Position numbers and translations under genes: made by a program. Below the pieces are notes generated by a model. That model was not told the DNA's origin and searched no databases. It saw nothing but the letters and a program-made list of their open reading frames with translations. Below are positions 1 through 64,000 of a stretch of DNA of 64,000 bases, one piece after another; positions within the stretch are counted from its first letter, which is position 1, and each line of letters opens with the position of its first letter. Source of the DNA: Vibrio tapetis subsp. tapetis (GTDB taxonomy: Bacteria > Pseudomonadota > Gammaproteobacteria > Enterobacterales > Vibrionaceae); assembly GCF_900233005.1 (NCBI RefSeq), contig NZ_LT960612.1, positions 1,612,001 through 1,676,000 of the forward strand, in the 5' to 3' direction.

Positions 1-68
1 AAATGAGTGCAAATTATACAATGTCGTACAATTAAGGTCAATTTCATAATTAGCTCAAAACATGCTTT

Positions 69-99
69 AAAAAAACGCTCGCAGTGGCGAGCGTTTTAA
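69..99 (-). terminator. Rho-independent terminator of pyrC
   Basis: Perfect 11-bp stem at 72-82 and 87-97 with an AGTG loop. On the minus strand the stem ends in a run of T, right behind the pyrC stop, so it terminates pyrC. Confidence 0.85.
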
Positions 100-152
100 A
101 GCTGTGTAGCTAGAGACGAGAATTACGACTTAGCCGTCGGTTTAGGCTGGTA

Positions 153-1181
153 TTACTTAACTTTCCATTCGATGCTTTCGCCGCCACGAATTGGCACAAC
201 GATGTCATTGCCAAATGGCATGGTTTCGGCAACATCCCAGCTCTCTTTAACAAGAACTATTGTATCGCTGTTTCGAGGAAGGTTGTAGAAGTCCGGGCCA
301 TTATGGCTTGCGAATGCTTCTAAGTTTTCAATTTTACCTTCTTGCTCAAACACTTCAGCGTACAGCTCAACCGCTGCATGAGCGGTATAAGAACCCGCAC
401 AGCCACATGCTGCTTCTTTCATGCCTTTTGCGTGAGGAGCTGAATCTGTACCCAAAAAGAACTTTTTGCTGCCACTTGTCGCCGCGGCAACCAGCGCTTG
501 CTGGTGAGTATTGCGCTTAAGGATAGGTAAGCAATAGAAATGAGGTTTAATACCGCCAACTAACATGTGGTTACGGTTGTACATTAGGTGATGCGCGGTG
601 ATTGTTGCCGCTACGTTGTCATTGGCGTTGTTTACAAAGTTAGCGGCGTCAGCCGTTGTAATGTGTTCTAGCACAATCTTTAGATTTGGGAAATCATTAA
701 CAACGGGAGCTAGCACTGTTTCAAGGAAAACTTTTTCACGGTCGAAGATATCAACATCGTGCGCAGTTACTTCGCCGTGAATAAGCAGTAACATACCGAC
801 TTCTTCCATGGTTTCAAGCACTGGATAAATGTTTTTTGCGTCGGTAACGCCTGAATCTGAGTTAGTAGTAGCGCCTGCAGGATAAAGCTTTGCTGCAAAA
901 ACTTTTCCGCTTGCTTTGGCTTTACGAATTTCGTCTGGTGTCGTGTTATCCGTAAGGTATAGTGCCATAAGCGGCTCAAACTGTGCCTTAGGCTTAGCAG
1001 CCATAATGCGGTCACGATACGCTAGAGCCAACTCAGTATCAGTAATAGGTGGAATGGTGTTCGGCATGATCAGAGCACGGCCATTGTAACGGCTGATATC
1101 GCGAACTGTATCTGTTAGTACTTCGCCATCGCGAAGGTGTACATGCCAGTCATCAGGACGAGTGATAGTTAATGTAGTCAT
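153..1181 (-). CDS. pyrC: Dihydroorotase
   Basis: Catalyses the reversible cyclisation of N-carbamoyl-aspartate to dihydroorotate, the third step of de novo pyrimidine synthesis, in the cytosol. The 342-residue length matches the short PyrC class of Escherichia coli. The HxH metal pair is visible at residues 13 and 15 (WHVHLRDG), the lysine that becomes carboxylated lies in [11 protein letters not shown] near residue 98, and the third-metal aspartate is in FLGTDSAPH. Transcribed alone, with its own terminator and a PurR-like box upstream. Family assignment is secure. Confidence 0.97.
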
Positions 1182-1251
1182 TTGATGCTCCCACCGGGTG
1201 TTAGAAAACGAATAAGGAGCCTAAGCAGTAAAAACACAACAAAGTGTGATA

Positions 1252-1267
1252 ACGCAACCGTTTAGGC
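1252..1267 (-). promoter_or_regulatory. PurR-like operator upstream of pyrC
   Basis: ACGCAACCGTTTAGGC resembles the purine repressor box (consensus ACGCAAACGTTTNCGT), with the half-site ACGCAA and the centre CGTTT intact. It lies about 70 bp before the pyrC start. In E. coli pyrC is a PurR target, which supports the reading. The right arm is weak. Confidence 0.45.
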
Positions 1268-1392
1268 GACAGGATAATAGTAGAAAACCACATAGGTTTC
1301 ACGTTTTTTTTCATCTAATTACCGATTACAATGGTAAGCAACTGTGTTTAAGCGCTGATATTTATAATAAGTAACTAATTTGAGAGTATGTA

Positions 1393-3216
1393 ATGTCGAA
1401 TCCAAAACAATCCGAGTTAACCGAGATCAACGTATATCCAATTAAATCTGTTTCCGGCATCGCTATGTCTAGTGGTTGGGTAGAAAAGCAGGGGCTCTGT
1501 TTTGATCGTCGTTTTATGCTTGCATTTGCGGATGGCGCAATGGTCACTGCTCGCAAATTCCCTCATATGGTCAACGTGAAATCAAGCCTGATTCCTGACG
1601 GTCTGGTGTTGAGCTATCAAGATAAGCCTTCGTTAGTTCTTCGTTATAAAGAATTTTTAATGGAAGAAGTGAAAACCCAAGTCTGGAACGACCGATTTGT
1701 TGCATATAGCACTGTGCTGGCCGCTAACAAGTGGTTTTCAGAAGTGGTCGGTCGGCCCGTTCAACTTCTATTTAGTGGCGAACAATCGAACCGTATCCGT
1801 GACAAGGTGGGCCATAATGTCAGTTTTGCAGACGGTTACCCACTTTTGGTGATTAGCCAACCATCGCTCGACGAGTTGAATCGCCGTAGCAGTGAACAAC
1901 ACTTAATGGATCAGTTTAGAACGAATTTGGTGGTCTCTGGCACTGAAGCTTTCGTAGAAGACAGTTGGAAGCGAATTCGAATTGGAGAGGTTGAATTCGA
2001 AGCCGTTAAACCTTGTGAGCGTTGCATATTAACGACTGTCGACACAACAACCGGCCATTTAAGGGCGAACAAAGAACCTTTAAACACGTTAGGGAAATTT
2101 CGTGCTAACGAAAAAGGCGGCGTGTTTTTTGGTCAGAACTTAGTGGCAAAAAACGAAGGGATGATCCGCGTTGGTGATGCCATTGAAGTGCTAGAAGTTA
2201 AAGACAAAGAAATCTATCACGACGAAGAAGCGACATTAGTTCAGCTTACGTGCGTGGGTAAACGTGAAATCAGCCCTAATTTTGTTGAGTTCACTTTAGA
2301 AAGTAGTGAAGGCATATTATCTCCATTTAAAGCAGGGCAATATTTGCCAATAGAGTTGAGCATTGATAACAAAAAGCATACGAGAAATTATACGTTGTCA
2401 TCGCATCCGTCAGAACTAAAGCAGTACGAAATCTGTGTGAAGCGAGTAGAAGATGGGCAGGTTTCAAATTGGTTATTAGATCACTTTAAAGTGGGTGACG
2501 GCCTCTTAGCTAAAGCCCCAAGTGGTGACTTTTGTTTAACTAATGCGGATGAACCATTGCTGCTGGCCGCGGCGGGAAGTGGGGTTACGCCGATGCTTTC
2601 GATACTGAGGTACTTAGAGCAAATAGATAAACTTTCTGATGTGATCTTTTATTATCAATGTAAGACGCTTGATGATGTCCCTTGTAAAAGTGAGTTACAG
2701 AGGTTAGAAGCTCGCCATCCTGGCTTGAAATTGCATATTGCGTTGAGTCAACCAGCTGGCGAGTGGAACGGGCTGAAGGGGCGAGTATGCCTTTCTCATT
2801 TTAAATCGCTTTCTGAGTTAACACATAGGCAAGTATTTGTGTGCGGCCCTGACGGGTTCATGAAGAAAGCCGAAAATTTATTAATGAAAATGGGCTTACC
2901 TCAGAGTCATTACCACCAAGAGGCTTTTGGCGTAGCGGCATTCGATACTGGGATCGAAAAAAGTGTTTCAATATCGATTAATGGTGCTCAGTTCATTGGG
3001 AATAATAAAGCATCCATCCTAGAACAGGCAGAAGATGCGGGTATTTTTATCGCCAACAGTTGCCGAGCGGGATTGTGTGGGGCGTGTAAAATAACTATGG
3101 CCGAGGGTGACTACCTACAACCTGATGTTCCGGCATTACTTCCGGACGATAAAGTAAACCGTCAAGCTTTGGCCTGTTGTTGCATTCCACAAAGTGACGT
3201 TGTAATAGAAAGCTAA
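1393..3216 (+). CDS. MOSC domain / ferredoxin-NAD(P)H reductase fusion protein
   Basis: A 607-residue fusion. Residues 1-270 are a MOSC_N beta barrel plus MOSC domain, a molybdenum-cofactor sulfurase-like module, with paired cysteines C208 and C211 in the motif KPCERC. Residues 280-510 are a flavin reductase of the ferredoxin-NADP reductase type, with the FAD motif RNYTLSS near 331-337 and the NAD-binding GSGVTPMLSI. The C-terminus is a plant-type [2Fe-2S] domain with C557, C562, C565 and a terminal cysteine cluster near 596-598. This layout resembles YcbX-type proteins fused to an Hcr/NADH oxidoreductase; a role in reducing N-hydroxylated or molybdenum-linked substrates is inference. Confidence 0.85.
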   Translation: MSNPKQSELTEINVYPIKSVSGIAMSSGWVEKQGLCFDRRFMLAFADGAMVTARKFPHMVNVKSSLIPDGLVLSYQDKPSLVLRYKEFLMEEVKTQVWNDRFVAYSTVLAANKWFSEVVGRPVQLLFSGEQSNRIRDKVGHNVSFADGYPLLVISQPSLDELNRRSSEQHLMDQFRTNLVVSGTEAFVEDSWKRIRIGEVEFEAVKPCERCILTTVDTTTGHLRANKEPLNTLGKFRANEKGGVFFGQNLVAKNEGMIRVGDAIEVLEVKDKEIYHDEEATLVQLTCVGKREISPNFVEFTLESSEGILSPFKAGQYLPIELSIDNKKHTRNYTLSSHPSELKQYEICVKRVEDGQVSNWLLDHFKVGDGLLAKAPSGDFCLTNADEPLLLAAAGSGVTPMLSILRYLEQIDKLSDVIFYYQCKTLDDVPCKSELQRLEARHPGLKLHIALSQPAGEWNGLKGRVCLSHFKSLSELTHRQVFVCGPDGFMKKAENLLMKMGLPQSHYHQEAFGVAAFDTGIEKSVSISINGAQFIGNNKASILEQAEDAGIFIANSCRAGLCGACKITMAEGDYLQPDVPALLPDDKVNRQALACCCIPQSDVVIES

Positions 3217-3266
3217 CCATCAGATATCTCTACTTACTTAAGGCTGGACTCAGAGATAACTTAAAG

Positions 3267-3294
3267 AAAAAGGAGCGTTTATGCGCTCCTTTTT
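3267..3294 (+). terminator. Rho-independent terminator between MOSC fusion gene and nadE
   Basis: AAAAAGGAGCG, loop TTTAT, CGCTCCTTTTT: a stem with A-tract and T-tract on opposite sides, so it can serve both strands. The group II intron starts directly at the end of the T-tract. Confidence 0.85.
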
Positions 3295-4032
3295 GTTTGC
3301 CCAGCGAAGCTGGCAAACCCATTAGGCTGAAAGAAGCCTAAATCACCCTGATTGAGGGGAAGATAATCCGAATCGCAAGGGCGTTGCTGGCCAACGGCAG
3401 GGTTTGAAGGAAGCGATAGGAAGTTAACAGTACACAACGAAAGTGAACCTGATTCGGCAATTTAGGTGGGTAAGCGTGCAAAATAGCGTGAAGCCCGATA
3501 CTCAATCAGACCTAGATTGTGCTTGAGGGTGGCATTGTTAACAGGGAGCCAGTGCAGTAACTGGGGAAGCCTGACACCACATCCGAGCAAACGTCGGAAG
3601 CATAAACTCAAGGCGAGAGCCAAGATCTATGTTGGTGCGAGGTGGCAGATGAATCCGTAGTAGTGAGTAAAGCTCGGCCGGTGAAGCCCAGTAATGGTGT
3701 GGAGGATAAAACTGAGCTGACCATCAGTAACACGTCTGATGGGACAACATTTTGCCAAAAGCAATCTGGTGTTGCGAAGGGATGAAGTACATTTTAAGTC
3801 TGTGATGAGCAGATGTTTTTTTTTCAGTGGTATACAAGTTGATTAGCTATCGAGGTATTCCGTCTCGGTCTTTGTGAAAGCAAAGCACTGAAGCGAGAAA
3901 CCGTACAAGGGAGTAACTCTGACTCACTCTAGTAAATTGCCATTGAGCTAAAAGGCTAGAGAGTGGAGTGAAATACACCAACACTGTGAGAGAGCATTTG
4001 TCCCCACACGGAACACAATCTAAAGGAAAAAG

Positions 4033-5317
4033 TTGAGAGTTTACTACAGTTTATATGGTCACTTGCTCCACAAAGAGCGACTCTATAAAGGATTTAAAAA
4101 AGTGTGGAAAGCGAAAGGCGCGGCCGGAATAGATAGGCAGAGCCTAAGCGACTACGCCCAAAATCTGAGTGATAACCTAGATCAACTTCTTCTGGAACTC
4201 AAAACCAAGCGATACACCCCTCAACCCGTCAGACGGGTAGAAATACCGAAAGATGATGGTGGGGTGCGATTACTTGGGATCCCAACAGTACGGGATAGAG
4301 TTGTCCAACAAGCTCTAAATGATCTATTAACCCCAATCTTCGAAGAGCAGTTTCACCCATCCAGCTTTGGGTATAGACCGAATCGAAGTTGTCACGATGC
4401 TATAAACAAAGCGACGATGTTCATCCGTCGATACGGAATGCAACACGTCGTAGATATGGACTTATCGAAGTGCTTCGATAAGCTCGATCATGAGCTTATT
4501 CTAAAAAGCATTAATAAACGAGTCACAGACAGTAGCGTACTGGAGCTCATCAAACAGTTCCTGAAAAGTGGCGTAATGGTTGATGGAGAGTGGCAGCATA
4601 CCGAGATAGAGTAGTCCGCAAGGTGGAGTAATAAGCCCACTGATAGCGAACATCTATCTGGATGCGTTTGATCAAGAGATGCGAAAGCGAGGACATCGAA
4701 TAGTCCGTTATGCCGACGACATACTGATCTTCTGTCGCAGCCGTAAAGGTGCAGAAAATGCGCAAGTACAGGCAACGAAGGTCCTGGAAAAACAGCTCAA
4801 GTTAACGGTGAACGAAACCAAATCACACATAGCGCACAGCGGCGAAGGTGTGAAATTCCTTGGAATAGAAATCGGTAGCCATTATAGCCGTATTCAGCCA
4901 AAGAAAATGTCGACGTTCAAAGGAAAGTTGAAGCGAGTGACAAGACGCAATGGCGGTAAGCCATTGTTAGAAGTCATTAAACAACTGAATCCACTTCTGA
5001 GAGGGTTCAGCCAGTACTTTCGAATAGCGAATGCCAACAGGGAGTTTAAGAAACTGGCCGCGTGGTTAAGGCGAAGACTTCGCAGCGTCCAATTACGATT
5101 ATGGAAAAAACCGACCCGACTCCACCGCAGGCTAAGACAGCTAGGTTACGAAGGGTCATTCAGGTATATCTGTATGGATAGTTGGAGAAATGCTGCGAGT
5201 CCATTAGCCAGTTACTCGATGCCAAATCAATGGTTTAACGACCTTGGATTAGTGAATCTTGAACACGTTAGGACAGGATATGTGTTCAGCCATTATGCTG
5301 AATGGAAATGTGCATGA
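4033..5317 (+). pseudogene. ltrA: Group II intron reverse transcriptase/maturase, frameshifted
   Basis: The family product (about 428 residues) is split. The first part (TTG start at 4033) holds RT blocks including RDRVVQQAL and FGYRPNRSCHDA and runs into a TAG at 4612-4614. The second part continues in another frame from 4613 with SPQGGVISPLIANIYLDAF, then the catalytic YADD near 4708 and the maturase region (WFNDLGLVNLEHV). One extra base in GATAGAGTAGTCCG at about 4607-4614 explains the break exactly, at the conserved turn before SPQGG. No HNH endonuclease domain follows. The intron is therefore probably immobile by itself unless a helper RT acts in trans. Confidence 0.85.
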
Positions 5318-5386
5318 GCCGTATACGAGGTCCGTACGTACGGTTCTGTGAGAGGGATGAGGCGGAGACGCCTCACCCTACTCGAT
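5316..5386 (+). ncRNA. Group II intron domains V and VI
   Basis: Domain V: GAGCCGTA at 5316-5323 pairs with TACGGTTC at 5339-5346, with an inner TACG/CGTA stem and a two-base 3' bulge, as expected for the catalytic hairpin. Domain VI: TGAGGCG pairs with CGCCTCA around a GAGA loop, followed by CCCTACTCGAT, where the A at 5380 is the candidate branch point 7 nt from the 3' end. Confidence 0.8.
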
Positions 5387-5409
5387 GCATTAACTGTTAG
5401 AGCAAATCT

Positions 5410-6240
5410 CTAGTCGTAAATGGTAGGAATCGGCTCACGCTTATGTTGAGTCCCGTTATAGATTGAAATCAGGCGAGCTTGCGCATCGGCTTCTATATCT
5501 TTGCCTTCCAGAAAGTCATCGATTTGGTCATAAGTGACGCTTAGTGCATCTTCATCGGCTTTTTGTGGGGCTAGCTCTTCTAAATCAGCCGTTGGGACTT
5601 TCTTAACTAAAAGCTCAGGAGCACCAAGGTAGGCCGCGACTTGACGAACTTGGCGTTTATTTAAACCAAATAGAGGTGCGAGGTCGCAGGCACCATCGCC
5701 AAATTTTGTGTAGAAGCCTGTGATGTTTTCTGCTGAGTGATCCGTGCCCAGTACTAGGCCGCCAATGTAACCTGCAATTTCATATTGAGCGACCATACGT
5801 GCTCGAGCCTTCACATTACCTTTTACGAAGTCGATTTTAGCCGAATCGTTAGGAAGCAGAGGTGTGCCCTGTAGCGCAACATGTGAAGCGCTGTGTAACC
5901 CATCTACACCCGGTTTGATGTTAACTGATACAGAATGAGTCGGCTTAATAAAGGAAAGCGCTAACTGTGCTTCATCTTCATCTTTTTGTTCACCATAAGG
6001 TAAACGAACCGCAACGAATTGGTAGCTGTTAGTATCGTGCTGCTGGTTTAGTTCATCGATGGCCAATTGAGCCAAACGGCCACATGTAGTTGAGTCTACA
6101 CCGCCACTAATACCTAACACCAATGACTTGCAACCGGATGCCGTCAGCTTTGATTTAATAAAATTCACGCGTCTTTCAACTTCGTATTGTTCATCGATAG
6201 ACGGTAAAACACGCATCTCTTTGCGGATATGATGTTCCAT
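5410..6240 (-). CDS. nadE: NH3-dependent NAD+ synthetase
   Basis: Amidates nicotinate adenine dinucleotide to NAD+ with ammonia and ATP. 276 residues, as in E. coli NadE. The ATP-pyrophosphatase P-loop SGGVDST lies near residues 44-51, and the family segments [23 protein letters not shown] (split here only by description) and VPTADLE follow. It is the ammonia-only form, without a glutaminase domain. Divergent from a NadD-like gene across a 130-bp spacer with a palindrome. Its downstream neighbour is now the intron. Confidence 0.96.
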
Positions 6241-6287
6241 TTCAGTTCCTTTTCATGCAGCAATTTGAAAACTGGTTTATCATACCT

Positions 6288-6301
6288 TAATCAATTGATT
6301 A
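6288..6301. promoter_or_regulatory. 14-bp palindrome between nadE and the nadD-like gene
   Basis: TAATCAATTGATTA is a perfect palindrome 47 bp upstream of nadE and 72 bp upstream of the divergent adenylyltransferase gene. A shared operator for an NAD-synthesis repressor is possible; no regulator is encoded alongside. Confidence 0.35.
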
Positions 6302-6373
6302 TTAAATACTGAAATCCTAGCTTGCGCCGTCTTTACAGGGCTTGAGAGGAGCAGTTGAAGGTTTATTGCTCGA

Positions 6374-6889
6374 ATGAGAAAAATTGCGATCTTTGGAAGT
6401 GCTTTTAACCCGCCATCACTGGGGCATAAAAGTGTTATTGAATCACTGACTCACTTTGATGAAGTGTTGCTTTTACCCAGTGTTGCACATGCTTGGGGAA
6501 AGCAGATGTTAGCTTATGAATTACGTTGCCAAATGGTCGACTTGTTTATACAAGATCTAAAACTTCCTAACGTGAGGCGCTCGACGGTTGAAGAATCACT
6601 GTTAGAGCCAGGGAAGAGTGTGACAACCTATGCGGTACTCGAGGAACTTCAGTGTCAATACCCAAAGGATGAACTAACCTTTGTTATCGGTCCCGACAAT
6701 TTCTTTAAATTTGCTGATTTCTATCGTGCGGAAGAGATTCTGTCTCGTTGGTCTGTGACGGTTTGCCCAGAAAAAATAATGGTTCGTAGTACAATGATTC
6801 GTGATAAGTTGAAGGCTGGACAATCAATTTCTGAGTTGACTACACCTTCTGTGAATTATTATTTGTCGACTCATTCCTCTGGTCAATAG
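6374..6889 (+). CDS. NadD-like nicotinate/nicotinamide nucleotide adenylyltransferase
   Basis: A nucleotidyltransferase of the HIGH superfamily: the N-terminus IFGSAFNPPSLGH (residues 5-17) matches the GxFNPxHxGH signature, with Ser replacing the first His as in some NadD proteins, and the C-terminal RSTMIRDKLKAG matches the (S/T)xxxR motif. It would transfer AMP from ATP to nicotinate mononucleotide, giving the substrate of NadE, its divergent neighbour. At 171 residues it is shorter than E. coli NadD (213), so it may be a second, specialised copy besides a housekeeping nadD elsewhere. Substrate choice is not visible. Confidence 0.75.
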   Translation: MRKIAIFGSAFNPPSLGHKSVIESLTHFDEVLLLPSVAHAWGKQMLAYELRCQMVDLFIQDLKLPNVRRSTVEESLLEPGKSVTTYAVLEELQCQYPKDELTFVIGPDNFFKFADFYRAEEILSRWSVTVCPEKIMVRSTMIRDKLKAGQSISELTTPSVNYYLSTHSSGQ

Positions 6890-6930
6890 CTTGGTGCTGT
6901 TGATTCAACGTTGTTTTTATAGGTCTCATT

Positions 6931-7410
6931 ATTAAGCTACAGATTCTTATACCATTAGCCGCCCTGTGTGCCAGTACCTTAGCGGTACAGGCATGGGCGT
7001 ATTGTGAAAATAGCACTTCTTTAATGCTGGCTGATAAAGATGACCGATCATGCTCATTTGTCTATAAGCGAACCGATGGTGTGGCCGGCAATTTCTTCGC
7101 TATCAGCGAGTTCGGACAAAAAACAAAGAAAACAGATTATTGGTCGGAATGGATATTAAACAGTGAAAGCGAACCTATTTTTACGTCGAAGTTAGACAAA
7201 AACCATTTTGGGTTTGGTGTTTGGACCCCAGAAGAATATGCCGACAGGTTTGATGATCTTAGTTATTATGAACAACTTAAAGCACAAGGATTTTTACTTA
7301 GCTTAGGGTTGGGGGAGCAAGATGGCGATGAGCCAAGAATGCGTATCGACTATCGTTGGCATAATAAAGCTGAAGGAGATGTTTATCTTCAAGTAGAAGT
7401 GCCTTTTTAA
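6931..7410 (+). CDS. Small exported protein of unknown function with a probable ATT start
   Basis: From 6931 to 7410 the frame encodes about 159 residues. The first in-frame ATG (7024) would skip a complete signal peptide read from upstream: K-L-Q, a hydrophobic stretch and AVQAWA before the mature part beginning YCENS. No ATG, GTG or TTG exists between the upstream stop (6901) and 7024 in this frame; ATT at 6931, preceded by AGGT at 6920-6923, is the best candidate start. The mature part has two early cysteines and no domain I recognise. Its stop overlaps the convergent AraC-like gene by 4 bp. Product exported to the periplasm if this start is right. Confidence 0.6.
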   Translation: MKLQILIPLAALCASTLAVQAWAYCENSTSLMLADKDDRSCSFVYKRTDGVAGNFFAISEFGQKTKKTDYWSEWILNSESEPIFTSKLDKNHFGFGVWTPEEYADRFDDLSYYEQLKAQGFLLSLGLGEQDGDEPRMRIDYRWHNKAEGDVYLQVEVPF

Positions 7411-8015
7411 AGGCACTCACCCATAACTAATCCTGAAAGCTGCTCAAACTCTTCTTCACAGCCACCAAAGTACTCTTTGATAACGTCGTCGCGTTTCACA
7501 CCCGACTGCATTCTCTTTTTCGCTTCACGCAAACTCAGCATCAGTAACAACTCTTTACTCAAATCGGAATCATGATCTGCAGACCATTGACTGATTTTTT
7601 GGCTAAGCGGTGACATATCCAAAAGAGGGCGTAATGTTCGAACTTCGTCACGTATGACGCTCATCAAATTGTTTCGATGATCCTCGCTAACATTACTCGT
7701 CAGAAGTTTTGAAAGAATAGCTTGAGAAACGGGAGGCAGATTAACGAATCCAGCTTGGCTTGGGAATTTGTCTTGTAAGCGTATCGAAAAATCAATTTGT
7801 GATACTTCGCACCCAGGCAAATAGCTAATGGATGTTAAACAGTCAAAAGGTAGCCAAATCGCAGCACCGGCTTCTAAGGCGTATTCGTTTTTACCTAATT
7901 TAACCAATACCAATCCAGATTCAACTTGGATAAGGGTAAATTTGGTTTTTTTTCTACGTGGCGTGCTGACTAAAAACGAATAGACGGTATGTTGATGTTC
8001 AACTGCATAATTCAT
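7407..8015 (-). CDS. AraC-type cupin-domain protein with a degenerate DNA-binding part
   Basis: 202 residues. Residues 1-100 look like the cupin-like sensor half of AraC regulators (ESGLVLVKLGKNEYALEAGAAIWLPF is the usual beta strand pair, described here in pieces). The C-terminal part (SKELLLMLSLREAKKRM, about 150-170) resembles the start of the AraC helix-turn-helix but the second HTH is missing, so the protein is about 50-70 residues short of a typical family member. It may bind a ligand and act without standard DNA binding, or be a shortened regulator. Convergent overlap with the upstream gene. Confidence 0.55.
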   Translation of the reverse strand: MNYAVEHQHTVYSFLVSTPRRKKTKFTLIQVESGLVLVKLGKNEYALEAGAAIWLPFDCLTSISYLPGCEVSQIDFSIRLQDKFPSQAGFVNLPPVSQAILSKLLTSNVSEDHRNNLMSVIRDEVRTLRPLLDMSPLSQKISQWSADHDSDLSKELLLMLSLREAKKRMQSGVKRDDVIKEYFGGCEEEFEQLSGLVMGECL

Positions 8016-8292
8016 GGTGATTTCTCAATTTTTTTGGCGTCCTTAGAGTAGCTTTTTCACCGTTAAAAGCCAATTGTTGCAAACAGAAATGTCGTGATTA
8101 TTTGAGTACTAATAGTGCCTCGCGGTTATCATAATTGATATTTGTATGTAATTTGGACGCCTGAGTTCGTGTTATAGTTAAACTTTCGCTTATTAATCTG
8201 GTCTGACCTGAACTTAAGCTGTGATTCTCTAGCTGATTAACTCGGTAACTATGAGTAGAATAAGCCCGATTTTGTATTGATATTATAATTAG

Positions 8293-9411
8293 ATGACTGA
8301 CATAAACGATCCGTACCACGACATCCGTCCATACAACGACGAAGAAATTCCTGCAGCGATTGAACGCTTGATTAACGATGAAGAATTCATCAACGCAATT
8401 CTACAGCATCGCTTCAGTAATCATGCCTCTTGGTTTAAGACTTTGATGAGTCCTATTCTTAAAGTTTACCTTAAACTTAAGTGGGCAAAATTCACTTCGG
8501 TAGAAGCGATACAGATTGAAGTAGGAAAGTACCTACGTAAGTCATTAAAGGAAACCACAAAAGGCGTTACGTTTTCCGGTTTAGACAAGTTAGATAAAAA
8601 CTGTTCCTATTTGTTTATGTCTAATCATCGCGATATCGCCATGGATCCGGCTCTGGTTAATTTTGGTCTCCATAATGAAGGACACAGAACAAGTCACATC
8701 GCGATTGGCGATAACTTGCTAAAGAAGCCTTGTACAACAGAGCTAATGCGAATCAACAAGAGCTTTATCGTTAAGCGAAGTGCAAAAGCACCACGCGAAA
8801 TGATGAAAGCGCTCAGCCAGCTTTCTTCCTATATTAAGCATTCGCTATCAACGGGGAATTCAATTTGGATTGCTCAGAAAGAAGGCAGAGCTAAAGATGG
8901 TAACGATCAAACCGACCCAGCAATCTTGAAAATGCTTCATGTTGAAGGGCGCAAGCAAAAAATGCCGTTTGCTGATTACATTAAAACCTTAAAGATCGTA
9001 CCCGTCGCTATTTCTTATGAGAATGACCCGTGTGATCTTGCTAAAGCAAAAGAGCTGTTTGAAAAGTCTGAATCTGGCAGTTACGAGAAAGGCGAATTCG
9101 AAGATATTGAAAGCATTATTCAAGGTATGATTGGCTTTAAGGGCCGGGTGCACATTAGTTTTGGTGACGTCATTGACGGCGATATCGAAACACCTGACGA
9201 ACTGGCAAAAGAGATCGACAATCAAATACACAATATCTATAAGCTGTTCCCAATAAATTATTGTGCAGCGCAAGTAGACTGTGAAGAATGCACTCAAGAA
9301 GCTAAAAATACGCTAGATGAAAAATTGGCTCAACTACCAAAAGGTGCGCACGATTACTTAACGGGTATGTACGCTTACCCGGTGCAAAACCGACATAGTC
9401 TGAGTGATTAG
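8293..9411 (+). CDS. PlsC-like 1-acyl-glycerol-phosphate acyltransferase family protein
   Basis: 372 residues of the lysophospholipid acyltransferase superfamily. The acyltransferase core carries SNHRDIAMDP starting near residue 111: H112 followed by aspartates at 114 and 118, rather than the standard HX4D spacing. Block III-like WIAQKEGRAKDG (EGR) lies near residue 198 and a later KIVPVAISYENDP near 236. No transmembrane segment is obvious, so it would sit peripherally on the inner membrane. The acceptor is unknown; a phospholipid or storage lipid role is inference. Followed by a strong terminator. Confidence 0.75.
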   Translation: MTDINDPYHDIRPYNDEEIPAAIERLINDEEFINAILQHRFSNHASWFKTLMSPILKVYLKLKWAKFTSVEAIQIEVGKYLRKSLKETTKGVTFSGLDKLDKNCSYLFMSNHRDIAMDPALVNFGLHNEGHRTSHIAIGDNLLKKPCTTELMRINKSFIVKRSAKAPREMMKALSQLSSYIKHSLSTGNSIWIAQKEGRAKDGNDQTDPAILKMLHVEGRKQKMPFADYIKTLKIVPVAISYENDPCDLAKAKELFEKSESGSYEKGEFEDIESIIQGMIGFKGRVHISFGDVIDGDIETPDELAKEIDNQIHNIYKLFPINYCAAQVDCEECTQEAKNTLDEKLAQLPKGAHDYLTGMYAYPVQNRHSLSD

Positions 9412-9427
9412 TGTTACGCTGTTTGAT

Positions 9428-9458
9428 TAAAAAAAGGAACCTAAATGGTTCCTTTTTT
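9428..9458 (+). terminator. Rho-independent terminator
   Basis: AAAAAAAGGAACC, loop TAAAT, GGTTCCTTTTTT; lies between two convergent genes and can work on both strands. Confidence 0.85.
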
Positions 9459-9509
9459 ATTACTCTTCATAAGACTATCGGGGATCGTAACAGACGAAAT
9501 ACCATCGAT

Positions 9510-10151
9510 TTAACGAGCAACCGCCCCGCCAAGGTTAAGATCGTCTGGCCATTTTGAAATCCTTGTCCCCCCTAGATAGAGGTTTCCGTCAATCTGGAGG
9601 CGCTCCGGTAGCTCGGTTATTGTGGTGCCGCCGATGTAAAGGTCTCCCTTAATGGTCAGCGGGGAAGGGAGCTCTGTAATCTTGGTACGTACGATACTCA
9701 AGTCACCCTCAACGGTCAGGCCTGCAGGCAGTGCTTCGATTGGTGTATCGGTTAAATTTATGTAACCTCCAACCTTAACGCCTTTTGACCATGACTTCAT
9801 TTTTGAACCGAGTAAATTAGCATAACCTTTAATGGTCGTACCTTTAGCGATGGAAGTTAGTTCACTGTTGGAAGCGTCTAAACTCCCTTGAATATCTAAA
9901 CCTTTGGGCAGTTTTTTAATCGGTGTTTTTGCAATATTGAGGTTGCCCTTCACGGTAAAATTCTCTGGGAGTGACGTATAATGAGTATTACGAAGGTGGA
10001 GGTTACCGTAGGAATCAATGTGATTAAGTACTTTGTATTGATCTAGCGGCGTTGCTCCGATTGTAAAGGCCACGGAAAAAGCGCCTAGAGCGATAGCGTG
10101 TTTTATGATGCTTACAGAGGGTAGAATCGTTGAAGCCCATCGTTTAATCAT
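9510..10151 (-). CDS. Periplasmic LRR-like repeat protein
   Basis: 213 residues with a hydrophobic N-terminus (signal peptide or anchor, residues about 16-33). From residue 60 to the end, at least seven 20-residue repeats of the form (I/V)xGxLxIxxTxIxxLPxxL, for example GDLYIGGTTITELPERLQID. They resemble the short LPxL leucine-rich repeats of IpaH/SspH proteins but carry a G-(D/N)-L step typical of a stacked beta solenoid. No catalytic domain follows, so it is repeats only. Binding or structural role; target unknown. Does not look like a type III effector because it has its own export signal. Confidence 0.7.
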   Translation of the reverse strand: MIKRWASTILPSVSIIKHAIALGAFSVAFTIGATPLDQYKVLNHIDSYGNLHLRNTHYTSLPENFTVKGNLNIAKTPIKKLPKGLDIQGSLDASNSELTSIAKGTTIKGYANLLGSKMKSWSKGVKVGGYINLTDTPIEALPAGLTVEGDLSIVRTKITELPSPLTIKGDLYIGGTTITELPERLQIDGNLYLGGTRISKWPDDLNLGGAVAR

Positions 10152-10236
10152 TGTGAATTCTCATGTTTATCTTTCGAGAGTATATAACAGAATTAGTTGC
10201 TTGGGCGGGTATTCGTTCCCAAGAAAGGAGTAAAGT

Positions 10237-10524
10237 TTGAAGAGCTATCTTGTGGGGTTGTTGCTTATTGTTGTTCCAATTTCCAGCGCGTGGAGTGAGG
10301 GAAAAAGCTATGGGACATCGAAAACAATAGTGACACCAAAGAACAGTGTTATTGTCACAGATGGTAAAGCAGGGGCGCGGATTTGTTATTACGACGATCG
10401 TGCGTATTCAATTGGGGCGGTAATACAGGTAGGGAAGGTATACTTGATATGCCAACGTCAAAATGACTATGAGCTAAACGGACAATTAGCATGGGTGCTA
10501 CTTAACCCCAATAAGCCCCAATAG
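10237..10524 (+). CDS. DUF1496 family protein (YnjH-like)
   Basis: 95 residues starting at TTG 10237, chosen because AAAGGAG lies 7 nt upstream and the frame opens with a good signal peptide (to about residue 20, SSAWS). The mature part carries ARICYYDDRAYSIGAVIQ, the signature of DUF1496, with conserved cysteines at the ICYY and LICQ positions. Exported, function unknown. Confidence 0.8.
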   Translation: MKSYLVGLLLIVVPISSAWSEGKSYGTSKTIVTPKNSVIVTDGKAGARICYYDDRAYSIGAVIQVGKVYLICQRQNDYELNGQLAWVLLNPNKPQ

Positions 10525-10578
10525 TTTAACCCGAAAAACCTCGCTCTATCGTTGTTGCTCTTGCCTCAACGGCGTATT

Positions 10579-10605
10579 AAAAAGACAGCCGTTAGCTGTC
10601 TTTTT
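10579..10605 (+). terminator. Rho-independent terminator
   Basis: AAAAAGACAGC, loop CGTTA, GCTGTCTTTTT; serves the DUF1496 gene and the convergent YfcZ/YiiS gene. Confidence 0.85.
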
Positions 10606-10624
10606 GGGTAGCAGAATGAACAGA

Positions 10625-10933
10625 TTAACGCCCTAACGTGCGGGTTTTTAGTTCAAAAATTAGCTTTTCAGCACTGCAAGTAAATTTGAAGCGAGCAGTG
10701 AGAAGCGTCGCATCTTCACTCATAGGTTGAACATCATATTCAACGTCACTTGTCACTTGCTTTGCAAGTTCAAGGTATTTCGAAAACTCGGCTTCTAGAG
10801 ATGCTTTGTCGGCTGCATTAATTTCAAGTAGCGCAACTTCATCGCCCTCTTGAATGATAAAACCGATCTCGCCAGCGCATCCACAAGCTTCGCATACTTC
10901 TTGATTGTCTTTTACTTCTGTAACCATTCGCAA
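10625..10933 (-). CDS. YfcZ/YiiS (DUF406) family protein
   Basis: 102 residues; N-terminal CEACGCAGEIGF motif (residues 14-25) and a following EGDEVALLEI strand match the YfcZ/YiiS family of small acidic cytosolic proteins of unknown function. Preceded on its strand by AAGGGG, a good ribosome binding site. Confidence 0.85.
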   Translation of the reverse strand: MRMVTEVKDNQEVCEACGCAGEIGFIIQEGDEVALLEINAADKASLEAEFSKYLELAKQVTSDVEYDVQPMSEDATLLTARFKFTCSAEKLIFELKTRTLGR

Positions 10934-11471
10934 ACCCCTTATTAAGTTGAGGACATTTTACCGATAGATGATGCGCTTAGCTAGAATAAAGTGAACAAGT
11001 TCACACTTTTATTTTGTCTGTATCGGAATGGTCAAAATCACATCAAGAAGTAAAATTCTATTTCAAGCTCACTGATTGTTTGTCGCTATTGATGTGATCA
11101 TCATCACGTAATATCAAAAGGGATGAGATATTGAACATTAAGACGATTCAACACCTTGTGCGCAGATGTATTTTATAAGAAGATTCCTCAATTCGAAAGT
11201 ATTCACCAGATTTATAGGCAATAAGCAGCACATCAAGATGCTGGCCATACTTATGGGCTAAAGTGCTTTCGATATTTTAAGCCGATTTAATTTTAGTTTT
11301 CGTGGTATTGAGTCTGTAACCAAGCGTTTATGTAGCTCACCATGCTAACTTTTCTCATTGTATTGAGATTTTATTATTTTCGAACATAATAGTAATAATT
11401 ATGATCAACGCCCAACTAATAGTAGTGAACTATGTTGGATGTTGAAGTATGAACAGAGAAGAGCCCCAAAT
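10934..11471. other. Long intergenic region upstream of luxT
   Basis: About 540 bases without a supported gene. It holds a near-perfect CRP-like site at 11093-11108 and AT-rich DNA closer to luxT. A 5' extension of the luxT frame to 11439 exists, but it lacks the family N-terminus. I see no small RNA with terminator here. Confidence 0.5.
11093..11108. promoter_or_regulatory. CRP-like binding site
   Basis: TGTGATCATCATCACG fits TGTGA-N6-TCACA at 9 of 10 defined bases. It lies about 380 bp before luxT and 160 bp before the divergent YfcZ/YiiS gene. Confidence 0.5.
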
Positions 11472-11933
11472 ATGCCAAAGCGTAGTAAAGAAGATACTGA
11501 AATTACTGTACAGACAATAATGGATGCCGTCGTCGAACAGTTAATCACTCTTGGTTATGACAAAATGTCGTATACGACACTCAGCCAACAGACAGGCATT
11601 TCTCGTACAGGGATCAGCCATCATTTTCCGAAAAAGACTGACTTCACAGCAGCGCTTGATGGTCGTATTTATAAGATGTTTGTCGAGCACTTAACCCTAA
11701 ATACTGATTTGGATAGCTTCAAAAACAGTTGGTTAGCGGCACTTCACAATAGAGAGTTCTTGGCAATTTTACGCTTGCTATTCCACCATACGGTTGTGTC
11801 TGAAAGCACACATCCTTTTGCTAAAGCGGGTATTGAAAGAATATATAGCTTGATTGAAGAAAAATTTGGTGAGCATTCACGAAACGATCTAGACGCGCTT
11901 CTTGGACGTAGCTTGGTTCACATGGCGTTCTAA
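11472..11933 (+). CDS. luxT: LuxT-type TetR family transcriptional regulator
   Basis: 153 residues from ATG 11472, the start that gives the N-terminus MPKRSKEDTEITVQ that I recall for LuxT/SwrT of Vibrio; an in-frame start at 11439 would add 11 unrelated residues. Residues 10-57 are the TetR HTH with the recognition helix TGISRTGISHHFPKK. LuxT acts in quorum-sensing and motility circuits of Vibrio as a repressor of qrr1 and swrZ, among other genes (established for V. harveyi and relatives). The usual TetR ligand domain is short. Shares a terminator with the convergent yiaY. Confidence 0.8.
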   Translation: MPKRSKEDTEITVQTIMDAVVEQLITLGYDKMSYTTLSQQTGISRTGISHHFPKKTDFTAALDGRIYKMFVEHLTLNTDLDSFKNSWLAALHNREFLAILRLLFHHTVVSESTHPFAKAGIERIYSLIEEKFGEHSRNDLDALLGRSLVHMAF

Positions 11934-11971
11934 CAGCCGTTAGATCTTTCTACATCTATACTCATAAATTT

Positions 11972-12007
11972 AAAAACGGGCTCAGTAACGATTACTGAGC
12001 CCGTTTT
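11972..12007. terminator. Bidirectional terminator between luxT and yiaY
   Basis: AAAACGGGCTCAGTAA pairs perfectly with TTACTGAGCCCGTTTT around a CGA loop: 16-bp stem with A- and T-tracts. Confidence 0.9.
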
Positions 12008-12055
12008 GTTTGTACCTTGACTGCCGAATAGTGGAATGATTCAGCTAGTGACTGG

Positions 12056-13204
12056 TTACATCGCAGCGACGAAAATCTCTGAAATTTCTTCGTGAGTCGC
12101 TTGTTTTGGGTTTGTAAAGCCACAGGCATCTTTCAATGCGTTGTCTGCTAATACGGAAATATCTTCCAGCTTGGCGCCCAGATCTTTAAGGCCAGCAGGA
12201 ATACCCACATCTTTTGATAGTACGCCAATTGCATCGAGTGCTGCTTGAGCACCTTGTTGTGGGCTCAGACCATCAACGTTTACACCCATTGCTTTTGCTA
12301 CATCCGTTAACCTTTCAGGGCAAACTTGTGCGTTATAACGTTGTACGTGTGGGAGTAGAATCGCATTACAGACCCCATGTGGTAAGTCGTAAAATCCGCC
12401 CAGTTGGTGAGCCATTGCATGTACATAACCTAATGAAGCATTGTTAAACGCCATGCCAGCCATAAATTGCGCGTAAGCCATTTGTTCACGAGCTTCAAGA
12501 TCAGAACCATTTGATACGGCGGTACGAAGGTGAGCTTGGATCAACTCGATGGCTTTAATCGCCACAGCATCTGTTACTGGCGTAGCTGCAACGGAAACGT
12601 ATGCCTCAATAGCGTGAGTTAATGCGTCCATGCCTGTTGCCGCGGTTAAAGAAGCTGGCTTAGCGAGCATTAATTCAGGATCGTTTACAGAAACTAGTGG
12701 CGTTGTGTGCTTATCAACAATCGCCATTTTGATATGACGTTCTTCATCGGTGATGATGCAAAAACGTGTCATTTCAGAAGCCGTACCCGCAGTGGTATTG
12801 ATTGCAATTAGCGGTAATTGAGGTTTCGCAGATTGGTCGACACCTTCGTAATCACCAATTTCTCCACCATTCGCTGCTAGTAATGCAATGCCCTTGGCGC
12901 AATCATGAGGAGAACCTCCACCAAGAGAGATAACGAAATCGCATTGATTTTCTTGCAGGAGCGCTAGACCACTTTTTACGTTTCCGATAGTTGGGTTAGG
13001 TTGTGTTCCGTCAAATACAACAGCGTTAACGCCGCGTTCAATTAATAAATTCTCAACCTGCTTAACCACACCGATTTGATTAAGCACCTTATCTGTTACG
13101 ATCAAACCGTTTTTAAAGCCTTGTGCCTTAATATTGTCCATTGCCGTTGTAAGACAGCCTGCACCCATTAAATTTACGGTAGGGATGTAAAATGCACTTG
13201 TCAT
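12056..13204 (-). CDS. yiaY: Iron-containing alcohol dehydrogenase (YiaY-like)
   Basis: 382 residues, the length of group III Fe-dependent alcohol dehydrogenases. The NAD-binding [13 protein letters not shown] lies near residues 95-107, the substrate loop [14 protein letters not shown] near 137-150, and the iron ligands fall in [11 protein letters not shown] and in HAMAHQLGG and LPHGVCNA. E. coli YiaY was reported as an L-threonine dehydrogenase as well as an alcohol dehydrogenase; the substrate here cannot be read from sequence. TTTGGAGC before the start is the ribosome binding site. Confidence 0.92.
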
Positions 13205-13619
13205 TGTATTGCTCCAAATATTATAGATTTTATGAATTAAAACTTTAATGTCTGGTTATAAAATTGGACATAACGCATCTATGCTTAGTTGATCTGGCGC
13301 AATTAGTTTGGCTATCTGTAGCACGGTAACGGTTAATTGAGAAGGCAATCGAAAAACCACGCAAAATAGGTTCGATGAAAGTGGAGTGAAAGGATAATAA
13401 ATCGTTAAAAACTGGTGATAATATCTTTATTATCAATAGTATATATTTTTGTTAATTCAGGCTAGGCCAGTAAGAACACCAAAAACTCAGGAAATACAGA
13501 CAAAAAAATCAGCACGGGAGTGCTGATTATTGAGGGGGTATTTACGCTTAGTGGCGGCTACCTAGTCGCGGCTACTCGGTTGCTACTGATGACTGAGCAC
13601 GACTGAGTAATTTCGTAAG
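13205..13619. other. Intergenic region between cheV and yiaY
   Basis: 415 bases. Apart from the cheV terminator (13500-13532) and the presumed yiaY promoter I see nothing that codes. Confidence 0.5.
13500..13532 (-). terminator. Rho-independent terminator of cheV
   Basis: AATCAGCAC and GTGCTGATT around GGGA; on the minus strand the stem runs into seven T, so it terminates cheV. Confidence 0.8.
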
Positions 13620-14525
13620 CTAGAGTGCGTCACTGCTCTCTTCTAGCTTTTTCGCGCCTCGTAACATCGCATTGACTAATTCAGTCGCATCAAACTTGGT
13701 AAGTGCTTCGTGGGCACCCACCTGGTGCGCTTGATCAACACAGATTTCGCTCGATAATGACGTATGCAAAATCCGATAAGAACGGTTAAGCGCGTTGTCA
13801 TTTTGAACTTCAAATGCTAATTCATAACCGTCTAATCCGGGCATCTCTATATCACTGACTAGAATATTGACAGGGTTATGTTCACTGGCATCATTTTTCA
13901 TTAACGCTAGTGCGTCCATACCATTTTTACAAACTTGGTAAGGAATGTTGATACTATCTAAAGCGTCGGACAACTGCTTCCGCGCCAAACTGGAATCGTC
14001 TACCAGTAAAATACTCAGCGGTTTTAGCCGTTCACGTTCAACGTCCGTGAGAATTGGAATGCGTTCTGAGTCATGATCGGGGTAGATTTTAGAAAGCAGT
14101 AATTCTACGTCTAGCATTTGAACAATGCGGTCTTTATGACGCGTAATACCCGTAACAAACACGTTGTCGCCTGCAGTATCTGGAGTTGGTTCTATGTTTC
14201 GCCAGTCGCACTCAATGATCTTTTCAATTTCACGAACCATAAAAGCAACCACGGTTCGTAAGCAATCAGTCACAATAAGGTAGCAATCCTTATATTCTTC
14301 AGGGGAGATCGGCCTAAAGCCAATAGCTGCCGCCATATCAATAACGGGAACAGTGATCTCCCGGATTGGAACAGTACCAATTACATGAGGATGAGAGTAG
14401 GGGATTTGAGTCGTTTGCGCATACGGAACAATTTCACGTACTTTTAATGTACCAATTGCGAAGCTATGTTGAATGGTCAACTTGAACATCAACATACCTT
14501 GAGACTGATTAGCCTTACTTTTCAT
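13620..14525 (-). CDS. cheV: Chemotaxis protein CheV
   Basis: CheW-like coupling domain (residues about 5-150, with MLMFKLTIQHSFAIG and the PVIDMAAAIGFRPI loop) joined to a receiver domain (from LSILLVDDSSLARK, with the phospho-aspartate in NILVSDIEMPGLDG). Couples chemoreceptors to CheA and is itself phosphorylated. The ATG at 14525 is preferred to a GTG at 14570 because TTGGAAT lies 7-8 nt before it and because the upstream 15 residues do not look like CheV. About 301 residues, the usual length. Single-gene transcript with its own terminator. Confidence 0.92.
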   Translation of the reverse strand: MKSKANQSQGMLMFKLTIQHSFAIGTLKVREIVPYAQTTQIPYSHPHVIGTVPIREITVPVIDMAAAIGFRPISPEEYKDCYLIVTDCLRTVVAFMVREIEKIIECDWRNIEPTPDTAGDNVFVTGITRHKDRIVQMLDVELLLSKIYPDHDSERIPILTDVERERLKPLSILLVDDSSLARKQLSDALDSINIPYQVCKNGMDALALMKNDASEHNPVNILVSDIEMPGLDGYELAFEVQNDNALNRSYRILHTSLSSEICVDQAHQVGAHEALTKFDATELVNAMLRGAKKLEESSDAL

Positions 14526-14695
14526 ATCTGATTCCAAGAGTAGGTTCTTTATTAGTGTATAATCTAACACTAGGTTTGGGGTTAACTTATATCAAATTTT
14601 TGACTGAACATCCTTTATTAATTGGCGCATAACAGATGATTTTGTGCATCGTTTTAGTTAGAATTCGCCGATAGAGACTTAGTGAGAGACGTATC

Positions 14696-14974
14696 ATGGC
14701 AAGAACCGCAGCAGCAGTGCACATTTTAGTGAAGCATAAAGAGCAAGCAGAAGACATTATCAAGCAGCTCAAAAAGGGTGCAAAATTTCAAGTTTTAGCG
14801 AAAAAGCACTCTACTTGCCCTTCAGGCAAGAAAGGCGGTGACTTAGGTGAATTCAAAAAAGGCCAGATGGTGCCACAGTTTGATAAAGCCGTGTTTTCTG
14901 GCGAGATTTTAACGCCACAGTTAGTCAAAACAAAGTTTGGCTGGCATGTGCTTAAAGTGTTGTACAGAACCTAA
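14696..14974 (+). CDS. ppiC: Parvulin-type peptidyl-prolyl cis-trans isomerase C
   Basis: 92 residues, the size of E. coli PpiC (PpiC alone, no chaperone domain, no signal). The single rotamase domain shows [14 protein letters not shown], the conserved [21 protein letters not shown] and the terminal KFGWHVLKV. Acts in the cytosol. GAGAG 9-13 nt before ATG. Confidence 0.96.
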
Positions 14975-14993
14975 TAAGATTGAAAACTTAGAT

Positions 14994-15030
14994 AAAAAAG
15001 CGGCTTTGATTTTCCAAGGCCGCTTTTTTT
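14994..15030. terminator. Terminator behind ppiC
   Basis: AAAAAAGCGGC and GCCGCTTTTTTT with an 11-15 nt loop that has extra internal pairing (CTTTG/CAAGG). Convergent with the DUF3541 pseudogene, so it can serve both. Confidence 0.8.
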
Positions 15031-15060
15031 GTTTGAGACTAAGATTAAAGAGAATTCGAG

Positions 15061-16167
15061 TTATTTTTTTATTAGCCCGTAAGGAACGTTAGTCACAATC
15101 TTAGGGTTATTGGTTACATTCGGCACGGCGTGTGCTCCTTGCCAGTCTAACAACATAATGGCCAGTACATTCCTGTGTTCGCCGTACGTTAGATCTAAGT
15201 CCCCGGTAACGGAAGGGATCAAACCGTGGTCTACGTTTATAGACGCTTGAATGTGCTTTCTTGTTTTTTCAACGACCGGATCGTTGTCTAATCCTGCCAA
15301 CAAAAATGCAATACCTACTTCGGCAATCACATCTTCTTTTGCTCGGTTGAGGATGACATCGATATTTTCTCTTAGATAATCATAAAGCCATTGGTATTTT
15401 TGCTCATCAATTTGGCGCTGATAGTAGCCTGAATCTGCGAAGATTATATGCGTTAGGCCGTATATTTTATTGCCAAATTGTTGTTTGGTCAGCGTGGCAT
15501 CGAGATCATCCGGATACGTTTCTCTGAATGCATCGATGAAAGGTTAAACAACGTCTTGTTCACCTAGCTGTTGCAACCAAAATACTTGATTTGCCAGTTG
15601 GGCGGCCCACGCTTTGATCATTTCCTGATTAGTGACATAAGGAAGAAAGTCGTGCCTACGTAGAATGGATCTCAGCTTTTCGTCTTGCTGATGCTTAAGC
15701 CCATATTCATTAGCACGAGCCATTGACCCAAGAAGTGAGACACCCAAAAAAACGTACTCGGGCATTTTGATGGTGGCGTTGAATCGGCGTAGGCTGCGTT
15801 CATCGGTCTCGTCTAGGTAGCCTGAGAGGCGGTTAATCGAATAGGCGTGAATTTGCTCGTCAGTATAAGTTTGACCAGAAATCTTATTGAGGTTGTCAGC
15901 AACGCGCGCAATATCAGACCAGATAGCAGATTTGTATTTTGGGTCTAATGTTTGTCTGTACATTCTCAAGCCATAGTGGCCTTCTTTAAACGCGGGTAAC
16001 GTATACAGTTGTGTTTCGTAGGTGTGTTTAATGATGGTTGCTGAGTCAGAATAACTCAATTTTTGATTGCTAACGGCAGGCGGTGCGGTGCTATCTTGCG
16101 CATAGGCAGGAAGACACAAAGAAAGTACTAATGCACTGCAAACGCATCGGGCCATAATAGGGAGCAT
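15061..16167 (-). pseudogene. DUF3541 family exported protein interrupted by an in-frame TAA
   Basis: Two open stretches (16167-15544 and the continuation to 15061) lie in the same frame and are separated only by the codon TAA at 15544-15546. Reading through gives about 368 residues: signal peptide (to about residue 24, PAYAQ), then an all-helical domain (HYGLRMYRQTLDPKY, WAAQLANQVFWLQQLGEQDVV, stop, PFIDAFRETYPDDLDA, IYGLTHIIFADSGYYQ). I recognise this as the Vibrio DUF3541 family, whose usual length this full frame matches. A single C to T change (CAA to TAA) would account for the stop. Either a recent pseudogene, a truncated protein, or a sequence error. Confidence 0.75.
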
Positions 16168-16290
16168 ATTTACCTACGAACAAGAAAGATTTTAGTAATA
16201 GTACGGCAGTAAAAATTCATAACCGTCATAGTAATGTCAGGCTTGATGACTTAATCATAAAGGCAATAGGGAGGGACTATTAGGTGAGTT

Positions 16291-16827
16291 TTAACCCAGC
16301 CAAGCTTTAAGCCTGTCAAAAATATTAGGCCTTTTATCAGGAATAGGGCTGGCGTTCTGGCCAACGTAAAAGGCCTGCATGATACCTGAACGTAGAATAT
16401 CAGGGTCTGCACCTAGTACGTTGTTGACGAGCTTAGCCGAGTTCAACGCATGGTCGTTTGCCAAACTAAAGTCCATTTTTAAGTACCCTTGAACAAGCAC
16501 CCAAAGTTTGGTGAGCATCAGCAGTTCGACTGTTGCGGTATTTTTAAATTTGTCAGCATGCTCTTCACCGACGCCTTCATTAATTGCTTGCTGCATTTTT
16601 ATTAGAGAATGCAGATGGTGTTCCAGTTGAGAAGACTGTTGAATGTGCGCTTGGGTTAACGTCCCAAGTAGCATGTGAAAGCTTGGCTTGTCTTGATTGT
16701 GCTCACAGGCGTTATTAAATGTCGCTTGATAGCGATCGCACAGTTCTTGGTAAATGGTCTGATCCTGTGGATTTAGCTTTAATTCGCTTAAACCAGCCTG
16801 ATCAAAGTAATCACTCAAAGAGGTCAA
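16291..16827 (-). CDS. Conserved helical protein of unknown function
   Basis: 178 residues, soluble and predicted mostly helical (QDQTIYQELCDRYQATFNN, HLHSLIKMQQAINEG, VELLMLTKLWVLVQG). No signal peptide or motif I recognise. Lies 123 bp upstream of the DUF3541 gene on the same strand. The region between it and yaeQ carries a 19-bp tandem duplication. Confidence 0.6.
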   Translation of the reverse strand: MTSLSDYFDQAGLSELKLNPQDQTIYQELCDRYQATFNNACEHNQDKPSFHMLLGTLTQAHIQQSSQLEHHLHSLIKMQQAINEGVGEEHADKFKNTATVELLMLTKLWVLVQGYLKMDFSLANDHALNSAKLVNNVLGADPDILRSGIMQAFYVGQNASPIPDKRPNIFDRLKAWLG

Positions 16828-16881
16828 AATAAATCCTTGTTTGACGTAGATATCGTGGATGCATAGTTGAACTATTATTGA

Positions 16882-16919
16882 AGCAAAGATAGTTCATGGC
16901 AGCAAAGATAGTTCATGGC
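16882..16919. repeat. Tandem 19-bp duplication next to a hairpin
   Basis: AGCAAAGATAGTTCATGGC occurs twice in direct tandem (16882-16900, 16901-16919). The second copy's AGTTCATGGCA (16910-16920) pairs perfectly with TGCCATGAACT (16929-16939), making an 11-bp hairpin with an 8-nt loop; the first copy offers a second left arm. Confidence 0.85.
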
Positions 16920-16964
16920 AGGAAATTTTGCCATGAACTTAATTTTATATCTGGCTCAATCTCT

Positions 16965-17498
16965 CTATTCTTGAAGTGTTTCCCAGTTAACTTCGCAGTC
17001 GCCATTATCTGCTGTAATGTAGGCCGAATTGCCGGTGATCATGACAGACATATCCATGGTACGCGTTAATAGTTGAGACATCGCATCAATACCACTCCAA
17101 TCAAAGCGAGTTACAGAGGCCTTTAACAAGCCAAACTTACCTTTATTTTGGTTCCACCACACATCAGACTTTGTATTAAAACTGTAAACATGAACCTGTT
17201 TGGCGAGTCGAGTTGCTTTCTTAACACGTTCAGTATCGGGTTCTCCGACGTCTATCCATAGTTGAATTTGGTCATCTAAAGATTTTAACCAAACAGCAGG
17301 CTCTTCGATGTTCGATAGCCCCTTAGAGAATTGCAGATCTTCATGAGCGTTGATACAGAATGCTAATACGCGGGCCATCATTCGCTGCTCATTCTCTGAA
17401 GGATGCTGGGCGATGGTAAGGCTAAGGGAGTCGTAATAGTCGCGGTTCATATCAGTCAATGTGATACGAAACTTGTAAATGGTAGGTTTAAGAGCCAC
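16965..17498 (-). CDS. yaeQ: YaeQ family protein
   Basis: 177 residues, the usual length. N-terminal MALKPTIYKFRITLTDM and the segments RMMARVLAFCINAHEDL and LWIDVGEPDTERVKKA are diagnostic of YaeQ, a PD-(D/E)XK-fold cytosolic protein. Biochemical role not established; E. coli YaeQ was linked to suppression of RfaH loss. Single gene. Confidence 0.93.
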   Translation of the reverse strand: MALKPTIYKFRITLTDMNRDYYDSLSLTIAQHPSENEQRMMARVLAFCINAHEDLQFSKGLSNIEEPAVWLKSLDDQIQLWIDVGEPDTERVKKATRLAKQVHVYSFNTKSDVWWNQNKGKFGLLKASVTRFDWSGIDAMSQLLTRTMDMSVMITGNSAYITADNGDCEVNWETLQE

Positions 17499-17606
17499 TT
17501 TATTTGTCTGCTTAGATGAGAGTGGGCCTATTGTACGACAGTTCTCAATGAATAGGGAAAATGTCGGTTAAGTTATTTTTTGGTATTTATCCAAATTATC
17601 AATATT

Positions 17607-18530
17607 TTACTCAGCATTCAAAGGTCGATTGTATTGAAGGCGTAACAGAAATTCTGTGTTTTTCTGGTTATTAATATTCAACGCCAAGGTCCCATTGTGT
17701 CGTTGTACGATGTCATTCGATATCGCGAGCCCCAATCCGGTTCCTTGAGCGTTTGTCTTTGTTGTAAAGAAAGGATCGAAAATCTTATCTTGTATATCTT
17801 CAGTGATGCCCATTCCATCATCGCTTACTGAGACTTCGATGTATTGCGTACCGTTGTGGGTGATTTTATGGCTTTGTACCCAAATGTTGTGGTCATTATT
17901 CGTGTTTTCTTTGTTGGCTTGCTTAGCATTGAGTAACAAATTGACCAGTACCTGTTGAATCTGGCCAAAATGAAACGGAACCAATGGTAAGGATGAATCT
18001 AGGTCTTGGTGCATCGAGATTGTGTATTTTAGTTCGTTTTTAACGGCATTAAGTGCGCTCGTAATACACTGATTAATGTCTGAAAGTGGTACGTCATCAT
18101 AACTAGAGGTCGATAGGGTCTTTAGGCTATTATTAATGTCCGCGACTTGTTTTAGGCCTTGATTTGTTTCAACTAACAACTCTTTCAACTCTTGTGTGGC
18201 GTTATTCTCATCCATTCGTTGGTGTTGGATAAGATACTCATCGCTTACCGCGTTGTAGGCAATGATTTGCCAAGCAAGAGTATCGAATTGAATTAATTCA
18301 TTAACGTGATTTTCAATCAATTGGAGGTTGGCCGTCGAGACACTAAGTGGGTTGGTAAGTTCGTGGTGAACTCCAGCGGCGAGGTAACCAATAGAGGCGA
18401 GTTTTTCACTGTGGTACAGTTTAGCCTCAAGCTCGTGCAACCTTTCTTCTAGTTGGCTTACCTTTGATTCTTGCTCTATAAATGCCTTTTTATAGTCGAA
18501 ATCGTCAGCGTTTGCCGTTGGGTTATTCAT
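17607..18530 (-). CDS. Soluble sensor histidine kinase
   Basis: 307 residues without membrane segments. Residues 15-45 form a coiled coil (SKVSQLEERLHELEAKL), followed by HisKA with the phospho-acceptor at H56 in GVHHELTNPLS, then HATPase_c with N box LLLNAKQANKENTN, G1 DDGMGI, F box FDPFFTTK and G2 GTGLGLAIS. Last gene of a four-gene operon after the response regulator (9 bp apart). Being cytosolic, it probably works as an accessory kinase to the membrane kinase encoded two genes upstream. Confidence 0.88.
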   Translation of the reverse strand: MNNPTANADDFDYKKAFIEQESKVSQLEERLHELEAKLYHSEKLASIGYLAAGVHHELTNPLSVSTANLQLIENHVNELIQFDTLAWQIIAYNAVSDEYLIQHQRMDENNATQELKELLVETNQGLKQVADINNSLKTLSTSSYDDVPLSDINQCITSALNAVKNELKYTISMHQDLDSSLPLVPFHFGQIQQVLVNLLLNAKQANKENTNNDHNIWVQSHKITHNGTQYIEVSVSDDGMGITEDIQDKIFDPFFTTKTNAQGTGLGLAISNDIVQRHNGTLALNINNQKNTEFLLRLQYNRPLNAE

Positions 18531-18539
18531 ATTGTACTC

Positions 18540-19835
18540 CTAAATAAAGTAGGCTAACGCGGTACGATGTTCGGATTCGTATTCTCTTAAACGATCAAGT
18601 GTTGACTGATTGATCTCGCTACCTTGGGTTAACATGGTTGTGCCGTTTGGTAATACCACGTCACGCTTGATGATGACACCAACGGCCAAATCAGACACAC
18701 TCACGCAATACACAATGTTATGGATATCATCTTGAGGCCTCTCTTTGAGGACTTTCTTAAACTGAGCCAGGACACTTCGGTCGTAGATGGTGCCACAGTG
18801 CGTTTCAAGATAATTCATGGCAGCAGCAGGGGATTTAGTTTGCGATTTATTACTGTTGGTCACCATGAAATCGTAGTCTTTGACCACGCGAATAATGCGA
18901 GAAGCGATAGGAATGTCATCGCCCTTTATATGATCAGGGTAGCCTGTGCCATCAAGGTTTTCGTCTTGAAACTTAACGAGGTTTGCAAGGGCGCTAAAGC
19001 GAGACATATTGGAGATTATCTCGTGGGCTATAAGAGGGTTATTGGTTGGCGCAATATGAGATTGCGCGAAGTTTTGACTGCTTGTTGCACTCGGGTCTTC
19101 ACCAATTAGCCCCAATTTGTGCATTATTCCGCTCATATAAGTCTGCTTGACGTCTGCATCACTCATATTCAATAGAATCGCGACTTGTTTACATTGATAA
19201 GCGATACGTTCTAAGTCATCGGCATCTATATCTGTACGGTACTCAATAAGAGTCGTGATGAGAGACAATATATCGCGAAATAATGCAGAGCGACTGCTGT
19301 GAGTTGCTCTAAGCTTTGTAAATGAAGCTCTTAGTGCTTCAGTACGTGTGACGACTTTCTCTTCTAGAGTGGCGTTGGCAAGTTCAAGTTCTTGGTTTTT
19401 CTGCTCGATTTCGGCCTTAAGCCTTTTCTTTTCTGATTGCAATGTAAATAAAGAGGCCGATTGCAATAACGAAAACCTCAAATTGTTGTTGTCCCACGGC
19501 TTGGTGAGGTAACTGTTCACTCCACCATCGTTTATTGCTCTGGTTGTCGCTTCGACATCTGAGTAGCCGGTAAGCAGTACGCGAATGGCATTGGGTTGAG
19601 TTTTACGAGACTGTGCAAAAAATTCTGCGCCATCCATTTTAGGCATTCGCATGTCAGAAAGAATGATGTCTACATCGTGCTCGGCTAAGAACTCTAGTGC
19701 CTCCAATGGGTAAACAAAAGCGGATATATCAAAATCTTTTCTCAATACGCGCGTAAGCGCTTTTACGATATCTGGCTCATCGTCCAAAATCAGTAATTTG
19801 GGTTTATCTATAAAATTATTTAGCGAAACGTCCAT
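18540..19835 (-). CDS. Response regulator with a degenerate HD-GYP output domain
   Basis: 431 residues: receiver (residues 12-130, acidic pocket DDE at 18-20, phospho-site D61 in SDMRMPKMDG, K in YLTKPW), a coiled-coil linker (KKRLKAEIEQKNQELELA), then an HD-GYP-like domain. The GYP segment is kept (DGTGYPDHIKGDDIPIASRI), but the first metal motif reads MHKLGLIG where HDIGKIG is usual, and the HHE motif before DG reads FQDE. The active site for cyclic di-GMP cleavage is therefore probably lost and the domain may bind ligand or partner instead. Sits between two kinases in the same operon. Confidence 0.85.
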   Translation of the reverse strand: MDVSLNNFIDKPKLLILDDEPDIVKALTRVLRKDFDISAFVYPLEALEFLAEHDVDIILSDMRMPKMDGAEFFAQSRKTQPNAIRVLLTGYSDVEATTRAINDGGVNSYLTKPWDNNNLRFSLLQSASLFTLQSEKKRLKAEIEQKNQELELANATLEEKVVTRTEALRASFTKLRATHSSRSALFRDILSLITTLIEYRTDIDADDLERIAYQCKQVAILLNMSDADVKQTYMSGIMHKLGLIGEDPSATSSQNFAQSHIAPTNNPLIAHEIISNMSRFSALANLVKFQDENLDGTGYPDHIKGDDIPIASRIIRVVKDYDFMVTNSNKSQTKSPAAAMNYLETHCGTIYDRSVLAQFKKVLKERPQDDIHNIVYCVSVSDLAVGVIIKRDVVLPNGTTMLTQGSEINQSTLDRLREYESEHRTALAYFI

Positions 19836-19888
19836 TGCTTCTCCTAAAACCGTAATTGCAATACCTATACATACTCGCCGTACTGATC

Positions 19889-21520
19889 TTAACTTTCAGA
19901 CCGGAATGCCAATTCCAAATCTGTTTCTGCCGGAATAGAAAACGTCACCGTTGTGCCAATGTCTTCCGTACTTTCTATCTTAATCTCACCGTTATGGTTT
20001 TCTACGATATTTCTAGCAGATGTAAGACCTAACCCCGAACCATCACCGAATGTTCGGGTTGTGTAGAATGGGTCGAATACTCTCGATAGTTCTGCACTAT
20101 TCATGCCACACCCTGTATCTTTTATCTCCAAAGACACAACGTTTTTAGATTGGCTAGTGGTGATCTCGATTTTTGAATTGGGTTTGTCTTTAGTTGCAAG
20201 ATAAGAGTTTTTTATAATATATACAATGGCTTGTTGCAACTCTGTAGGGTTCGCGGTGAGGGCTGGAACCGTGCCAAAAGTGATGTTCAAATTGAGGTCT
20301 GCATTCAGTGTTAACTCGCTTTCCTTAACCGCTAATGCCACGAGTTCATTAACATTAACGTCATGGGACATCGTTGAATTCTCAAAGTGAGAATAATTTT
20401 TTAATCCTGCAACTATCGATTTGATTCTTGTTGCATTTTGCTGTGATTCTTCCAAACATTCTACAAAATCTTGTTGGAGGTAAGTGAAATCTTCGTTGTT
20501 TAGAAGTGGGACTATATCTTGGACTTCCGTTGTTGGCTGAGCGAGTTTAAGTTTTATCTCTGATGTCAGGTTTTGATAGTCAGCGAGATATTGAGTTGCG
20601 GATTGAAGGTTACTGTTAATCGTCGCTAACGGGCTGTTAATTTCATGAGCATAACCAGAGGCCAGCGTGCCAATAGCGGCAAGCTTCTCCGACTGTATTA
20701 ACTTTGCTTGAGCGTCTTTGAGTTGAATGTTCACCTGCTCCAAGTGGACATTTTTCGCTCGTAATTCGTGCGTTCTCTCTTTAACTTTACTTTCCAGTGA
20801 GGCATTCATTAATTCCAGTTGTTTCTGATAGCTAATAGAAGCTCGTTCGGATTTGCTCAGTTTGGTCACCATGTTATTGAATGCCTTGGCTACATTCGCA
20901 ACTTCATCATGACCATGTTCAGCTAAACTAATGTCCCTGCGCCCGCTGGCTATTTGTTGTGTCGCTTTTTCAAGGTGGGTTAACCTACGGGTTAAATAGG
21001 CCCCTAACACGTAAGAGAAAAGGGCAACGAGAGCCATTTCACCGGCGACGATTAGGCTACTCCATTTTTTTGCCTGATTGATCTGTCTGTTCAGTGATGA
21101 CATATCAAAACCAATTTGAACAAGGCCATACCGAATACCAGACTCTTGAATGGTATAGGACACATCGTAGATACCATCGGTAACAAATTCGGCACTTTGT
21201 TCTGGCTTATGGTAGTTATTTACAAACTCATCAGGCCCTCGGGTTGAGAGAGGTCGGCCTTCATTGTCTATTACTCGTACGTAAACAATGTCTGCATTGG
21301 TCATTAATTCGGAAGTATAAGCTTCCAAAGAGGCAAAATCCCAAGATAGAACCGCGTCTTTAACCGTCGATCCAAAGAGTTTCGCGGTTGAATCTCCCCG
21401 TTTGGTTAACCCGTCAAAGTTGGTCGTTTCGAGATAACTTAAAGTCAGGGTTAACAGCAAGGCCAATAAAACGGCTTCGATTACGGCAATGCCTAAAATG
21501 GTTTTGAGTCTCAGTGACAA
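19889..21520 (-). CDS. Membrane sensor histidine kinase
   Basis: 543 residues: transmembrane segment near residues 7-29, periplasmic sensor of about 125 residues, second segment near 155-175, HAMP (RRLTHLEKATQQIASGRRD), coiled coil, HisKA with H-box SGYAHEINSPLAT, HATPase_c with DTGCGMN and GSGLGLTSA. Encoded 8 bp after a PhnD-like periplasmic binding protein on the same transcript, which suggests that the binding protein presents a ligand to this kinase. Confidence 0.92.
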   Translation of the reverse strand: MSLRLKTILGIAVIEAVLLALLLTLTLSYLETTNFDGLTKRGDSTAKLFGSTVKDAVLSWDFASLEAYTSELMTNADIVYVRVIDNEGRPLSTRGPDEFVNNYHKPEQSAEFVTDGIYDVSYTIQESGIRYGLVQIGFDMSSLNRQINQAKKWSSLIVAGEMALVALFSYVLGAYLTRRLTHLEKATQQIASGRRDISLAEHGHDEVANVAKAFNNMVTKLSKSERASISYQKQLELMNASLESKVKERTHELRAKNVHLEQVNIQLKDAQAKLIQSEKLAAIGTLASGYAHEINSPLATINSNLQSATQYLADYQNLTSEIKLKLAQPTTEVQDIVPLLNNEDFTYLQQDFVECLEESQQNATRIKSIVAGLKNYSHFENSTMSHDVNVNELVALAVKESELTLNADLNLNITFGTVPALTANPTELQQAIVYIIKNSYLATKDKPNSKIEITTSQSKNVVSLEIKDTGCGMNSAELSRVFDPFYTTRTFGDGSGLGLTSARNIVENHNGEIKIESTEDIGTTVTFSIPAETDLELAFRSES

Positions 21521-21528
21521 TGTAACAC

Positions 21529-22353
21529 CTATTCCTTAGATAGAAGTGGCTGTAGCAGTTTAATATTAAGTTGCCTCACGTCATCCCAGTCAGAGTCTTG
21601 AGCGGTGACTATGCCTTTAAAATTAATGGATTTAAGAAGCTTTTGGCCTTCAGGGTCGGTATTCATACCTAACATAGCTTGTTGAATGTCGTTGACGACT
21701 GCTTTGTCTAAATTGGGATTATAGGCGAATGCATGGGGGGTATACGCGGGGGTTTCCCACAAAACACGCAGTTGCTCTGTGACTTCAGGAGCAGCATTAC
21801 CAAAAGTGCGGTAGACACCGCCTCCTGCGACGAAAAACCCTTTAGATACCCCAATGTAAACGGAGTCGTGGGACGAGACGTAGCTAGGAGTGACCTTTAT
21901 ACCGTCTTGTTCTAGCTTCGCCCTCGGCAGTACACTGGCCGCAAACGCCGCCGGTGAGGGAAACGCTAGAACTTTGGTGTTTAATTCAGACAAATCCTCA
22001 ATGGGGCTGTCTTTAGGCACAACGATGATGCCTTTTATTTTCTTGTCTTTTTGTTTCGCGAAGGCGCTATATCCAGGTTTTTGGTTAAAAACAGTGAAAT
22101 GATAGGGGTTCATATAGGCCATGTCATATTGGCCTTCTAGCAACCTAAGCTCAAAACTTGGGATGTCCTTGGCCGTGGAAAATGTGATTTGATGACCGGT
22201 CTTATCGTTCAGGTATTGGAATATTGGCCCCCATTTAGAAGCCAGCTTTTTTGCCGATTGCTGTGGAACGATTCCAAAGCTGATGTCTTTTGCTGTTACA
22301 TTGGTGGCCAATGTACTTAATAATACTACCGCTATTGTTCTTAACATGCCCAA
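21529..22353 (-). CDS. PhnD-like periplasmic binding protein
   Basis: 274 residues with a signal peptide (cleavage near residue 21, NVTAK). The fold is that of phosphate/phosphonate ABC binding proteins: FGIVPQQSAKKLASKWGP at the start, DMAYMNPYHFTVF, and a later SSHDSVYIGVSKG. No permease or ATPase genes accompany it; instead it heads an operon of two kinases and a response regulator, so a sensory rather than transport role is likely. The ligand could be a phosphonate or another small anion; not decided by sequence. Confidence 0.85.
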   Translation of the reverse strand: MGMLRTIAVVLLSTLATNVTAKDISFGIVPQQSAKKLASKWGPIFQYLNDKTGHQITFSTAKDIPSFELRLLEGQYDMAYMNPYHFTVFNQKPGYSAFAKQKDKKIKGIIVVPKDSPIEDLSELNTKVLAFPSPAAFAASVLPRAKLEQDGIKVTPSYVSSHDSVYIGVSKGFFVAGGGVYRTFGNAAPEVTEQLRVLWETPAYTPHAFAYNPNLDKAVVNDIQQAMLGMNTDPEGQKLLKSINFKGIVTAQDSDWDDVRQLNIKLLQPLLSKE

Positions 22354-22563
22354 TCCTTTGCCGTGTTATTAACTCTTTAATATTTAAAGAATAGCGAATC
22401 GTTAGCATAATGCGAGTACGTACGGAAATTAATGCAATGACATGCGTAAAAATGGGTACTTGAGCGTTACTGACATCAGGAGAGTATCTTGGTAGACTCG
22501 CGTCTTGGTTTTTAGCAAAATTGACTGAATAACTGCTAATTTCGTAAAAAGGATTAATGAAAC

Positions 22564-22764
22564 ATGATTAAGTACATTATGATTGCTCTTGTTGGGCTCG
22601 GCGTTTATGTTGGCGTGACGTACAGTGATGATATTAAAGATGTGATCAACAGTGATCAGGTAGAGAATGCCCAAGAGCATATCGATACGTTAAAAGATGC
22701 GGCAAGTAACATGACTGAAGCTGCTGGTGACATTGCGGATAAAGTATCCGAAACGCTGAATTAA
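22564..22764 (+). CDS. Small membrane protein of unknown function
   Basis: 66 residues from ATG 22564: a hydrophobic N-terminus (IMIALVGLGVYVGVTY) followed by a charged, probably helical tail (NAQEHIDTLKDAASN). AAAGGA about 12 nt before the start. Followed by a clear terminator, which supports it as a real gene. No family recognised. Confidence 0.65.
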   Translation: MIKYIMIALVGLGVYVGVTYSDDIKDVINSDQVENAQEHIDTLKDAASNMTEAAGDIADKVSETLN

Positions 22765-22835
22765 TAACGTGTTTTTATTTCGTTTCGAACTGAATGGCTA
22801 GTGCGTTCAATACGACTCGGGAAGCGATCAAAATG

Positions 22836-22869
22836 AAAAAGAGCCTACTTAAATAGAGGCTCTTTTTTT
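22836..22869 (+). terminator. Rho-independent terminator
   Basis: AAAAAGAGCCT, loop ACTTAAAT, AGGCTCTTTTTTT. Behind the small membrane protein gene and facing the convergent mscS-type gene. Confidence 0.85.
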
Positions 22870-22935
22870 ATGTGTTTATTATGTATAGACGGGTCAATTG
22901 CTAGTCGCTAGTCGTAAGGTCAGCATTTAGCGTTG

Positions 22936-24048
22936 TTATTCATGTTCAAAGTTAATGTGCTCGCCTTGCTGTAACGGTAACCCCTGAAGGTGTTTAATGT
23001 TAACCGTTTGAGTTGGGTAGGCGATATCAGCATCGTGTTTTTTTATGATCGTCATTACTTCTAGTAAAATTGCTTGTTTTACTTCATGAAATTTTACCCA
23101 ATTGACGGTTTTCGTGAACGTGTAAATAAAGAAATCTAATGAAGAAGGCCCGAAACTATTAAAATTGACGATTAACGTTTGTTTGGCATCTATATCTGGG
23201 TGATTGACCAGCATTTCTTTTACATCCGCGATGATCATGGCGACTTTTTCGCTGTCGTCGTAGCGCAAGCCTATGGTTTCAAGAATACGACGGTTCTTCA
23301 TTCTTGATGGATTCTCAACGACTATATTGCTAAAAACTGAGTTGGGCACATACAGCGGGCGCTTATCGAACGTGCGAATCACCTTCATTCTCCAACCAAT
23401 TCTTTCCACTGTGCCTTCTATTTGTCGATCAGGTGAACGAATCCAGTCTCCAACTTTAAATGGGCGATCGAAATAAACCATAACGCCACCAAAAAAGTTA
23501 GATAGAAGGTCTTTGGCTGCCAAACCCGCGATCAAACCACCAACACCACCGAAGGTTAATAGCCCCGATAAGCTAAGCCCAAAGCTTTGCATAATGCTTA
23601 GCAAACCGAGTAGGGCGAACACCAAACGCGCAATCTTTGCGATGGCTTGAACGGTCGTTTCGTCATGCCTGTTTTGCTCGAGCATTTCAGTTTCAATGTT
23701 ATTGACCAAACGGAACACAATCCAGACCGCAATCGCAATTGAAAACAACATTTGAATTGACCCCAGCCAGTTCAAATTGCTGTCTACATAGGTTTGTAAA
23801 ATTAGACCAATGGAAGAAATAGCAGGCCAACACCAAATGAGTGTACTGATCGGTGTTTTAAGAGCATGTATGACCGCGTCATCCCATTTGTTTACGGTCT
23901 TCTCAGTTAGGGTTTCAATACGAGCGTAGATAATGCGCCAAGCAATCCATATAAAAAAGCTAAGGCCAGTGATGAGAAGTACGTCACTGAACCAAGATTG
24001 TTGAACGAGAAAGATATCGTTACGCAAGTAACTGATTAAAGCATCCAT
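22936..24048 (-). CDS. MscS family mechanosensitive channel
   Basis: 370 residues with about four or five predicted transmembrane segments, the last glycine/alanine rich pore helix (GGVGGLIAGLAAKDLLSN near residues 170-187), then the beta domain FFGGVMVYFDRPFKVGDWI and the cytosolic vestibule (RPLYVPNSVFSNIVVENPSR). Opens on membrane tension to release solutes during hypo-osmotic shock. Of the medium-size class with extra N-terminal helices (YbdG/YnaI-like), exact subtype not resolved. Confidence 0.92.
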   Translation of the reverse strand: MDALISYLRNDIFLVQQSWFSDVLLITGLSFFIWIAWRIIYARIETLTEKTVNKWDDAVIHALKTPISTLIWCWPAISSIGLILQTYVDSNLNWLGSIQMLFSIAIAVWIVFRLVNNIETEMLEQNRHDETTVQAIAKIARLVFALLGLLSIMQSFGLSLSGLLTFGGVGGLIAGLAAKDLLSNFFGGVMVYFDRPFKVGDWIRSPDRQIEGTVERIGWRMKVIRTFDKRPLYVPNSVFSNIVVENPSRMKNRRILETIGLRYDDSEKVAMIIADVKEMLVNHPDIDAKQTLIVNFNSFGPSSLDFFIYTFTKTVNWVKFHEVKQAILLEVMTIIKKHDADIAYPTQTVNIKHLQGLPLQQGEHINFEHE

Positions 24049-24198
24049 AGGTTATTTATGTTCCTAGAAATTGAGCCAAAATTGTAAGGGGAATTAGGTC
24101 GACTCTCAATAGAAATAGCGACTTTGTCGAGAAGCTTTTCAATTCGATTTGAAAAATGAGGTAAATCAGCAACACTTGTAAAAGCGTCAGTTAAGGAA

Positions 24199-24660
24199 AT
24201 GGACATAATTATGGTGTGTATCAATACAGCAGGGTACCCAATTGCGGCTAATAACATAACGACGTTTGCGTTCGATGACGTGTCTGGTGTCTGCAGTAAA
24301 CGATTTAAACAATCAATCGAACACGACCTGTTTCATCTGCATACGTTATTAGACGACCAGAAGCAGCCGATTGGTTACTGCTCATTTTGGACCGATATTG
24401 TGCAAAGCCCGAGAAACAACGATAAAAATGTGTATTTCTTTCAAATTCATTATGTCTATATCCGCCCAGATCATCGAGGCTTGCGTCTGGCCAATACCTT
24501 AGTCAAAATGTTTGCTTGCCATGTTCTAAATGAGTTGCGAGATAACCCCTCGGTGACTGCATTTTGCGATAAATCATACTATACCAGCGATGGGGGCGTG
24601 GCCTTTGGTCAAAAAGTGCGCCAATTACTGGCTGGAGTAAAAAACTTACGTTTTGTCTGA
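24199..24660 (+). CDS. GNAT family N-acetyltransferase-like protein
   Basis: 153 residues. The central YVYIRPDHRGLRLANTLVK contains strand 4 and the acetyl-CoA pyrophosphate loop (R-x-x-G-x-x/L) of GNAT enzymes, preceded by a strand YFFQIHYV. AAGGAA directly precedes the start. The substrate is unknown; the N-terminal third is unusual for the family. Confidence 0.65.
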   Translation: MDIIMVCINTAGYPIAANNITTFAFDDVSGVCSKRFKQSIEHDLFHLHTLLDDQKQPIGYCSFWTDIVQSPRNNDKNVYFFQIHYVYIRPDHRGLRLANTLVKMFACHVLNELRDNPSVTAFCDKSYYTSDGGVAFGQKVRQLLAGVKNLRFV

Positions 24661-24858
24661 GTCGGGCTGTTGAACAGACAAACAATTGATAACAATGACC
24701 CCTGTCGTTTCTTAAGCCACCTCTATCACAAAATTGTTGCGCAAATACGAGGTTAGTCGTTGAAATATTGAGGCTATACGGTTTCACATGCTATGCTTTG
24801 TTAATATCAGACTAATTTTATATACATATTGTAGACTTTCCTAAAAGGACCCCGTTTA

Positions 24859-27606
24859 ATGATTAATCCTTCCTCTAAAAAATTGGTGATTTGGTTTTGG
24901 GGGTTGGCGTTAGGTTACTTTTTTAGCGGTATTGTGCTGTCAGAGTTTCTGACTCAGTCTCAAGTTGTGTCGGTATGGCTTCCTGCTGGTGTTGGTCTAT
25001 TTGGTTGTTATATCTGGTCTTGGAGATTCATTCCTGCCATTTTCTTCGCCTCTATGGCATTCAATTTATCAAATCATGATCTGTCTAATCTCATCGCTGA
25101 CAATTGGCGAGAGGTTTTCATCATTGCTTCTGGCGCTTCACTGCAGGGGATAGTCGGAGGGTAAATCTTACGTCGCTGGCTCGGCAATCCATTGGATTCT
25201 AATTCTGATTTTAACTCTTTATTCTTCGTGTCCGTCATAAGTTTATTAACAAACCTAATCTCCTCAAATATTGGCGTTATGGCGCTGAGTACATACAACA
25301 TCGAGTACAGTGCGGAGCGTTATTGGTACAACGTGATGAACTGGTGGCTCGGAGATTCATTGGGTGTGTTGCTGGGGACCTTATTACTTTTTTGTTTACT
25401 GAATTTTTCATCCAAAGACATCCAGATAAAAAAGGCACGTGCGGCCATTATGGTAACCACGGCGATCATGTTTTTCTCTGTGACCATGACCAGTCATTAT
25501 CTGGCATCAAACAGTCGAGAAACGACAAGAAACATGGTTGAACATGAAATTAAACTGATAGAAAACAGCTTATATCGAGAGATAAATAAAAGTTTGGCTC
25601 ACATTCAAACCCTCTCGAGCTTTATTCAAAATAGCCCCTATGTGAGCAAGAGTGACTTTGAGCTTTTTGCAAAAAGTCTCATGAAAGAGCAAGCAGCGAT
25701 CAAGGGGATGTCTTGGAACGTTATTTTTCCTCAGTCTCACGTTGGTCAGTTTGAAGCGCAGTTAGCGGATTTATACGGTAAACCGATAAAGACCAAGGGT
25801 GCGCCCCTTAACGACGAAGATCATTTAGTCGCCGTGAAATTTATTACACCGGAAAAAGGCAATGAGGCTGCGATTGGGTTTAACGTTTACTCTAACCCTT
25901 CCCGAAAGTCGGTTCTATCAAAGCCAGATTCGTTGTTTAGGCCTCTTGCAACACCTATTATTCAATTGGTTCAATCTGAGTCTAGTGAACCCGGATTTTT
26001 GTTATTTGCTCCTGTATTTGCCGTGCCCGAAAGAGCGTCAAATAACGAGGTATCGATACCACAAAGAAAGCTAGTGGGTTACGCCACAGGGATATTCCTC
26101 GTACAGCAAATGCTCGATGTCGCAATGGAAAAAGTACCGCCAGGGTTATTCCTTTTCGAAATGGTGGAGGATGGCAGCACTGATGTTTTCTTGGGTAACA
26201 CGAATGAGCAAAGCTCTAGCCTTGTAGGTGAGCCTAACCTTAAAGTCATAAAGCTAGAAATGGCAGGGCAGACATGGTCAATGAATCTTGTCGCACGAGA
26301 TAATTTTTTGCTGCACTACCAAGAAGAATCTACCCGCATCATGATTTTGCTCCAATTTACGGTTGTTACGTTTTTGGTGCTTTTCATTCTTATTTCGAAC
26401 AACCGAAGAATTGCGCTAGATACAATGGTAGAGGAACGTACCAAAGAACTTGAACTTGCAAGAAAACTCTCAGAACAAGCGAGTGAAGCTAAAAGTCGAT
26501 TTTTGGCCAACATGAGCCATGAAATACGGACACCATTGAATGCGGTGATTGGGTTTTCTTCTTTAGTAAAACATTCCGACGAACCTGAAGAAGTCGGACT
26601 GTATCTACAAAAAATTGAACTCTCCTCAAGAACCTTGCTAAATATAGTTAATGATATTTTGGATATCTCTAAGATTGAAGCTGAAAAGCTTACTTTAGAA
26701 ACCATCCCCTTCGATTTAAATCAGATATTGCACCAACTGCAAGTTATCTTTGAATCGAGTGCTGTTCAAAAGAAACTGGATTGGACTGTCTCATCAGAGA
26801 TGAACTGGAACGGTTGGTTTGTTGGCGATCCAACCAGGTTAGAGCAAATATTGATTAACCTGTGTGGTAATGCATTTAAATTTACTGGGCAGGGCGAAGT
26901 CGCGCTTGAAGTGAACGAAAAAATGCAAAAAGATGGCCGAAGCTTGATCGAGTTTAAAGTGCGCGATACGGGCATTGGGATATCTAGTGAAGGGCTTGAG
27001 AAACTATTTGAAGCGTTCAATCAGGCTGATACCTCCACCTCCAGACGCTTTGGAGGAACAGGGCTCGGCTTGACGATATCGCGGGAACTTGCTAGTTTGA
27101 TGGGGGGGAATATCTCTGCCAAAAGCATCGAGGGGCAAGGTTCTGAGTTTATTGTTACGTGTTGGTTTGAACAATCTCCGGCTCAAGCGACGTATCAAAG
27201 CGAGAATAATGACCATGACTTGTCCGGGTTACGAGTATTGGTTGCGGAAGATAACGCAGTGAATCAAATGATGATTCAAGCAATATTGAAAAGGGCGGGA
27301 ATGGATCCTGTCTTGGCCTCAAATGGACAAGAGGCGTGTGAACTCGTTAAGAGCAATAAGTTTGATGTGATTCTCATGGACATACAAATGCCGGTCATGG
27401 ACGGTTATCAAGCGACGAGAAAAATAAGACAAGACTATCCGCTTAACGTATTGCCGATAATTGCATTGACAGCAGATGTTATGCCGGAAGACAAAATAAG
27501 AGTCATTGAGTGCGGGTGTAATGATCATATGCCTAAGCCAATCGAAGTGGACAAATTGCTTGGTTGCTTAAGTGAAATAGCCGTAGCGAACAAGGCTGTT
27601 TCTTAG
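24859..27606 (+). pseudogene. MASE1-CHASE hybrid sensor histidine kinase interrupted by an in-frame TAA
   Basis: One frame of 915 codons broken only by TAA at 25162-25164 (codon 102). Before it: the first membrane helices of a MASE1 sensor (VVSVWLPAGVGLFGCYIW). After it: the rest of MASE1, a CHASE-like extracellular domain (about 225-450, MKEQAAIKGMSWNVIFP), HisKA (FLANMSHEIRTPLNAVIG), HATPase_c (DTGIGIS, FGGTGLGLTIS) and a C-terminal receiver (AEDNAVNQ, phospho-site in VILMDIQMPVMDG). The downstream part restarts only at a TTG (25192) inside the membrane domain, so a functional full-length kinase is unlikely unless the stop is read through or is an error. Confidence 0.8.
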
Positions 27607-27649
27607 CTCATTCTTGTTGTTTATATTAATTGCGAAGCAAAACAAAACT

Positions 27650-28546
27650 ATGAAAATAGAACACCTAGTCATTGTACTTGGAAAGCGACTTCAGAATAAT
27701 GAACTTACGGCAGAAGGTCGCTCTAGAGTTGACGCTGTTATTGATTACATTTCATCGACCAACATGGATAGGACTCTGATTAGCTTTTGTGGTGGTATAA
27801 CGGGAAGGCAAGTACGTTCTGAAGCGAGTGCGATGCACGAATACTATGTGAATCTTGCGAGTGCCCTCAACTTGAATGTCGCCGATATCCCCGTCCTGCT
27901 CGAACAAAAATCCACTAGTACAATAGAAAATATTCGTCACCTTGCTAGCGAAATAATTGAATCTGACTTTAAACTCGAACAGAAAGAGATAAAGGTAACT
28001 TTCATCTCAAATGCGTATCACCTAGAGCGTATTTTTGAAATTCAGCAATATTTGGATGAGCAAGGCCTCTTAAAAACACTAAAGGCGACGTGCTTAGACG
28101 CAGGATTGAAACTGAATATTCCTTATCAACTGGAACAACATGTATGTGTGCCGTACCCTAAAAAAACGACACAAGCGGATCTCTTTCTGGCCATTGAAGC
28201 ACTAACGACTTATAGGGTTTACTTAGAAGGTGTTGTAGCAACGAGTTTTACCAGACAGCTTGCCGATGTAAGACGTCAGCCTCTTAATATCGCCTTAAGT
28301 GCTTTTGAGCGTGTGGACTTAATTTTGCGATCTCTTCCAAACTTACAAAGTGCAGATGAGTTATCAGAAAAGTGTGCGGTATTACGTCAGATTCTACCAA
28401 TATTAAAACAATGTGTGCAGGCTACTCATCATGAAGCGTCATTAAGTTGTCATGCCCATTGGTTAGCCGTGTTAGATGTTAATTTGACGATGTTAAATCG
28501 GCTATTAGATCCAGAAACCGAACCCCAGTCACGTTGGTGGAGATAA
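27650..28546 (+). CDS. YdcF/ElyC-like DUF218 domain protein
   Basis: 298 residues from ATG 27650; the upstream in-frame start at 27614 would add 12 residues without support. The N-terminal HLVIVLGKRL, the central LEQKSTSTIENIRHLA and VTFISNAYHLER match the DUF218 Rossmann-like fold. The C-terminal 100 residues (TYRVYLEGVVATSFTRQ onwards) are an extra helical part. No signal peptide, so unlike SanA/ElyC it is cytosolic. Function unknown. Starts 43 bp behind the kinase stop and may share its transcript. Confidence 0.75.
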   Translation: MKIEHLVIVLGKRLQNNELTAEGRSRVDAVIDYISSTNMDRTLISFCGGITGRQVRSEASAMHEYYVNLASALNLNVADIPVLLEQKSTSTIENIRHLASEIIESDFKLEQKEIKVTFISNAYHLERIFEIQQYLDEQGLLKTLKATCLDAGLKLNIPYQLEQHVCVPYPKKTTQADLFLAIEALTTYRVYLEGVVATSFTRQLADVRRQPLNIALSAFERVDLILRSLPNLQSADELSEKCAVLRQILPILKQCVQATHHEASLSCHAHWLAVLDVNLTMLNRLLDPETEPQSRWWR

Positions 28547-28551
28547 AAAAA

Positions 28552-28571
28552 TCCACGCATTTAAGCGTGGA
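28552..28571 (-). terminator. Terminator of the triple DUF333 gene
   Basis: TCCACGC, loop ATTTAA, GCGTGGA. On the minus strand it is followed by seven T, so it belongs to the minus-strand gene. Confidence 0.75.
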
Positions 28572-28600
28572 CGGTTAACTTAGCCTTTAGCTTTTCGCAC

Positions 28601-29167
28601 TTACTTGTTGTGCTTGTGAAAATATTCCCATTCTTCAACTTCAGTTCCGTCTTTGAATACGCACATACCGATTTGTCCATCATCGGTTTCTACTATCGTA
28701 CTCGTACCGCCTTGTTCGACACAAAATACTGATGACGGGTTCGCCATGCCAAGAGGTGCGTTTTGTGCGTCTTTGTTGTGATTCTGGTGGTAGAACTCCC
28801 ACTCTTCGATACGAGTGCCGTCGGAAAATACGCACATACCAACGCCGTTTTCAAAGTCGAGCGTGCCGCCTTGTTCTTCACAATAAACAGACGCAGGATT
28901 TGCCATACCAATCATTCCAGACTCCGCTTCGTCATTATTGTTTTGGTTGAAGTAGTCCCATTGACCAATTTCGGTTCCGTCACTTAAAACGCAAATACCT
29001 TCGCTACCCGCGTCCGTTTCCTTGGATTTTAGCGTACCACCTTGGTCGATACAGAACGTTGCCGCTGGATTGGTCATCGTTAACATTGGTGCTTCATCGT
29101 TAGCAGAGGCGTTAGTTGAGAATAGTGCGAAAAGGCTCATTGTTACAGCAAGGATCGTTTTTTTCAT
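28601..29167 (-). CDS. Exported protein with three tandem DUF333 domains
   Basis: 188 residues from MKKT (29167). Signal peptide to about residue 22 (NASAN). Then three repeats of about 55 residues, each with NPA(S)xxFC/YCxxQGGT, a GxCVxxDGTE(I/V)xxWxYF core and a conserved cysteine pair, the DUF333 pattern of YoaF/YfcI-type lipoproteins. Each unit likely folds on its own disulfide. The three-fold tandem form is less usual than single copies. Periplasmic; role unknown. Confidence 0.88.
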   Translation of the reverse strand: MKKTILAVTMSLFALFSTNASANDEAPMLTMTNPAATFCIDQGGTLKSKETDAGSEGICVLSDGTEIGQWDYFNQNNNDEAESGMIGMANPASVYCEEQGGTLDFENGVGMCVFSDGTRIEEWEFYHQNHNKDAQNAPLGMANPSSVFCVEQGGTSTIVETDDGQIGMCVFKDGTEVEEWEYFHKHNK

Positions 29168-29424
29168 TATTGACTCCAAAAAACTGAAATTTCAGTGATC
29201 TAATCAAGAATTCTAGCGATGTTAGCGGAAAAATAAATTCAATCGGTCTATATTAAAACATAGGAGCCGAATCGCTAGCGATTTCAAATTGAGAATGATC
29301 GTGTTCTTGGCAACAACTATAGACAATAATGCGTTTTATGAATAGTTGTATTATGTCAAATCTATGTCATTTGTTATATGAATGGTGAATGACTTCCATT
29401 TTAAGACAGGCTAAAGGAAGAATA

Positions 29425-30357
29425 ATGTCTGAGAATAAGTTTCGTTTGGTTACCAGAAGTGATTTCGATGGTTTAGTGTGTGCGGTCTTGCTTAAAAAGC
29501 TAGACCTTATCGATGATATTAAATTTGTGCACCCAAAAGACATGCAGGATGGCAAGGTCGAAATCACAAGTAATGATATTGTAACTAACTTGCCTTATGT
29601 CGAAAGTGCCCATCTTATTTTCGATCACCACCTATCTGAAACCCTGCGCAATAAAGACGGGTTAGAAAATCACGTTATTGATGCAGATGCCCCTTCTGCT
29701 GCTCGCGTTGTTTGGGAATACTACGGCGGTTTCGATACATTCCCCGCCGAATGGCAAGCTATGATGGAAGCGGTAGATAAAGGAGACTCGGCACAATTTT
29801 CTCGCGATGAAGTATTGGATGCACAAGGCTGGAACCTACTGAATTTCTTGATGGACGCTCGAACAGGGCTAGGTCGGTTTAGAGAATTCCGTATCTCAAA
29901 TTACAACCTGATGATGGATCTTATTGATTACTGTAAGAACCATACTATTGAGCAGATCCTTGATTTGCCTGACGTCAAAGAGCGTATAGAGCTCTATGAA
30001 GATCACAATACAAAATTTGCCGAACAAATCCAGCTAAACGCCACCGTTCACGGCAATCTTGTATTACTAGACTTAACCAATGAAGACGTCATTTATGCAG
30101 GGAACCGCTTCTTAATTTACGCTTTGTTCCCACAATGCAACATTTCGATTCATAAGATGTGGGGCTTTCAAAAGCAAAACGTTGTTTTTGCTACTGGCAA
30201 ATCGATCTTCGATCGTGGATCGAAAACTAACGTTGGCGAACTGATGCTTAAATACAATGGTGGCGGCCATCAAGCAGCAGGTACTTGTCAGATCCTCGAA
30301 TCTGACTCTCTGCGGGTGCAACAGGAATTAATCGACGCTATTACCGCAGACGGTTAG
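29425..30357 (+). CDS. DHH family phosphoesterase
   Basis: 310 residues from ATG 29425, chosen for AAAGGAAG at 29413-29420. DHH superfamily: FRLVTRSDFDGLVCAVLL (motif I aspartates), IFDHHLSE (motif III DHH), and the C-terminal DHHA1-like KYNGGGHQAAGTCQI. Such proteins cleave phosphodiester bonds in short oligonucleotides or cyclic dinucleotides, or inorganic polyphosphate; substrate not decidable. The terminator follows 30 bp behind. Confidence 0.88.
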   Translation: MSENKFRLVTRSDFDGLVCAVLLKKLDLIDDIKFVHPKDMQDGKVEITSNDIVTNLPYVESAHLIFDHHLSETLRNKDGLENHVIDADAPSAARVVWEYYGGFDTFPAEWQAMMEAVDKGDSAQFSRDEVLDAQGWNLLNFLMDARTGLGRFREFRISNYNLMMDLIDYCKNHTIEQILDLPDVKERIELYEDHNTKFAEQIQLNATVHGNLVLLDLTNEDVIYAGNRFLIYALFPQCNISIHKMWGFQKQNVVFATGKSIFDRGSKTNVGELMLKYNGGGHQAAGTCQILESDSLRVQQELIDAITADG

Positions 30358-30387
30358 TTATCGGGCGTAGAGATCATTTAAATACCG

Positions 30388-30418
30388 ATGCCTCTGAATA
30401 AGATTTAGGGGCATTTTT
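30388..30418 (+). terminator. Terminator behind the DHH gene
   Basis: ATGCCTC and GGGGCAT with a 15-nt loop that adds weak pairs, followed by TTTTT. Confidence 0.65.
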
Positions 30419-30488
30419 CTATTGGTTCTTTCTATTATTCACCAGTCCTATTACACTGCGCTCAATTACCATGAATTGAAGCTGTATT

Positions 30489-31007
30489 ATGAGACATCTA
30501 CGCATTACCACCCACCCAGATATTGGTCATTTAGATAACAAAGTCATTGTTCAACGTAAAGCGGCCCGAGCTATCGTTTTAGATGGTGACAACATACTGT
30601 TGCTTTATACTGAGCGTTATCATGACTATTCAATTCCTGGCGGCGGCTTGGATCAAGATGAAGATGTCATTGCTGGCATGGTACGTGAGCTTCAAGAAGA
30701 AACTGGCGCGCAGAACATTCATTCCATTGCTCCTTATGGCATCTATGAAGAGTTTCGTCCTTGGTATAAAGATAATGCCGATGTGATGCACATGGTGTCG
30801 TATTGCTATACCTGTAAAACGGATAAGCAGATGGGTGAGACTAACTATGAAGATTACGAAATTAAAAATGGCATGAAAGCCATCTGGATTAACATTCATG
30901 AGGCAATTGCACATAACGAGAAGACCATGGCCGAGAGCCCTAAAAAGGGCATGAGCATTGAGCGGGAAACGTTTCTGCTGCATTTAGTAGCGAAGGAAAA
31001 GCTATAG
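30489..31007 (+). CDS. Nudix hydrolase with an island-junction 3' end
   Basis: 172 residues. The Nudix box is complete: GGGLDQDEDVIAGMVRELQE plus ETGA, near residues 54-77, matching Gx5Ex7REUxEExGU. It should cleave nucleoside diphosphate derivatives; substrate unknown. Its final 33 codons have a diverged second copy at 53712-53813, and a tyrosine recombinase fragment overlaps the stop on the other strand. The most economical reading is that an integrating element targets the 3' end of this gene and restores it with its own copy, so the present gene may be a host/element chimera. Confidence 0.9.
   Translation: MRHLRITTHPDIGHLDNKVIVQRKAARAIVLDGDNILLLYTERYHDYSIPGGGLDQDEDVIAGMVRELQEETGAQNIHSIAPYGIYEEFRPWYKDNADVMHMVSYCYTCKTDKQMGETNYEDYEIKNGMKAIWINIHEAIAHNEKTMAESPKKGMSIERETFLLHLVAKEKL
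30906..31007 (+). repeat. Left attachment-site copy (3' end of Nudix gene)
   Basis: 102 bp aligned without gaps to 53712-53813; 28 of 33 encoded residues are identical and most base changes are at third codon positions. An 18-bp block, TAAAAAGGGCATGAGCAT (30941-30958), is identical in both and is the best candidate for the crossover core. Confidence 0.75.
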
Positions 31008-31554
31008 GCCAAAAACGTTTGAAAGCCCTTTTAAACGCTAAAATACATCCTCTGTCGCCGCTTTTTGGCGGCAAAGAATTCAGAGGATTAAAGTGAATAG
31101 CATCGCTCAGATGGCTCGGTGCAAAATGTGAGTAACGCATCGTCATCGAAATATCGGTGTGACCTAAAATGTTCTGCAATATCAAAATATTCCCTCCATT
31201 CATCATAAAGTGACTTGCAAAGGTATGGCGTAGAACATGCATTCCTTGCCCTTTGGGTAAATTAGGCAATGCTCGAGTAAGCCATTTATAGACAGTGCTA
31301 TATGCACAGCTAAATAAACGACCTGATGTGTCTTTGTAAATCAGTTGATAAAGCTCTTCTGATATAGGCACTGTTCTATTTCGTTTTCCCTTGGTGTTAA
31401 TGTAGGTAACTTTGAATTTAGAGAGTTGAGCTCCTTTTATCTCGATAGCTTCTCTAATCTTTGCTCCTGTTGCTAGGCACAATTTTATTATGGCAGTGAG
31501 CTCTTCACCCATTGGGCTACCTTTTACTTCATCAAGCAGGTGAGTCGATCTCAT
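30940..31554 (-). pseudogene. Tyrosine recombinase (phage-type integrase), decayed remnant
   Basis: The frame covers the catalytic half only: CLATGAKIREAIE, VPISEELYQLI, HVLRHTFASHFM, ILGHTDISMTMRYSHF (box II His-x-x-Arg, His and the nucleophile Tyr). The N-terminal arm/core-binding half (about 130-170 residues) is absent and a stop lies just upstream. The box I arginine expected after TGA is lysine (AAG). The 3' end runs on through the Nudix gene's end. Judged inactive. Placement against the putative att site fits an island integrase. Confidence 0.75.
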
Positions 31555-31914
31555 CGACGATTAGAAACGCTTACAGCAAATGGAGGTGGCACTACAAAGT
31601 AAATGACGCATAGATGTGACTAATCGATGATTAATTATCAATTATCAATTATTTAATTACATTCCGGGTTGAAATAGGACGACTGTATTATCGTCTACTC
31701 TTCTTCGTGTTACAGCTTGAATTAAACAGGGTATGGAAAGAATATTTTCGGACGTTATTGGGCGCGACATAGTAGAATCGGGTGGGGGTGAGTCAACTGG
31801 AGTAGCCTGAGCATAGGTCATGTAGCCACAATAATACGCGAATTGGTCTTAAACATGATTAACGAGGCGCTTGTCAATACGTGGAACATCAGGCGGCAAA
31901 ACATTGAGGGAAAT
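31555..31914. other. Intergenic region inside the island's left end
   Basis: 360 bases without a supported gene. It holds an AT-rich run with the direct repeat AATTATC/AATTATC/AATTATT at 31629-31650 and no convincing remnant of the missing integrase N-terminus. Confidence 0.45.
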
Positions 31915-32442
31915 ATGGAATCAACTCGGATTATATTAACGCCGCCGTCACATAAATACACCAATGCAATGTGGCGCGTGATCACCAATAGTCAGACCGA
32001 ATTGTCAACGTTTTTGCCGTGGGTGACCGAGTCATTGACGTTGCAAACGTTGGAAAACAATGTGCAAATGGCCGTCGATAACTATCATCAATTTACCGAT
32101 GGATTTTGGTTTAATATCGTTGAAAAGCAGACTCAGTCGTTTATCGGTGTTGTGGGGTTTATTATACGAGATGCGACCGTGCCTTATTTCGAATTGGGGT
32201 ATTGGCTGGACTCAGGGAAAACAGGACAAGGGTTCATTTCGGAAGCGTTGCCCTTGGTAGAGCGTTATGCGTTTGACGAGAAAAAGGCTAAGCGACTAGA
32301 AATAAAGATGGCTGGATCTAATCAACAGAGTCGGGCAGTCGCAGAACGATGTGGCTTTTGTCTGGAGGCGAAGTTAAGCCATGCTCGGCGTTTGCCCTCG
32401 GGCGTTATCGATAGCACTTGGGTATACGCTAAATTTGCCTAG
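31915..32442 (+). CDS. RimJ/RimL-type GNAT N-acetyltransferase
   Basis: 175 residues from ATG 31915, preferred to 31843 because GAGGGAAAT precedes it and RIILTPPSHKYTNAMW is the expected family start. Acetyl-CoA motif region GYWLDSGKTGQGFISEALPL near residues 97-117 and RLEIKMAGSNQQSRAVAERCGF. Family members acetylate protein N-termini or small molecules such as antibiotics; substrate unknown. Carried in the island, 227 bp before the convergent lipoprotein gene. Confidence 0.8.
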   Translation: MESTRIILTPPSHKYTNAMWRVITNSQTELSTFLPWVTESLTLQTLENNVQMAVDNYHQFTDGFWFNIVEKQTQSFIGVVGFIIRDATVPYFELGYWLDSGKTGQGFISEALPLVERYAFDEKKAKRLEIKMAGSNQQSRAVAERCGFCLEAKLSHARRLPSGVIDSTWVYAKFA

Positions 32443-32624
32443 GGTACGATGAGAATTTAAGCGACGAAACCTATGGGTTTTTACGCTTATTCACAGAAAA
32501 ATCAAATGAATCTCAACCAATTAAACTGATTGCAGCAATTGGCTCGTTAGTCATTATCGGCATACAGTTCTTTCATCAACTCATAAATATATGTTTAATG
32601 TTTTCATCCTTGATGAAAGCCAAT

Positions 32625-32659
32625 ACTCACATCACCAATAGAGGATTAGTGATGTGAGT
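32625..32659. terminator. Long hairpin between convergent genes
   Basis: ACTCACATCAC pairs perfectly with GTGATGTGAGT (11 bp) around a 13-nt loop. No clear T-tract on either side, so its terminator role is uncertain. Confidence 0.5.
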
Positions 32660-32669
32660 CATTATAAGC

Positions 32670-33890
32670 TTAAGGGTTCATTACTAGTTTCACACCAGCA
32701 ATGGTGTATTTCATTCCTGCTAGTGTGTCACCATCGCTCACCCATTCAGGAAACAGAGACATAGGTTTATCGATATTTCTTAAAACGTTAATATCTATGT
32801 TTCCATCTTTGCTGGTAAAGAGTGTTTTGAGTGGAACTCTTACTTGTTGCCAAGAGTTTTCAGCAAAAGAAGCTGGAAGCAGGTAGGGCTGAGATCTCCC
32901 CTTTGCAGATGATTCCATTTGAATCTGTAAGCGTTTGGTCGGGTGGCTTCCATAGCTCTCAACGTTAAGCATGAATTCCAGTACACCAGTGCTGACATAT
33001 GCAGCAATATCCCTTGCCGTACTATCATTTGGTTGCAAAATTACGCCACCGTTAGATCCGGCTGCAGGGCTTGGGTAAGAAATAGAAAAACTGTCATGCC
33101 CCCAATCGATTTGCAAGCTAGACCCATCGCTCATCCAGGTTGTAAGCTTCGTCGCCCACCCTTGGGAAGGACTGCCAATGATAAGTAGGTTTGAATCTTG
33201 TGAGCCTAAGTCTGGTTCTAGAAAGGTACTGGTATTGGTACATTCTAGAACTGATTTATCACCGTCAATGGAGTTACTAATAACTCTTATATTCCCAATA
33301 TCAGCATTAAAGTTTCCATTGGTATGTATCACAAATGGAGCCAGTGTTTGTGCAAAGTCCATATTGAAACAAGAAAGCGGTATTTTGAGAGTCTGGCTAG
33401 AGGACTTGCTTAATGCTAGTGCTGCACTGCTTAATGACACCTGAGTAGAATCTGTCCCAGAAACTTTCTGTGCAGATACATATATAGCTTGCTTAAGAGT
33501 TGGCTTCTCTAAAGAACGTAAATCAAACTGCAGCGTTGAGTTGTCCTTCTCAATGCCCATATCGACGGAGTTACCATTTGCTGATTTAGCTATCAGGCGG
33601 CCCTTATTAGAACCTGTAACTTGAAAGTTCACAGGAGGGTTCGTGTTGCTATTAAGCCCCGTCGTGCTGACGTTACCTTGTGAAGCGTTACCATTACTGT
33701 CGAGCTGCATTTCCAAATCGGTTTGGTCCACAATGGATAAAGCGTACGTACCATCACTTTGGGCGCTGTAGATCTCTTTTTTTGTTGATGTAGGGGGAGG
33801 TGATGGGTACTCATATGGATCGTCCAGACAACCATTCAAGAGGCCAAGTGATATTGCCGCAGTCAGCAGCGTCTTAGTGTAATTTTTCAT
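32670..33890 (-). CDS. Outer-membrane lipoprotein with two ExoP-like carbohydrate-binding modules
   Basis: 406 residues with a lipoprotein signal (lipobox LLNGC, Cys near residue 21). Residues about 40-215 and 225-405 look like two related beta-sandwich modules. The second one (SLQIDWGHDSFSISYPSP, ENSWQQVRVPLKTL, MKYTIAGVKLVM) and the first (LKIPLSCFNMDFAQTLAPFVI) match the C-terminal galactose-binding-like ExoP domain of marine GH3 beta-glucosidases. There is no catalytic domain. Divergent from the glucanase operon and sharing its operator region, so I infer a surface glycan-binding role comparable to SGBPs of Bacteroidetes loci. Next-best guess: a substrate-retention lipoprotein of other specificity. 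Confidence 0.65.
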   Translation of the reverse strand: MKNYTKTLLTAAISLGLLNGCLDDPYEYPSPPPTSTKKEIYSAQSDGTYALSIVDQTDLEMQLDSNGNASQGNVSTTGLNSNTNPPVNFQVTGSNKGRLIAKSANGNSVDMGIEKDNSTLQFDLRSLEKPTLKQAIYVSAQKVSGTDSTQVSLSSAALALSKSSSQTLKIPLSCFNMDFAQTLAPFVIHTNGNFNADIGNIRVISNSIDGDKSVLECTNTSTFLEPDLGSQDSNLLIIGSPSQGWATKLTTWMSDGSSLQIDWGHDSFSISYPSPAAGSNGGVILQPNDSTARDIAAYVSTGVLEFMLNVESYGSHPTKRLQIQMESSAKGRSQPYLLPASFAENSWQQVRVPLKTLFTSKDGNIDINVLRNIDKPMSLFPEWVSDGDTLAGMKYTIAGVKLVMNP

Positions 33891-33948
33891 GTCCTTTATC
33901 TCTTTATGTTAAAAAGTTATGAGAGCTTAGGTTCCATTGTATGACTGG

Positions 33949-33962
33949 TATAAACGTTTAAG
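33949..33962. promoter_or_regulatory. Operator-like palindrome before the lipoprotein gene
   Basis: TATAAACGTTTAAG, 12 of 14 matches to TTTAAACGTTTAAA, 59 bp upstream of the lipoprotein start. The centre AACG/CGTT type fits LacI-family operators. Confidence 0.6.
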
Positions 33963-34290
33963 CATTTATCTTCATCATCTCGTGCACTTTAATCAAGTTA
34001 AACTGAACGTCTTAGTGTATTAATGTGATCAAGGACTATTTCTCATTGAGATTACATATGGGTTTAGTTGTATTTATTATGTTTTAAAGGGTGGTTAGAA
34101 GTGGGCAAGGTGTTAACTTAAACGGATTATAATCGGATCGATTGACTGATTTTATTGTAAGTCATTGTTTTATATGATTTTCGTTCTTACTCTCTCTCTA
34201 TATTTCAAATTTTGTATAAAAATATATATAAGTGGATCACATAATGATGCCTATGTAGATTGACTGATAGTTCTAAATCTGAAAAACTAA

Positions 34291-34304
34291 TTTAAACGTT
34301 TAAA
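34291..34304. promoter_or_regulatory. Operator-like palindrome before the glucanase operon
   Basis: TTTAAACGTTTAAA, a perfect 14-bp palindrome 41 bp before the first gene of the operon. Its CG centre and length are typical of LacI/GalR-family operators, and a LacI-family gene lies in the same operon. Confidence 0.7.
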
Positions 34305-34344
34305 TGGTTGCATTGTGATTTTAATTAAAAGGAAACTTTGAGCA

Positions 34345-35688
34345 ATGAAAAAAATATTAACTAGCTTAACGGGAGTTATTGCACTTTCGTTAACTGCTAT
34401 AGCAGACGCTGGAGCAGTTACCATTGATTCGTTGGTACTTAGGGATCACCTATATCCAACAGATTTTCAAGCTGAATTACAAAACAACCTAAACTTTTTT
34501 ATTGACGGGGTTGGTGTTGACCCAGAAACGAAAGTTCCTTTCGACACTATTTTGGTTAAGGATGGCATCATTGAACATCGTTATTATGTGAATACATCAG
34601 AAATCGGACTGTACCTAAATATTCTTGTGGAAGCAGATAAAGGTGGGACGCGACATGCAATTGAACGTATCGCTGAAGTGCTTGATACGCTCGAAAAAGC
34701 ACCACATTGGAATGGTTTATTTTATTGGCCATACGATATTGTAGGTAAAGAGCTTAAGCCCGTAGCTGATGGCACCGTTCCGGCCGTTGATAACGGTAAC
34801 CTTGCCTTTGCTTTGGCGGGGGTTGCGGGAGCTTTCCTAAATAGTGAAGACGAACTTAAACAGAGTATTTCGAAACGAATAGAAAAAATACTCGACGCGC
34901 AAAAACCTGGGTGGGTCAAATTATACGATGAACAACGTGGACTTATGGTTGCTGGGTGGTCAACTCAGAGCGATTCAGCTTTAAGTTATTATGTAGATCG
35001 TATGGCTAATGAAAGTAGACTTGCTCCTATGTGGGCTGCGTTAATCACTGCTGATATGGGGGGCGATGCAGTTCCTGCAAGCGCTTTTAATGATATGGAA
35101 CTTTATACTAAACAGTATCAATACAAAGGTCGTACATATAACCCGATGTTAACTTGGGATGGAGCTTACTTCCAAGCTATGTTACCAGCAATCTGGCTCA
35201 ATGAAGAAGAGCTTATGCCCGACTATACGATGGTTAGAGATATGACGTTTATTCAAATGGCATATGCTGCGGAGCATAACATCCCTTTAGTTTCATCATC
35301 TGCAACGGTGGATGATGAATATGCAGCGTTTGGTGTTCCTTATTTGTCTGAGAGTAAAGTGAAATTTTCCAACGAAATTCACGACGGAAAAACAGGCACC
35401 CCACATGCGGTAGCACTTTCTTATATTGTCGATCCAGACACGGCTGTACAAGCTCTTAAATCTATAAAGAAAAATTATCCAGAAATTGAATCACCTTACG
35501 GTTGGTACGACGCACTAGATAGCGAAGGTCGCATGTCGACAAAGATCCTGTCCTTAGATCAAGGAATGTTCGTTGGTGCGTTTTTAGCTGATGAAATAAA
35601 TGCAGATGTAAAACGTTACCTTGATTCAAAAGGGTATTCTGAAGCGGTAGAAGAAATGTATCAAAGTTTCGTGCCAAACAAGGGATAA
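34345..35688 (+). CDS. Putative GH144-like endo-beta-1,2-glucanase, periplasmic
   Basis: 447 residues; AAGGAAAC 11 nt before ATG and a signal peptide to about residue 25 (IADAGA). The rest is an (alpha/alpha)-barrel of the glucoamylase-like PF10091/GH144 type: SEIGLYLNIL, APHWNGLFYWPYD, AVDNGNLAFALAG, NESRLAPMWAAL, WDGAYFQAMLPAIW, and the C-terminal LDQGMFVGAFLAD. GH144 enzymes cut beta-1,2-glucans into sophoro-oligosaccharides. First gene of an operon with a GH94 oligoglucan phosphorylase, which supports that substrate. About half identical by eye to the second copy at 36659. Exact GH family to be settled by search. Confidence 0.7.
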   Translation: MKKILTSLTGVIALSLTAIADAGAVTIDSLVLRDHLYPTDFQAELQNNLNFFIDGVGVDPETKVPFDTILVKDGIIEHRYYVNTSEIGLYLNILVEADKGGTRHAIERIAEVLDTLEKAPHWNGLFYWPYDIVGKELKPVADGTVPAVDNGNLAFALAGVAGAFLNSEDELKQSISKRIEKILDAQKPGWVKLYDEQRGLMVAGWSTQSDSALSYYVDRMANESRLAPMWAALITADMGGDAVPASAFNDMELYTKQYQYKGRTYNPMLTWDGAYFQAMLPAIWLNEEELMPDYTMVRDMTFIQMAYAAEHNIPLVSSSATVDDEYAAFGVPYLSESKVKFSNEIHDGKTGTPHAVALSYIVDPDTAVQALKSIKKNYPEIESPYGWYDALDSEGRMSTKILSLDQGMFVGAFLADEINADVKRYLDSKGYSEAVEEMYQSFVPNKG

Positions 35689-35695
35689 GAATAAG

Positions 35696-36646
35696 ATGAG
35701 ACATTATTTATTAGCAGTAGTAGTAGTAGGATTGGCACCTGTTGGAGCCGCTTTCGCAGAGAATGGAATTTGGGATGACATTGAATTAACTGGATATGGA
35801 CAGCCAGAACTCCAGTTTGAAGCGCTAGAAAAGGTCGGAGGATTTGGTGAGATCTTAGTCGCTTCGCCTACCCCCTTGGCTAAACGTAGTCGAATATTGA
35901 CGGGATTTGAATATGAAGAATACGTCTACAAAAACGCACCAAGCCAACTGTATCAATCATATATTTTTGCCGATGGGAACACCAAAGTAGCAGAAAACTG
36001 GCGAGTCGCTTATGTGCTAAAAGAGATCCATCGCTATGAAGGCGAAGATAAAACCTCGAAAGGTCAGCCGATGTTAAATCTTGAGCTGATGCCTCGCTAT
36101 GAGAAGTGGGTAAATGAAGCGTTTAATTATGCATTAGAAGTTGGTTATGAGAAAACCACGGGTCTTGAAGAAAAAACACGCTATCAAGTGACGCCTGAAG
36201 CCAATTTTACCTTCGGTAAGCATTTTGTTCACCTCAACGTAGAGATGGGCTATTGGCAAGAGGAAAACGCGAGTTTTTATGAAACCGAACCATTATATGT
36301 ATACCGATTAAATGATTGGATAAACCTTGGAGCCAAAGCTCTATATCATAAAGACAACAACGATTTTGCTTGGACTGAAAAGGCTATTAAGCCTTTAATT
36401 CAATTTCGTTTTGATAATCAAGTGTATTTGGAATTGAGATACGAGCGTGGTGAAACCGAAATTCACGATGGTTCGGGTTATGCGTATGACAATTATGCAC
36501 TTTACACTCAGATACCTGTGAACGATACCATCAGCGTTTTGGCGGATGTTGCCTATCGTGACCATCGTCAACAGAACGGTAATCAGTACACTTGGGGCGA
36601 CAAAAAGGGCGCATTTGCCAAAGTCGGTTTGATTTGGACTTTCTAG
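35696..36646 (+). CDS. OmpG-like outer-membrane porin
   Basis: 316 residues, signal peptide to about residue 21 (AAFAEN), then alternating aromatic/charged beta strands and the terminal phenylalanine motif VGLIWTF expected for outer-membrane barrels. Length and pattern fit monomeric OmpG/KdgM-class porins (14 strands in OmpG). It starts 8 bp behind the first glucanase and ends 12 bp before the second. It likely admits oligosaccharides to the periplasm; E. coli ompG likewise sits with a disaccharide phosphorylase/ABC cluster (ycj). Confidence 0.78.
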   Translation: MRHYLLAVVVVGLAPVGAAFAENGIWDDIELTGYGQPELQFEALEKVGGFGEILVASPTPLAKRSRILTGFEYEEYVYKNAPSQLYQSYIFADGNTKVAENWRVAYVLKEIHRYEGEDKTSKGQPMLNLELMPRYEKWVNEAFNYALEVGYEKTTGLEEKTRYQVTPEANFTFGKHFVHLNVEMGYWQEENASFYETEPLYVYRLNDWINLGAKALYHKDNNDFAWTEKAIKPLIQFRFDNQVYLELRYERGETEIHDGSGYAYDNYALYTQIPVNDTISVLADVAYRDHRQQNGNQYTWGDKKGAFAKVGLIWTF

Positions 36647-36658
36647 AAGGGGACAACA

Positions 36659-38011
36659 ATGATCAAGCAAATTAGTTATTTTGTTACGGGGATCTTATCC
36701 CTTAGCCTTTTAGGCTGTGTTGAGGAAACTCGAGCTACAGAAAAAATCAAAATCGACTCTAAATATTATCCGAAAGGATTTGAAACCGAATTACAGTCAA
36801 ATCTTGATTTTTTCATGGATGGTGTTGGTGTCTCTCCTTCTGTTAAGGTGCCGTATGACCATATTATTCTTGGGAGCGATGGAAATACGGTTGCAAACTA
36901 TACAAATATTACCGGTGTGGGGTTCTATCTTAACTTACTCACGGAGATGCAAAGAGCGGGCAGTAGCAGTGCTGTTCTTCGTATGGAAGAAGTGCTTAGC
37001 GTCTTAGAGTCTGCGCCTAAATGGAACGGATTGTTCTTTTGGCTCTATGGCTTTAGTGAAAATGAGTTGACCGTTTCCAATGATGGAAAAATCTCTGCAG
37101 TAGATAATGGCAATTTAGCCCTATCATTAGCTGCATTAAGTGGTGCGTATTACGACAGCAATAACGATCGACTTAAAGCGATAGCGACTCGATCTGAATC
37201 TCTGCTATCAGCACAGAAACTAGGCTGGTCTAGTTTATATGATACCAATCGAGGGTTACTGCGTGCCGGTTGGAGCAAAGATACTGGAACGTATCTTGGT
37301 TACCACATTGACCGGAAGACAAATGAAAGTCGTTTGGCCGTTATTTGGGCTGTCTTGTCGACAGAAGGCAGCGCGCAAGCCGTACCCGCGAGTGCTTTTA
37401 CCACTATGCCAATGCCTGTAGGGCGCTATAATCATGATGGGGTTTACCTTGAGCCGCTGTTAAGTTGGGACGGATCCTACTTTCAGACAATGATGCCTTC
37501 GTTATGGATTAATGAAGCTAAACTCATGCCAGATAGTCGTTACTTGGAAGCCGTTAACCAGCTCCATAAGCAGTACTCTGACGCAAACAATGGGATACCT
37601 TTTGTGTCCGCTTCTGCTACACCGAACAATGGCTACCACGCTTACGGTATTAAAGAAGTATCTGAGAGTTATTACAAATACCAAAATTCAATTTCGTCTG
37701 CAGCGGGAACTCCTCATGCATCAGCGCTTTATTATATGAGCGACCCAACTGATGCTGTGGCTCGCCTTAAAGCGATTAAAGCAGGTTATCCGATGATTGA
37801 GACGAAGGCTGGTTGGAGGGATGCAGTGGCTCCAGATGGAACCTTATCAAATAAGCTTATTGCTATTGATCAAGGGATGTTTGTTGGTGCCTTTATAGCT
37901 TCTTCTGTACAGCAAGATGTCAGTAACTATTTTGAACGTAAAGGGTGGAAAGCGTCTCTTGAGCAAATGTACGATACATTTGTTCCAACTGAATACATTA
38001 ATTATCCCTGA
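36659..38011 (+). CDS. Putative GH144-like endo-beta-1,2-glucanase, lipoprotein form
   Basis: 450 residues, paralogue of the 34345 product with the same landmarks (NGLFFWLYG, AVDNGNLALSLA, NESRLAVIWAVL, WDGSYFQTMMPSLW, IDQGMFVGAFIA). It differs at the N-terminus, which carries a lipobox (LLGC, Cys near residue 19), so it would be tethered to the outer membrane and may face outward, acting on long chains before import through the porin. Preceded by GGGGAC 6 nt before ATG. Confidence 0.7.
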   Translation: MIKQISYFVTGILSLSLLGCVEETRATEKIKIDSKYYPKGFETELQSNLDFFMDGVGVSPSVKVPYDHIILGSDGNTVANYTNITGVGFYLNLLTEMQRAGSSSAVLRMEEVLSVLESAPKWNGLFFWLYGFSENELTVSNDGKISAVDNGNLALSLAALSGAYYDSNNDRLKAIATRSESLLSAQKLGWSSLYDTNRGLLRAGWSKDTGTYLGYHIDRKTNESRLAVIWAVLSTEGSAQAVPASAFTTMPMPVGRYNHDGVYLEPLLSWDGSYFQTMMPSLWINEAKLMPDSRYLEAVNQLHKQYSDANNGIPFVSASATPNNGYHAYGIKEVSESYYKYQNSISSAAGTPHASALYYMSDPTDAVARLKAIKAGYPMIETKAGWRDAVAPDGTLSNKLIAIDQGMFVGAFIASSVQQDVSNYFERKGWKASLEQMYDTFVPTEYINYP

Positions 38012-38109
38012 GTGACTTGTTTGGGGCGTATGACTCGTATTACTGTGGCATCGCCCCCAATAGGTTCAAATTAGAGACGTTTCTGCCAAATCGCAAACAG
38101 GACAAAGTA

Positions 38110-39222
38110 ATGGCACGAGTAGTATTAGATAACATGAACAAGGTGTACGACAACGGGTTTCATGCGATCCGCGATGTCAGTTTAGAAATTGAAGATGGGG
38201 AGTTTATGGTCCTTGTAGGACCGTCAGGTTGTGCCAAATCGACCATGCTACGCCTCATTGCAGGTTTAGAGAATGTGACCAGTGGCGAGCTAAGTATCGG
38301 TGAGCGTATTTGTAATAATCTAGCTCCGAAAGATCGCGGTATAGCGATGGTTTTTCAAAATTACGCGCTTTATCCCCATATGACGGCCTATGAAAATATG
38401 GCCTTTGGTTTAGAGACAGCGAAAAAGCCTAAATCTGAAATAGAGAAACGCGTTGCTGAGGCGTCAGAGCTATTAGAGATCCAAGACCTTTTGGACCGAA
38501 AACCTAAGCAGATGTCAGGCGGCCAAAGACAAAGGGTTGCTTTAGGCCGTGCTATGGTACGTAAACCTGAAGTATTTTTGTTTGACGAGCCTCTTTCAAA
38601 CCTCGATGCGAAGTTAAGAGTTTCAATGCGTATGAGAATTACTCGTTTACACCAAGAACTCAAGTCTTTCGGTAAGCCAGCCACAATGGTTTATGTTACA
38701 CACGATCAGGTTGAAGCAATGACCATGGGGGATCGAGTTTGTATCCTTAATAAGGGACAGATTATGCAAGTAGATACTCCGATGAATGTCTACCGTAAGC
38801 CGAAAAATAAATTTGTCGCAGAATTTATAGGATCACCATCTATGAATATGTTTTCGGCAACGTTATGTCGCCATGACAATAAACTTGCGGTTTGCGTAGA
38901 AGATAAGCCCTTATTTATACCAGAAGATAAACAAAACAAGGCAGTCATGTGGCTGGACCATGCCGTTCATTTGGGTATTCGACCAGAAGATTTAAAAATC
39001 AACGATCAACCGTGCGATGGCTCTCTTGAAGCGACGGTCGTTGCGGTAGAAGAACTGGGTTCAGAGGTATTCGTGTACATGGAGGTATCTGGGGCTGAAG
39101 TGGTATGCAAGATCGATCATCAACAAGCTCTTCCTAAAGTCAGCCAGATCTGCTGGTTGAAACCGGATATGAGTAAATGTCATTTATTTGACAATAAAAC
39201 AGAACACAATATCTTTTTTTGA
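38110..39222 (+). CDS. Sugar ABC transporter ATPase (MsmK/UgpC type)
   Basis: 370 residues from ATG 38110 (AGGACAAAG upstream; the longer in-frame start at 38017 lacks family sequence). Walker A GPSGCAKSTMLR, where the usual glycine of GxGKST is Ala (GCAKST), signature LSGGQ replaced by MSGGQRQRVALGRAM, Walker B VFLFDEPLSNLDAKLR, H-loop VTHDQVEAMT, and a C-terminal TOBE/OB domain. The domain order is that of MalK-type ATPases energising CUT1 importers. Pairs with the permeases at 45034-46730. Confidence 0.9.
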   Translation: MARVVLDNMNKVYDNGFHAIRDVSLEIEDGEFMVLVGPSGCAKSTMLRLIAGLENVTSGELSIGERICNNLAPKDRGIAMVFQNYALYPHMTAYENMAFGLETAKKPKSEIEKRVAEASELLEIQDLLDRKPKQMSGGQRQRVALGRAMVRKPEVFLFDEPLSNLDAKLRVSMRMRITRLHQELKSFGKPATMVYVTHDQVEAMTMGDRVCILNKGQIMQVDTPMNVYRKPKNKFVAEFIGSPSMNMFSATLCRHDNKLAVCVEDKPLFIPEDKQNKAVMWLDHAVHLGIRPEDLKINDQPCDGSLEATVVAVEELGSEVFVYMEVSGAEVVCKIDHQQALPKVSQICWLKPDMSKCHLFDNKTEHNIFF

Positions 39223-39255
39223 TTTATGGTTTGCGACTCTGGAGTATTTTTCGCA

Positions 39256-42200
39256 ATGAAAGACTTTTTTAATTCACCGGCACATACTGTCGGTTCAACT
39301 GAACTAAGATTGGATTTTAATCAAGATTACGCATTACGTGCCGTTCATAGTAATGGACTGATGGTGTCAATGTTTGAAACCCCAACTCAACAACGGCCAT
39401 TATCAAATCTGTATTTGCGTCGTTATTTGAAAAACGGCTTTGAAGTGACGCCACTTCTTTTTTTTGGTGATTCTGTTGAAACGTTTAAACTGGACGGCGG
39501 AGCGATTGGCTGGAAAACACAAACTCAGCATGTAGAAGCCTACGTTTCATTGCATACAAATGGCAACGCCTATTTTTATGATGTCGAGTTGAGAAATACA
39601 TCCGATTTTGACCTGCAATATGATTTGATCTTTGGTCAAGATGTGGCTTTGGCTGACGAAGGTGCGGTGAAGACCAATGAAGCTTATTGTTGTCAGTACC
39701 TCGATCACCAGGTGTTTGATACGGATAGCGCGGGCTACACCGTTTGTAGTCGTCAAAATTTACCTCAGAGTACGGGGAATCCACTAATTCAGATTGGCGC
39801 TCTGTCAAGCGTCACTGGTTATAGTACTGATTGTTTTCAGTTTTTTGGTACTGAATGCAAATTCACTGGTGAAGCTCAAGCTCTTCAGAAACCTTGCTTA
39901 GATAATCAAAAATATCAATTTGAAATGGGCTATATTGCCCTTCAAACTCAAGATCGAACTTTAACTGGTGGCGAGTCACATCAGGTTACTTTCTATGGTT
40001 TGGTATTACCGGACTGTCCTGAGGCTAATGTTGAAGAACCGATTCCTCTGGAAGAGATCAAATCGATTAGAAGTGCCTCTGTACCGAGCTGGAAAAATGC
40101 TCAGGTGTTGTCACCATTAAAGGCTGAGTACCCTAAGCTAGTTAACGGAGAAGCGCTAACAGATAAAGAGATCACAGACCTATTCGGATCGATTCAGTTA
40201 TTTCCTGAGACACGTAACGGTCAGCTCCTTTCGTTTTTTGGCAATCGTAGCCAATATGTAACATTAGCTGAGAAAGAGCGTTACATGGAGCGGGCGACTG
40301 GCCATGTAATTGCTTCAGGTAATAATGTTGATTGCCAAAATCCGATAATGAGCGCTAGTCACTATATTTTCGGCGTATTTAATTCGCAATTGACGCTCGG
40401 TAACACATCGTTTAACAAACTGCTTGGAGTCACTCGTAATGCTCTGAACCAGTTTACAAACAGTGGCCAGCGTATTCATATTCGCGAAGATGGTGTACTT
40501 AAGACTTTAGCGATGCCATCTGCGTACGAAGTGGGCACAAATTATTCTCGTTGGGTATACAAATATCGGGGTGGTTATTTAGATATTCGCTCATTTAGCT
40601 CAGTTGATCACCCGATGATTCAATTGGATATCGAATTGGTTGGTCTCGATACAGCGCTTGACCTAGAAATCTCTCACCAGCTGATATTTGGCAATAACGA
40701 AGCAGAATCTGCAGTGAGCGTGCTTGCTGACGGTAATCAGTTCCATGTACATGGCGATAATGCTCTGATTGCGGCTTCAACGCCTGAGCTAGCTTTTACC
40801 GTATTAGCTTCATCCGCTTTGAGCAAATACGCTCTGGTTTGCGATAATGGTTCAGTTTCTTCGTTAGTACTAAAAGGGCGAGTCACGAATAAAGCGAGCA
40901 TTTCTTTTGGTGGCCGCATGAGTGAAGTTGATACTCGTGGTCAAACCCTAGACTTTGATTCAGAAGCGACGTCTGGCTACGATCGAATGCGTGGCCTTAC
41001 TAATCAGTTCCATTTAGATATTGCTAAGGAAAAACAAAACAGCCAAAAACTAAATCAAACGATGCATTGGTTTACACATAACGCATTAGTTCACTACGCG
41101 ACGCCACATGGTCTTGAGCAATACTCTGGTGCAGCCTGGGGAACAAGAGATGTTTCACAGGGACCTTTTGAGTTGTTCATGTCCTTGCAAAAGTTTGATA
41201 AAGCAAGAGAAGTGTTAGAAATTATTTATAGCCATCAATACCAAGAAACGGGTACTTGGCCACAGTGGTTTATGTTCGATAATTACGCTCATATTCAGCA
41301 AGAAGAAGCTCATGGAGACATTGTCGTTTGGCCATTAAAAGCATTGGCTGATTACATAGTAGCTACAGGTGACACGAGTCTTCTGGTTGAACCTCTGCCT
41401 TATACGCTAGCGCATAGTGATTTTTCTTTAAGCGAGATCAAACCCACACTGCTTGAACACGTCGAGCGTCAGATCCAGCATATTGAAGATAATCTTGTTC
41501 CTGGAACTTGGCTTTCGAGCTATGGCGACGGTGATTGGGATGACACGCTTCAACCGGCTAATCAGTCTTTGAGAGAGAACATGGTCAGTGGGTGGACGAT
41601 ACCACTCACGCTTCAAGCACTCAAAACGATGCTGAAAGCGCTACCGATAGAGCACGTTGAAATTAGAGAGCGCATTCTTACGTTGGCGACAAATATGGAG
41701 CAGGACTTTAATCGGTATCTCATCAAAGACGGTGTGGTGGCAGGGTTCATTCATTTCGATCGCGAAGAAAATGGTGAAGTACGTGATATCGAGTACCTCC
41801 TACACCCATCCGATAAGAAAACAGGCATCCAGTTCCGTTTACTTCCAGCAAGTCGATCCATTATCTCGGAAACGTTTGAACCAGAAATGGCAGCTGCTCA
41901 AATGGCCTCTATAAAGGATAAGCTGTTGTTCCCAGATGGCGTTCGTTTGATGGACCAAATGGCTGAATATAAAGCAGGCAAACAAACTTACTTCAAACGT
42001 GCTGAATTAGCTGCATGCCTAGGCCGTGAGGTTGGACTTCAATATTGTCACGCTCATATTCGATTTATCGAAGCGCTTTGCAAACTCGGTGATGCAGAAG
42101 CCGTTTATGAGAATTTATATAAAATCTTGCCTATTGGAATTGAATCTGCAGTACCTAATGCAGAGCTTCGCCAATCAAACGCTTACTTCTCAAGTTCAGA

Positions 42201-42612
42201 TGGCAAGTTTCACGATCGATATCAAGCATATCAGGGGTTCGACCTTCTTAAGCAAGGAAAAGTGAACGTGAAAGGCGGATGGCGTATTTATTCTAGTGGT
42301 CCTGGTATCTATATTAATCAACTGATCTCCAACGTTTTGGGTATTCGTTTTGAAGATGGAAACGTGCTTCTTGATCCTGTCATAGCAAAAGAAATCGGGA
42401 CGGTCTCTTTACGCTTTCAGCTAAATAACTGCCCAGTCGATATTACGATAAAGCCTGAGTCGGGAGAATTTACGCCGAAGTCGATTGAACTGAATGGTAA
42501 TGCTTTGCCTTTCACCGTCTCTTCCAATCGTTATAGAACGGGGGGAGCAGTTATTAATAAAACAGAGTTATTGCTAGATAAGGAAAGTAATCAACTGGTT
42601 ATTAGGCTCTGA
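39256..42612 (+). CDS. GH94 1,2-beta-oligoglucan phosphorylase
   Basis: 1118 residues from ATG 39256 (GGAG 11 nt upstream). No signal peptide, so cytosolic. Length and N-terminus (FNSPAHTVGSTELRLDFNQD) resemble Listeria 1,2-beta-oligoglucan phosphorylase (SOGP), far longer than cellobiose phosphorylase. The GH94 catalytic segment DGDWDDTLQPA at residues 758-768 contains the general acid, and ETGTWPQWFMFD near 672 is the usual barrel motif. It phosphorolyses sophoro-oligosaccharides to glucose 1-phosphate. Other GH94 specificities cannot be excluded from sequence alone. Confidence 0.8.
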   Translation: MKDFFNSPAHTVGSTELRLDFNQDYALRAVHSNGLMVSMFETPTQQRPLSNLYLRRYLKNGFEVTPLLFFGDSVETFKLDGGAIGWKTQTQHVEAYVSLHTNGNAYFYDVELRNTSDFDLQYDLIFGQDVALADEGAVKTNEAYCCQYLDHQVFDTDSAGYTVCSRQNLPQSTGNPLIQIGALSSVTGYSTDCFQFFGTECKFTGEAQALQKPCLDNQKYQFEMGYIALQTQDRTLTGGESHQVTFYGLVLPDCPEANVEEPIPLEEIKSIRSASVPSWKNAQVLSPLKAEYPKLVNGEALTDKEITDLFGSIQLFPETRNGQLLSFFGNRSQYVTLAEKERYMERATGHVIASGNNVDCQNPIMSASHYIFGVFNSQLTLGNTSFNKLLGVTRNALNQFTNSGQRIHIREDGVLKTLAMPSAYEVGTNYSRWVYKYRGGYLDIRSFSSVDHPMIQLDIELVGLDTALDLEISHQLIFGNNEAESAVSVLADGNQFHVHGDNALIAASTPELAFTVLASSALSKYALVCDNGSVSSLVLKGRVTNKASISFGGRMSEVDTRGQTLDFDSEATSGYDRMRGLTNQFHLDIAKEKQNSQKLNQTMHWFTHNALVHYATPHGLEQYSGAAWGTRDVSQGPFELFMSLQKFDKAREVLEIIYSHQYQETGTWPQWFMFDNYAHIQQEEAHGDIVVWPLKALADYIVATGDTSLLVEPLPYTLAHSDFSLSEIKPTLLEHVERQIQHIEDNLVPGTWLSSYGDGDWDDTLQPANQSLRENMVSGWTIPLTLQALKTMLKALPIEHVEIRERILTLATNMEQDFNRYLIKDGVVAGFIHFDREENGEVRDIEYLLHPSDKKTGIQFRLLPASRSIISETFEPEMAAAQMASIKDKLLFPDGVRLMDQMAEYKAGKQTYFKRAELAACLGREVGLQYCHAHIRFIEALCKLGDAEAVYENLYKILPIGIESAVPNAELRQSNAYFSSSDGKFHDRYQAYQGFDLLKQGKVNVKGGWRIYSSGPGIYINQLISNVLGIRFEDGNVLLDPVIAKEIGTVSLRFQLNNCPVDITIKPESGEFTPKSIELNGNALPFTVSSNRYRTGGAVINKTELLLDKESNQLVIRL
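39476..39489. promoter_or_regulatory. Operator-like palindrome inside the phosphorylase gene
   Basis: TTGAAACGTTTAAA, 13 of 14 matches to the operon operator, about 220 bp into the coding sequence. May be chance (codons VETFK) or a downstream auxiliary operator. Confidence 0.3.
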
Positions 42613-42682
42613 TAATTATTAGTTAAGAATGGAAGTTACAGAGTTCGTATGCAATTTAATACTCTCGGGCATGAGACACTGA

Positions 42683-42696
42683 TATAATCGTTTAAA
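42683..42696. promoter_or_regulatory. Operator-like site before lacI-type gene
   Basis: TATAATCGTTTAAA, 12 of 14 matches to TTTAAACGTTTAAA with the right half perfect; 70 bp before the regulator start. Suggests autoregulation from an internal promoter. Confidence 0.5.
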
Positions 42697-42765
42697 TAAG
42701 AATGAACTGTGCTCGTCATGGGCACATTGAAGGCGACAGTTGATAGTGTTTTTTGTGGGAGAAGT

Positions 42766-43752
42766 ATGAAAATAACGATTAAAGACGTAGCAAAGAAGGC
42801 CAACGTCTCTATTGCTACGGTATCTTATGCGATCAATGGCAGCCAGCGTATTAGCCAGAGTACCCGTGATCGAGTACTGAAAGTTGTAGACGAACTCAAT
42901 TATGTGGCAAACAGCAACGCCAAGTTTCTGAAACAGAAGAACTCTAAAGTGATCGGATTGTTTTTTAACTCTTGGTTTGGTCCCGTTTACAGTGAGTTAG
43001 TAAAAGGGGTTGAACAAATAGTTCACAAGTCGGGATACGATTTAGTCGCGTGTAGTATGTACGGTAACGAAAACTCTACTGCTTACAAGTATATTCGCGA
43101 TCGCATGGTTGACGGAGCAATAGTACTAACAAACTCGTTTGATGACGAGTTTCTTAAATCCATTGCAACAAAACAGTTCCCTTTGGTGGTGTTAGACCGG
43201 GAAGTGTCTTCACCAAATGTTTATAACATTCTGATCGATAACTTTGGCGGCGCTTTCGCCGCAACTAAAGCGCTCATCGTCGCAGGTTGCCAAGAGGTTT
43301 ACTATTTTGGTGGCCCGGAAGACTCTTATGATAATCGAAAACGATTAGAAGGGTACATTGCTGCGTTGGGCTTTTTTAACATTGGTTTTAACAGTGATTT
43401 TTTAATTCAATCAGACTTTACCGAAAAATCTGCCCATCAACAAATGACGGCATTGTTGCAAGAAGGTAAGCAACCTAACGCGGTTTTTGCTGCTAATGAT
43501 GAGATGGCCATTGGGATCTTGCGTGCCGCACAGGAAGCTGGCATCGCTGTACCCGAGCAATTGAAGATTGTTGGATTCGATGATATTCAAATGGCCGAGC
43601 TAATGATCCCTGCTTTAACCACTATTTCGCACCAAAAAGTGGAAATGGGGGAGTTAGCGGCTCAGACTCTGATCAGGGCACTGAAAGGTGATGAAGAGAT
43701 TGAAGAAGAAAAAATTCTGCCGACCAAACTGATAACAAGGGATACCTTGTAA
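42766..43752 (+). CDS. LacI-family transcriptional regulator of the glucan locus
   Basis: 328 residues from ATG 42766 (GGGAGAAG upstream). The first 25 residues are the LacI HTH (MKITIKDVAKKANVSIATVS) with hinge NYVANSNAKFLKQK; then a periplasmic-binding-like effector domain with the usual VFAANDEMAIGILRA and IVGFDDIQMAELMIPALTT. It lies in the middle of the operon, behind the phosphorylase. Likely represses the locus until an inducer (sophorose or short beta-1,2-glucan, inferred) binds. Confidence 0.9.
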   Translation: MKITIKDVAKKANVSIATVSYAINGSQRISQSTRDRVLKVVDELNYVANSNAKFLKQKNSKVIGLFFNSWFGPVYSELVKGVEQIVHKSGYDLVACSMYGNENSTAYKYIRDRMVDGAIVLTNSFDDEFLKSIATKQFPLVVLDREVSSPNVYNILIDNFGGAFAATKALIVAGCQEVYYFGGPEDSYDNRKRLEGYIAALGFFNIGFNSDFLIQSDFTEKSAHQQMTALLQEGKQPNAVFAANDEMAIGILRAAQEAGIAVPEQLKIVGFDDIQMAELMIPALTTISHQKVEMGELAAQTLIRALKGDEEIEEEKILPTKLITRDTL

Positions 43753-43762
43753 GGTTTCGAGT

Positions 43763-45004
43763 ATGAAAAAGTGGTTGTGTGCTTGCCTTTTGATTTTAAG
43801 TAATCAGGCATTAGCTGGAACCCGTATTGAGGTTATGTCACCAGCGGGGAATTATATGAATTTTCTGCGTCAGGAAGTTATCCCTGAATTTAATCAGCGC
43901 TTTCCTGATGTGAAAGTTGTCGTTTCAAACGATGAAAATTTAGAAACACGAATGGCCGCTGGTGATATGCCTAATTTATATGCAGGTGTATTTGGTTATC
44001 AACCCGCTAAATATGCCAAAATCGGTAAATTAGTTTATTTCGACCAATTCGAAGGCTATCAAGAATTAGTTGATAGAATTGAACCTCGTTTTATGCGTAA
44101 AAACTTTGGCCGGACGTATTACATCCCATGGAATGTCACTACGCAAATGATGCTATACAACAAGGACTTGTTCCGTGAGGCTGGTCTTGATCCCGATAAG
44201 CCACCTCGCACCTGGGAAGATTTTTTGTTTGTTGCAGAGAAAATCAGCGATTTGCCTTCGAGAGCAGATGGGAGTCCTGTTTACGGAACAGTTCTGTGGA
44301 ATGATGTGTTGTCTTCTGGTAGCTGGTATTGGGGGATGCTTGCCCAGTTATATTACAACTTTAACCAAGGGCAATATTCACTATTAAATCGTTTTGGTAC
44401 TCATCCGGTTTTTGATAAACCTGAAGCCAATATGGAAGAATTCTTAAGTACGATGCAGAAGGTGCAGAAGTATGCGCCGTTGACGATGGAAAAAAGTTTC
44501 TTCTCTCGTAATATTGGTATGTGGCCGCAGTTTGGCTTTGGTTGGAAAACCAATCTACAAGAAGCTGCGGGATATCCTATGGTGATTGGTGAAGACGTGG
44601 GTATCGCCCCTTTACCCACCTTAAATGAGGGAGACGTGCCTGTTTCTACCCTCGATGGTCGTGCATTAATGATCTTTAAAAGCAATAGTGAGCAGGAATT
44701 TCTTAGTTGGAAGTTTGTGCAATTGCTAATGGATGATGAGATTAATCATAAGGCTAATGTCACGTTAGGGCAGCTTCCTGCGTTAACGGCACTTAAAGAA
44801 CGTCCATATTATCAGAGCGCAGAAGCCAAGCCTTTCGTTGATCAACTGACCAATACAGTAATGAGTGAACCATTCTCTCAGTCTGCAGATATGGCTAATA
44901 TTATTTTACAGCAGTACTCGAAAGTCGTACTGAAGCACGAGTTAACTCCGAAGCAAGCTGTAAGTGAAGCGGCAGAGCAAGCACGTAATATTTTCAAGAA
45001 ATAA
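43763..45004 (+). CDS. ABC sugar-binding protein (family 1)
   Basis: 413 residues with a signal peptide (cleavage after QALAG near residue 18). Class-D solute-binding pattern: IPEFNQRFPDVKVVVSND, YIPWNVTTQMMLYNKDLF, EAGLDPDKPPRTWEDFL. Begins 10 bp behind lacI. Expected to bind linear oligosaccharides in the periplasm; the Listeria homologue system binds sophoro-oligosaccharides. Confidence 0.9.
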   Translation: MKKWLCACLLILSNQALAGTRIEVMSPAGNYMNFLRQEVIPEFNQRFPDVKVVVSNDENLETRMAAGDMPNLYAGVFGYQPAKYAKIGKLVYFDQFEGYQELVDRIEPRFMRKNFGRTYYIPWNVTTQMMLYNKDLFREAGLDPDKPPRTWEDFLFVAEKISDLPSRADGSPVYGTVLWNDVLSSGSWYWGMLAQLYYNFNQGQYSLLNRFGTHPVFDKPEANMEEFLSTMQKVQKYAPLTMEKSFFSRNIGMWPQFGFGWKTNLQEAAGYPMVIGEDVGIAPLPTLNEGDVPVSTLDGRALMIFKSNSEQEFLSWKFVQLLMDDEINHKANVTLGQLPALTALKERPYYQSAEAKPFVDQLTNTVMSEPFSQSADMANIILQQYSKVVLKHELTPKQAVSEAAEQARNIFKK

Positions 45005-45033
45005 ATAATAATTTTTAATTAAGTGGTTATCCT

Positions 45034-45912
45034 ATGAAAAATAAAAATATCGTTACAGGGTATGTATTTCTCGCACCTTGGATTATTTATTTTACGGTTT
45101 TTTTGCTCTATCCGTTCTTTCTTTCTTTTGAGAGTAGCTTTTTAAATGTCAATATATTAACTCCAGAAAATACTCGTTTTGTCGGTTTGGCGAACTGGGT
45201 GTCAGTAATTACAGATTTTACTTTTTGGAAATCATTATTTAATGTTTTATTTAATCAAGTGATTTTTGTTTCACTTAGTTTTGGTATTGGGTTAGGGTTA
45301 GCATTATTACTTAATGAAATAACAGCATTTGCTAGTTTTTTTCGTACAGTAATGTTTATTCCAGTAATCACATCGATAACAGTAGCAATGATCATCTTCG
45401 ATTTTATTTCTGGCCCGTCAGGCCCAATTCAGACCAGCATGCTTAGTGCTGAACTGTTGGAACAACCGGTATTTTGGAAATTTGATGAGTGGTTACCTAT
45501 GCCTGTGATTGCCGTCTTCAGTGCCTGGAAATGGTTTGGCGTTCAGATGATCATTTTCCTAGGTGGAATTGCAAGTGTTGATAAGTCGCTGTTTGAGGCT
45601 GCAAACATTGATGGTGCCTCTTGGTGGAGAAAGACCTGTAAGATTACTCTTCCGATGATCATGCCACAAATCGTATTTGTGATGACAATGAATATTATCA
45701 ATGGATTACAGATGTTCATTGAAGTGTTTATGAACTTTGATCTTAGCGGCGGCCCGTATCAGTCAGCCCTGACTCCTGTGCTCTATTTGTACCAAACGGG
45801 CTTTGAAGAAATAAAAATGGGTGAAGCTTCGACTATCGGTCTTATGTTGGCTGCGGTTATTTACTTGCTCACGATGATGCAAATGAGAATTACCACAAAA
45901 GGAGCGGACTAA
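45034..45912 (+). CDS. ABC sugar permease (MalF-like)
   Basis: 292 residues with six predicted membrane helices and the EAA loop EAANIDGASWWRKTCKITLP near residues 189-208, which docks the ATPase. Overlaps the next permease by one base (TAATG). Confidence 0.92.
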   Translation: MKNKNIVTGYVFLAPWIIYFTVFLLYPFFLSFESSFLNVNILTPENTRFVGLANWVSVITDFTFWKSLFNVLFNQVIFVSLSFGIGLGLALLLNEITAFASFFRTVMFIPVITSITVAMIIFDFISGPSGPIQTSMLSAELLEQPVFWKFDEWLPMPVIAVFSAWKWFGVQMIIFLGGIASVDKSLFEAANIDGASWWRKTCKITLPMIMPQIVFVMTMNIINGLQMFIEVFMNFDLSGGPYQSALTPVLYLYQTGFEEIKMGEASTIGLMLAAVIYLLTMMQMRITTKGAD

Positions 45913-46730
45913 TGAGTAAATTAAACAAAAATATATTGATATATGTATCGTTGATTCTTGTATCTATTATTGTGATATATCCATTCTTTTATATGGTCAT
46001 TAATTCATTCAAAACTGGCCCAGAGATAATGCACTCTCCAAATTCTTTGCCGAAAAATTGGTCATTGAAAGGGTATGTTGAGGTTTTTAATACTGTAAAT
46101 TTGGGGCGGGTTTTTTTTAATACAATTTTTATTTCGATGTCCGTAACTTTTCTTAATACTATATTTTCTGCCATGGTTGCTTTTTCGATTGTTAAAACTA
46201 ACCTGCCTGGTCGTGAGTTTTGGTTGAAGGTTATTTTAGGCTCAATGATGGTTCCAGCGATATTGTTTACCATTCCAACATACATGATGATGTATGAATG
46301 GGATTGGATAAACACGTATCGCGTATTAATTATCCCTGGCTCAATCAGTGCTTATAATATTTTCCTGTTAGTCCAATTTATGAAGCAGATTGATAATGCA
46401 TATCTAGAAGCTGCTCGTATTGATGGCGCAAGTGAGATGAGGATCTTTTTCCGTATAGTTCTACCGATGCTCCGTCCAGCATTGGCTACTGTTGGTATTC
46501 TCACGTTCATGGGAGCTTGGAATGATTTTATGGGGCCATTACTCTACGTACGCGATGAATCCTTAATGACATTGCAATTAGCGCTATATAACTTCAAAAC
46601 TGAGGTTCCGGGAACCAACTTAGAGCAAATGTGGGCGATGACGACGATGATCGCAGTTCCTGTCGTTCTTGTATTTTTCTGTTTGCAGAAGAATTTTATT
46701 AAAGCCTTTACTGGTGTAGGAGTTAAGTAA
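45912..46730 (+). CDS. ABC sugar permease (MalG-like)
   Basis: 272 residues, six predicted helices, EAA loop EAARIDGASEMRIFFRIVLP near residues 161-180. Start and stop overlap with both neighbours by one base, so translation is coupled. Confidence 0.92.
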   Translation: MSKLNKNILIYVSLILVSIIVIYPFFYMVINSFKTGPEIMHSPNSLPKNWSLKGYVEVFNTVNLGRVFFNTIFISMSVTFLNTIFSAMVAFSIVKTNLPGREFWLKVILGSMMVPAILFTIPTYMMMYEWDWINTYRVLIIPGSISAYNIFLLVQFMKQIDNAYLEAARIDGASEMRIFFRIVLPMLRPALATVGILTFMGAWNDFMGPLLYVRDESLMTLQLALYNFKTEVPGTNLEQMWAMTTMIAVPVVLVFFCLQKNFIKAFTGVGVK

Positions 46731-47212
46731 TGTCAGGACGAATAAAATGGCTCGTATTTTTGTTGGTTATAGCTACTGCGTACGGAGTAGCTTGGCATAA
46801 GGCTTATGTTTTGTCGTCCGACTATTACGATTTTGCACAAGAACAATTCCAACAAGGAAATTATATTACAGCCATTAAAGGGAAGAATAAGCTCGAGATG
46901 CGCCGCAGTGATACGTATCTTGGTGGGTACCAACAAGTTGTTGAAACATGGGAACATATGGTTTTGGGTCTTAGACCCGACTTTTACTATTTAGCTAAAC
47001 AAAAAGTAGACGAAAGCTTATCTAAATTAAGTAGCGATGAACTTTTATTGCTAATTGAAACTTACGTAGAACTCGACTTACGTTATGTGCCCGAAGCCGC
47101 TCTTAGGTTGAAAAACTTGGCTTCAGCTCAGGGAAACCAACTATTGTACTCTGAAATGGATGAATTTCTTATAGAGGCATTCCCTGAATTTAGTCAGGAG
47201 GGAGACCAATGA
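46730..47212 (+). CDS. Membrane-anchored protein of unknown function, coupled to the permease
   Basis: 160 residues: one N-terminal membrane segment (residues 6-24) and then a soluble helical part outside (SSDYYDFAQEQFQQGNY, LIETYVELDLRYVPEAAL), which has the look of a short TPR-like helix array. One-base overlap with the permease stop and four-base overlap with the beta-glucosidase start, so it is an integral member of the operon. No family recognised. Could scaffold the importer or hold the binding protein; that is a guess. Confidence 0.7.
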   Translation: MSGRIKWLVFLLVIATAYGVAWHKAYVLSSDYYDFAQEQFQQGNYITAIKGKNKLEMRRSDTYLGGYQQVVETWEHMVLGLRPDFYYLAKQKVDESLSKLSSDELLLLIETYVELDLRYVPEAALRLKNLASAQGNQLLYSEMDEFLIEAFPEFSQEGDQ

Positions 47213-49353
47213 CATCGTATCAAAGCCCTGATCTAAGTATTGAGCAACGAAGTGCCAATCTGTTAGAGATGATGACCGTTGCTGAGAAGGTTGGGCAACT
47301 GTGCCAATCACCGATGCTAGAGTACAGACATAATAGAGATGAGTATTTAGCAGCCGTAAAAACAGGAAGGGTTGGTTCTCGTATTTTAGCCGACACAGCT
47401 TGGGCTGGTAACACCCCGGGGGAAACAGTTGATCCATTACAACTTAATGAAATACAAAGAGCGGCAGTAGAGGAAAGTAGATTAGGTATCCCGATCATTT
47501 TTGCTCGAGATGTAATTTATGGGCAGAAAACGGTTCTTCCGATTCCACTTGCTCAAGCCTGCTCTTGGAATCCTAAATTGGTTGAACAAGCTTATTCAGG
47601 AATTGCAAGAGAGGCGGCATCTCTTGGAATAAACTGGACGTTCGCGCCTATGTTAGACATTGTTCGAGATCCTCGCTGGGGACGTGTTATTGAAAGTAGT
47701 GGTGAAGATCCATTTGTAGCTAGTACTCTCGCGCAGGCGGTAGTAAAGGGTTTTCAAGGGGATGATCCGTCTAAGCCAGATAGACTGTTAGCGTGTGCTA
47801 AGCATTTTATTGGCTATGGTGCCGCTGAAGGTGGCCGAGACTATGATACGACTGAGATAACGGATAATACCCTGCATAACGTGTATCTCCCCTCTTTTAA
47901 AGCGGCAGTTGATGCAGGTGTGGCGACGTTGATGTCTGGTTTTAATGATCTTGGCGGTACTCCAGTGACCGCGTGCCGCGCTTTAATTCGAGATTGGCTA
48001 AAAGAGCAGCAGAAGTTTGATGGGGTCGTCGTGAGTGATTGGGGTTCGATTTCAGATTTAGCATATTTCGGTGTTGCAAACGATGAATCCGAAGCTGCGA
48101 AGCAGGCGTTGCTGGCTGGAGTTGATATAGCAATGACGAATAAGGCGTATGAGGGGGTGCTTGATGCACTCGTTATAGATGACCCGAAATTGATGAAATA
48201 CCTTGATGATGCTGTATTACGAGTGCTGAAAGCTAAGTTTCGAGCAGGCTTGTTCGAATCGCCATACGTAGATCCGAAGTTACATCAGACTGTGCTCGGT
48301 CATCCGCAGCATCAACAATGGGCTCGTGAGTTGGCTCAACAATCAATGGTATTACTAAAGAATCAAAGTCAAATACTGCCATTACCCAATGAAGGCCTGA
48401 AAATTGCTGTAATTGGCCCACACGCTCATAGTCAACGACAGCACTTAGGTTCATGGTGTTTGGATGGCGACAGTCGGGATGTAGTTTCAATCTACGAAGG
48501 TATTAAGCTGCATGGCGGGATCAATACAATAATGACTGAAGATTCGACGTTCAGCGATGAGATGGTTGAATGTGCACATCTTGCAGATGTTGTGGTTTTA
48601 TGCGTCGGAGAAAGTCACAGACGTACCGGAGAAGCAAGGAATATTGCTGAATTGACGCTACCTGCTGGTCAGGAGGATCTGATACATGCAGTTGGCCGCA
48701 CGGGTAAACCATTAATAGTTGTACAGTGTACGGGGCGACCTGTACCGTCACCTGCAACTGAGCAACATGCTAATGCACTGCTGTACGCGTGGCAAAGCGG
48801 TACTGAAACTGGCAGGGTTGTTGCTGATTTACTGTTTGGTGATGTATCACCTAGTGGAAAATTAACAATGACGGTTCCACGAACTACGGGTCAAATCCCT
48901 ATGTATTATGCTCGCAAACCTGTCGGTAAGATGCGCGACTTCAGAGAGTATCAAGCATATAAGGACTTTGATTGTAGTCCATTATATCCGTTTGGTTTTG
49001 GATTAACTTATAGTCAGTTTCATTATGATGACTTAAGTGCCGCTAAACAAAATGATGGCAGTTTACGTGTTGTTGTTCGTTTGACGAACACCGGATCAGT
49101 GCAAGCATCTGAGGTGGTGCAATGTTATTTGGCCCACTCACATGCATCAACTACTCGACCAAGTCGAGAACTCAAGGCGTTTGCTCGTGTTTGTCTGTCT
49201 GCAGGCGAGAATGAAAAAGTGGTAATGAATATTTCGGCAGAGCAACTCATTCACTATGGGGCCGATAAGAAATGGCGACTTGAATCCGGGAAGATTACAT
49301 TGTTCGTAGGCAGCGATTCAACCTGCGGTTTATCGACCTCTGTGGATGTATAA
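47209..49353 (+). CDS. GH3 beta-glucosidase, cytosolic
   Basis: 714 residues without signal peptide. GH3 N-terminal barrel (ARDVIYGQKTVLPIP, RDPRWGRVIESSGEDPF), nucleophile D277 in VVVSDWGS, second domain with IAVIGPHA and acid/base region RTGEARNIAELTLPAGQ, and a C-terminal fibronectin III-like domain (LYPFGFGLTYSQF onwards). Size equals the Listeria sophorose-preferring GH3 enzyme encoded with SOGP. Would cleave sophorose left by the phosphorylase. Last gene of the operon. I see no strong terminator behind it. Confidence 0.9.
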   Translation: MTSYQSPDLSIEQRSANLLEMMTVAEKVGQLCQSPMLEYRHNRDEYLAAVKTGRVGSRILADTAWAGNTPGETVDPLQLNEIQRAAVEESRLGIPIIFARDVIYGQKTVLPIPLAQACSWNPKLVEQAYSGIAREAASLGINWTFAPMLDIVRDPRWGRVIESSGEDPFVASTLAQAVVKGFQGDDPSKPDRLLACAKHFIGYGAAEGGRDYDTTEITDNTLHNVYLPSFKAAVDAGVATLMSGFNDLGGTPVTACRALIRDWLKEQQKFDGVVVSDWGSISDLAYFGVANDESEAAKQALLAGVDIAMTNKAYEGVLDALVIDDPKLMKYLDDAVLRVLKAKFRAGLFESPYVDPKLHQTVLGHPQHQQWARELAQQSMVLLKNQSQILPLPNEGLKIAVIGPHAHSQRQHLGSWCLDGDSRDVVSIYEGIKLHGGINTIMTEDSTFSDEMVECAHLADVVVLCVGESHRRTGEARNIAELTLPAGQEDLIHAVGRTGKPLIVVQCTGRPVPSPATEQHANALLYAWQSGTETGRVVADLLFGDVSPSGKLTMTVPRTTGQIPMYYARKPVGKMRDFREYQAYKDFDCSPLYPFGFGLTYSQFHYDDLSAAKQNDGSLRVVVRLTNTGSVQASEVVQCYLAHSHASTTRPSRELKAFARVCLSAGENEKVVMNISAEQLIHYGADKKWRLESGKITLFVGSDSTCGLSTSVDV

Positions 49354-49489
49354 AAAGCCCGATTCACATGAAAGGCGTAGCGCTGCTTGAATACCTAGTA
49401 GTCATTGAGTTTGGAATGTTTCCAAGCTGGTCTGTGAGAGCCCGTGTCGTTGGGGCAATGACGATACGGTTTTGCAGCGCTAACCTTAA

Positions 49490-50055
49490 TTAGATTGGCT
49501 TAACGTAGGTTTGTTTACTGATAGATCCCATCCAGTTTTTAACGGCTGGATCCCAATTGTTCTCTTTCCGGCTGAAGAATCCGCGATGTATAGACAACAC
49601 GCCCGTGTTATCAACAACATTCATTTAATGGTGAGAATTGAGAGAGAGAACAGACCAGGGTTTATCAATTAATGCTTCCGCTTCTGTACGATTTCAACTT
49701 AGTCAGCGATTAGCTGGTCAAAGTTAAGTGTTTCCGTTCCTTTTTTGCGCGCCAAAGTGCCTTTGTTGAACCAGAGCCAAACTTTCCAAGACCTACTCGA
49801 TACTAGCGTGGATATCCAATCTTTTGAAGAACACCGAATGATTGCTTTTGCCATTCCGTAATTGAATCTGAAGGGATCCCTTTGTTTGTTGAGTCAAAAG
49901 GCTAAGAAAGTACCCAATAATTTCAACAGTCGTTTGTTCATCATTAGATCTAACAATAATTTCTGAATTGATGTTTCGCCTGCCAGCGACGTAACGTACT
50001 CGTGCGCAAAATGGGCAGTGTTCATCGGTGTATAAGCTTGTTTGTTTCGATCCTA
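49490..50055 (-). pseudogene. grxB: grxB (glutaredoxin 2) remnant
   Basis: Minus-strand pieces in changing frames read LYTDEHCPFCARVRYVAG (active site CPFC), then INSEIIVRSNDE, IGYFLSLLT, later LNFDQLIAD, and the end WDPAVKNWMGSISKQTY followed by TAA at 49490-49492. These match the order of GrxB, a GST-fold glutaredoxin of about 210 residues. The start codon is missing, an internal segment near the VPxL region is deleted and at least two frameshifts occur. Explains most of the 720-bp gap behind the GH3 gene. Confidence 0.75.
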
Positions 50056-50072
50056 TTCGTTATCTAGTCGAA

Positions 50073-50963
50073 CTAAGCGATTAAAGCTTTAAGCTTGCTT
50101 GAGTTATATCGATATTTTTCTCTTAACCAATGATCTGCGGATGATTTCCCACCTCCCGCTAACACGAATATGCCTGAAACAAATATCCACATTGCTGGGA
50201 ATTCCCAACCGCCAGTTGGAAGTACCCAGACATACCCGACAGCATAGTGGCCACCAAGACCGACCGAAACGAAGAGATATATTGCAGAGACAAAACCAGC
50301 CAATCGAGTCATTAGCCCAAATGAAAGCATTATGGTGAGAGATAGCTCAATAACACCCGCTAATACGACAAACGCTTGAGGGAATGGAAGCCCAATGCCA
50401 CCAAAGTAGTCGGAGAAGACGGCAAATGGGGCGCCCCCGGCCAAGATATGACCAGTGAAATGAGCGACGAACATCATGCCAATGTAAATTCTTACTAGCG
50501 TCATGCCCCATTCGTAAGCGTTTGGACTGATAATGGGTGGACTTTGAGCTAACCGCATTTTTTGCCAAGGAAGTCTTATGATCTGTATAGCCAATAACGC
50601 GAAAAGTAACGTACTTGTGAACGCAATGCTTTGTATTCCAGGTCCTGTTTCAGCAACCATGAGAGGGTCAAGTGATGACAGCGTTGAAAGATCTATCGTT
50701 TCAAAATGCATTGTTGAGAACAGTCTCCCAAGAGTTAACCCACCAAGCATTGAACCAATTAACCCAAAAAATTCAACGTGACCTTTTTTGTACGTCTTAA
50801 CGAGTGAGACAATGAGCACCGTTATAAATGCACCCGTTGAAATAAATACCCAGGAACTCAGCCCGTACTCTAGCAAGGCGTGGACTGAAAAGAAGATAGT
50901 GACCACTGCAGTCATGATGGTTAGGAGTCGTAATGACTTATCAAAAGTGTTCATTTCATTCAC
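50073..50963 (-). CDS. DoxX family membrane protein
   Basis: 296 residues with about eight predicted membrane helices. The C-terminal half is a DoxX domain (MTLVRIYIGMMFVAHFTGH, DYFGGIGLPFPQAFVVLAG, LTRLAGF-like MTRLAGFVSAIY). The N-terminal half adds three to four helices of unknown type. DoxX proteins are linked to redox or thiol stress in some bacteria; role here unknown. 38 bp behind the MFS gene on the same strand, probably one transcript. Confidence 0.8.
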   Translation of the reverse strand: MNEMNTFDKSLRLLTIMTAVVTIFFSVHALLEYGLSSWVFISTGAFITVLIVSLVKTYKKGHVEFFGLIGSMLGGLTLGRLFSTMHFETIDLSTLSSLDPLMVAETGPGIQSIAFTSTLLFALLAIQIIRLPWQKMRLAQSPPIISPNAYEWGMTLVRIYIGMMFVAHFTGHILAGGAPFAVFSDYFGGIGLPFPQAFVVLAGVIELSLTIMLSFGLMTRLAGFVSAIYLFVSVGLGGHYAVGYVWVLPTGGWEFPAMWIFVSGIFVLAGGGKSSADHWLREKYRYNSSKLKALIA

Positions 50964-51000
50964 CTTTAATTACTGGCCCAGTAGATGGGCCTTATCTTGA

Positions 51001-52188
51001 TTAATTGGCTATTGTCGCTGGTTTTGCATTTTCGGCTTCGTCATTGCGGTTTGCTTTAGCGATGAATAACAGACCGATAATAGGCACTATAATGGCGGCG
51101 TATGGGATCATTCCTGCGCCAAGGTGGCTATCCAGTACCATTCCACCAAGGAACCCACCAAATGCGTTGGCCAAGTTGAAGGCTGAGATGTTGGCGGTGG
51201 CAGCGAGTTCTTGACCATCCCCCCCATGCTTCATCACTCGAAGTTGCATAGCAGGCACGTTGGCGAATGAGGCAACACCAAAAATGAAGGCAGCGAGGAC
51301 GAATAGGAGCTTGTTATCAACAACCAGACAAACCACAACAAGTGAGACGATCATCGCAATGGACCAGAACATTGACGCTTTATTTAGATCTTTGTCAGAA
51401 GAGCGACCGCCAAGCATGTTACCAATGATCAGACCCGCACCCACGATGACAAGGATCCATGTCACAGCATTGTCACCGTAACCTGTTACGTGCATAGCAA
51501 TCGGTGCTAAGTAACCGTAAAGCGTCATGAATCCAGACCAAGCAAAGACCGTGATCGCTAAGCTGAGCAGTAGGGCAGGGTTTTTGAAGGCGCGTAGCTG
51601 AGACTGAACATCTTTCGCCTCACCGTGCCCCGTTGATTTGATGAAGGCAATAATAGAAAGCATTGCTAAAGCACCTAATGCAGCAACAACGAGGAATGTT
51701 GAATACCAGCCATAAGTAAGACCAATCCAAGTCCCTGCTGGAACCCCAAGAACGTTCGCCAAGGTTAGGCCTGCGAACATCTGACCAACCGCACGGCCGG
51801 CCATTTTTTCAGAGACGAGGTTCGTTGCCACAACAGCGCCAATCCCATAGAACGGACCTTGAACAAGACCGGCAATGATACGGCTTACAAACAGAAAATT
51901 ATAATTAGGCGCATAAGCAGAAAGTACATTACCGATGATGAATAAAATCATCAAGCCAGATAAAACGCCTTTCTTATTAAAACGTGAGAGATAAATAGTA
52001 AGAATGGGGCCGCCAATTACAATGGCTAAAGCATAGGCACTGATTAAATAACCGGCTTGGCCCTCTGTAATGGTTAAGGATGTGGCTATTTGAGGAAGAA
52101 TACCTGCAATAACAAATTCAGCAGTACCAATTGCAAATGCCGCGAGTGTTAAAATCCAAACTTGGAATGGTATAGATTCTTTTTTCAT
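51001..52188 (-). CDS. MFS transporter (DHA1 type)
   Basis: 395 residues, twelve predicted helices. The motif after helix 2 reads LSRFNKKGVLSG, a variant of the MFS GxxxDRxGRR loop, and motif C (GPFYGIGAVVATNLV) fits drug:H+ antiporters of the AraJ/YdhP/Cml type. Begins IGTAEFVIAGILPQIA, as in arabinose-polymer/chloramphenicol efflux relatives. Substrate unknown. Confidence 0.88.
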   Translation of the reverse strand: MKKESIPFQVWILTLAAFAIGTAEFVIAGILPQIATSLTITEGQAGYLISAYALAIVIGGPILTIYLSRFNKKGVLSGLMILFIIGNVLSAYAPNYNFLFVSRIIAGLVQGPFYGIGAVVATNLVSEKMAGRAVGQMFAGLTLANVLGVPAGTWIGLTYGWYSTFLVVAALGALAMLSIIAFIKSTGHGEAKDVQSQLRAFKNPALLLSLAITVFAWSGFMTLYGYLAPIAMHVTGYGDNAVTWILVIVGAGLIIGNMLGGRSSDKDLNKASMFWSIAMIVSLVVVCLVVDNKLLFVLAAFIFGVASFANVPAMQLRVMKHGGDGQELAATANISAFNLANAFGGFLGGMVLDSHLGAGMIPYAAIIVPIIGLLFIAKANRNDEAENAKPATIAN

Positions 52189-52249
52189 TTTATTTTCCTA
52201 GGCTATTGGCGGTTGATTAGGCATAACTCAGCCGCTTATTCTGATTGAT

Positions 52250-52577
52250 TAGTTAACGAACTCGCCGCCATCAACATCGGTGCTCGAGCTTGTCATGTAT
52301 TTGTTGCTGATTGCCAATGAGTAAGCAATCGCTGTTTAAGATGCTTCTCTTGATTTTTGCCTGGTGGAGCATATGAGCCCACAGTAATCATTAGATGATC
52401 AAAAGCACCGATTGACTCGAAGTAAGCAACAGTTTGTTTCTCGTCATTCACATCGAGTCCAGTGCTAAGGCCAGCAACATGAATGATATTGGCATCACCT
52501 AGAGAATGGTTGGCGACAGCTTCACCAAAACCAGAAGTTCTACCAATGATCACGATTGTTTGCTTTTGTTTTATCAT
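52250..52577 (-). pseudogene. Short-chain dehydrogenase remnant
   Basis: The N-terminus is clear (TIVIIGRTSGFGEAVA, a TGxxxGxG-type NAD(P) site with IGR in place of TG, then FDHLMITVGSYAPPGK). The middle of about 120 codons is deleted, and a short SDR C-terminus (STDVDGGEFVN, then TAA) survives in another frame near 52252. The catalytic YxxxK is gone. It lies directly before the MFS gene, as if once co-transcribed. Confidence 0.75.
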
Positions 52578-53046
52578 GGGTATTTCACCTTTCCCGCTAA
52601 TGGGAGCCATTATATTCATAAAATTTAAATTAATAATGGTGCAAATTTTGAAATCATTATTCGGATTAGCTGAATAGTCGGCATGTGCTGTATGGCGTTA
52701 TAGAGATGAGTAATCAAATGGGGCTTGCGGAAAACATCAATTCAAGTAGGAAACAACCATTACCTGAAGTCAGCAGCGGTAAACTCGATGGTTAACGAAT
52801 TCAAATCGGAATACTCTGCTCATAACCCTTTAAAATGACCCGGTTTAATTAGAATGGGACAAGGCAGAAAGTCTTTATACCAAAGAAGTTTCTGGATCAG
52901 GTAAGACAGTTCAAGCCATTCTTTAACAGTAACATCCTATAAATTACGTATGAATTTATGTCTCAATCCGCATTCAGTTGCTTGACATAGGCAGTGTGTT
53001 ATTTACACTATTCATATGTCAAGCATATGCCAAATGAGAGTGTATT
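52578..53046. other. Intergenic region before vapB
   Basis: About 470 bases. Only the vapBC promoter/operator at its right end (52980-53029) is recognisable; the rest shows no gene I can support. Confidence 0.5.
52980..53029 (+). promoter_or_regulatory. vapBC promoter with flanking inverted repeat
   Basis: TTGACA (52982-52987), a 16-nt spacer, TACACT (53004-53009). GCTTGACATA (52980-52989) and TATGTCAAGC (53015-53024) form a perfect 10-bp inverted repeat around it, plus CATATG twice (53013, 53024). A VapBC complex bound here would cover both promoter ends. Confidence 0.65.
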
Positions 53047-53280
53047 ATGAGAACAGTATCTATTTTCAAAAATGGTAAGAATCAAGCGGTTCGTCTACCA
53101 AAAGATTTTGAGTTTGATGGAGTTAATGAGCTTGAAATTCACAAGGAGGGGGATGTGATCACCTTGCGCCCAGCTCGTCCAGACTGGTTGTCATTTGGTG
53201 AGCAAGAAAAGCCCGATGAGGATTTCATGGCTAACCGTGAAGATGTGATTAAAGATGAAGGACGATTCAATTTTGAATAA
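53047..53280 (+). CDS. vapB: VapB-type antitoxin
   Basis: 77 residues. N-terminal AbrB/MazE swapped-hairpin DNA-binding domain (SIFKNGKNQAVRLPKDF, residues 4-20) and an acidic tail (EQEKPDEDFMANRED) that would wrap the toxin. Twelve bp before vapC and preceded by an inverted-repeat operator. Confidence 0.92.
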   Translation: MRTVSIFKNGKNQAVRLPKDFEFDGVNELEIHKEGDVITLRPARPDWLSFGEQEKPDEDFMANREDVIKDEGRFNFE

Positions 53281-53292
53281 AAAATCAACTAC

Positions 53293-53694
53293 ATGCTCGA
53301 TACGTGTATTTGTTCATTCATTATGAGAGAACAACCTATCGCGGTATTGAAAATGTTACAGGATGTGGTTGGTAAACAACACCGAATCGTCATTTCCGCT
53401 ATCACCTATCAAGAAATGCAGTACGGGTTATTAGGTAAAAAAGCTTCCCCTAAACATGCTGTGCTTGTTGCCGAATTTCTAAAGCGTGTTGATGAAATAT
53501 TGCCTTGGGATAAAGTGGCAGTTGATGCAACAACCGAAGTAAAGCGCAGCCTAATGGCAAAAGGTACACCGATTGGTAATAACGATACGGCTATTGCTGG
53601 TCATGCCATCGCGACAGGTTGTGTGTTAGTCACCAATAACACGAGAGAGTTCCAGCGTGTCGAAGGGTTGAAACTGGAAGATTGGGTTCATTAG
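53293..53694 (+). CDS. vapC: VapC-type PIN-domain toxin ribonuclease
   Basis: 133 residues. PIN-domain acidic residues: D3 in MLDTCICSF, E in ITYQEMQYG, D in NNDTAIAGHAIA and the end TNNTREFQRVEGLKLEDW. VapC toxins cleave tRNA or rRNA. Typical homologues begin two or three residues earlier (xxYMLDT); here an in-frame TAA, the vapB stop, lies just before, so ATG 53293 is the start. Confidence 0.92.
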   Translation: MLDTCICSFIMREQPIAVLKMLQDVVGKQHRIVISAITYQEMQYGLLGKKASPKHAVLVAEFLKRVDEILPWDKVAVDATTEVKRSLMAKGTPIGNNDTAIAGHAIATGCVLVTNNTREFQRVEGLKLEDWVH

Positions 53695-53711
53695 CAATTT
53701 CACCGTAAACC

Positions 53712-53813
53712 CTTGCCCATAATGAAAAAACGATTGCTGAGAGTGATAAAAAGGGCATGAGCATAGAGCGAGAAACGTATCTATTACACTTAGTCGCCAA
53801 AGAGCTGCTTTAA
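53712..53813 (+). pseudogene. Orphan 3' end of a Nudix gene (right attachment-site copy)
   Basis: Encodes, without a start, AHNEKTIAESDKKGMSIERE and TYLLHLVAKELL then TAA: 28 of 33 residues equal the end of the Nudix protein at 30906-31007. The shared 18-bp core lies at 53747-53764. It is followed by a terminator, as a native gene end would be. Best read as the displaced original end of the target gene. Confidence 0.8.
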
Positions 53814-53846
53814 TCCAAATGCATATCTATTTTAATCACATGTCAT

Positions 53847-53871
53847 GAGCACCTTTTTGGTGCTTTTTTTT
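53847..53871 (+). terminator. Rho-independent terminator behind the displaced Nudix end
   Basis: GAGCACC, loop TTTTT, GGTGCTTTTTTTT. Likely the original terminator of the Nudix gene. Confidence 0.85.
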
Positions 53872-54034
53872 CGTCACTATCTACAGCAAGTACTATGGAG
53901 TAGTGAATACCTTAGTTCATGAGAACAGTGCTAAGATGAAATTGAGCAAGTTTGTACAAAACAATCATTGGATGATGTGGTAAAAAGTCATTAGCGGTAT
54001 TTAATGGGTAAACCAACACGCTTTAGAGGAATGG

Positions 54035-54871
54035 ATGAGTACAACTAAGGATGGGGATATCGGGGAATTTGCCGACTTCCAAATTGCCAAGGAATTAGGT
54101 GGATTAGAGTTACTTGACGCAAGCTACAACAAGCAAAATTTTTCTAGGCATAGTCATGAAGGGTTTACTGTTGGAGTGATAGAGCAGGGTGCTCAACGCT
54201 TTTTTCGTACTGGCGGGAATCACATTGCGCCGCAAGACAGCATCATATTAGTTAATGCGGAAGAGGTTCACAATGGACATTCAGCCACCGATTACGGTTG
54301 GTCGTATAAAGCAATGTACCCATTACCCTGTCACTTTGAGTCGTTATACTTAGAAGGCACACAAGATCAGCACCGTGTTCCGTATTTCCCAGAACCCGTT
54401 GTTCACGATCCTCATCTAGCGACGCAACTTCGATTGCTCTTCAAAACGCTTAAAGAAGACAAAAACCGGCTCCTTCGAGAGAGCTTGGTTTACGCGACTT
54501 TGTCGATGCTTATTCAAAGGCATGGGAAGAAAAAAGCCGACTTATCCACTAAAAACCCAGGGGAGGCACTCGTCATTGTCAAAGAATTTCTTGATGATTT
54601 TCCTCAAGCCGATGTTTCCCTCGACGACCTCGCTAAGTTGGCCAATTTGAGCCCATTTTATTTTGTACGTTGTTTCCAGAAGCAATTTGGCCTTCCTCCG
54701 CATGCCTACCAAATACAAGCAAGGCTGAGATACGCAAAATCACTTCTACTAAAAGGGTTCAAAATTTCTGACGTGGCGTTGGAGGCCGGGTTTCATGATC
54801 AAAGCCATTTTCACCGGCACTTCAAGAAAGCGATGGGGGTGACGCCCGGTGATTATATTAAGAATATGTGA
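54035..54871 (+). CDS. AraC family regulator next to azlCD
   Basis: 278 residues: N-terminal cupin-type arm (NFSRHSHEGFTVGVIEQGAQ, residues 32-51) and two C-terminal HTH motifs (LDDLAKLANLSPFYFVRCFQ and ISDVALEAGFHDQSHFHRHF). This form is common as the activator of adjacent AzlCD-type exporters. AGAGGA 9 nt before ATG. Confidence 0.88.
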   Translation: MSTTKDGDIGEFADFQIAKELGGLELLDASYNKQNFSRHSHEGFTVGVIEQGAQRFFRTGGNHIAPQDSIILVNAEEVHNGHSATDYGWSYKAMYPLPCHFESLYLEGTQDQHRVPYFPEPVVHDPHLATQLRLLFKTLKEDKNRLLRESLVYATLSMLIQRHGKKKADLSTKNPGEALVIVKEFLDDFPQADVSLDDLAKLANLSPFYFVRCFQKQFGLPPHAYQIQARLRYAKSLLLKGFKISDVALEAGFHDQSHFHRHFKKAMGVTPGDYIKNM

Positions 54872-54941
54872 GCAATATCGTACAAGTTTACTTGTGACAA
54901 TTATGTTTTGATTCGCTTGGAATCCATTTTTAGGAAACACC

Positions 54942-55724
54942 ATGAAACAACCAGGACTCAAACAACAGAGCATCAATCAACAAAGTGTCGATCCGAACAG
55001 CCTCGAGCCGAACCGTCTCGAACAAAAAAATACAAAGCAGCAAGAGTCGCGTGTCAAGCTCTGGTCTCAAGGGGCATTGAGAATGCTCCCGTTAAGTATT
55101 GCCGTTATACCGTGGGGGATCTTAGCCGGGTCGTTTGCTATTGATTCTGGTTTGACCGGGTTAGAAGGCCAAGCGTTTTCACTGGTTTTGTTCGCTGGAG
55201 CGGCGCAGTTAGTTGCGATGGGGATGATCAAATCAGGGGCGACGTTAAGTGCCATGATAGTTACGACGTTTTTTATAACATCACGGCACTTTTTATATGG
55301 TGCAACGATGCGAGACAAGCTGAGCATACAATCTTTGCGTTGGAGGCTCATCTTGGGTTTTCTACTGACCGACGAGCTGTTCGCCTTTTGTGGACATCAA
55401 TCGGTAAAAGAGTTTAATCGGTGGTATGCATTTGGAGCCGGGTTTAGTTTTTACCTTATTTGGAATCTGGCCACGTTCTCTGGAATCGTTGCAGGTAACC
55501 TGATTCCGAACTTAACTGATTTTGGCTTGGAGTTTGCAGTCGCGGCAACCTTTATTGGTATTGTCATTCCACTGGTTAAAAATATCGCCATTTTAGTCTC
55601 TGTTAGTGTGGCGATTATCTTATCCGTTTACTTTGCCTATCTAGAGTTAGAGTCGGGGTTAGTCTTGTCTAGTGTCATCGCCATGATGGCAGGCTATGGC
55701 TGTGAAAAAGTGAGGGAAGGGTAA
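54942..55724 (+). CDS. azlC: AzlC family branched-chain amino acid exporter, large subunit
   Basis: 260 residues with about seven predicted helices, opening MLPLSIAVIPWGILAGSFAI, a diagnostic AzlC start. In front of it lies an unusual 47-residue hydrophilic extension rich in Gln, Asn and Ser. AGGAAA before ATG 54942 supports translation of the extension; ATG near 55083 is the family-typical alternative. Stop overlaps the azlD start. Confidence 0.9.
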   Translation: MKQPGLKQQSINQQSVDPNSLEPNRLEQKNTKQQESRVKLWSQGALRMLPLSIAVIPWGILAGSFAIDSGLTGLEGQAFSLVLFAGAAQLVAMGMIKSGATLSAMIVTTFFITSRHFLYGATMRDKLSIQSLRWRLILGFLLTDELFAFCGHQSVKEFNRWYAFGAGFSFYLIWNLATFSGIVAGNLIPNLTDFGLEFAVAATFIGIVIPLVKNIAILVSVSVAIILSVYFAYLELESGLVLSSVIAMMAGYGCEKVREG

Positions 55725-56035
55725 TGGTTTATTTAACAATCTTGGTTTTAACGCTGGTGGTTTTTGCAAGCCGTTACCTGTTCATTGAGCCCAAAGTTCC
55801 ACTCAGGCTAAGCCACAACGCGCAACGATTTCTAAATTATGCGAACCCTGCAGTATTAACGGCAATTTGGGCTCCCATCGTATTTGTTCCTGACGGAGAA
55901 CTTCAATTAGCCGTGACGAGCCCATACTTACTCGGGGCGACATTTTGCATTGCGTTAGCGTGGTGGAAGAAAAATGTCTTGTTGACGACCTTGCTTGGAA
56001 TGGCGTTCTTTCTATGTCTGAAATTAACAAGCTAG
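55724..56035 (+). CDS. azlD: AzlD family branched-chain amino acid exporter, small subunit
   Basis: 103 residues, four predicted helices, with the family motif ASRYLFIEPKVPLR near residues 12-25. One-base overlap (TAATG) with azlC. Confidence 0.9.
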   Translation: MVYLTILVLTLVVFASRYLFIEPKVPLRLSHNAQRFLNYANPAVLTAIWAPIVFVPDGELQLAVTSPYLLGATFCIALAWWKKNVLLTTLLGMAFFLCLKLTS

Positions 56036-56226
56036 CCCTGATGGAGTAACAAAGATGAGCAGTGCGGTTGATTTAATTGGTTAGAGAAAGGCACAAGAAA
56101 CTTGACATTAATGGTCAAGTATTTGGATAATCAGCGCCATTATTTTTGTTTACCCCATAATTGCGCAGATGGAAGGTTGAAAAAGATCTTTGGAAAGCGC
56201 GTTTATGCCACTTTTTTAGGAAAACC

Positions 56227-56742
56227 ATGGCTGTTTTAGAAGTATTTACTGCACCCGATCCGCGCTTGAAAATTAAAGCTAAAGATGTCGCTGATGTTTC
56301 GACGGTTCAAACTCTGATCGATGACATGTTAGACACGCTTTATAGCACGGATAATGGCATTGGTTTAGCATCAACACAGGTTGGCCGTGAAGAAGCCGTG
56401 ATCGTCATTGATCTGTCTGACGAACGCAACGAACCGCTAGTGTTGATCAATCCTAAGGTGGTAAGTGGGGAAGATAAACAGTTAGGTGAAGAAGGCTGCC
56501 TTTCAGTTCCTGATTACTATGCTGAAGTAGAGCGCTTCACATCCGTTGTCGTCACTGGCCTTGACCGCGAAGGTAACGATGTAAAAATCGGAAATGATGA
56601 GTTCCTCGCTATCGCACTTCAGCATGAGATTGATCACCTAAGTGGTAACCTGTTTATCGACTACCTTTCTCCGCTAAAACGTAATATGGCGATGAAAAAA
56701 GTTAAGAAATACGTAAAAGCGATGGCTAAGCAAAAAGCTTAA
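56227..56742 (+). CDS. def: Peptide deformylase
   Basis: 171 residues from ATG 56227 (AGGAAAACC upstream; a longer frame from 56161 adds unrelated sequence). Three metal motifs: GIGLASTQVG, EEGCLSVP and QHEIDHLSG. Removes the formyl group of nascent proteins. Transcribed alone, not with fmt, as expected for a second def copy on a Vibrio small chromosome; that it is the second copy is inference. Confidence 0.95.
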   Translation: MAVLEVFTAPDPRLKIKAKDVADVSTVQTLIDDMLDTLYSTDNGIGLASTQVGREEAVIVIDLSDERNEPLVLINPKVVSGEDKQLGEEGCLSVPDYYAEVERFTSVVVTGLDREGNDVKIGNDEFLAIALQHEIDHLSGNLFIDYLSPLKRNMAMKKVKKYVKAMAKQKA

Positions 56743-56764
56743 CGCATTACTCTACGAAACGTAA

Positions 56765-56798
56765 TAAAACGCAAAGTAGCCGCTACTTTGCGTTTTTT
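56765..56798. terminator. Terminator between def and ybjQ
   Basis: AAAACGCAAAGTAGC pairs with GCTACTTTGCGTTTT: near-perfect 15-bp stem, usable on both strands. Confidence 0.85.
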
Positions 56799-56817
56799 AG
56801 TTTATATCGGCAGAGGT

Positions 56818-57138
56818 TTAAGAAACAACGACCGCAGTCCCACTTGCAGAGACCATCAACATGCCATTTTTCTGCCCAAGTACTTCGTAATCAATATCGA
56901 CACCGACGACTGCATTTGCTCCCAGCTCTAGTGCTTTTTGTTCTAATTCTTGTAGTGCTATCTCTCTTGCGCGCTGTAGCTCTGCCTCATAAGTGGCGGA
57001 GCGACCGCCGACGAGATCGCGAATACCAGCGAATAAATCTTTAAACAGGTTAGCCCCAAGAATCGCTTCTCCCGCGATAACCCCTTTATATTGACTGATT
57101 TTTTTCCCGTCGATGCTTTGCGTCGTTGTAATTATCAT
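56818..57138 (-). CDS. ybjQ: YbjQ family heavy-metal-binding domain protein
   Basis: 106 residues from ATG 57138 ([14 protein letters not shown], the usual start). Contains [20 protein letters not shown] and [17 protein letters not shown], the UPF0145/YbjQ signature. Forms pentamers in known structures; function unknown. Confidence 0.92.
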
Positions 57139-57354
57139 AAGTCCTCTCAATAACATGATTTCTATCGATTGATTGACTCTACTCTAAACGTATAAACACC
57201 GACAATTCGAATGGCCTGTTTGTTTAAGAGTTTGCAGGGTTGTTCTAATTTTGAGAAATGAGTTGTTAGATATAATCATTTTCATCTTTACCCACCAGTG
57301 AGCCTGCTTGTGTATAATGTGAGGAATTGACGTTTCGAATTTAAAGGGCGAACA

Positions 57355-58098
57355 ATGAAACTTCTGGTAGACACCCATACGCACACTTACGCAAGTGGCC
57401 ATGCTTATAGCACATTGATTGAAAATGCAAAATCAGCGTCAGAAACAGGCATTAAGATGTTTTGTACCACAGACCATACTGATTCTATGCCCGGTGCTCC
57501 TCATTACTGGTTTTTCAGTAACCAACGAGTGTTACCTCGTTTTCTTGAAGGCGTTGCGATAATTCGTGGTGCGGAAGTCAACATTCTTAACATAGATGGC
57601 GAAGTCGATTTGCATCCGAGTGTTGATCGAAACTTAGATTGGGTGATCGCCAGTTTCCATGAACCCGTATTCAAACCATCCAGTGCCGAAGCACATACTC
57701 TAGCGTTGATTAACACGATTAAGTCAGGCCGTGTTGATGCTCTAGGTCATCTGGGAAACCCAAACTTTGATTTTGATTTCCATGAAGTCATCTCCGTGGC
57801 AAAAGAGCATAACGTTGCTATAGAGCTTAACAATACCTCGTTAACCGGTACGAGCCGGGTTGGTAGTGAAAACCGATGCGAACAAATAGCAGAAGTTGCA
57901 AAAGGAATAGGGGCCTACATTACTACCGGATCTGATGCTCATTTCTGTACTTATATTGGTAAGTTAGATCTCGTCGCAGCGCTTTTAGATCGTATAGATA
58001 TGCCGACCGATAAAGTGATTACCCACAACCCTAGGCAGTTTTTGCAATTTCTGCAGCTTCGTGGCCGTGAACCCATTACAGAATACGCTGACTTGTAA
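57355..58098 (+). CDS. ycdX: PHP domain phosphatase YcdX
   Basis: 247 residues. PHP metal motifs: [16 protein letters not shown] at residues 5-20, CTTDHTD, REAEVN-type [15 protein letters not shown], and the terminal [12 protein letters not shown]. Trinuclear-metal phosphatase; E. coli YcdX influences swarming. Single gene. Confidence 0.94.
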
Positions 58099-58099
58099 C

Positions 58100-58150
58100 A
58101 AGCTTAGCTCGTAAAAATCTGTGCTTGTAAAAAACTATGCCTGTAAAAGT
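58100..58150. repeat. Three imperfect 16-bp repeats
   Basis: AATCTGTGCTTGTAAA, AAACTATGCCTGTAAA and AGTCTATGCTTGATAG follow each other between ycdX and the VOC gene; the last includes the VOC stop codon. Confidence 0.6.
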
Positions 58151-58534
58151 CTATGCTTGATAGAGTTCCAGCGGCAAGTCATCAGGGTCTTTGAAAAACG
58201 TAAATGCTTTTCCGGTGAATTCATCGACTCTGATTGCTTCTACCTCAATCCCTTTCGCTTCCAACTCACGTTTAGTGTGTTCTACATCATCAACCACAAA
58301 CGCCAAATGTCTAAGGCCTTGAGCTTCAGGAGTTGATGGCCGTATAGGCGCATTCGGAAAAGAAAACAGTTCGATCTGGCTGCCATCGGGTAAAGCCAAA
58401 TTCAGCTTATAAGATTTGCGAAGCGGTCTATAATTTTCGGCGATAACACTCAACCCTAGAGTCTGGGTATAAAATGTCTTCGATCGTTGGTAGTCAGAGG
58501 CAATAATCGCGACGTGGTGAATTCGTTTAAACAT
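58151..58534 (-). CDS. VOC family protein (YaeR/GloA2-like)
   Basis: 127 residues with the paired beta-alpha-beta units of the glyoxalase/bleomycin fold: HHVAIIASDYQRSKTFYT at the start and HLAFVVDDVEHTKREL in the second half, ending KDPDDLPLELYQ. Metal ligands H at residue 6 and E near 123 are present. Matches the YaeR/SMU1112c group; substrate unknown. Confidence 0.9.
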   Translation of the reverse strand: MFKRIHHVAIIASDYQRSKTFYTQTLGLSVIAENYRPLRKSYKLNLALPDGSQIELFSFPNAPIRPSTPEAQGLRHLAFVVDDVEHTKRELEAKGIEVEAIRVDEFTGKAFTFFKDPDDLPLELYQA

Positions 58535-58574
58535 TATGCGTATTGTCCTTTATCTGTGTTTATTCCAGTGATAA

Positions 58575-59471
58575 TTATTCGCCAATTTCTTGCGTAATAA
58601 AATTTACAAAGCTTCGTACTGTCGCCGATACGTGTTTTCTACTGACATAAACAACGTAAATATAGATAGGTAATTTGGGTAACTCAGGAAAGAGCTCAAT
58701 CAGCTCTCCGGTTTTTAATTCGTCACTTAAGTTAAAAACGGGCATTCGAGTGATGCCTTGCCCTGATTTACACAGCTCGAGTTCAAGCTGAGAGCTATTG
58801 GTAATAAACCTTTTGTTCACTTTTACTGTAACGCTATCGCCAGCTTTTGTTTCAAAATCCCACTGGTCGTCATTTTTAGTCAGGCTATAACAAAGAGCAT
58901 GATGGGATGATAAATCTTCTGGTCGCTGAGGCGTTCCGTACTTTTTCAGATAGGAGGGGGCGGCAATAGTGACGCTATGGGACTTCAACAGTTTCTTTGC
59001 AATTAAGCTTGAGTCATCGAGTTGCCGTCCTCCCCGAATAGACACATCATAGCCTTCTGCAACTAAATCCACTTTACGGTCGCTTAGGTCTACCTCTAAA
59101 TTGACTTCTGGATACATCTCGCTGTATTTGGCTATGATTGCTTTTAGGTGGGTCAACCCAAAGCTAGTCGGGCAGGAAATTCTCAGATTGCCTTTTGGTT
59201 TGGCATGTTGCCCACTTAGCATCGCTTCCAGATCTTGTGTATCCGAAACGATTTGCTGGCAGTAATCAAAGTAGACTTGTCCTTCAGAGGTTAGCCTTAA
59301 TGTTCGTGTCGTACGGTTGAGTAAACGAAGGTTAAGACGAGCTTCGAGCTTACCCACTTCCTTGCTAATGTACGAAGTCGAAAACCCGGTACTTTCTGCC
59401 GCTTTAGTAAAGCTTCCTTTCCTAACGACTTCAGTAAACACCGTCATTCCATCAAATAGCTGAGTATCCAT
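58575..59471 (-). CDS. LysR family regulator
   Basis: 298 residues; HTH in residues 5-60 (AAESTGFSTSYISKEVGKLE) and the LysR substrate domain (SGQHAKPKGNLRISCPTSFG). Divergent from an FMN reductase/MATE pair 136 bp away and probably their regulator. Confidence 0.92.
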   Translation of the reverse strand: MDTQLFDGMTVFTEVVRKGSFTKAAESTGFSTSYISKEVGKLEARLNLRLLNRTTRTLRLTSEGQVYFDYCQQIVSDTQDLEAMLSGQHAKPKGNLRISCPTSFGLTHLKAIIAKYSEMYPEVNLEVDLSDRKVDLVAEGYDVSIRGGRQLDDSSLIAKKLLKSHSVTIAAPSYLKKYGTPQRPEDLSSHHALCYSLTKNDDQWDFETKAGDSVTVKVNKRFITNSSQLELELCKSGQGITRMPVFNLSDELKTGELIELFPELPKLPIYIYVVYVSRKHVSATVRSFVNFITQEIGE

Positions 59472-59607
59472 ACTCCACCTTACTCATAAGTTCTGTTGAG
59501 TTAATTTATCCTATTGCCCTTCAAATGGAAATAATAAATCCACGAATAGCGACTTAATAAACAATTGTTTCCAAACTATAGTAAGTACAACTATCAAGGA
59601 GAAATGA

Positions 59608-60135
59608 ATGAAAATTATTGCGTTTTCTGCTTCAAGCAGCCGAGAGTCTATCAATAAAAAACTTGTTACATATGCCGCGAGCCTAGTAGAAGGCGCAGAT
59701 GTTGAGGTGATAGATATTAATGAGTACGAAATGCCGTTATTTAGTGAAGACAGAGAAAAAGAACTCGGTCAGCCTGAATTGGCAAAAGCGTTTTTTAGCA
59801 AACTGGGTGAAGCCGATGGCATCATCATATCGTTCGCTGAACATAATGGTTCATACACGGCAGCATATAAGAATTTGTTTGACTGGACTTCACGGGTAAA
59901 CATGAAAGTGTTTCAAGACAAGCCGGTTGTCATGCTATCTACATCACCCGGCCCTGGTGGCGCAAAGTCTGTATTAGGAGCCGCTACGGCATCGTCCCCT
60001 TATTTTGGTGCGAATCTTAAAGGTCAGCTTTCAGTCTCTAGCTTTTATGATGTCTATGACGCGGAAAATGGCGTGATCAACGATGAAGCGATCGCATCCG
60101 AGTTGAAGACGGTTGTGAACGCGATTAACGTATAG
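59608..60135 (+). CDS. NADPH-dependent FMN reductase family protein
   Basis: 175 residues, flavodoxin-like: FSASSSRESINKKLV (phosphate loop), EYEMPLFSEDRE and the SFAEHNGSYTAAYKNLFDW flavin segment. Seven bp before the MATE gene, so co-transcribed. Reduces FMN or quinones/azo compounds with NAD(P)H; substrate unknown. Confidence 0.9.
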   Translation: MKIIAFSASSSRESINKKLVTYAASLVEGADVEVIDINEYEMPLFSEDREKELGQPELAKAFFSKLGEADGIIISFAEHNGSYTAAYKNLFDWTSRVNMKVFQDKPVVMLSTSPGPGGAKSVLGAATASSPYFGANLKGQLSVSSFYDVYDAENGVINDEAIASELKTVVNAINV

Positions 60136-60142
60136 GAAGTCG

Positions 60143-61561
60143 ATGATGTCAATAAACATGCTTGAAGGCTCGGTTACGCGCTCACTGACAACCATGGCAA
60201 TGCCCGCCGCTTTCGGCATGTTGATGACATTTTTATTCCAGTTAGTCGATAGTTATTTTGTTGGCCAGTTAGGCACCAAAGAACTGGCTGCAATGAGCTA
60301 TGCCTATCCTGCCTATATCTTAATCATTAGTTTGTTTATGGGGTGTTCTGCCGGGGTTTCTGCCGTTGTCGGTGGTTTTCTGGGGAAAGGGGACTCGAAA
60401 AAAGCAAATCAAGCCACCATGATTGCGTTACTTACTTTTATGGTTTTGGCCATGCTTTTAGGGCTAGCGGGTGTGGCAACCGCAGATCCGGTGTTTAGAT
60501 TACTCGGCACACCTGAAGACAGCTTGGCATTGGTTAAAAGCTACATGCTTCCTTTGTACGTGGGCATGTTCGCTTTAGTCGGTGGGTTAATTGCGAACTC
60601 TGTGTTAATGGCTAAAGGCATTATGCTAAAACCAACGTTAGTCATGGCGGCTGGTGGTGTAATCAATTTAGTTTTTGACTATCTATTGATATTTGGTGTC
60701 GGTCCTTTCCCAGCATTGGAGCTTAACGGGGCTGCGTTGGCGACGGTGATTTCCTGGAGTTGTATTCTATTGTTAATGATTGCCTTGTTAATTAAGGAAA
60801 AGTTAATAACGCTTTCTGGGGGCGATCAATGGAGTCACTCGTTAAAGGTATTAAAAAAGATAATGACGATGGCATCGCCGGCAATCGCAGCTCAGCTTTT
60901 GAATCCTATTGCCATCGCGTTTGTTACACGGGCTATTTCTAGTCATGGTGACAATGCGGTAGCGGCTTTTGGTATTGTCACTCGGATGGAATCATTGGTA
61001 CTCACAGGGATTTTAGCCTTAAGTGTTATCTTGACCCCATTTATGGCGCAAAACTTTGGTGCTAACCAGCAGCAACGGATTGATAATGCCATTGCTACTT
61101 CCGGTAGAATGACCGTTTACTGGGGAATGGCTTTTTACATCATAATGATAATGAGCGCATCATCTTTGATGCACCTCTTTACCGACAATGATCAAGTTAT
61201 TCAATACGGTCAACAATACTTTATGATCGTTGGCTTTTCTTTTCCTGCTTTTGGGTTGGCTCTCATTACAACGTCACTTTTTAACGGTGTAGAGCAGCCA
61301 AAACAGTCACTCAAAATTATTCTATTTAGAGCCATTGGGTTAACGATTCCTTTGGTGCTGATTGCTAACCAGTTCGGAGTGGTGTTTATTTGGGTAGCGC
61401 TGGCGGTTTCAAATGTTATCGCAGCATGGTACGCAGGAAAACAGTTGAATAGATGGTTGGTTGAGAGAAATTCAAGTTTAACCAAGCAAAAGCCAATTGA
61501 TGATTATCTTGCCGACTTTCGTTGGTTACGCTTCCAAGTGAGTAAAAATTTTAACGGCTGA
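60143..61561 (+). CDS. MATE family efflux transporter
   Basis: 472 residues, twelve predicted helices in two related halves (AMPAAFGMLMTFLFQLVDSY and MASPAIAAQLLNPIAIAFVT). Uses an Na+ or H+ gradient to export cationic compounds. Paired with the FMN reductase, which may act on the same toxic substrate. Confidence 0.92.
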   Translation: MMSINMLEGSVTRSLTTMAMPAAFGMLMTFLFQLVDSYFVGQLGTKELAAMSYAYPAYILIISLFMGCSAGVSAVVGGFLGKGDSKKANQATMIALLTFMVLAMLLGLAGVATADPVFRLLGTPEDSLALVKSYMLPLYVGMFALVGGLIANSVLMAKGIMLKPTLVMAAGGVINLVFDYLLIFGVGPFPALELNGAALATVISWSCILLLMIALLIKEKLITLSGGDQWSHSLKVLKKIMTMASPAIAAQLLNPIAIAFVTRAISSHGDNAVAAFGIVTRMESLVLTGILALSVILTPFMAQNFGANQQQRIDNAIATSGRMTVYWGMAFYIIMIMSASSLMHLFTDNDQVIQYGQQYFMIVGFSFPAFGLALITTSLFNGVEQPKQSLKIILFRAIGLTIPLVLIANQFGVVFIWVALAVSNVIAAWYAGKQLNRWLVERNSSLTKQKPIDDYLADFRWLRFQVSKNFNG

Positions 61562-61576
61562 TGGCGTCGAGAGCTC

Positions 61577-62488
61577 TTATATTTTTAGGTTCTCGACGAC
61601 AAAGTCAATAAACACTCTAAGCCTTGCAGGCATGTACTTAGTTTGTGCATATTGAAGAGCGATAGCGCCATGATAGTTACTTTTGATTGTCCAATCGGCT
61701 AGAACTTCAACGACACTGCCTTCGGACAATGCATCTTTGATCACAAAATCGTGAAAAATACCAATACCTAAACCGCTTTTTACTCCGCTTAGCCTCATTT
61801 GAGAATGGTTAACCGCATAACGCCCAGACACCGCGATGGTGTGAAAGTCGTCGTCCTTTAGAAAATCCCAAATGTTGTCGCGGTTTGTTTCTGCCAAATA
61901 CAAACAATCATGGTTGATGAGTTCGTTTGGTGTATTAGGTTGACCTTTGGACGCAATATACTCAGGGCTAGCACACAGTACCAAATTGGTTTTTGCTATT
62001 TCTTTTGATACCAAATTCTCATCGGGTTTGTCGGTTAACCTAAACGCGATGTCGATATTGTGCTTGAAGATATCTATCGCACCATCGGCGGCTCTAAGTT
62101 GTAGTTGGATCTCTGGGTATTTAGAAAGAAAAGGCAAAACAAACGGTTGCAGAACTGAATTCAAAAATGCCTCAGGCGCGGCGACCGTTAACGCGCCGGA
62201 CGGCTCGGTGTGATCCGATGTTGAGATGTCGACGGCTTGCTGCGCCGCATTCACCATTACAACGCTCTGATCATACACTTTTTGCCCAGCTTGAGTGATG
62301 ATGAGTTTGCGCGTTGTGCGTTCCAACAGCTTAACGGACAGGGCTTTCTCTAACCGCGTAATGAGTTTACTTAGTGCTGAGGGCGTCACGTTCAATTTTC
62401 GCGCAGCGGCGGTGAAACTCCCTTCGTTTACGACTAAGATAAATGAAGCTAAGTCGGGTAGTAGCGCAATTAATTTTTGGTTTAGCAT
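61577..62488 (-). CDS. LysR family regulator
   Basis: 303 residues; N-terminal HTH (AARKLNVTPSALSKLITRLE) and a CrgA-like effector domain (SGALTVAAPEAFLNSVLQPF). Convergent with the MATE gene and divergent from kbl, 189 bp away. Target unknown. Confidence 0.92.
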   Translation of the reverse strand: MLNQKLIALLPDLASFILVVNEGSFTAAARKLNVTPSALSKLITRLEKALSVKLLERTTRKLIITQAGQKVYDQSVVMVNAAQQAVDISTSDHTEPSGALTVAAPEAFLNSVLQPFVLPFLSKYPEIQLQLRAADGAIDIFKHNIDIAFRLTDKPDENLVSKEIAKTNLVLCASPEYIASKGQPNTPNELINHDCLYLAETNRDNIWDFLKDDDFHTIAVSGRYAVNHSQMRLSGVKSGLGIGIFHDFVIKDALSEGSVVEVLADWTIKSNYHGAIALQYAQTKYMPARLRVFIDFVVENLKI

Positions 62489-62677
62489 CTATTTGTGCCT
62501 GTCATTCACTAATGTTTTTCCATGATAAGGCATTATCCTTTTCATTGGGATACTTTATTATCAAATGAATGATTTCAAGCGGCTGATTTTCCCACCTAAA
62601 ATGTGTGTAATTAGTCGTTTTCCCTACAAGGTCGGCTTTGAAACGACCCACTTAGAATAATTAGGAAGGATAGACCT

Positions 62678-63874
62678 ATGTCTTCTGCATTTTATAATCA
62701 GATCCAAGACCAAATTACTGAAGTCAAATCGGAAGGTTTGTATAAGTCTGAGCGTATCATTACTTCGGCGCAAAAAGCCGCGGTAAAAATCTCGACAGGC
62801 GAAGAAGTCCTTAACTTCTGTGCAAATAACTACTTAGGCCTTGCGAATCACCCAGCACTTATCGAAGCCGCTAAGCAGGGCATGGATGAGCACGGTTTTG
62901 GTATGGCATCGGTACGTTTTATCTGTGGCACTCAAGATTCTCATAAAGAACTCGAAGACAAGCTTTCAACATTCTTGGGTAAAGAAGACACGATCCTTTA
63001 CACATCTTGCTTTGATGCAAATACTGGCCTATTTGAAACGATTCTAGGCAAAGAAGACGCGATCATTTCTGACGCACTAAACCATGCTTCTATCATCGAT
63101 GGTGTACGCCTTTGTAAAGCAATGCGTTTCCGTTATTCAAATAACAACATGGAAGAGCTAGAGCAGCAACTTATCGCAGCGAAAGAAGCGGGTGCTCGCC
63201 ATACTTTGATTGTTACCGATGGCGTATTCTCAATGGACGGCGTAGTCGCGAACCTTCCTGCTATCTGTGACCTTGCAGACAAATACGACGCTCTAGTCAT
63301 GGTTGATGATTCACATGCAGTTGGCTTTATGGGGCCAAATGGCGCAGGTACGCATGAGTTTCACGATGTTGTAGACCGTATTGACATCATTACGGGCACC
63401 TTGGGTAAAGCAATGGGTGGCGCGTCAGGTGGTTACACTTCTGGTAAAAAAGAAGTAATCGACTGGTTACGTCAGCGTTCGCGTCCTTACTTGTTCTCTA
63501 ACTCGGTGCCTCCTGCAATCGTATCTGCATCTATCCGTGTTCTTGATCTATTAGCGGAAAGTGGCGACCTACGAGATCACCTATGGGAGAACTCCGCGCA
63601 TTTCCGTACTCGTATGGAAGCGGCTGGTTTCACTATGGGTGGGGCTGATCACGCAATCATTCCAATCATGTTGGGCGACGCAAAAGTTGCGGCAGAGTTT
63701 GCCGAGCGTGCTCTAGAGAAAGGCATTTACGTTGTTGGCTTCTCTTTCCCTGTGGTACCTAAAGGCCAAGCGCGTATTCGTACTCAAATGTCTGCAGCGC
63801 ATAGTCGTGAACAGTTAGATAAAGCAATCGATGCATTTATCCAAGTTGGTAAAGACATGGAGATCATCAAATAA
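62678..63874 (+). CDS. kbl: Glycine C-acetyltransferase (2-amino-3-ketobutyrate CoA ligase)
   Basis: 398 residues, equal to E. coli Kbl. PLP alpha-oxoamine synthase: [23 protein letters not shown] (Asp contacting PLP), and the Schiff-base lysine in [15 protein letters not shown]. Makes glycine and acetyl-CoA from the threonine dehydrogenase product. One-base stop/start overlap with tdh. GAAGGA about 9 nt before ATG. Confidence 0.97.
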
Positions 63875-64000
63875 TGAAAATTAAAGCGCTCTCTAAGCTT
63901 AAGCCTGAAGAAGGCATCTGGATGAACGAAGTCGATATGCCTGAAGTAGGGCACAACGACATTCTTATCAAGATTAAGAAAACCGCTATTTGTGGTACTG
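63874..64000 (+). CDS. tdh: L-threonine 3-dehydrogenase, 5' part
   Basis: First 42 codons ([15 protein letters not shown], then [11 protein letters not shown], the start of the GroES-like catalytic domain with the zinc-ligand Cys). Runs off the window. Translationally coupled to kbl; together they degrade threonine to glycine and acetyl-CoA. Confidence 0.93.

What the first reader, a model, noticed from the sequence alone, without database searches (positions are those of the whole stretch)
32670..49353. Beta-1,2-glucan (sophoro-oligosaccharide) utilisation locus in a Vibrio
Seen: eleven + strand genes from 34345 to 49353 with little spacing, plus one divergent lipoprotein gene, which together offer a full path from polymer to glucose: outer-membrane lipoprotein, two secreted glucanase candidates, OmpG-like porin, CUT1 ABC importer, GH94 phosphorylase, LacI regulator, GH3 glucosidase. 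Known: in Listeria innocua a GH94 1,2-beta-oligoglucan phosphorylase, a GH3 sophorose glucosidase and an ABC importer form one cluster, and GH144 enzymes cut beta-1,2-glucan. Inference: this bacterium scavenges cyclic or osmoregulated beta-1,2-glucans. A Gram-negative version with a porin and a surface lipoprotein, lacking a TonB receptor, would be a distinct design.
Basis: partly seen in the sequence, partly recalled or inferred. Interest (0 to 1): 0.9.

Follow-up and report, generated by a model that had tools for sequence, protein, structure and literature searches.

The report
Vibrio locus for eating beta-1,2-glucan
A marine-type Vibrio carries a complete set of genes, from outer surface to cell interior, that should let it eat beta-1,2-glucan, a sugar polymer made by other bacteria; the enzymes are of known types, while the porin and a small membrane protein belong to undescribed families.

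Summary
In detail: a divergent lipoprotein gene and eleven packed + strand genes (32670-49353). The reading is largely right and can be sharpened. The two secreted enzymes are GH192, a beta-1,2-glucanase family created in 2025, not GH144/162/189; one is soluble, one has a lipobox. [quoted passage not shown] The porin models as a 14-strand barrel closest to the cyclodextrin porin CymA. Conserved LacI-type operator words lie before both divergent genes. In 296 related genomes GH192 occurs in 19, all among the 21 with SOGP. The host lacks OpgG, so the glucan is probably foreign. Porin, CUT1 importer and GH94 together are a known design (recalled: chitin, cyclodextrin). Weak points: the GH3's key Arg is Lys; the binding protein resembles Lin1841 only weakly. 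New variant of a known kind.

The parts
32670..33890 (-). LP: predicted outer-membrane lipoprotein (lipobox LNGC, Cys21) with an Exop_C domain and a CBM30-like stretch below cut-off, no catalytic domain seen; candidate glycan-binding protein
   Evidence: its homologue lies divergently beside the GH192 gene in several loci, including E. elysicola
33949..33962 (.). LacI-type operator candidate (2 mismatches to TTTAAACGTTTAAA), about 60 bases before the LP start
34291..34304 (.). LacI-type operator candidate, perfect palindrome TTTAAACGTTTAAA, about 40 bases before the SGLa start; the only perfect copy in the genome
34345..35688 (+). SGLa: GH192 endo-beta-1,2-glucanase, ordinary signal peptide by inspection, no lipobox (soluble periplasmic or secreted)
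   Evidence: 599 bits to 8xuj/EeSGL1; catalytic Asp and Glu kept
35696..36646 (+). POR: 14-stranded outer-membrane barrel of the CymA/OmpG kind, no Pfam family; residues 1-60 (signal plus N-terminus) of low model confidence; C-terminal Phe
36659..38011 (+). SGLb: second GH192 paralogue, lipobox LLGC (Cys20), so probably anchored in the outer membrane
   Evidence: 406 bits to 8xuj
38110..39222 (+). CUT1 importer ATPase (MalK/UgpC type, TOBE domains); the longest ORF starts at 38017 (TTG)
39256..42612 (+). SOGP: GH94 1,2-beta-oligoglucan phosphorylase, cytoplasmic (no signal)
   Evidence: PF21958, PF21250, PF21270; 714.7 bits to 5h3z; residues
42766..43752 (+). LacI-family regulator (longest ORF from 42709); likely reader of the AAACGTTT words
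43763..45004 (+). CUT1 solute-binding protein; only weakly like the sophoro-oligosaccharide binder Lin1841 (5ysb, E 4.6e-4)
45034..45912 (+). CUT1 permease 1
45912..46730 (+). CUT1 permease 2
46730..47212 (+). DUF160: undescribed 160-aa protein; one long N-terminal helix (membrane span by inspection) running into a small helical repeat, probably periplasmic; nearest fold YfgM (weak)
47209..49353 (+). GH3 beta-glucosidase without signal, related to BglX, JMB19063 and Lin1840; expected to split sophorose

Best explanation
A LacI-controlled locus for using foreign beta-1,2-glucan. Outside or at the outer membrane, the lipoprotein LP binds the glucan and the lipoprotein glucanase SGLb cuts it. The CymA/OmpG-like porin POR lets sophoro-oligosaccharides, possibly also small cyclic glucans, into the periplasm, where the soluble GH192 enzyme SGLa trims them. 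The binding protein and the CUT1 importer (two permeases, MalK-type ATPase, probably helped by the membrane-anchored DUF160) bring them into the cytoplasm. There SOGP releases glucose 1-phosphate down to sophorose, and the GH3 enzyme splits sophorose into glucose. The LacI protein acts on both divergent genes through TTTAAACGTTTAAA-like operators until an inducer appears. Shown by sequence: gene content, GH192 and SOGP membership, residue conservation, operator-word conservation, synteny and co-occurrence. Inferred: compartments, direction of flow, porin substrate, DUF160's role, regulator-operator match, inducer.
Against: The Lin1840 residue Arg572, important for sophorose, aligns to Lys574 here and is Lys in 33 of 33 rows (37 loci given, 4 without such a GH3; some genomes appear twice); R572K in Lin1840 raised Km for sophorose tenfold. 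The loop alignment has a four-residue gap, so the match is not certain. The binding protein is not a close Lin1841 relative (rank 48 of 51 hits). Porin identity with CymA is only 14 percent; a shared fold shows no substrate. 2 of the 21 SOGP genomes have no GH192 match, 2 have no POR match, and POR occurs in 3 genomes without SOGP. No AAACGTTT word lies directly before the ATPase gene in the window itself, unlike most relatives. Surface exposure of the lipoproteins is untested, and signal peptides were judged by eye and a lipobox pattern only.
Confidence: 0.88

Rival explanations
1. Broader beta-glucan (laminarin-type) scavenging locus: the GH3 and importer serve beta-1,3 as well as beta-1,2 oligosaccharides.
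For: Lin1840, a homologue of this GH3, does not distinguish laminaribiose from sophorose; the GH3's Arg572 equivalent is Lys; the binding protein's substrate is unknown.
Against: [quoted passage not shown] the phosphorylase is an SOGP; none of the 12 locus proteins matches a beta-1,3-glucanase family in Pfam.
Confidence: 0.06
2. Turnover of the cell's own periplasmic beta-1,2-glucan rather than foreign glucan.
For: Soluble glucanase, importer and phosphorylase could recycle an endogenous glucan.
Against: OpgG (PF04349) has no match in this genome, in any of the 21 SOGP genomes and in 290 of 296 genomes of the family; a porin and lipoprotein parts point outward. Other glucan synthases were not searched for.
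Confidence: 0.03
3. The intended substrate is a cyclic beta-1,2-glucan entering whole through a CymA-like porin, opened in the periplasm by SGLa.
For: POR's nearest fold is the cyclodextrin porin CymA, and it has a low-confidence N-terminal segment after the signal, as CymA has a constricting N-terminal segment (PMC11186346 abstract).
Confidence: 0.15

Closest known systems
Listeria innocua lin1839-lin1841 cluster (SOGP, GH3, Sop-binding protein)
   Same: SOGP, GH3 and an importer binding protein in one cluster (PMC12369401 passages); same chemistry inside the cell
   Different: Gram-positive. The Listeria cluster itself was not fetched; in the 63 Firmicutes SOGP loci, matches at E 1e-3 were 0 for DUF160, 0 for POR and 0 for LP, while 7 had a distant SGL-clan match of 86 bits or more at 24-27 percent. 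The binding protein here is only weakly like Lin1841
Characterised GH192 enzymes EeSGL1 (Endozoicomonas elysicola) and PgSGL1/PgSGL2 (Photobacterium gaetbulicola), PMC12102758
   Same: Same enzyme family and catalytic acids; the E. elysicola GH192 gene lies beside LP and POR homologues about 24 kb from an SOGP core; a genome whose GH192 lengths fit PgSGL1 and PgSGL2 has the PgSGL1-like gene about 45 kb from SOGP
   Different: Here two paralogues, one soluble and one lipoprotein, flank the porin directly inside a run with the whole pathway; no sulfatase is near
Klebsiella oxytoca cym (cyclodextrin) system with porin CymA
   Same: 14-strand sugar porin feeding a CUT1 importer (system recalled; fold tested)
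   Different: Other polymer, enzymes and regulator (recalled); 14 percent identity in the porin
Vibrio chitin uptake (chitoporin, ABC importer, GH94 chitobiose phosphorylase; recalled)
   Same: Porin plus ABC importer plus GH94 phosphorylase in the same genus
   Different: Chitoporin is a trimer (listing of PMC10406626) and a weaker match to the POR model than CymA (Foldseek E 9e-7 against 5e-10); other GH94 subgroup
YfgM of E. coli (PpiD-YfgM)
   Same: One N-terminal membrane helix and a periplasmic TPR domain (recalled), as in the DUF160 model
   Different: Foldseek E 0.14 only, TM 0.34; DUF160 was found only in genomes with this sugar locus

Membership tests
GH192 beta-1,2-glucanase (SGLa, SGLb) | Sequence relationship to EeSGL1 (8xuj) | tested here: met
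   599 and 406 bits over nearly full length; next 8wy1 (GH189) at 67.5 and 24.9 bits
GH192 beta-1,2-glucanase (SGLa, SGLb) | Catalytic Glu (E221) and Asp (D149) of EeSGL1 | tested here: met
   AVDN and NESR motifs in 9 of 9 aligned proteins; SGLb against 8xuj, with a chain offset of one assumed; residues from PMC12102758
GH192 beta-1,2-glucanase (SGLa, SGLb) | Activity on beta-1,2-glucan only | not testable with these tools
   needs purified enzyme
SOGP (GH94) | Extra N-terminal domain and GH94 catalytic domain | tested here: met
   SOGP_N 241.9 bits, SOGP_2nd 181.8, SOGP_4th 42.6, GH94 40.8
SOGP (GH94) | Substrate-binding residues at subsites -1, +1, +2 of LpSOGP | tested here: met
   16 of 17 examined kept, G623 is Ser (the last three read from the match line, the chain row being cut there)
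Sophorose beta-glucosidase (Lin1840-type GH3) | Trp271 and Tyr583 at subsite +1 | tested here: met
   Trp and Tyr581 at the JMB19063-equivalent positions
Sophorose beta-glucosidase (Lin1840-type GH3) | Arg572 at subsite +1 | tested here: not met
   Lys574, and Lys in 33 of 33 relatives' rows; hence described as 'expected to split sophorose', not filed as a Lin1840-type enzyme
CymA/OmpG 14-strand porin fold | Barrel of 14 strands | tested here: met
CUT1 sugar importer | SBP, two permeases, MalK-type ATPase | tested here: met
Sophoro-oligosaccharide binding protein (Lin1841) | Close sequence relationship to 5ysb | tested here: inconclusive
   E 4.6e-4 over part of the chain, 47 other sequences score higher
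TonB/SusCD polysaccharide utilisation locus | TonB-dependent receptor with SusD-like lipoprotein | tested here: not met
   none among the 12 locus proteins scanned

The most novel reading that the evidence does not exclude
The window is the compact form of a gammaproteobacterial beta-1,2-glucan system whose extended form eats a still unknown sulfated (or otherwise esterified) beta-1,2-glucan. In Photobacterium, Endozoicomonas and some Vibrio the same core (SOGP, LacI, importer, DUF160, mostly GH3) is bordered by FGly-type sulfatases and often by a large lipoprotein that in one genome has the exact length of PgSGL4, with GH192 genes farther off. PgSGL4 is the clan member for which no substrate was found; it may fail on plain glucan because its substrate is decorated. 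DUF160 would be a dedicated accessory of this importer, a new kind of part for a CUT1 system.
Probability: 0.2. Interest if true: 0.75.

Novelty: new variant of a known kind. Interest (0 to 1): 0.45.

Why it matters
Beta-1,2-glucans are made by many bacteria as osmoregulated or cyclic glucans (recalled), but who recycles them in the sea is little described in the papers I could search. This locus gives a complete, testable route in a Vibrio, puts the new GH192 family in a physiological setting, and offers two undescribed protein families (the porin and DUF160) whose occurrence follows the pathway. The extended loci with sulfatases give a concrete lead to the missing substrate of the Group 4 (PgSGL4) proteins.

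Tried and rejected
GH144, GH162 and GH189 for the two 450-residue proteins: EeSGL1 (GH192) scores far higher than the only other clan members hit. Cellobiose or laminaribiose phosphorylase: rejected. An OpgG-loss correlation: not informative, since OpgG is rare in the family anyway (6 of 296). One shared operator word for all loci: TTTAAACGTTTAAA with up to one mismatch was found in only 3 of 17 named loci; the shorter AAACGTTT is what recurs. The copy inside SOGP (39476) is kept in several relatives but overlaps Thr-Phe codons, so it may be coding constraint. Promoter scan gave fewer hits than shuffles and terminator scan as many. No inverted repeats of 18 bases or more within 60 bases. Sulfatases in the window's own genome: three over the cut-off (a fourth below it), the only one on the same contig about 1.48 Mb away along the contig, or about 0.35 Mb if the contig is circular, so the window locus has none. 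The idea that sulfatases simply replace GH192 was dropped on re-check: in five of the six sulfatase-bearing named loci the same genome has GH192 about 16-53 kb from SOGP. Literature: searches listed no paper that I could recognise from title, abstract start or passages as describing such a locus in Vibrio, its porin, or sulfatases with beta-1,2-glucanases; only six papers were opened, one search used a term that could not match 'beta-1,2-glucan' as printed, and supplements could not be read, so this is weak. In one search the reading of the c38 ORF used a wrong frame and was discarded. The table length given for EeSGL1 (438) fits none of the ATG starts of the E. elysicola ORF (449, 446, 433); that this ORF is EeSGL1 rests on its being the only GH192 match in that genome and on the identical visible stretch near the N-terminus. 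The species of the window was not determined; the nearest named protein relatives are Vibrio mediterranei.
Full report
What is there. One search confirms one divergent gene (32670-33890, -) and eleven + strand genes (34345-49353). Ten locus proteins and the two permeases give the contents: lipoprotein LP, glucanase SGLa, porin POR, glucanase SGLb, MalK-type ATPase, GH94, LacI, binding protein, two permeases, an unknown 160-residue protein (DUF160) and GH3. Eight flanking ORFs scanned (among them a GNAT acetyltransferase, a 204-residue phage-integrase-family ORF, a DoxX protein and kinases) show no link to sugar use.

The enzymes. SGLa and SGLb match 8xuj with 599 and 406 bits. PMC12102758 (abstract, passages, section 4 part 1 of 3 and section 20 seen) states that 8XUJ is EeSGL1 of Endozoicomonas elysicola, a Group 1 = GH192 enzyme, endolytic and specific for beta-1,2-glucan among the polysaccharides tested. 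Its catalytic Glu221 and Asp149 are kept in both window proteins and in 9 of 9 aligned proteins in all. SGLb has a lipobox, SGLa does not, so I infer one anchored and one soluble enzyme; the three SGLb relatives aligned also have TGC or MGC near the N-terminus.

The GH94 protein carries the SOGP-specific domains and scores 714.7 bits to LpSOGP (5h3z) and 28.8 or less to cellobiose phosphorylases. I compared 17 residues named in PMC5309861 (passages) by eye with the alignment, allowing for a chain offset of one: 16 are kept and Gly623 is Ser. The last three (Tyr1004, Ser1005, Ser1006) were read from the match line because the chain row is cut there. The GH3 has no signal, keeps the Trp and Tyr of Lin1840's subsite +1, but has Lys574 where Lin1840 has Arg572 (PMC4757417 passages; alignment to JMB19063). 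Lys is found in 33 of 33 relatives' rows, all 60 percent identical or more (37 loci given, 4 without such a GH3, several genomes seen twice). So sophorose is the expected substrate by context, not by a full residue match.

Regulation. The LP-SGLa intergenic region has TTTAAACGTTTAAA at 34291, the only perfect copy in the genome, and a second site at 33949. Within two mismatches the window holds 6 sites against 0.9 expected; three of the six lie elsewhere (31030, 57183, and 39476 inside SOGP), one before the LacI gene (42683). In relatives AAACGTTT lies 29-71 bases before the ATPase gene in 14 of 17 named loci, and between LP and SGLa in the loci that have that pair. Around the E. elysicola GH192 gene it occurs 8 times in 19.9 kb against 0.34 expected: five of them 38-146 bases before LP, POR or GH192 ORFs, one 103 bases before a sulfatase-family ORF, one inside a POR ORF, one elsewhere. 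That this LacI protein binds these words is inferred.

Relatives. In one even sample of 296 genomes of the window's family (Vibrionaceae by inference) SOGP_N is found in 21, GH192 in 19, all within the 21, DUF160 in 20, all within the 21 (the missing one, G146, has its SOGP on a 9.7 kb contig), POR in 22, 19 within the 21. Fisher tests ignore kinship. Of the 21 loci fetched, 18 have the full eight-gene core in one order; one is cut by its contig, one lacks the GH3 beside DUF160, and one (G287) is decayed throughout. A scan of one genome per species gave 460 relatives, of which the best 80 were kept: 17 are gammaproteobacterial, including Yersinia similis, Proteus vulgaris and Endozoicomonas, and 63 are Firmicutes. 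DUF160 is in 16 of those 17 (the other, L058, is a 9.7 kb contig) and in 0 of 63.

Tie to experiment. E. elysicola has one GH192 match, hence taken as EeSGL1. It has a divergent LP homologue directly upstream and three POR homologues nearby, about 24 kb from an SOGP core with DUF160. The length printed for EeSGL1 (438) fits no ATG start of this ORF, which I cannot explain. The PgSGL4-like gene is then next to the core, the PgSGL1-like gene about 45 kb from SOGP and the PgSGL2-like gene on another contig.

Extended loci. Of the 17 gammaproteobacterial loci, 8 have GH192 within 10 kb and no sulfatase-family match; 6 have sulfatase-family matches and no GH192 within 10 kb; 3 have neither, two of these being short contigs. 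Five of the six sulfatase loci lie in genomes with GH192 about 16-53 kb from SOGP; the sixth, V. inusitatus, was not checked. So these are larger loci that hold both. The ten sulfatase-family ORFs printed carry C-x-P-S-R, the motif of FGly enzymes (recalled). In 6 of 63 Firmicutes loci, all Paenibacillus, a 40-42 percent relative lies beside SOGP. This is a lead to a decorated beta-1,2-glucan; FGly enzymes can also be phosphodiesterases (recalled), so phosphoglycerol or phosphoethanolamine esters are as possible as sulfate.

DUF160. The model (pLDDT 91.7, 19 sequences) is one long N-terminal helix running into seven short helices. Foldseek's best match is YfgM in the PpiD-YfgM complex, E 0.14, and Pfam's best a TPR family below cut-off. 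It sits between permease and GH3 in the complete gammaproteobacterial loci seen. One second copy (G083, L140) lies away from SOGP but beside a 68 percent relative of the binding protein and a broken permease pair: it stays with the importer, not with the enzymes. I infer an accessory of this importer; nothing here shows what it does.

Source of the glucan. OpgG has no match in this genome, in the 21 SOGP genomes and in all but 6 of the 296, so the glucan is probably foreign; linear, cyclic or decorated cannot be told.

Verdict. The pieces are of known kinds; the arrangement is a new variant, with two undescribed protein families tied to it. On re-check I changed the sulfatase reading from 'replacing GH192' to 'added in larger loci'; the odds of the novel reading were left as they were.

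Noticed in passing
46730-47212: DUF160, a 160-aa membrane-anchored, YfgM-like protein with no Pfam family, found in 20 of 21 SOGP genomes and 0 of 275 others in the family sample.
   Followed up: yes
L036, L056, L059-L062, L065, L130, L137: Extended loci with the same core plus FGly-type sulfatases, and in several a second GH3 and PgSGL4-like or c38 proteins; seven sulfatase-motif ORFs in the G121 stretches read.
   Followed up: partly
L069, L088, L100, L101, L110, L114: Sulfatase-family relative (40-42 percent) beside SOGP in six Paenibacillus loci.
   Followed up: no
L139:10559-11998: The GH192 ORF whose ATG gives the printed PgSGL2 length (454) extends upstream with alternative starts (TTG, GTG) to a lipoprotein-like signal ending LGGC; the annotated start may be too late and PgSGL2 may be a lipoprotein.
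   Followed up: partly
L048 (G287): A Vibrio genome in which the genes of this locus are in pieces with stops: the pathway is being lost.
   Followed up: no
L140:9308-11653: Second DUF160 copy in G083 beside a binding-protein gene and a broken permease pair, without SOGP: a decayed duplicate of the importer part.
   Followed up: partly
L053: Vibrio sp. CAU 1672 has a second LP-SGLa set downstream of the GH3 gene.
   Followed up: no
30940-31554: A 204-residue phage-integrase-family ORF lies just outside the locus; possible remnant of a mobile element.
   Followed up: no
39476-39489: Operator-like word inside the SOGP coding region, kept in several relatives.
   Followed up: partly
L063, L064: Yersinia similis and Proteus vulgaris carry the core with a divergent SGLa-POR pair.
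   Followed up: partly
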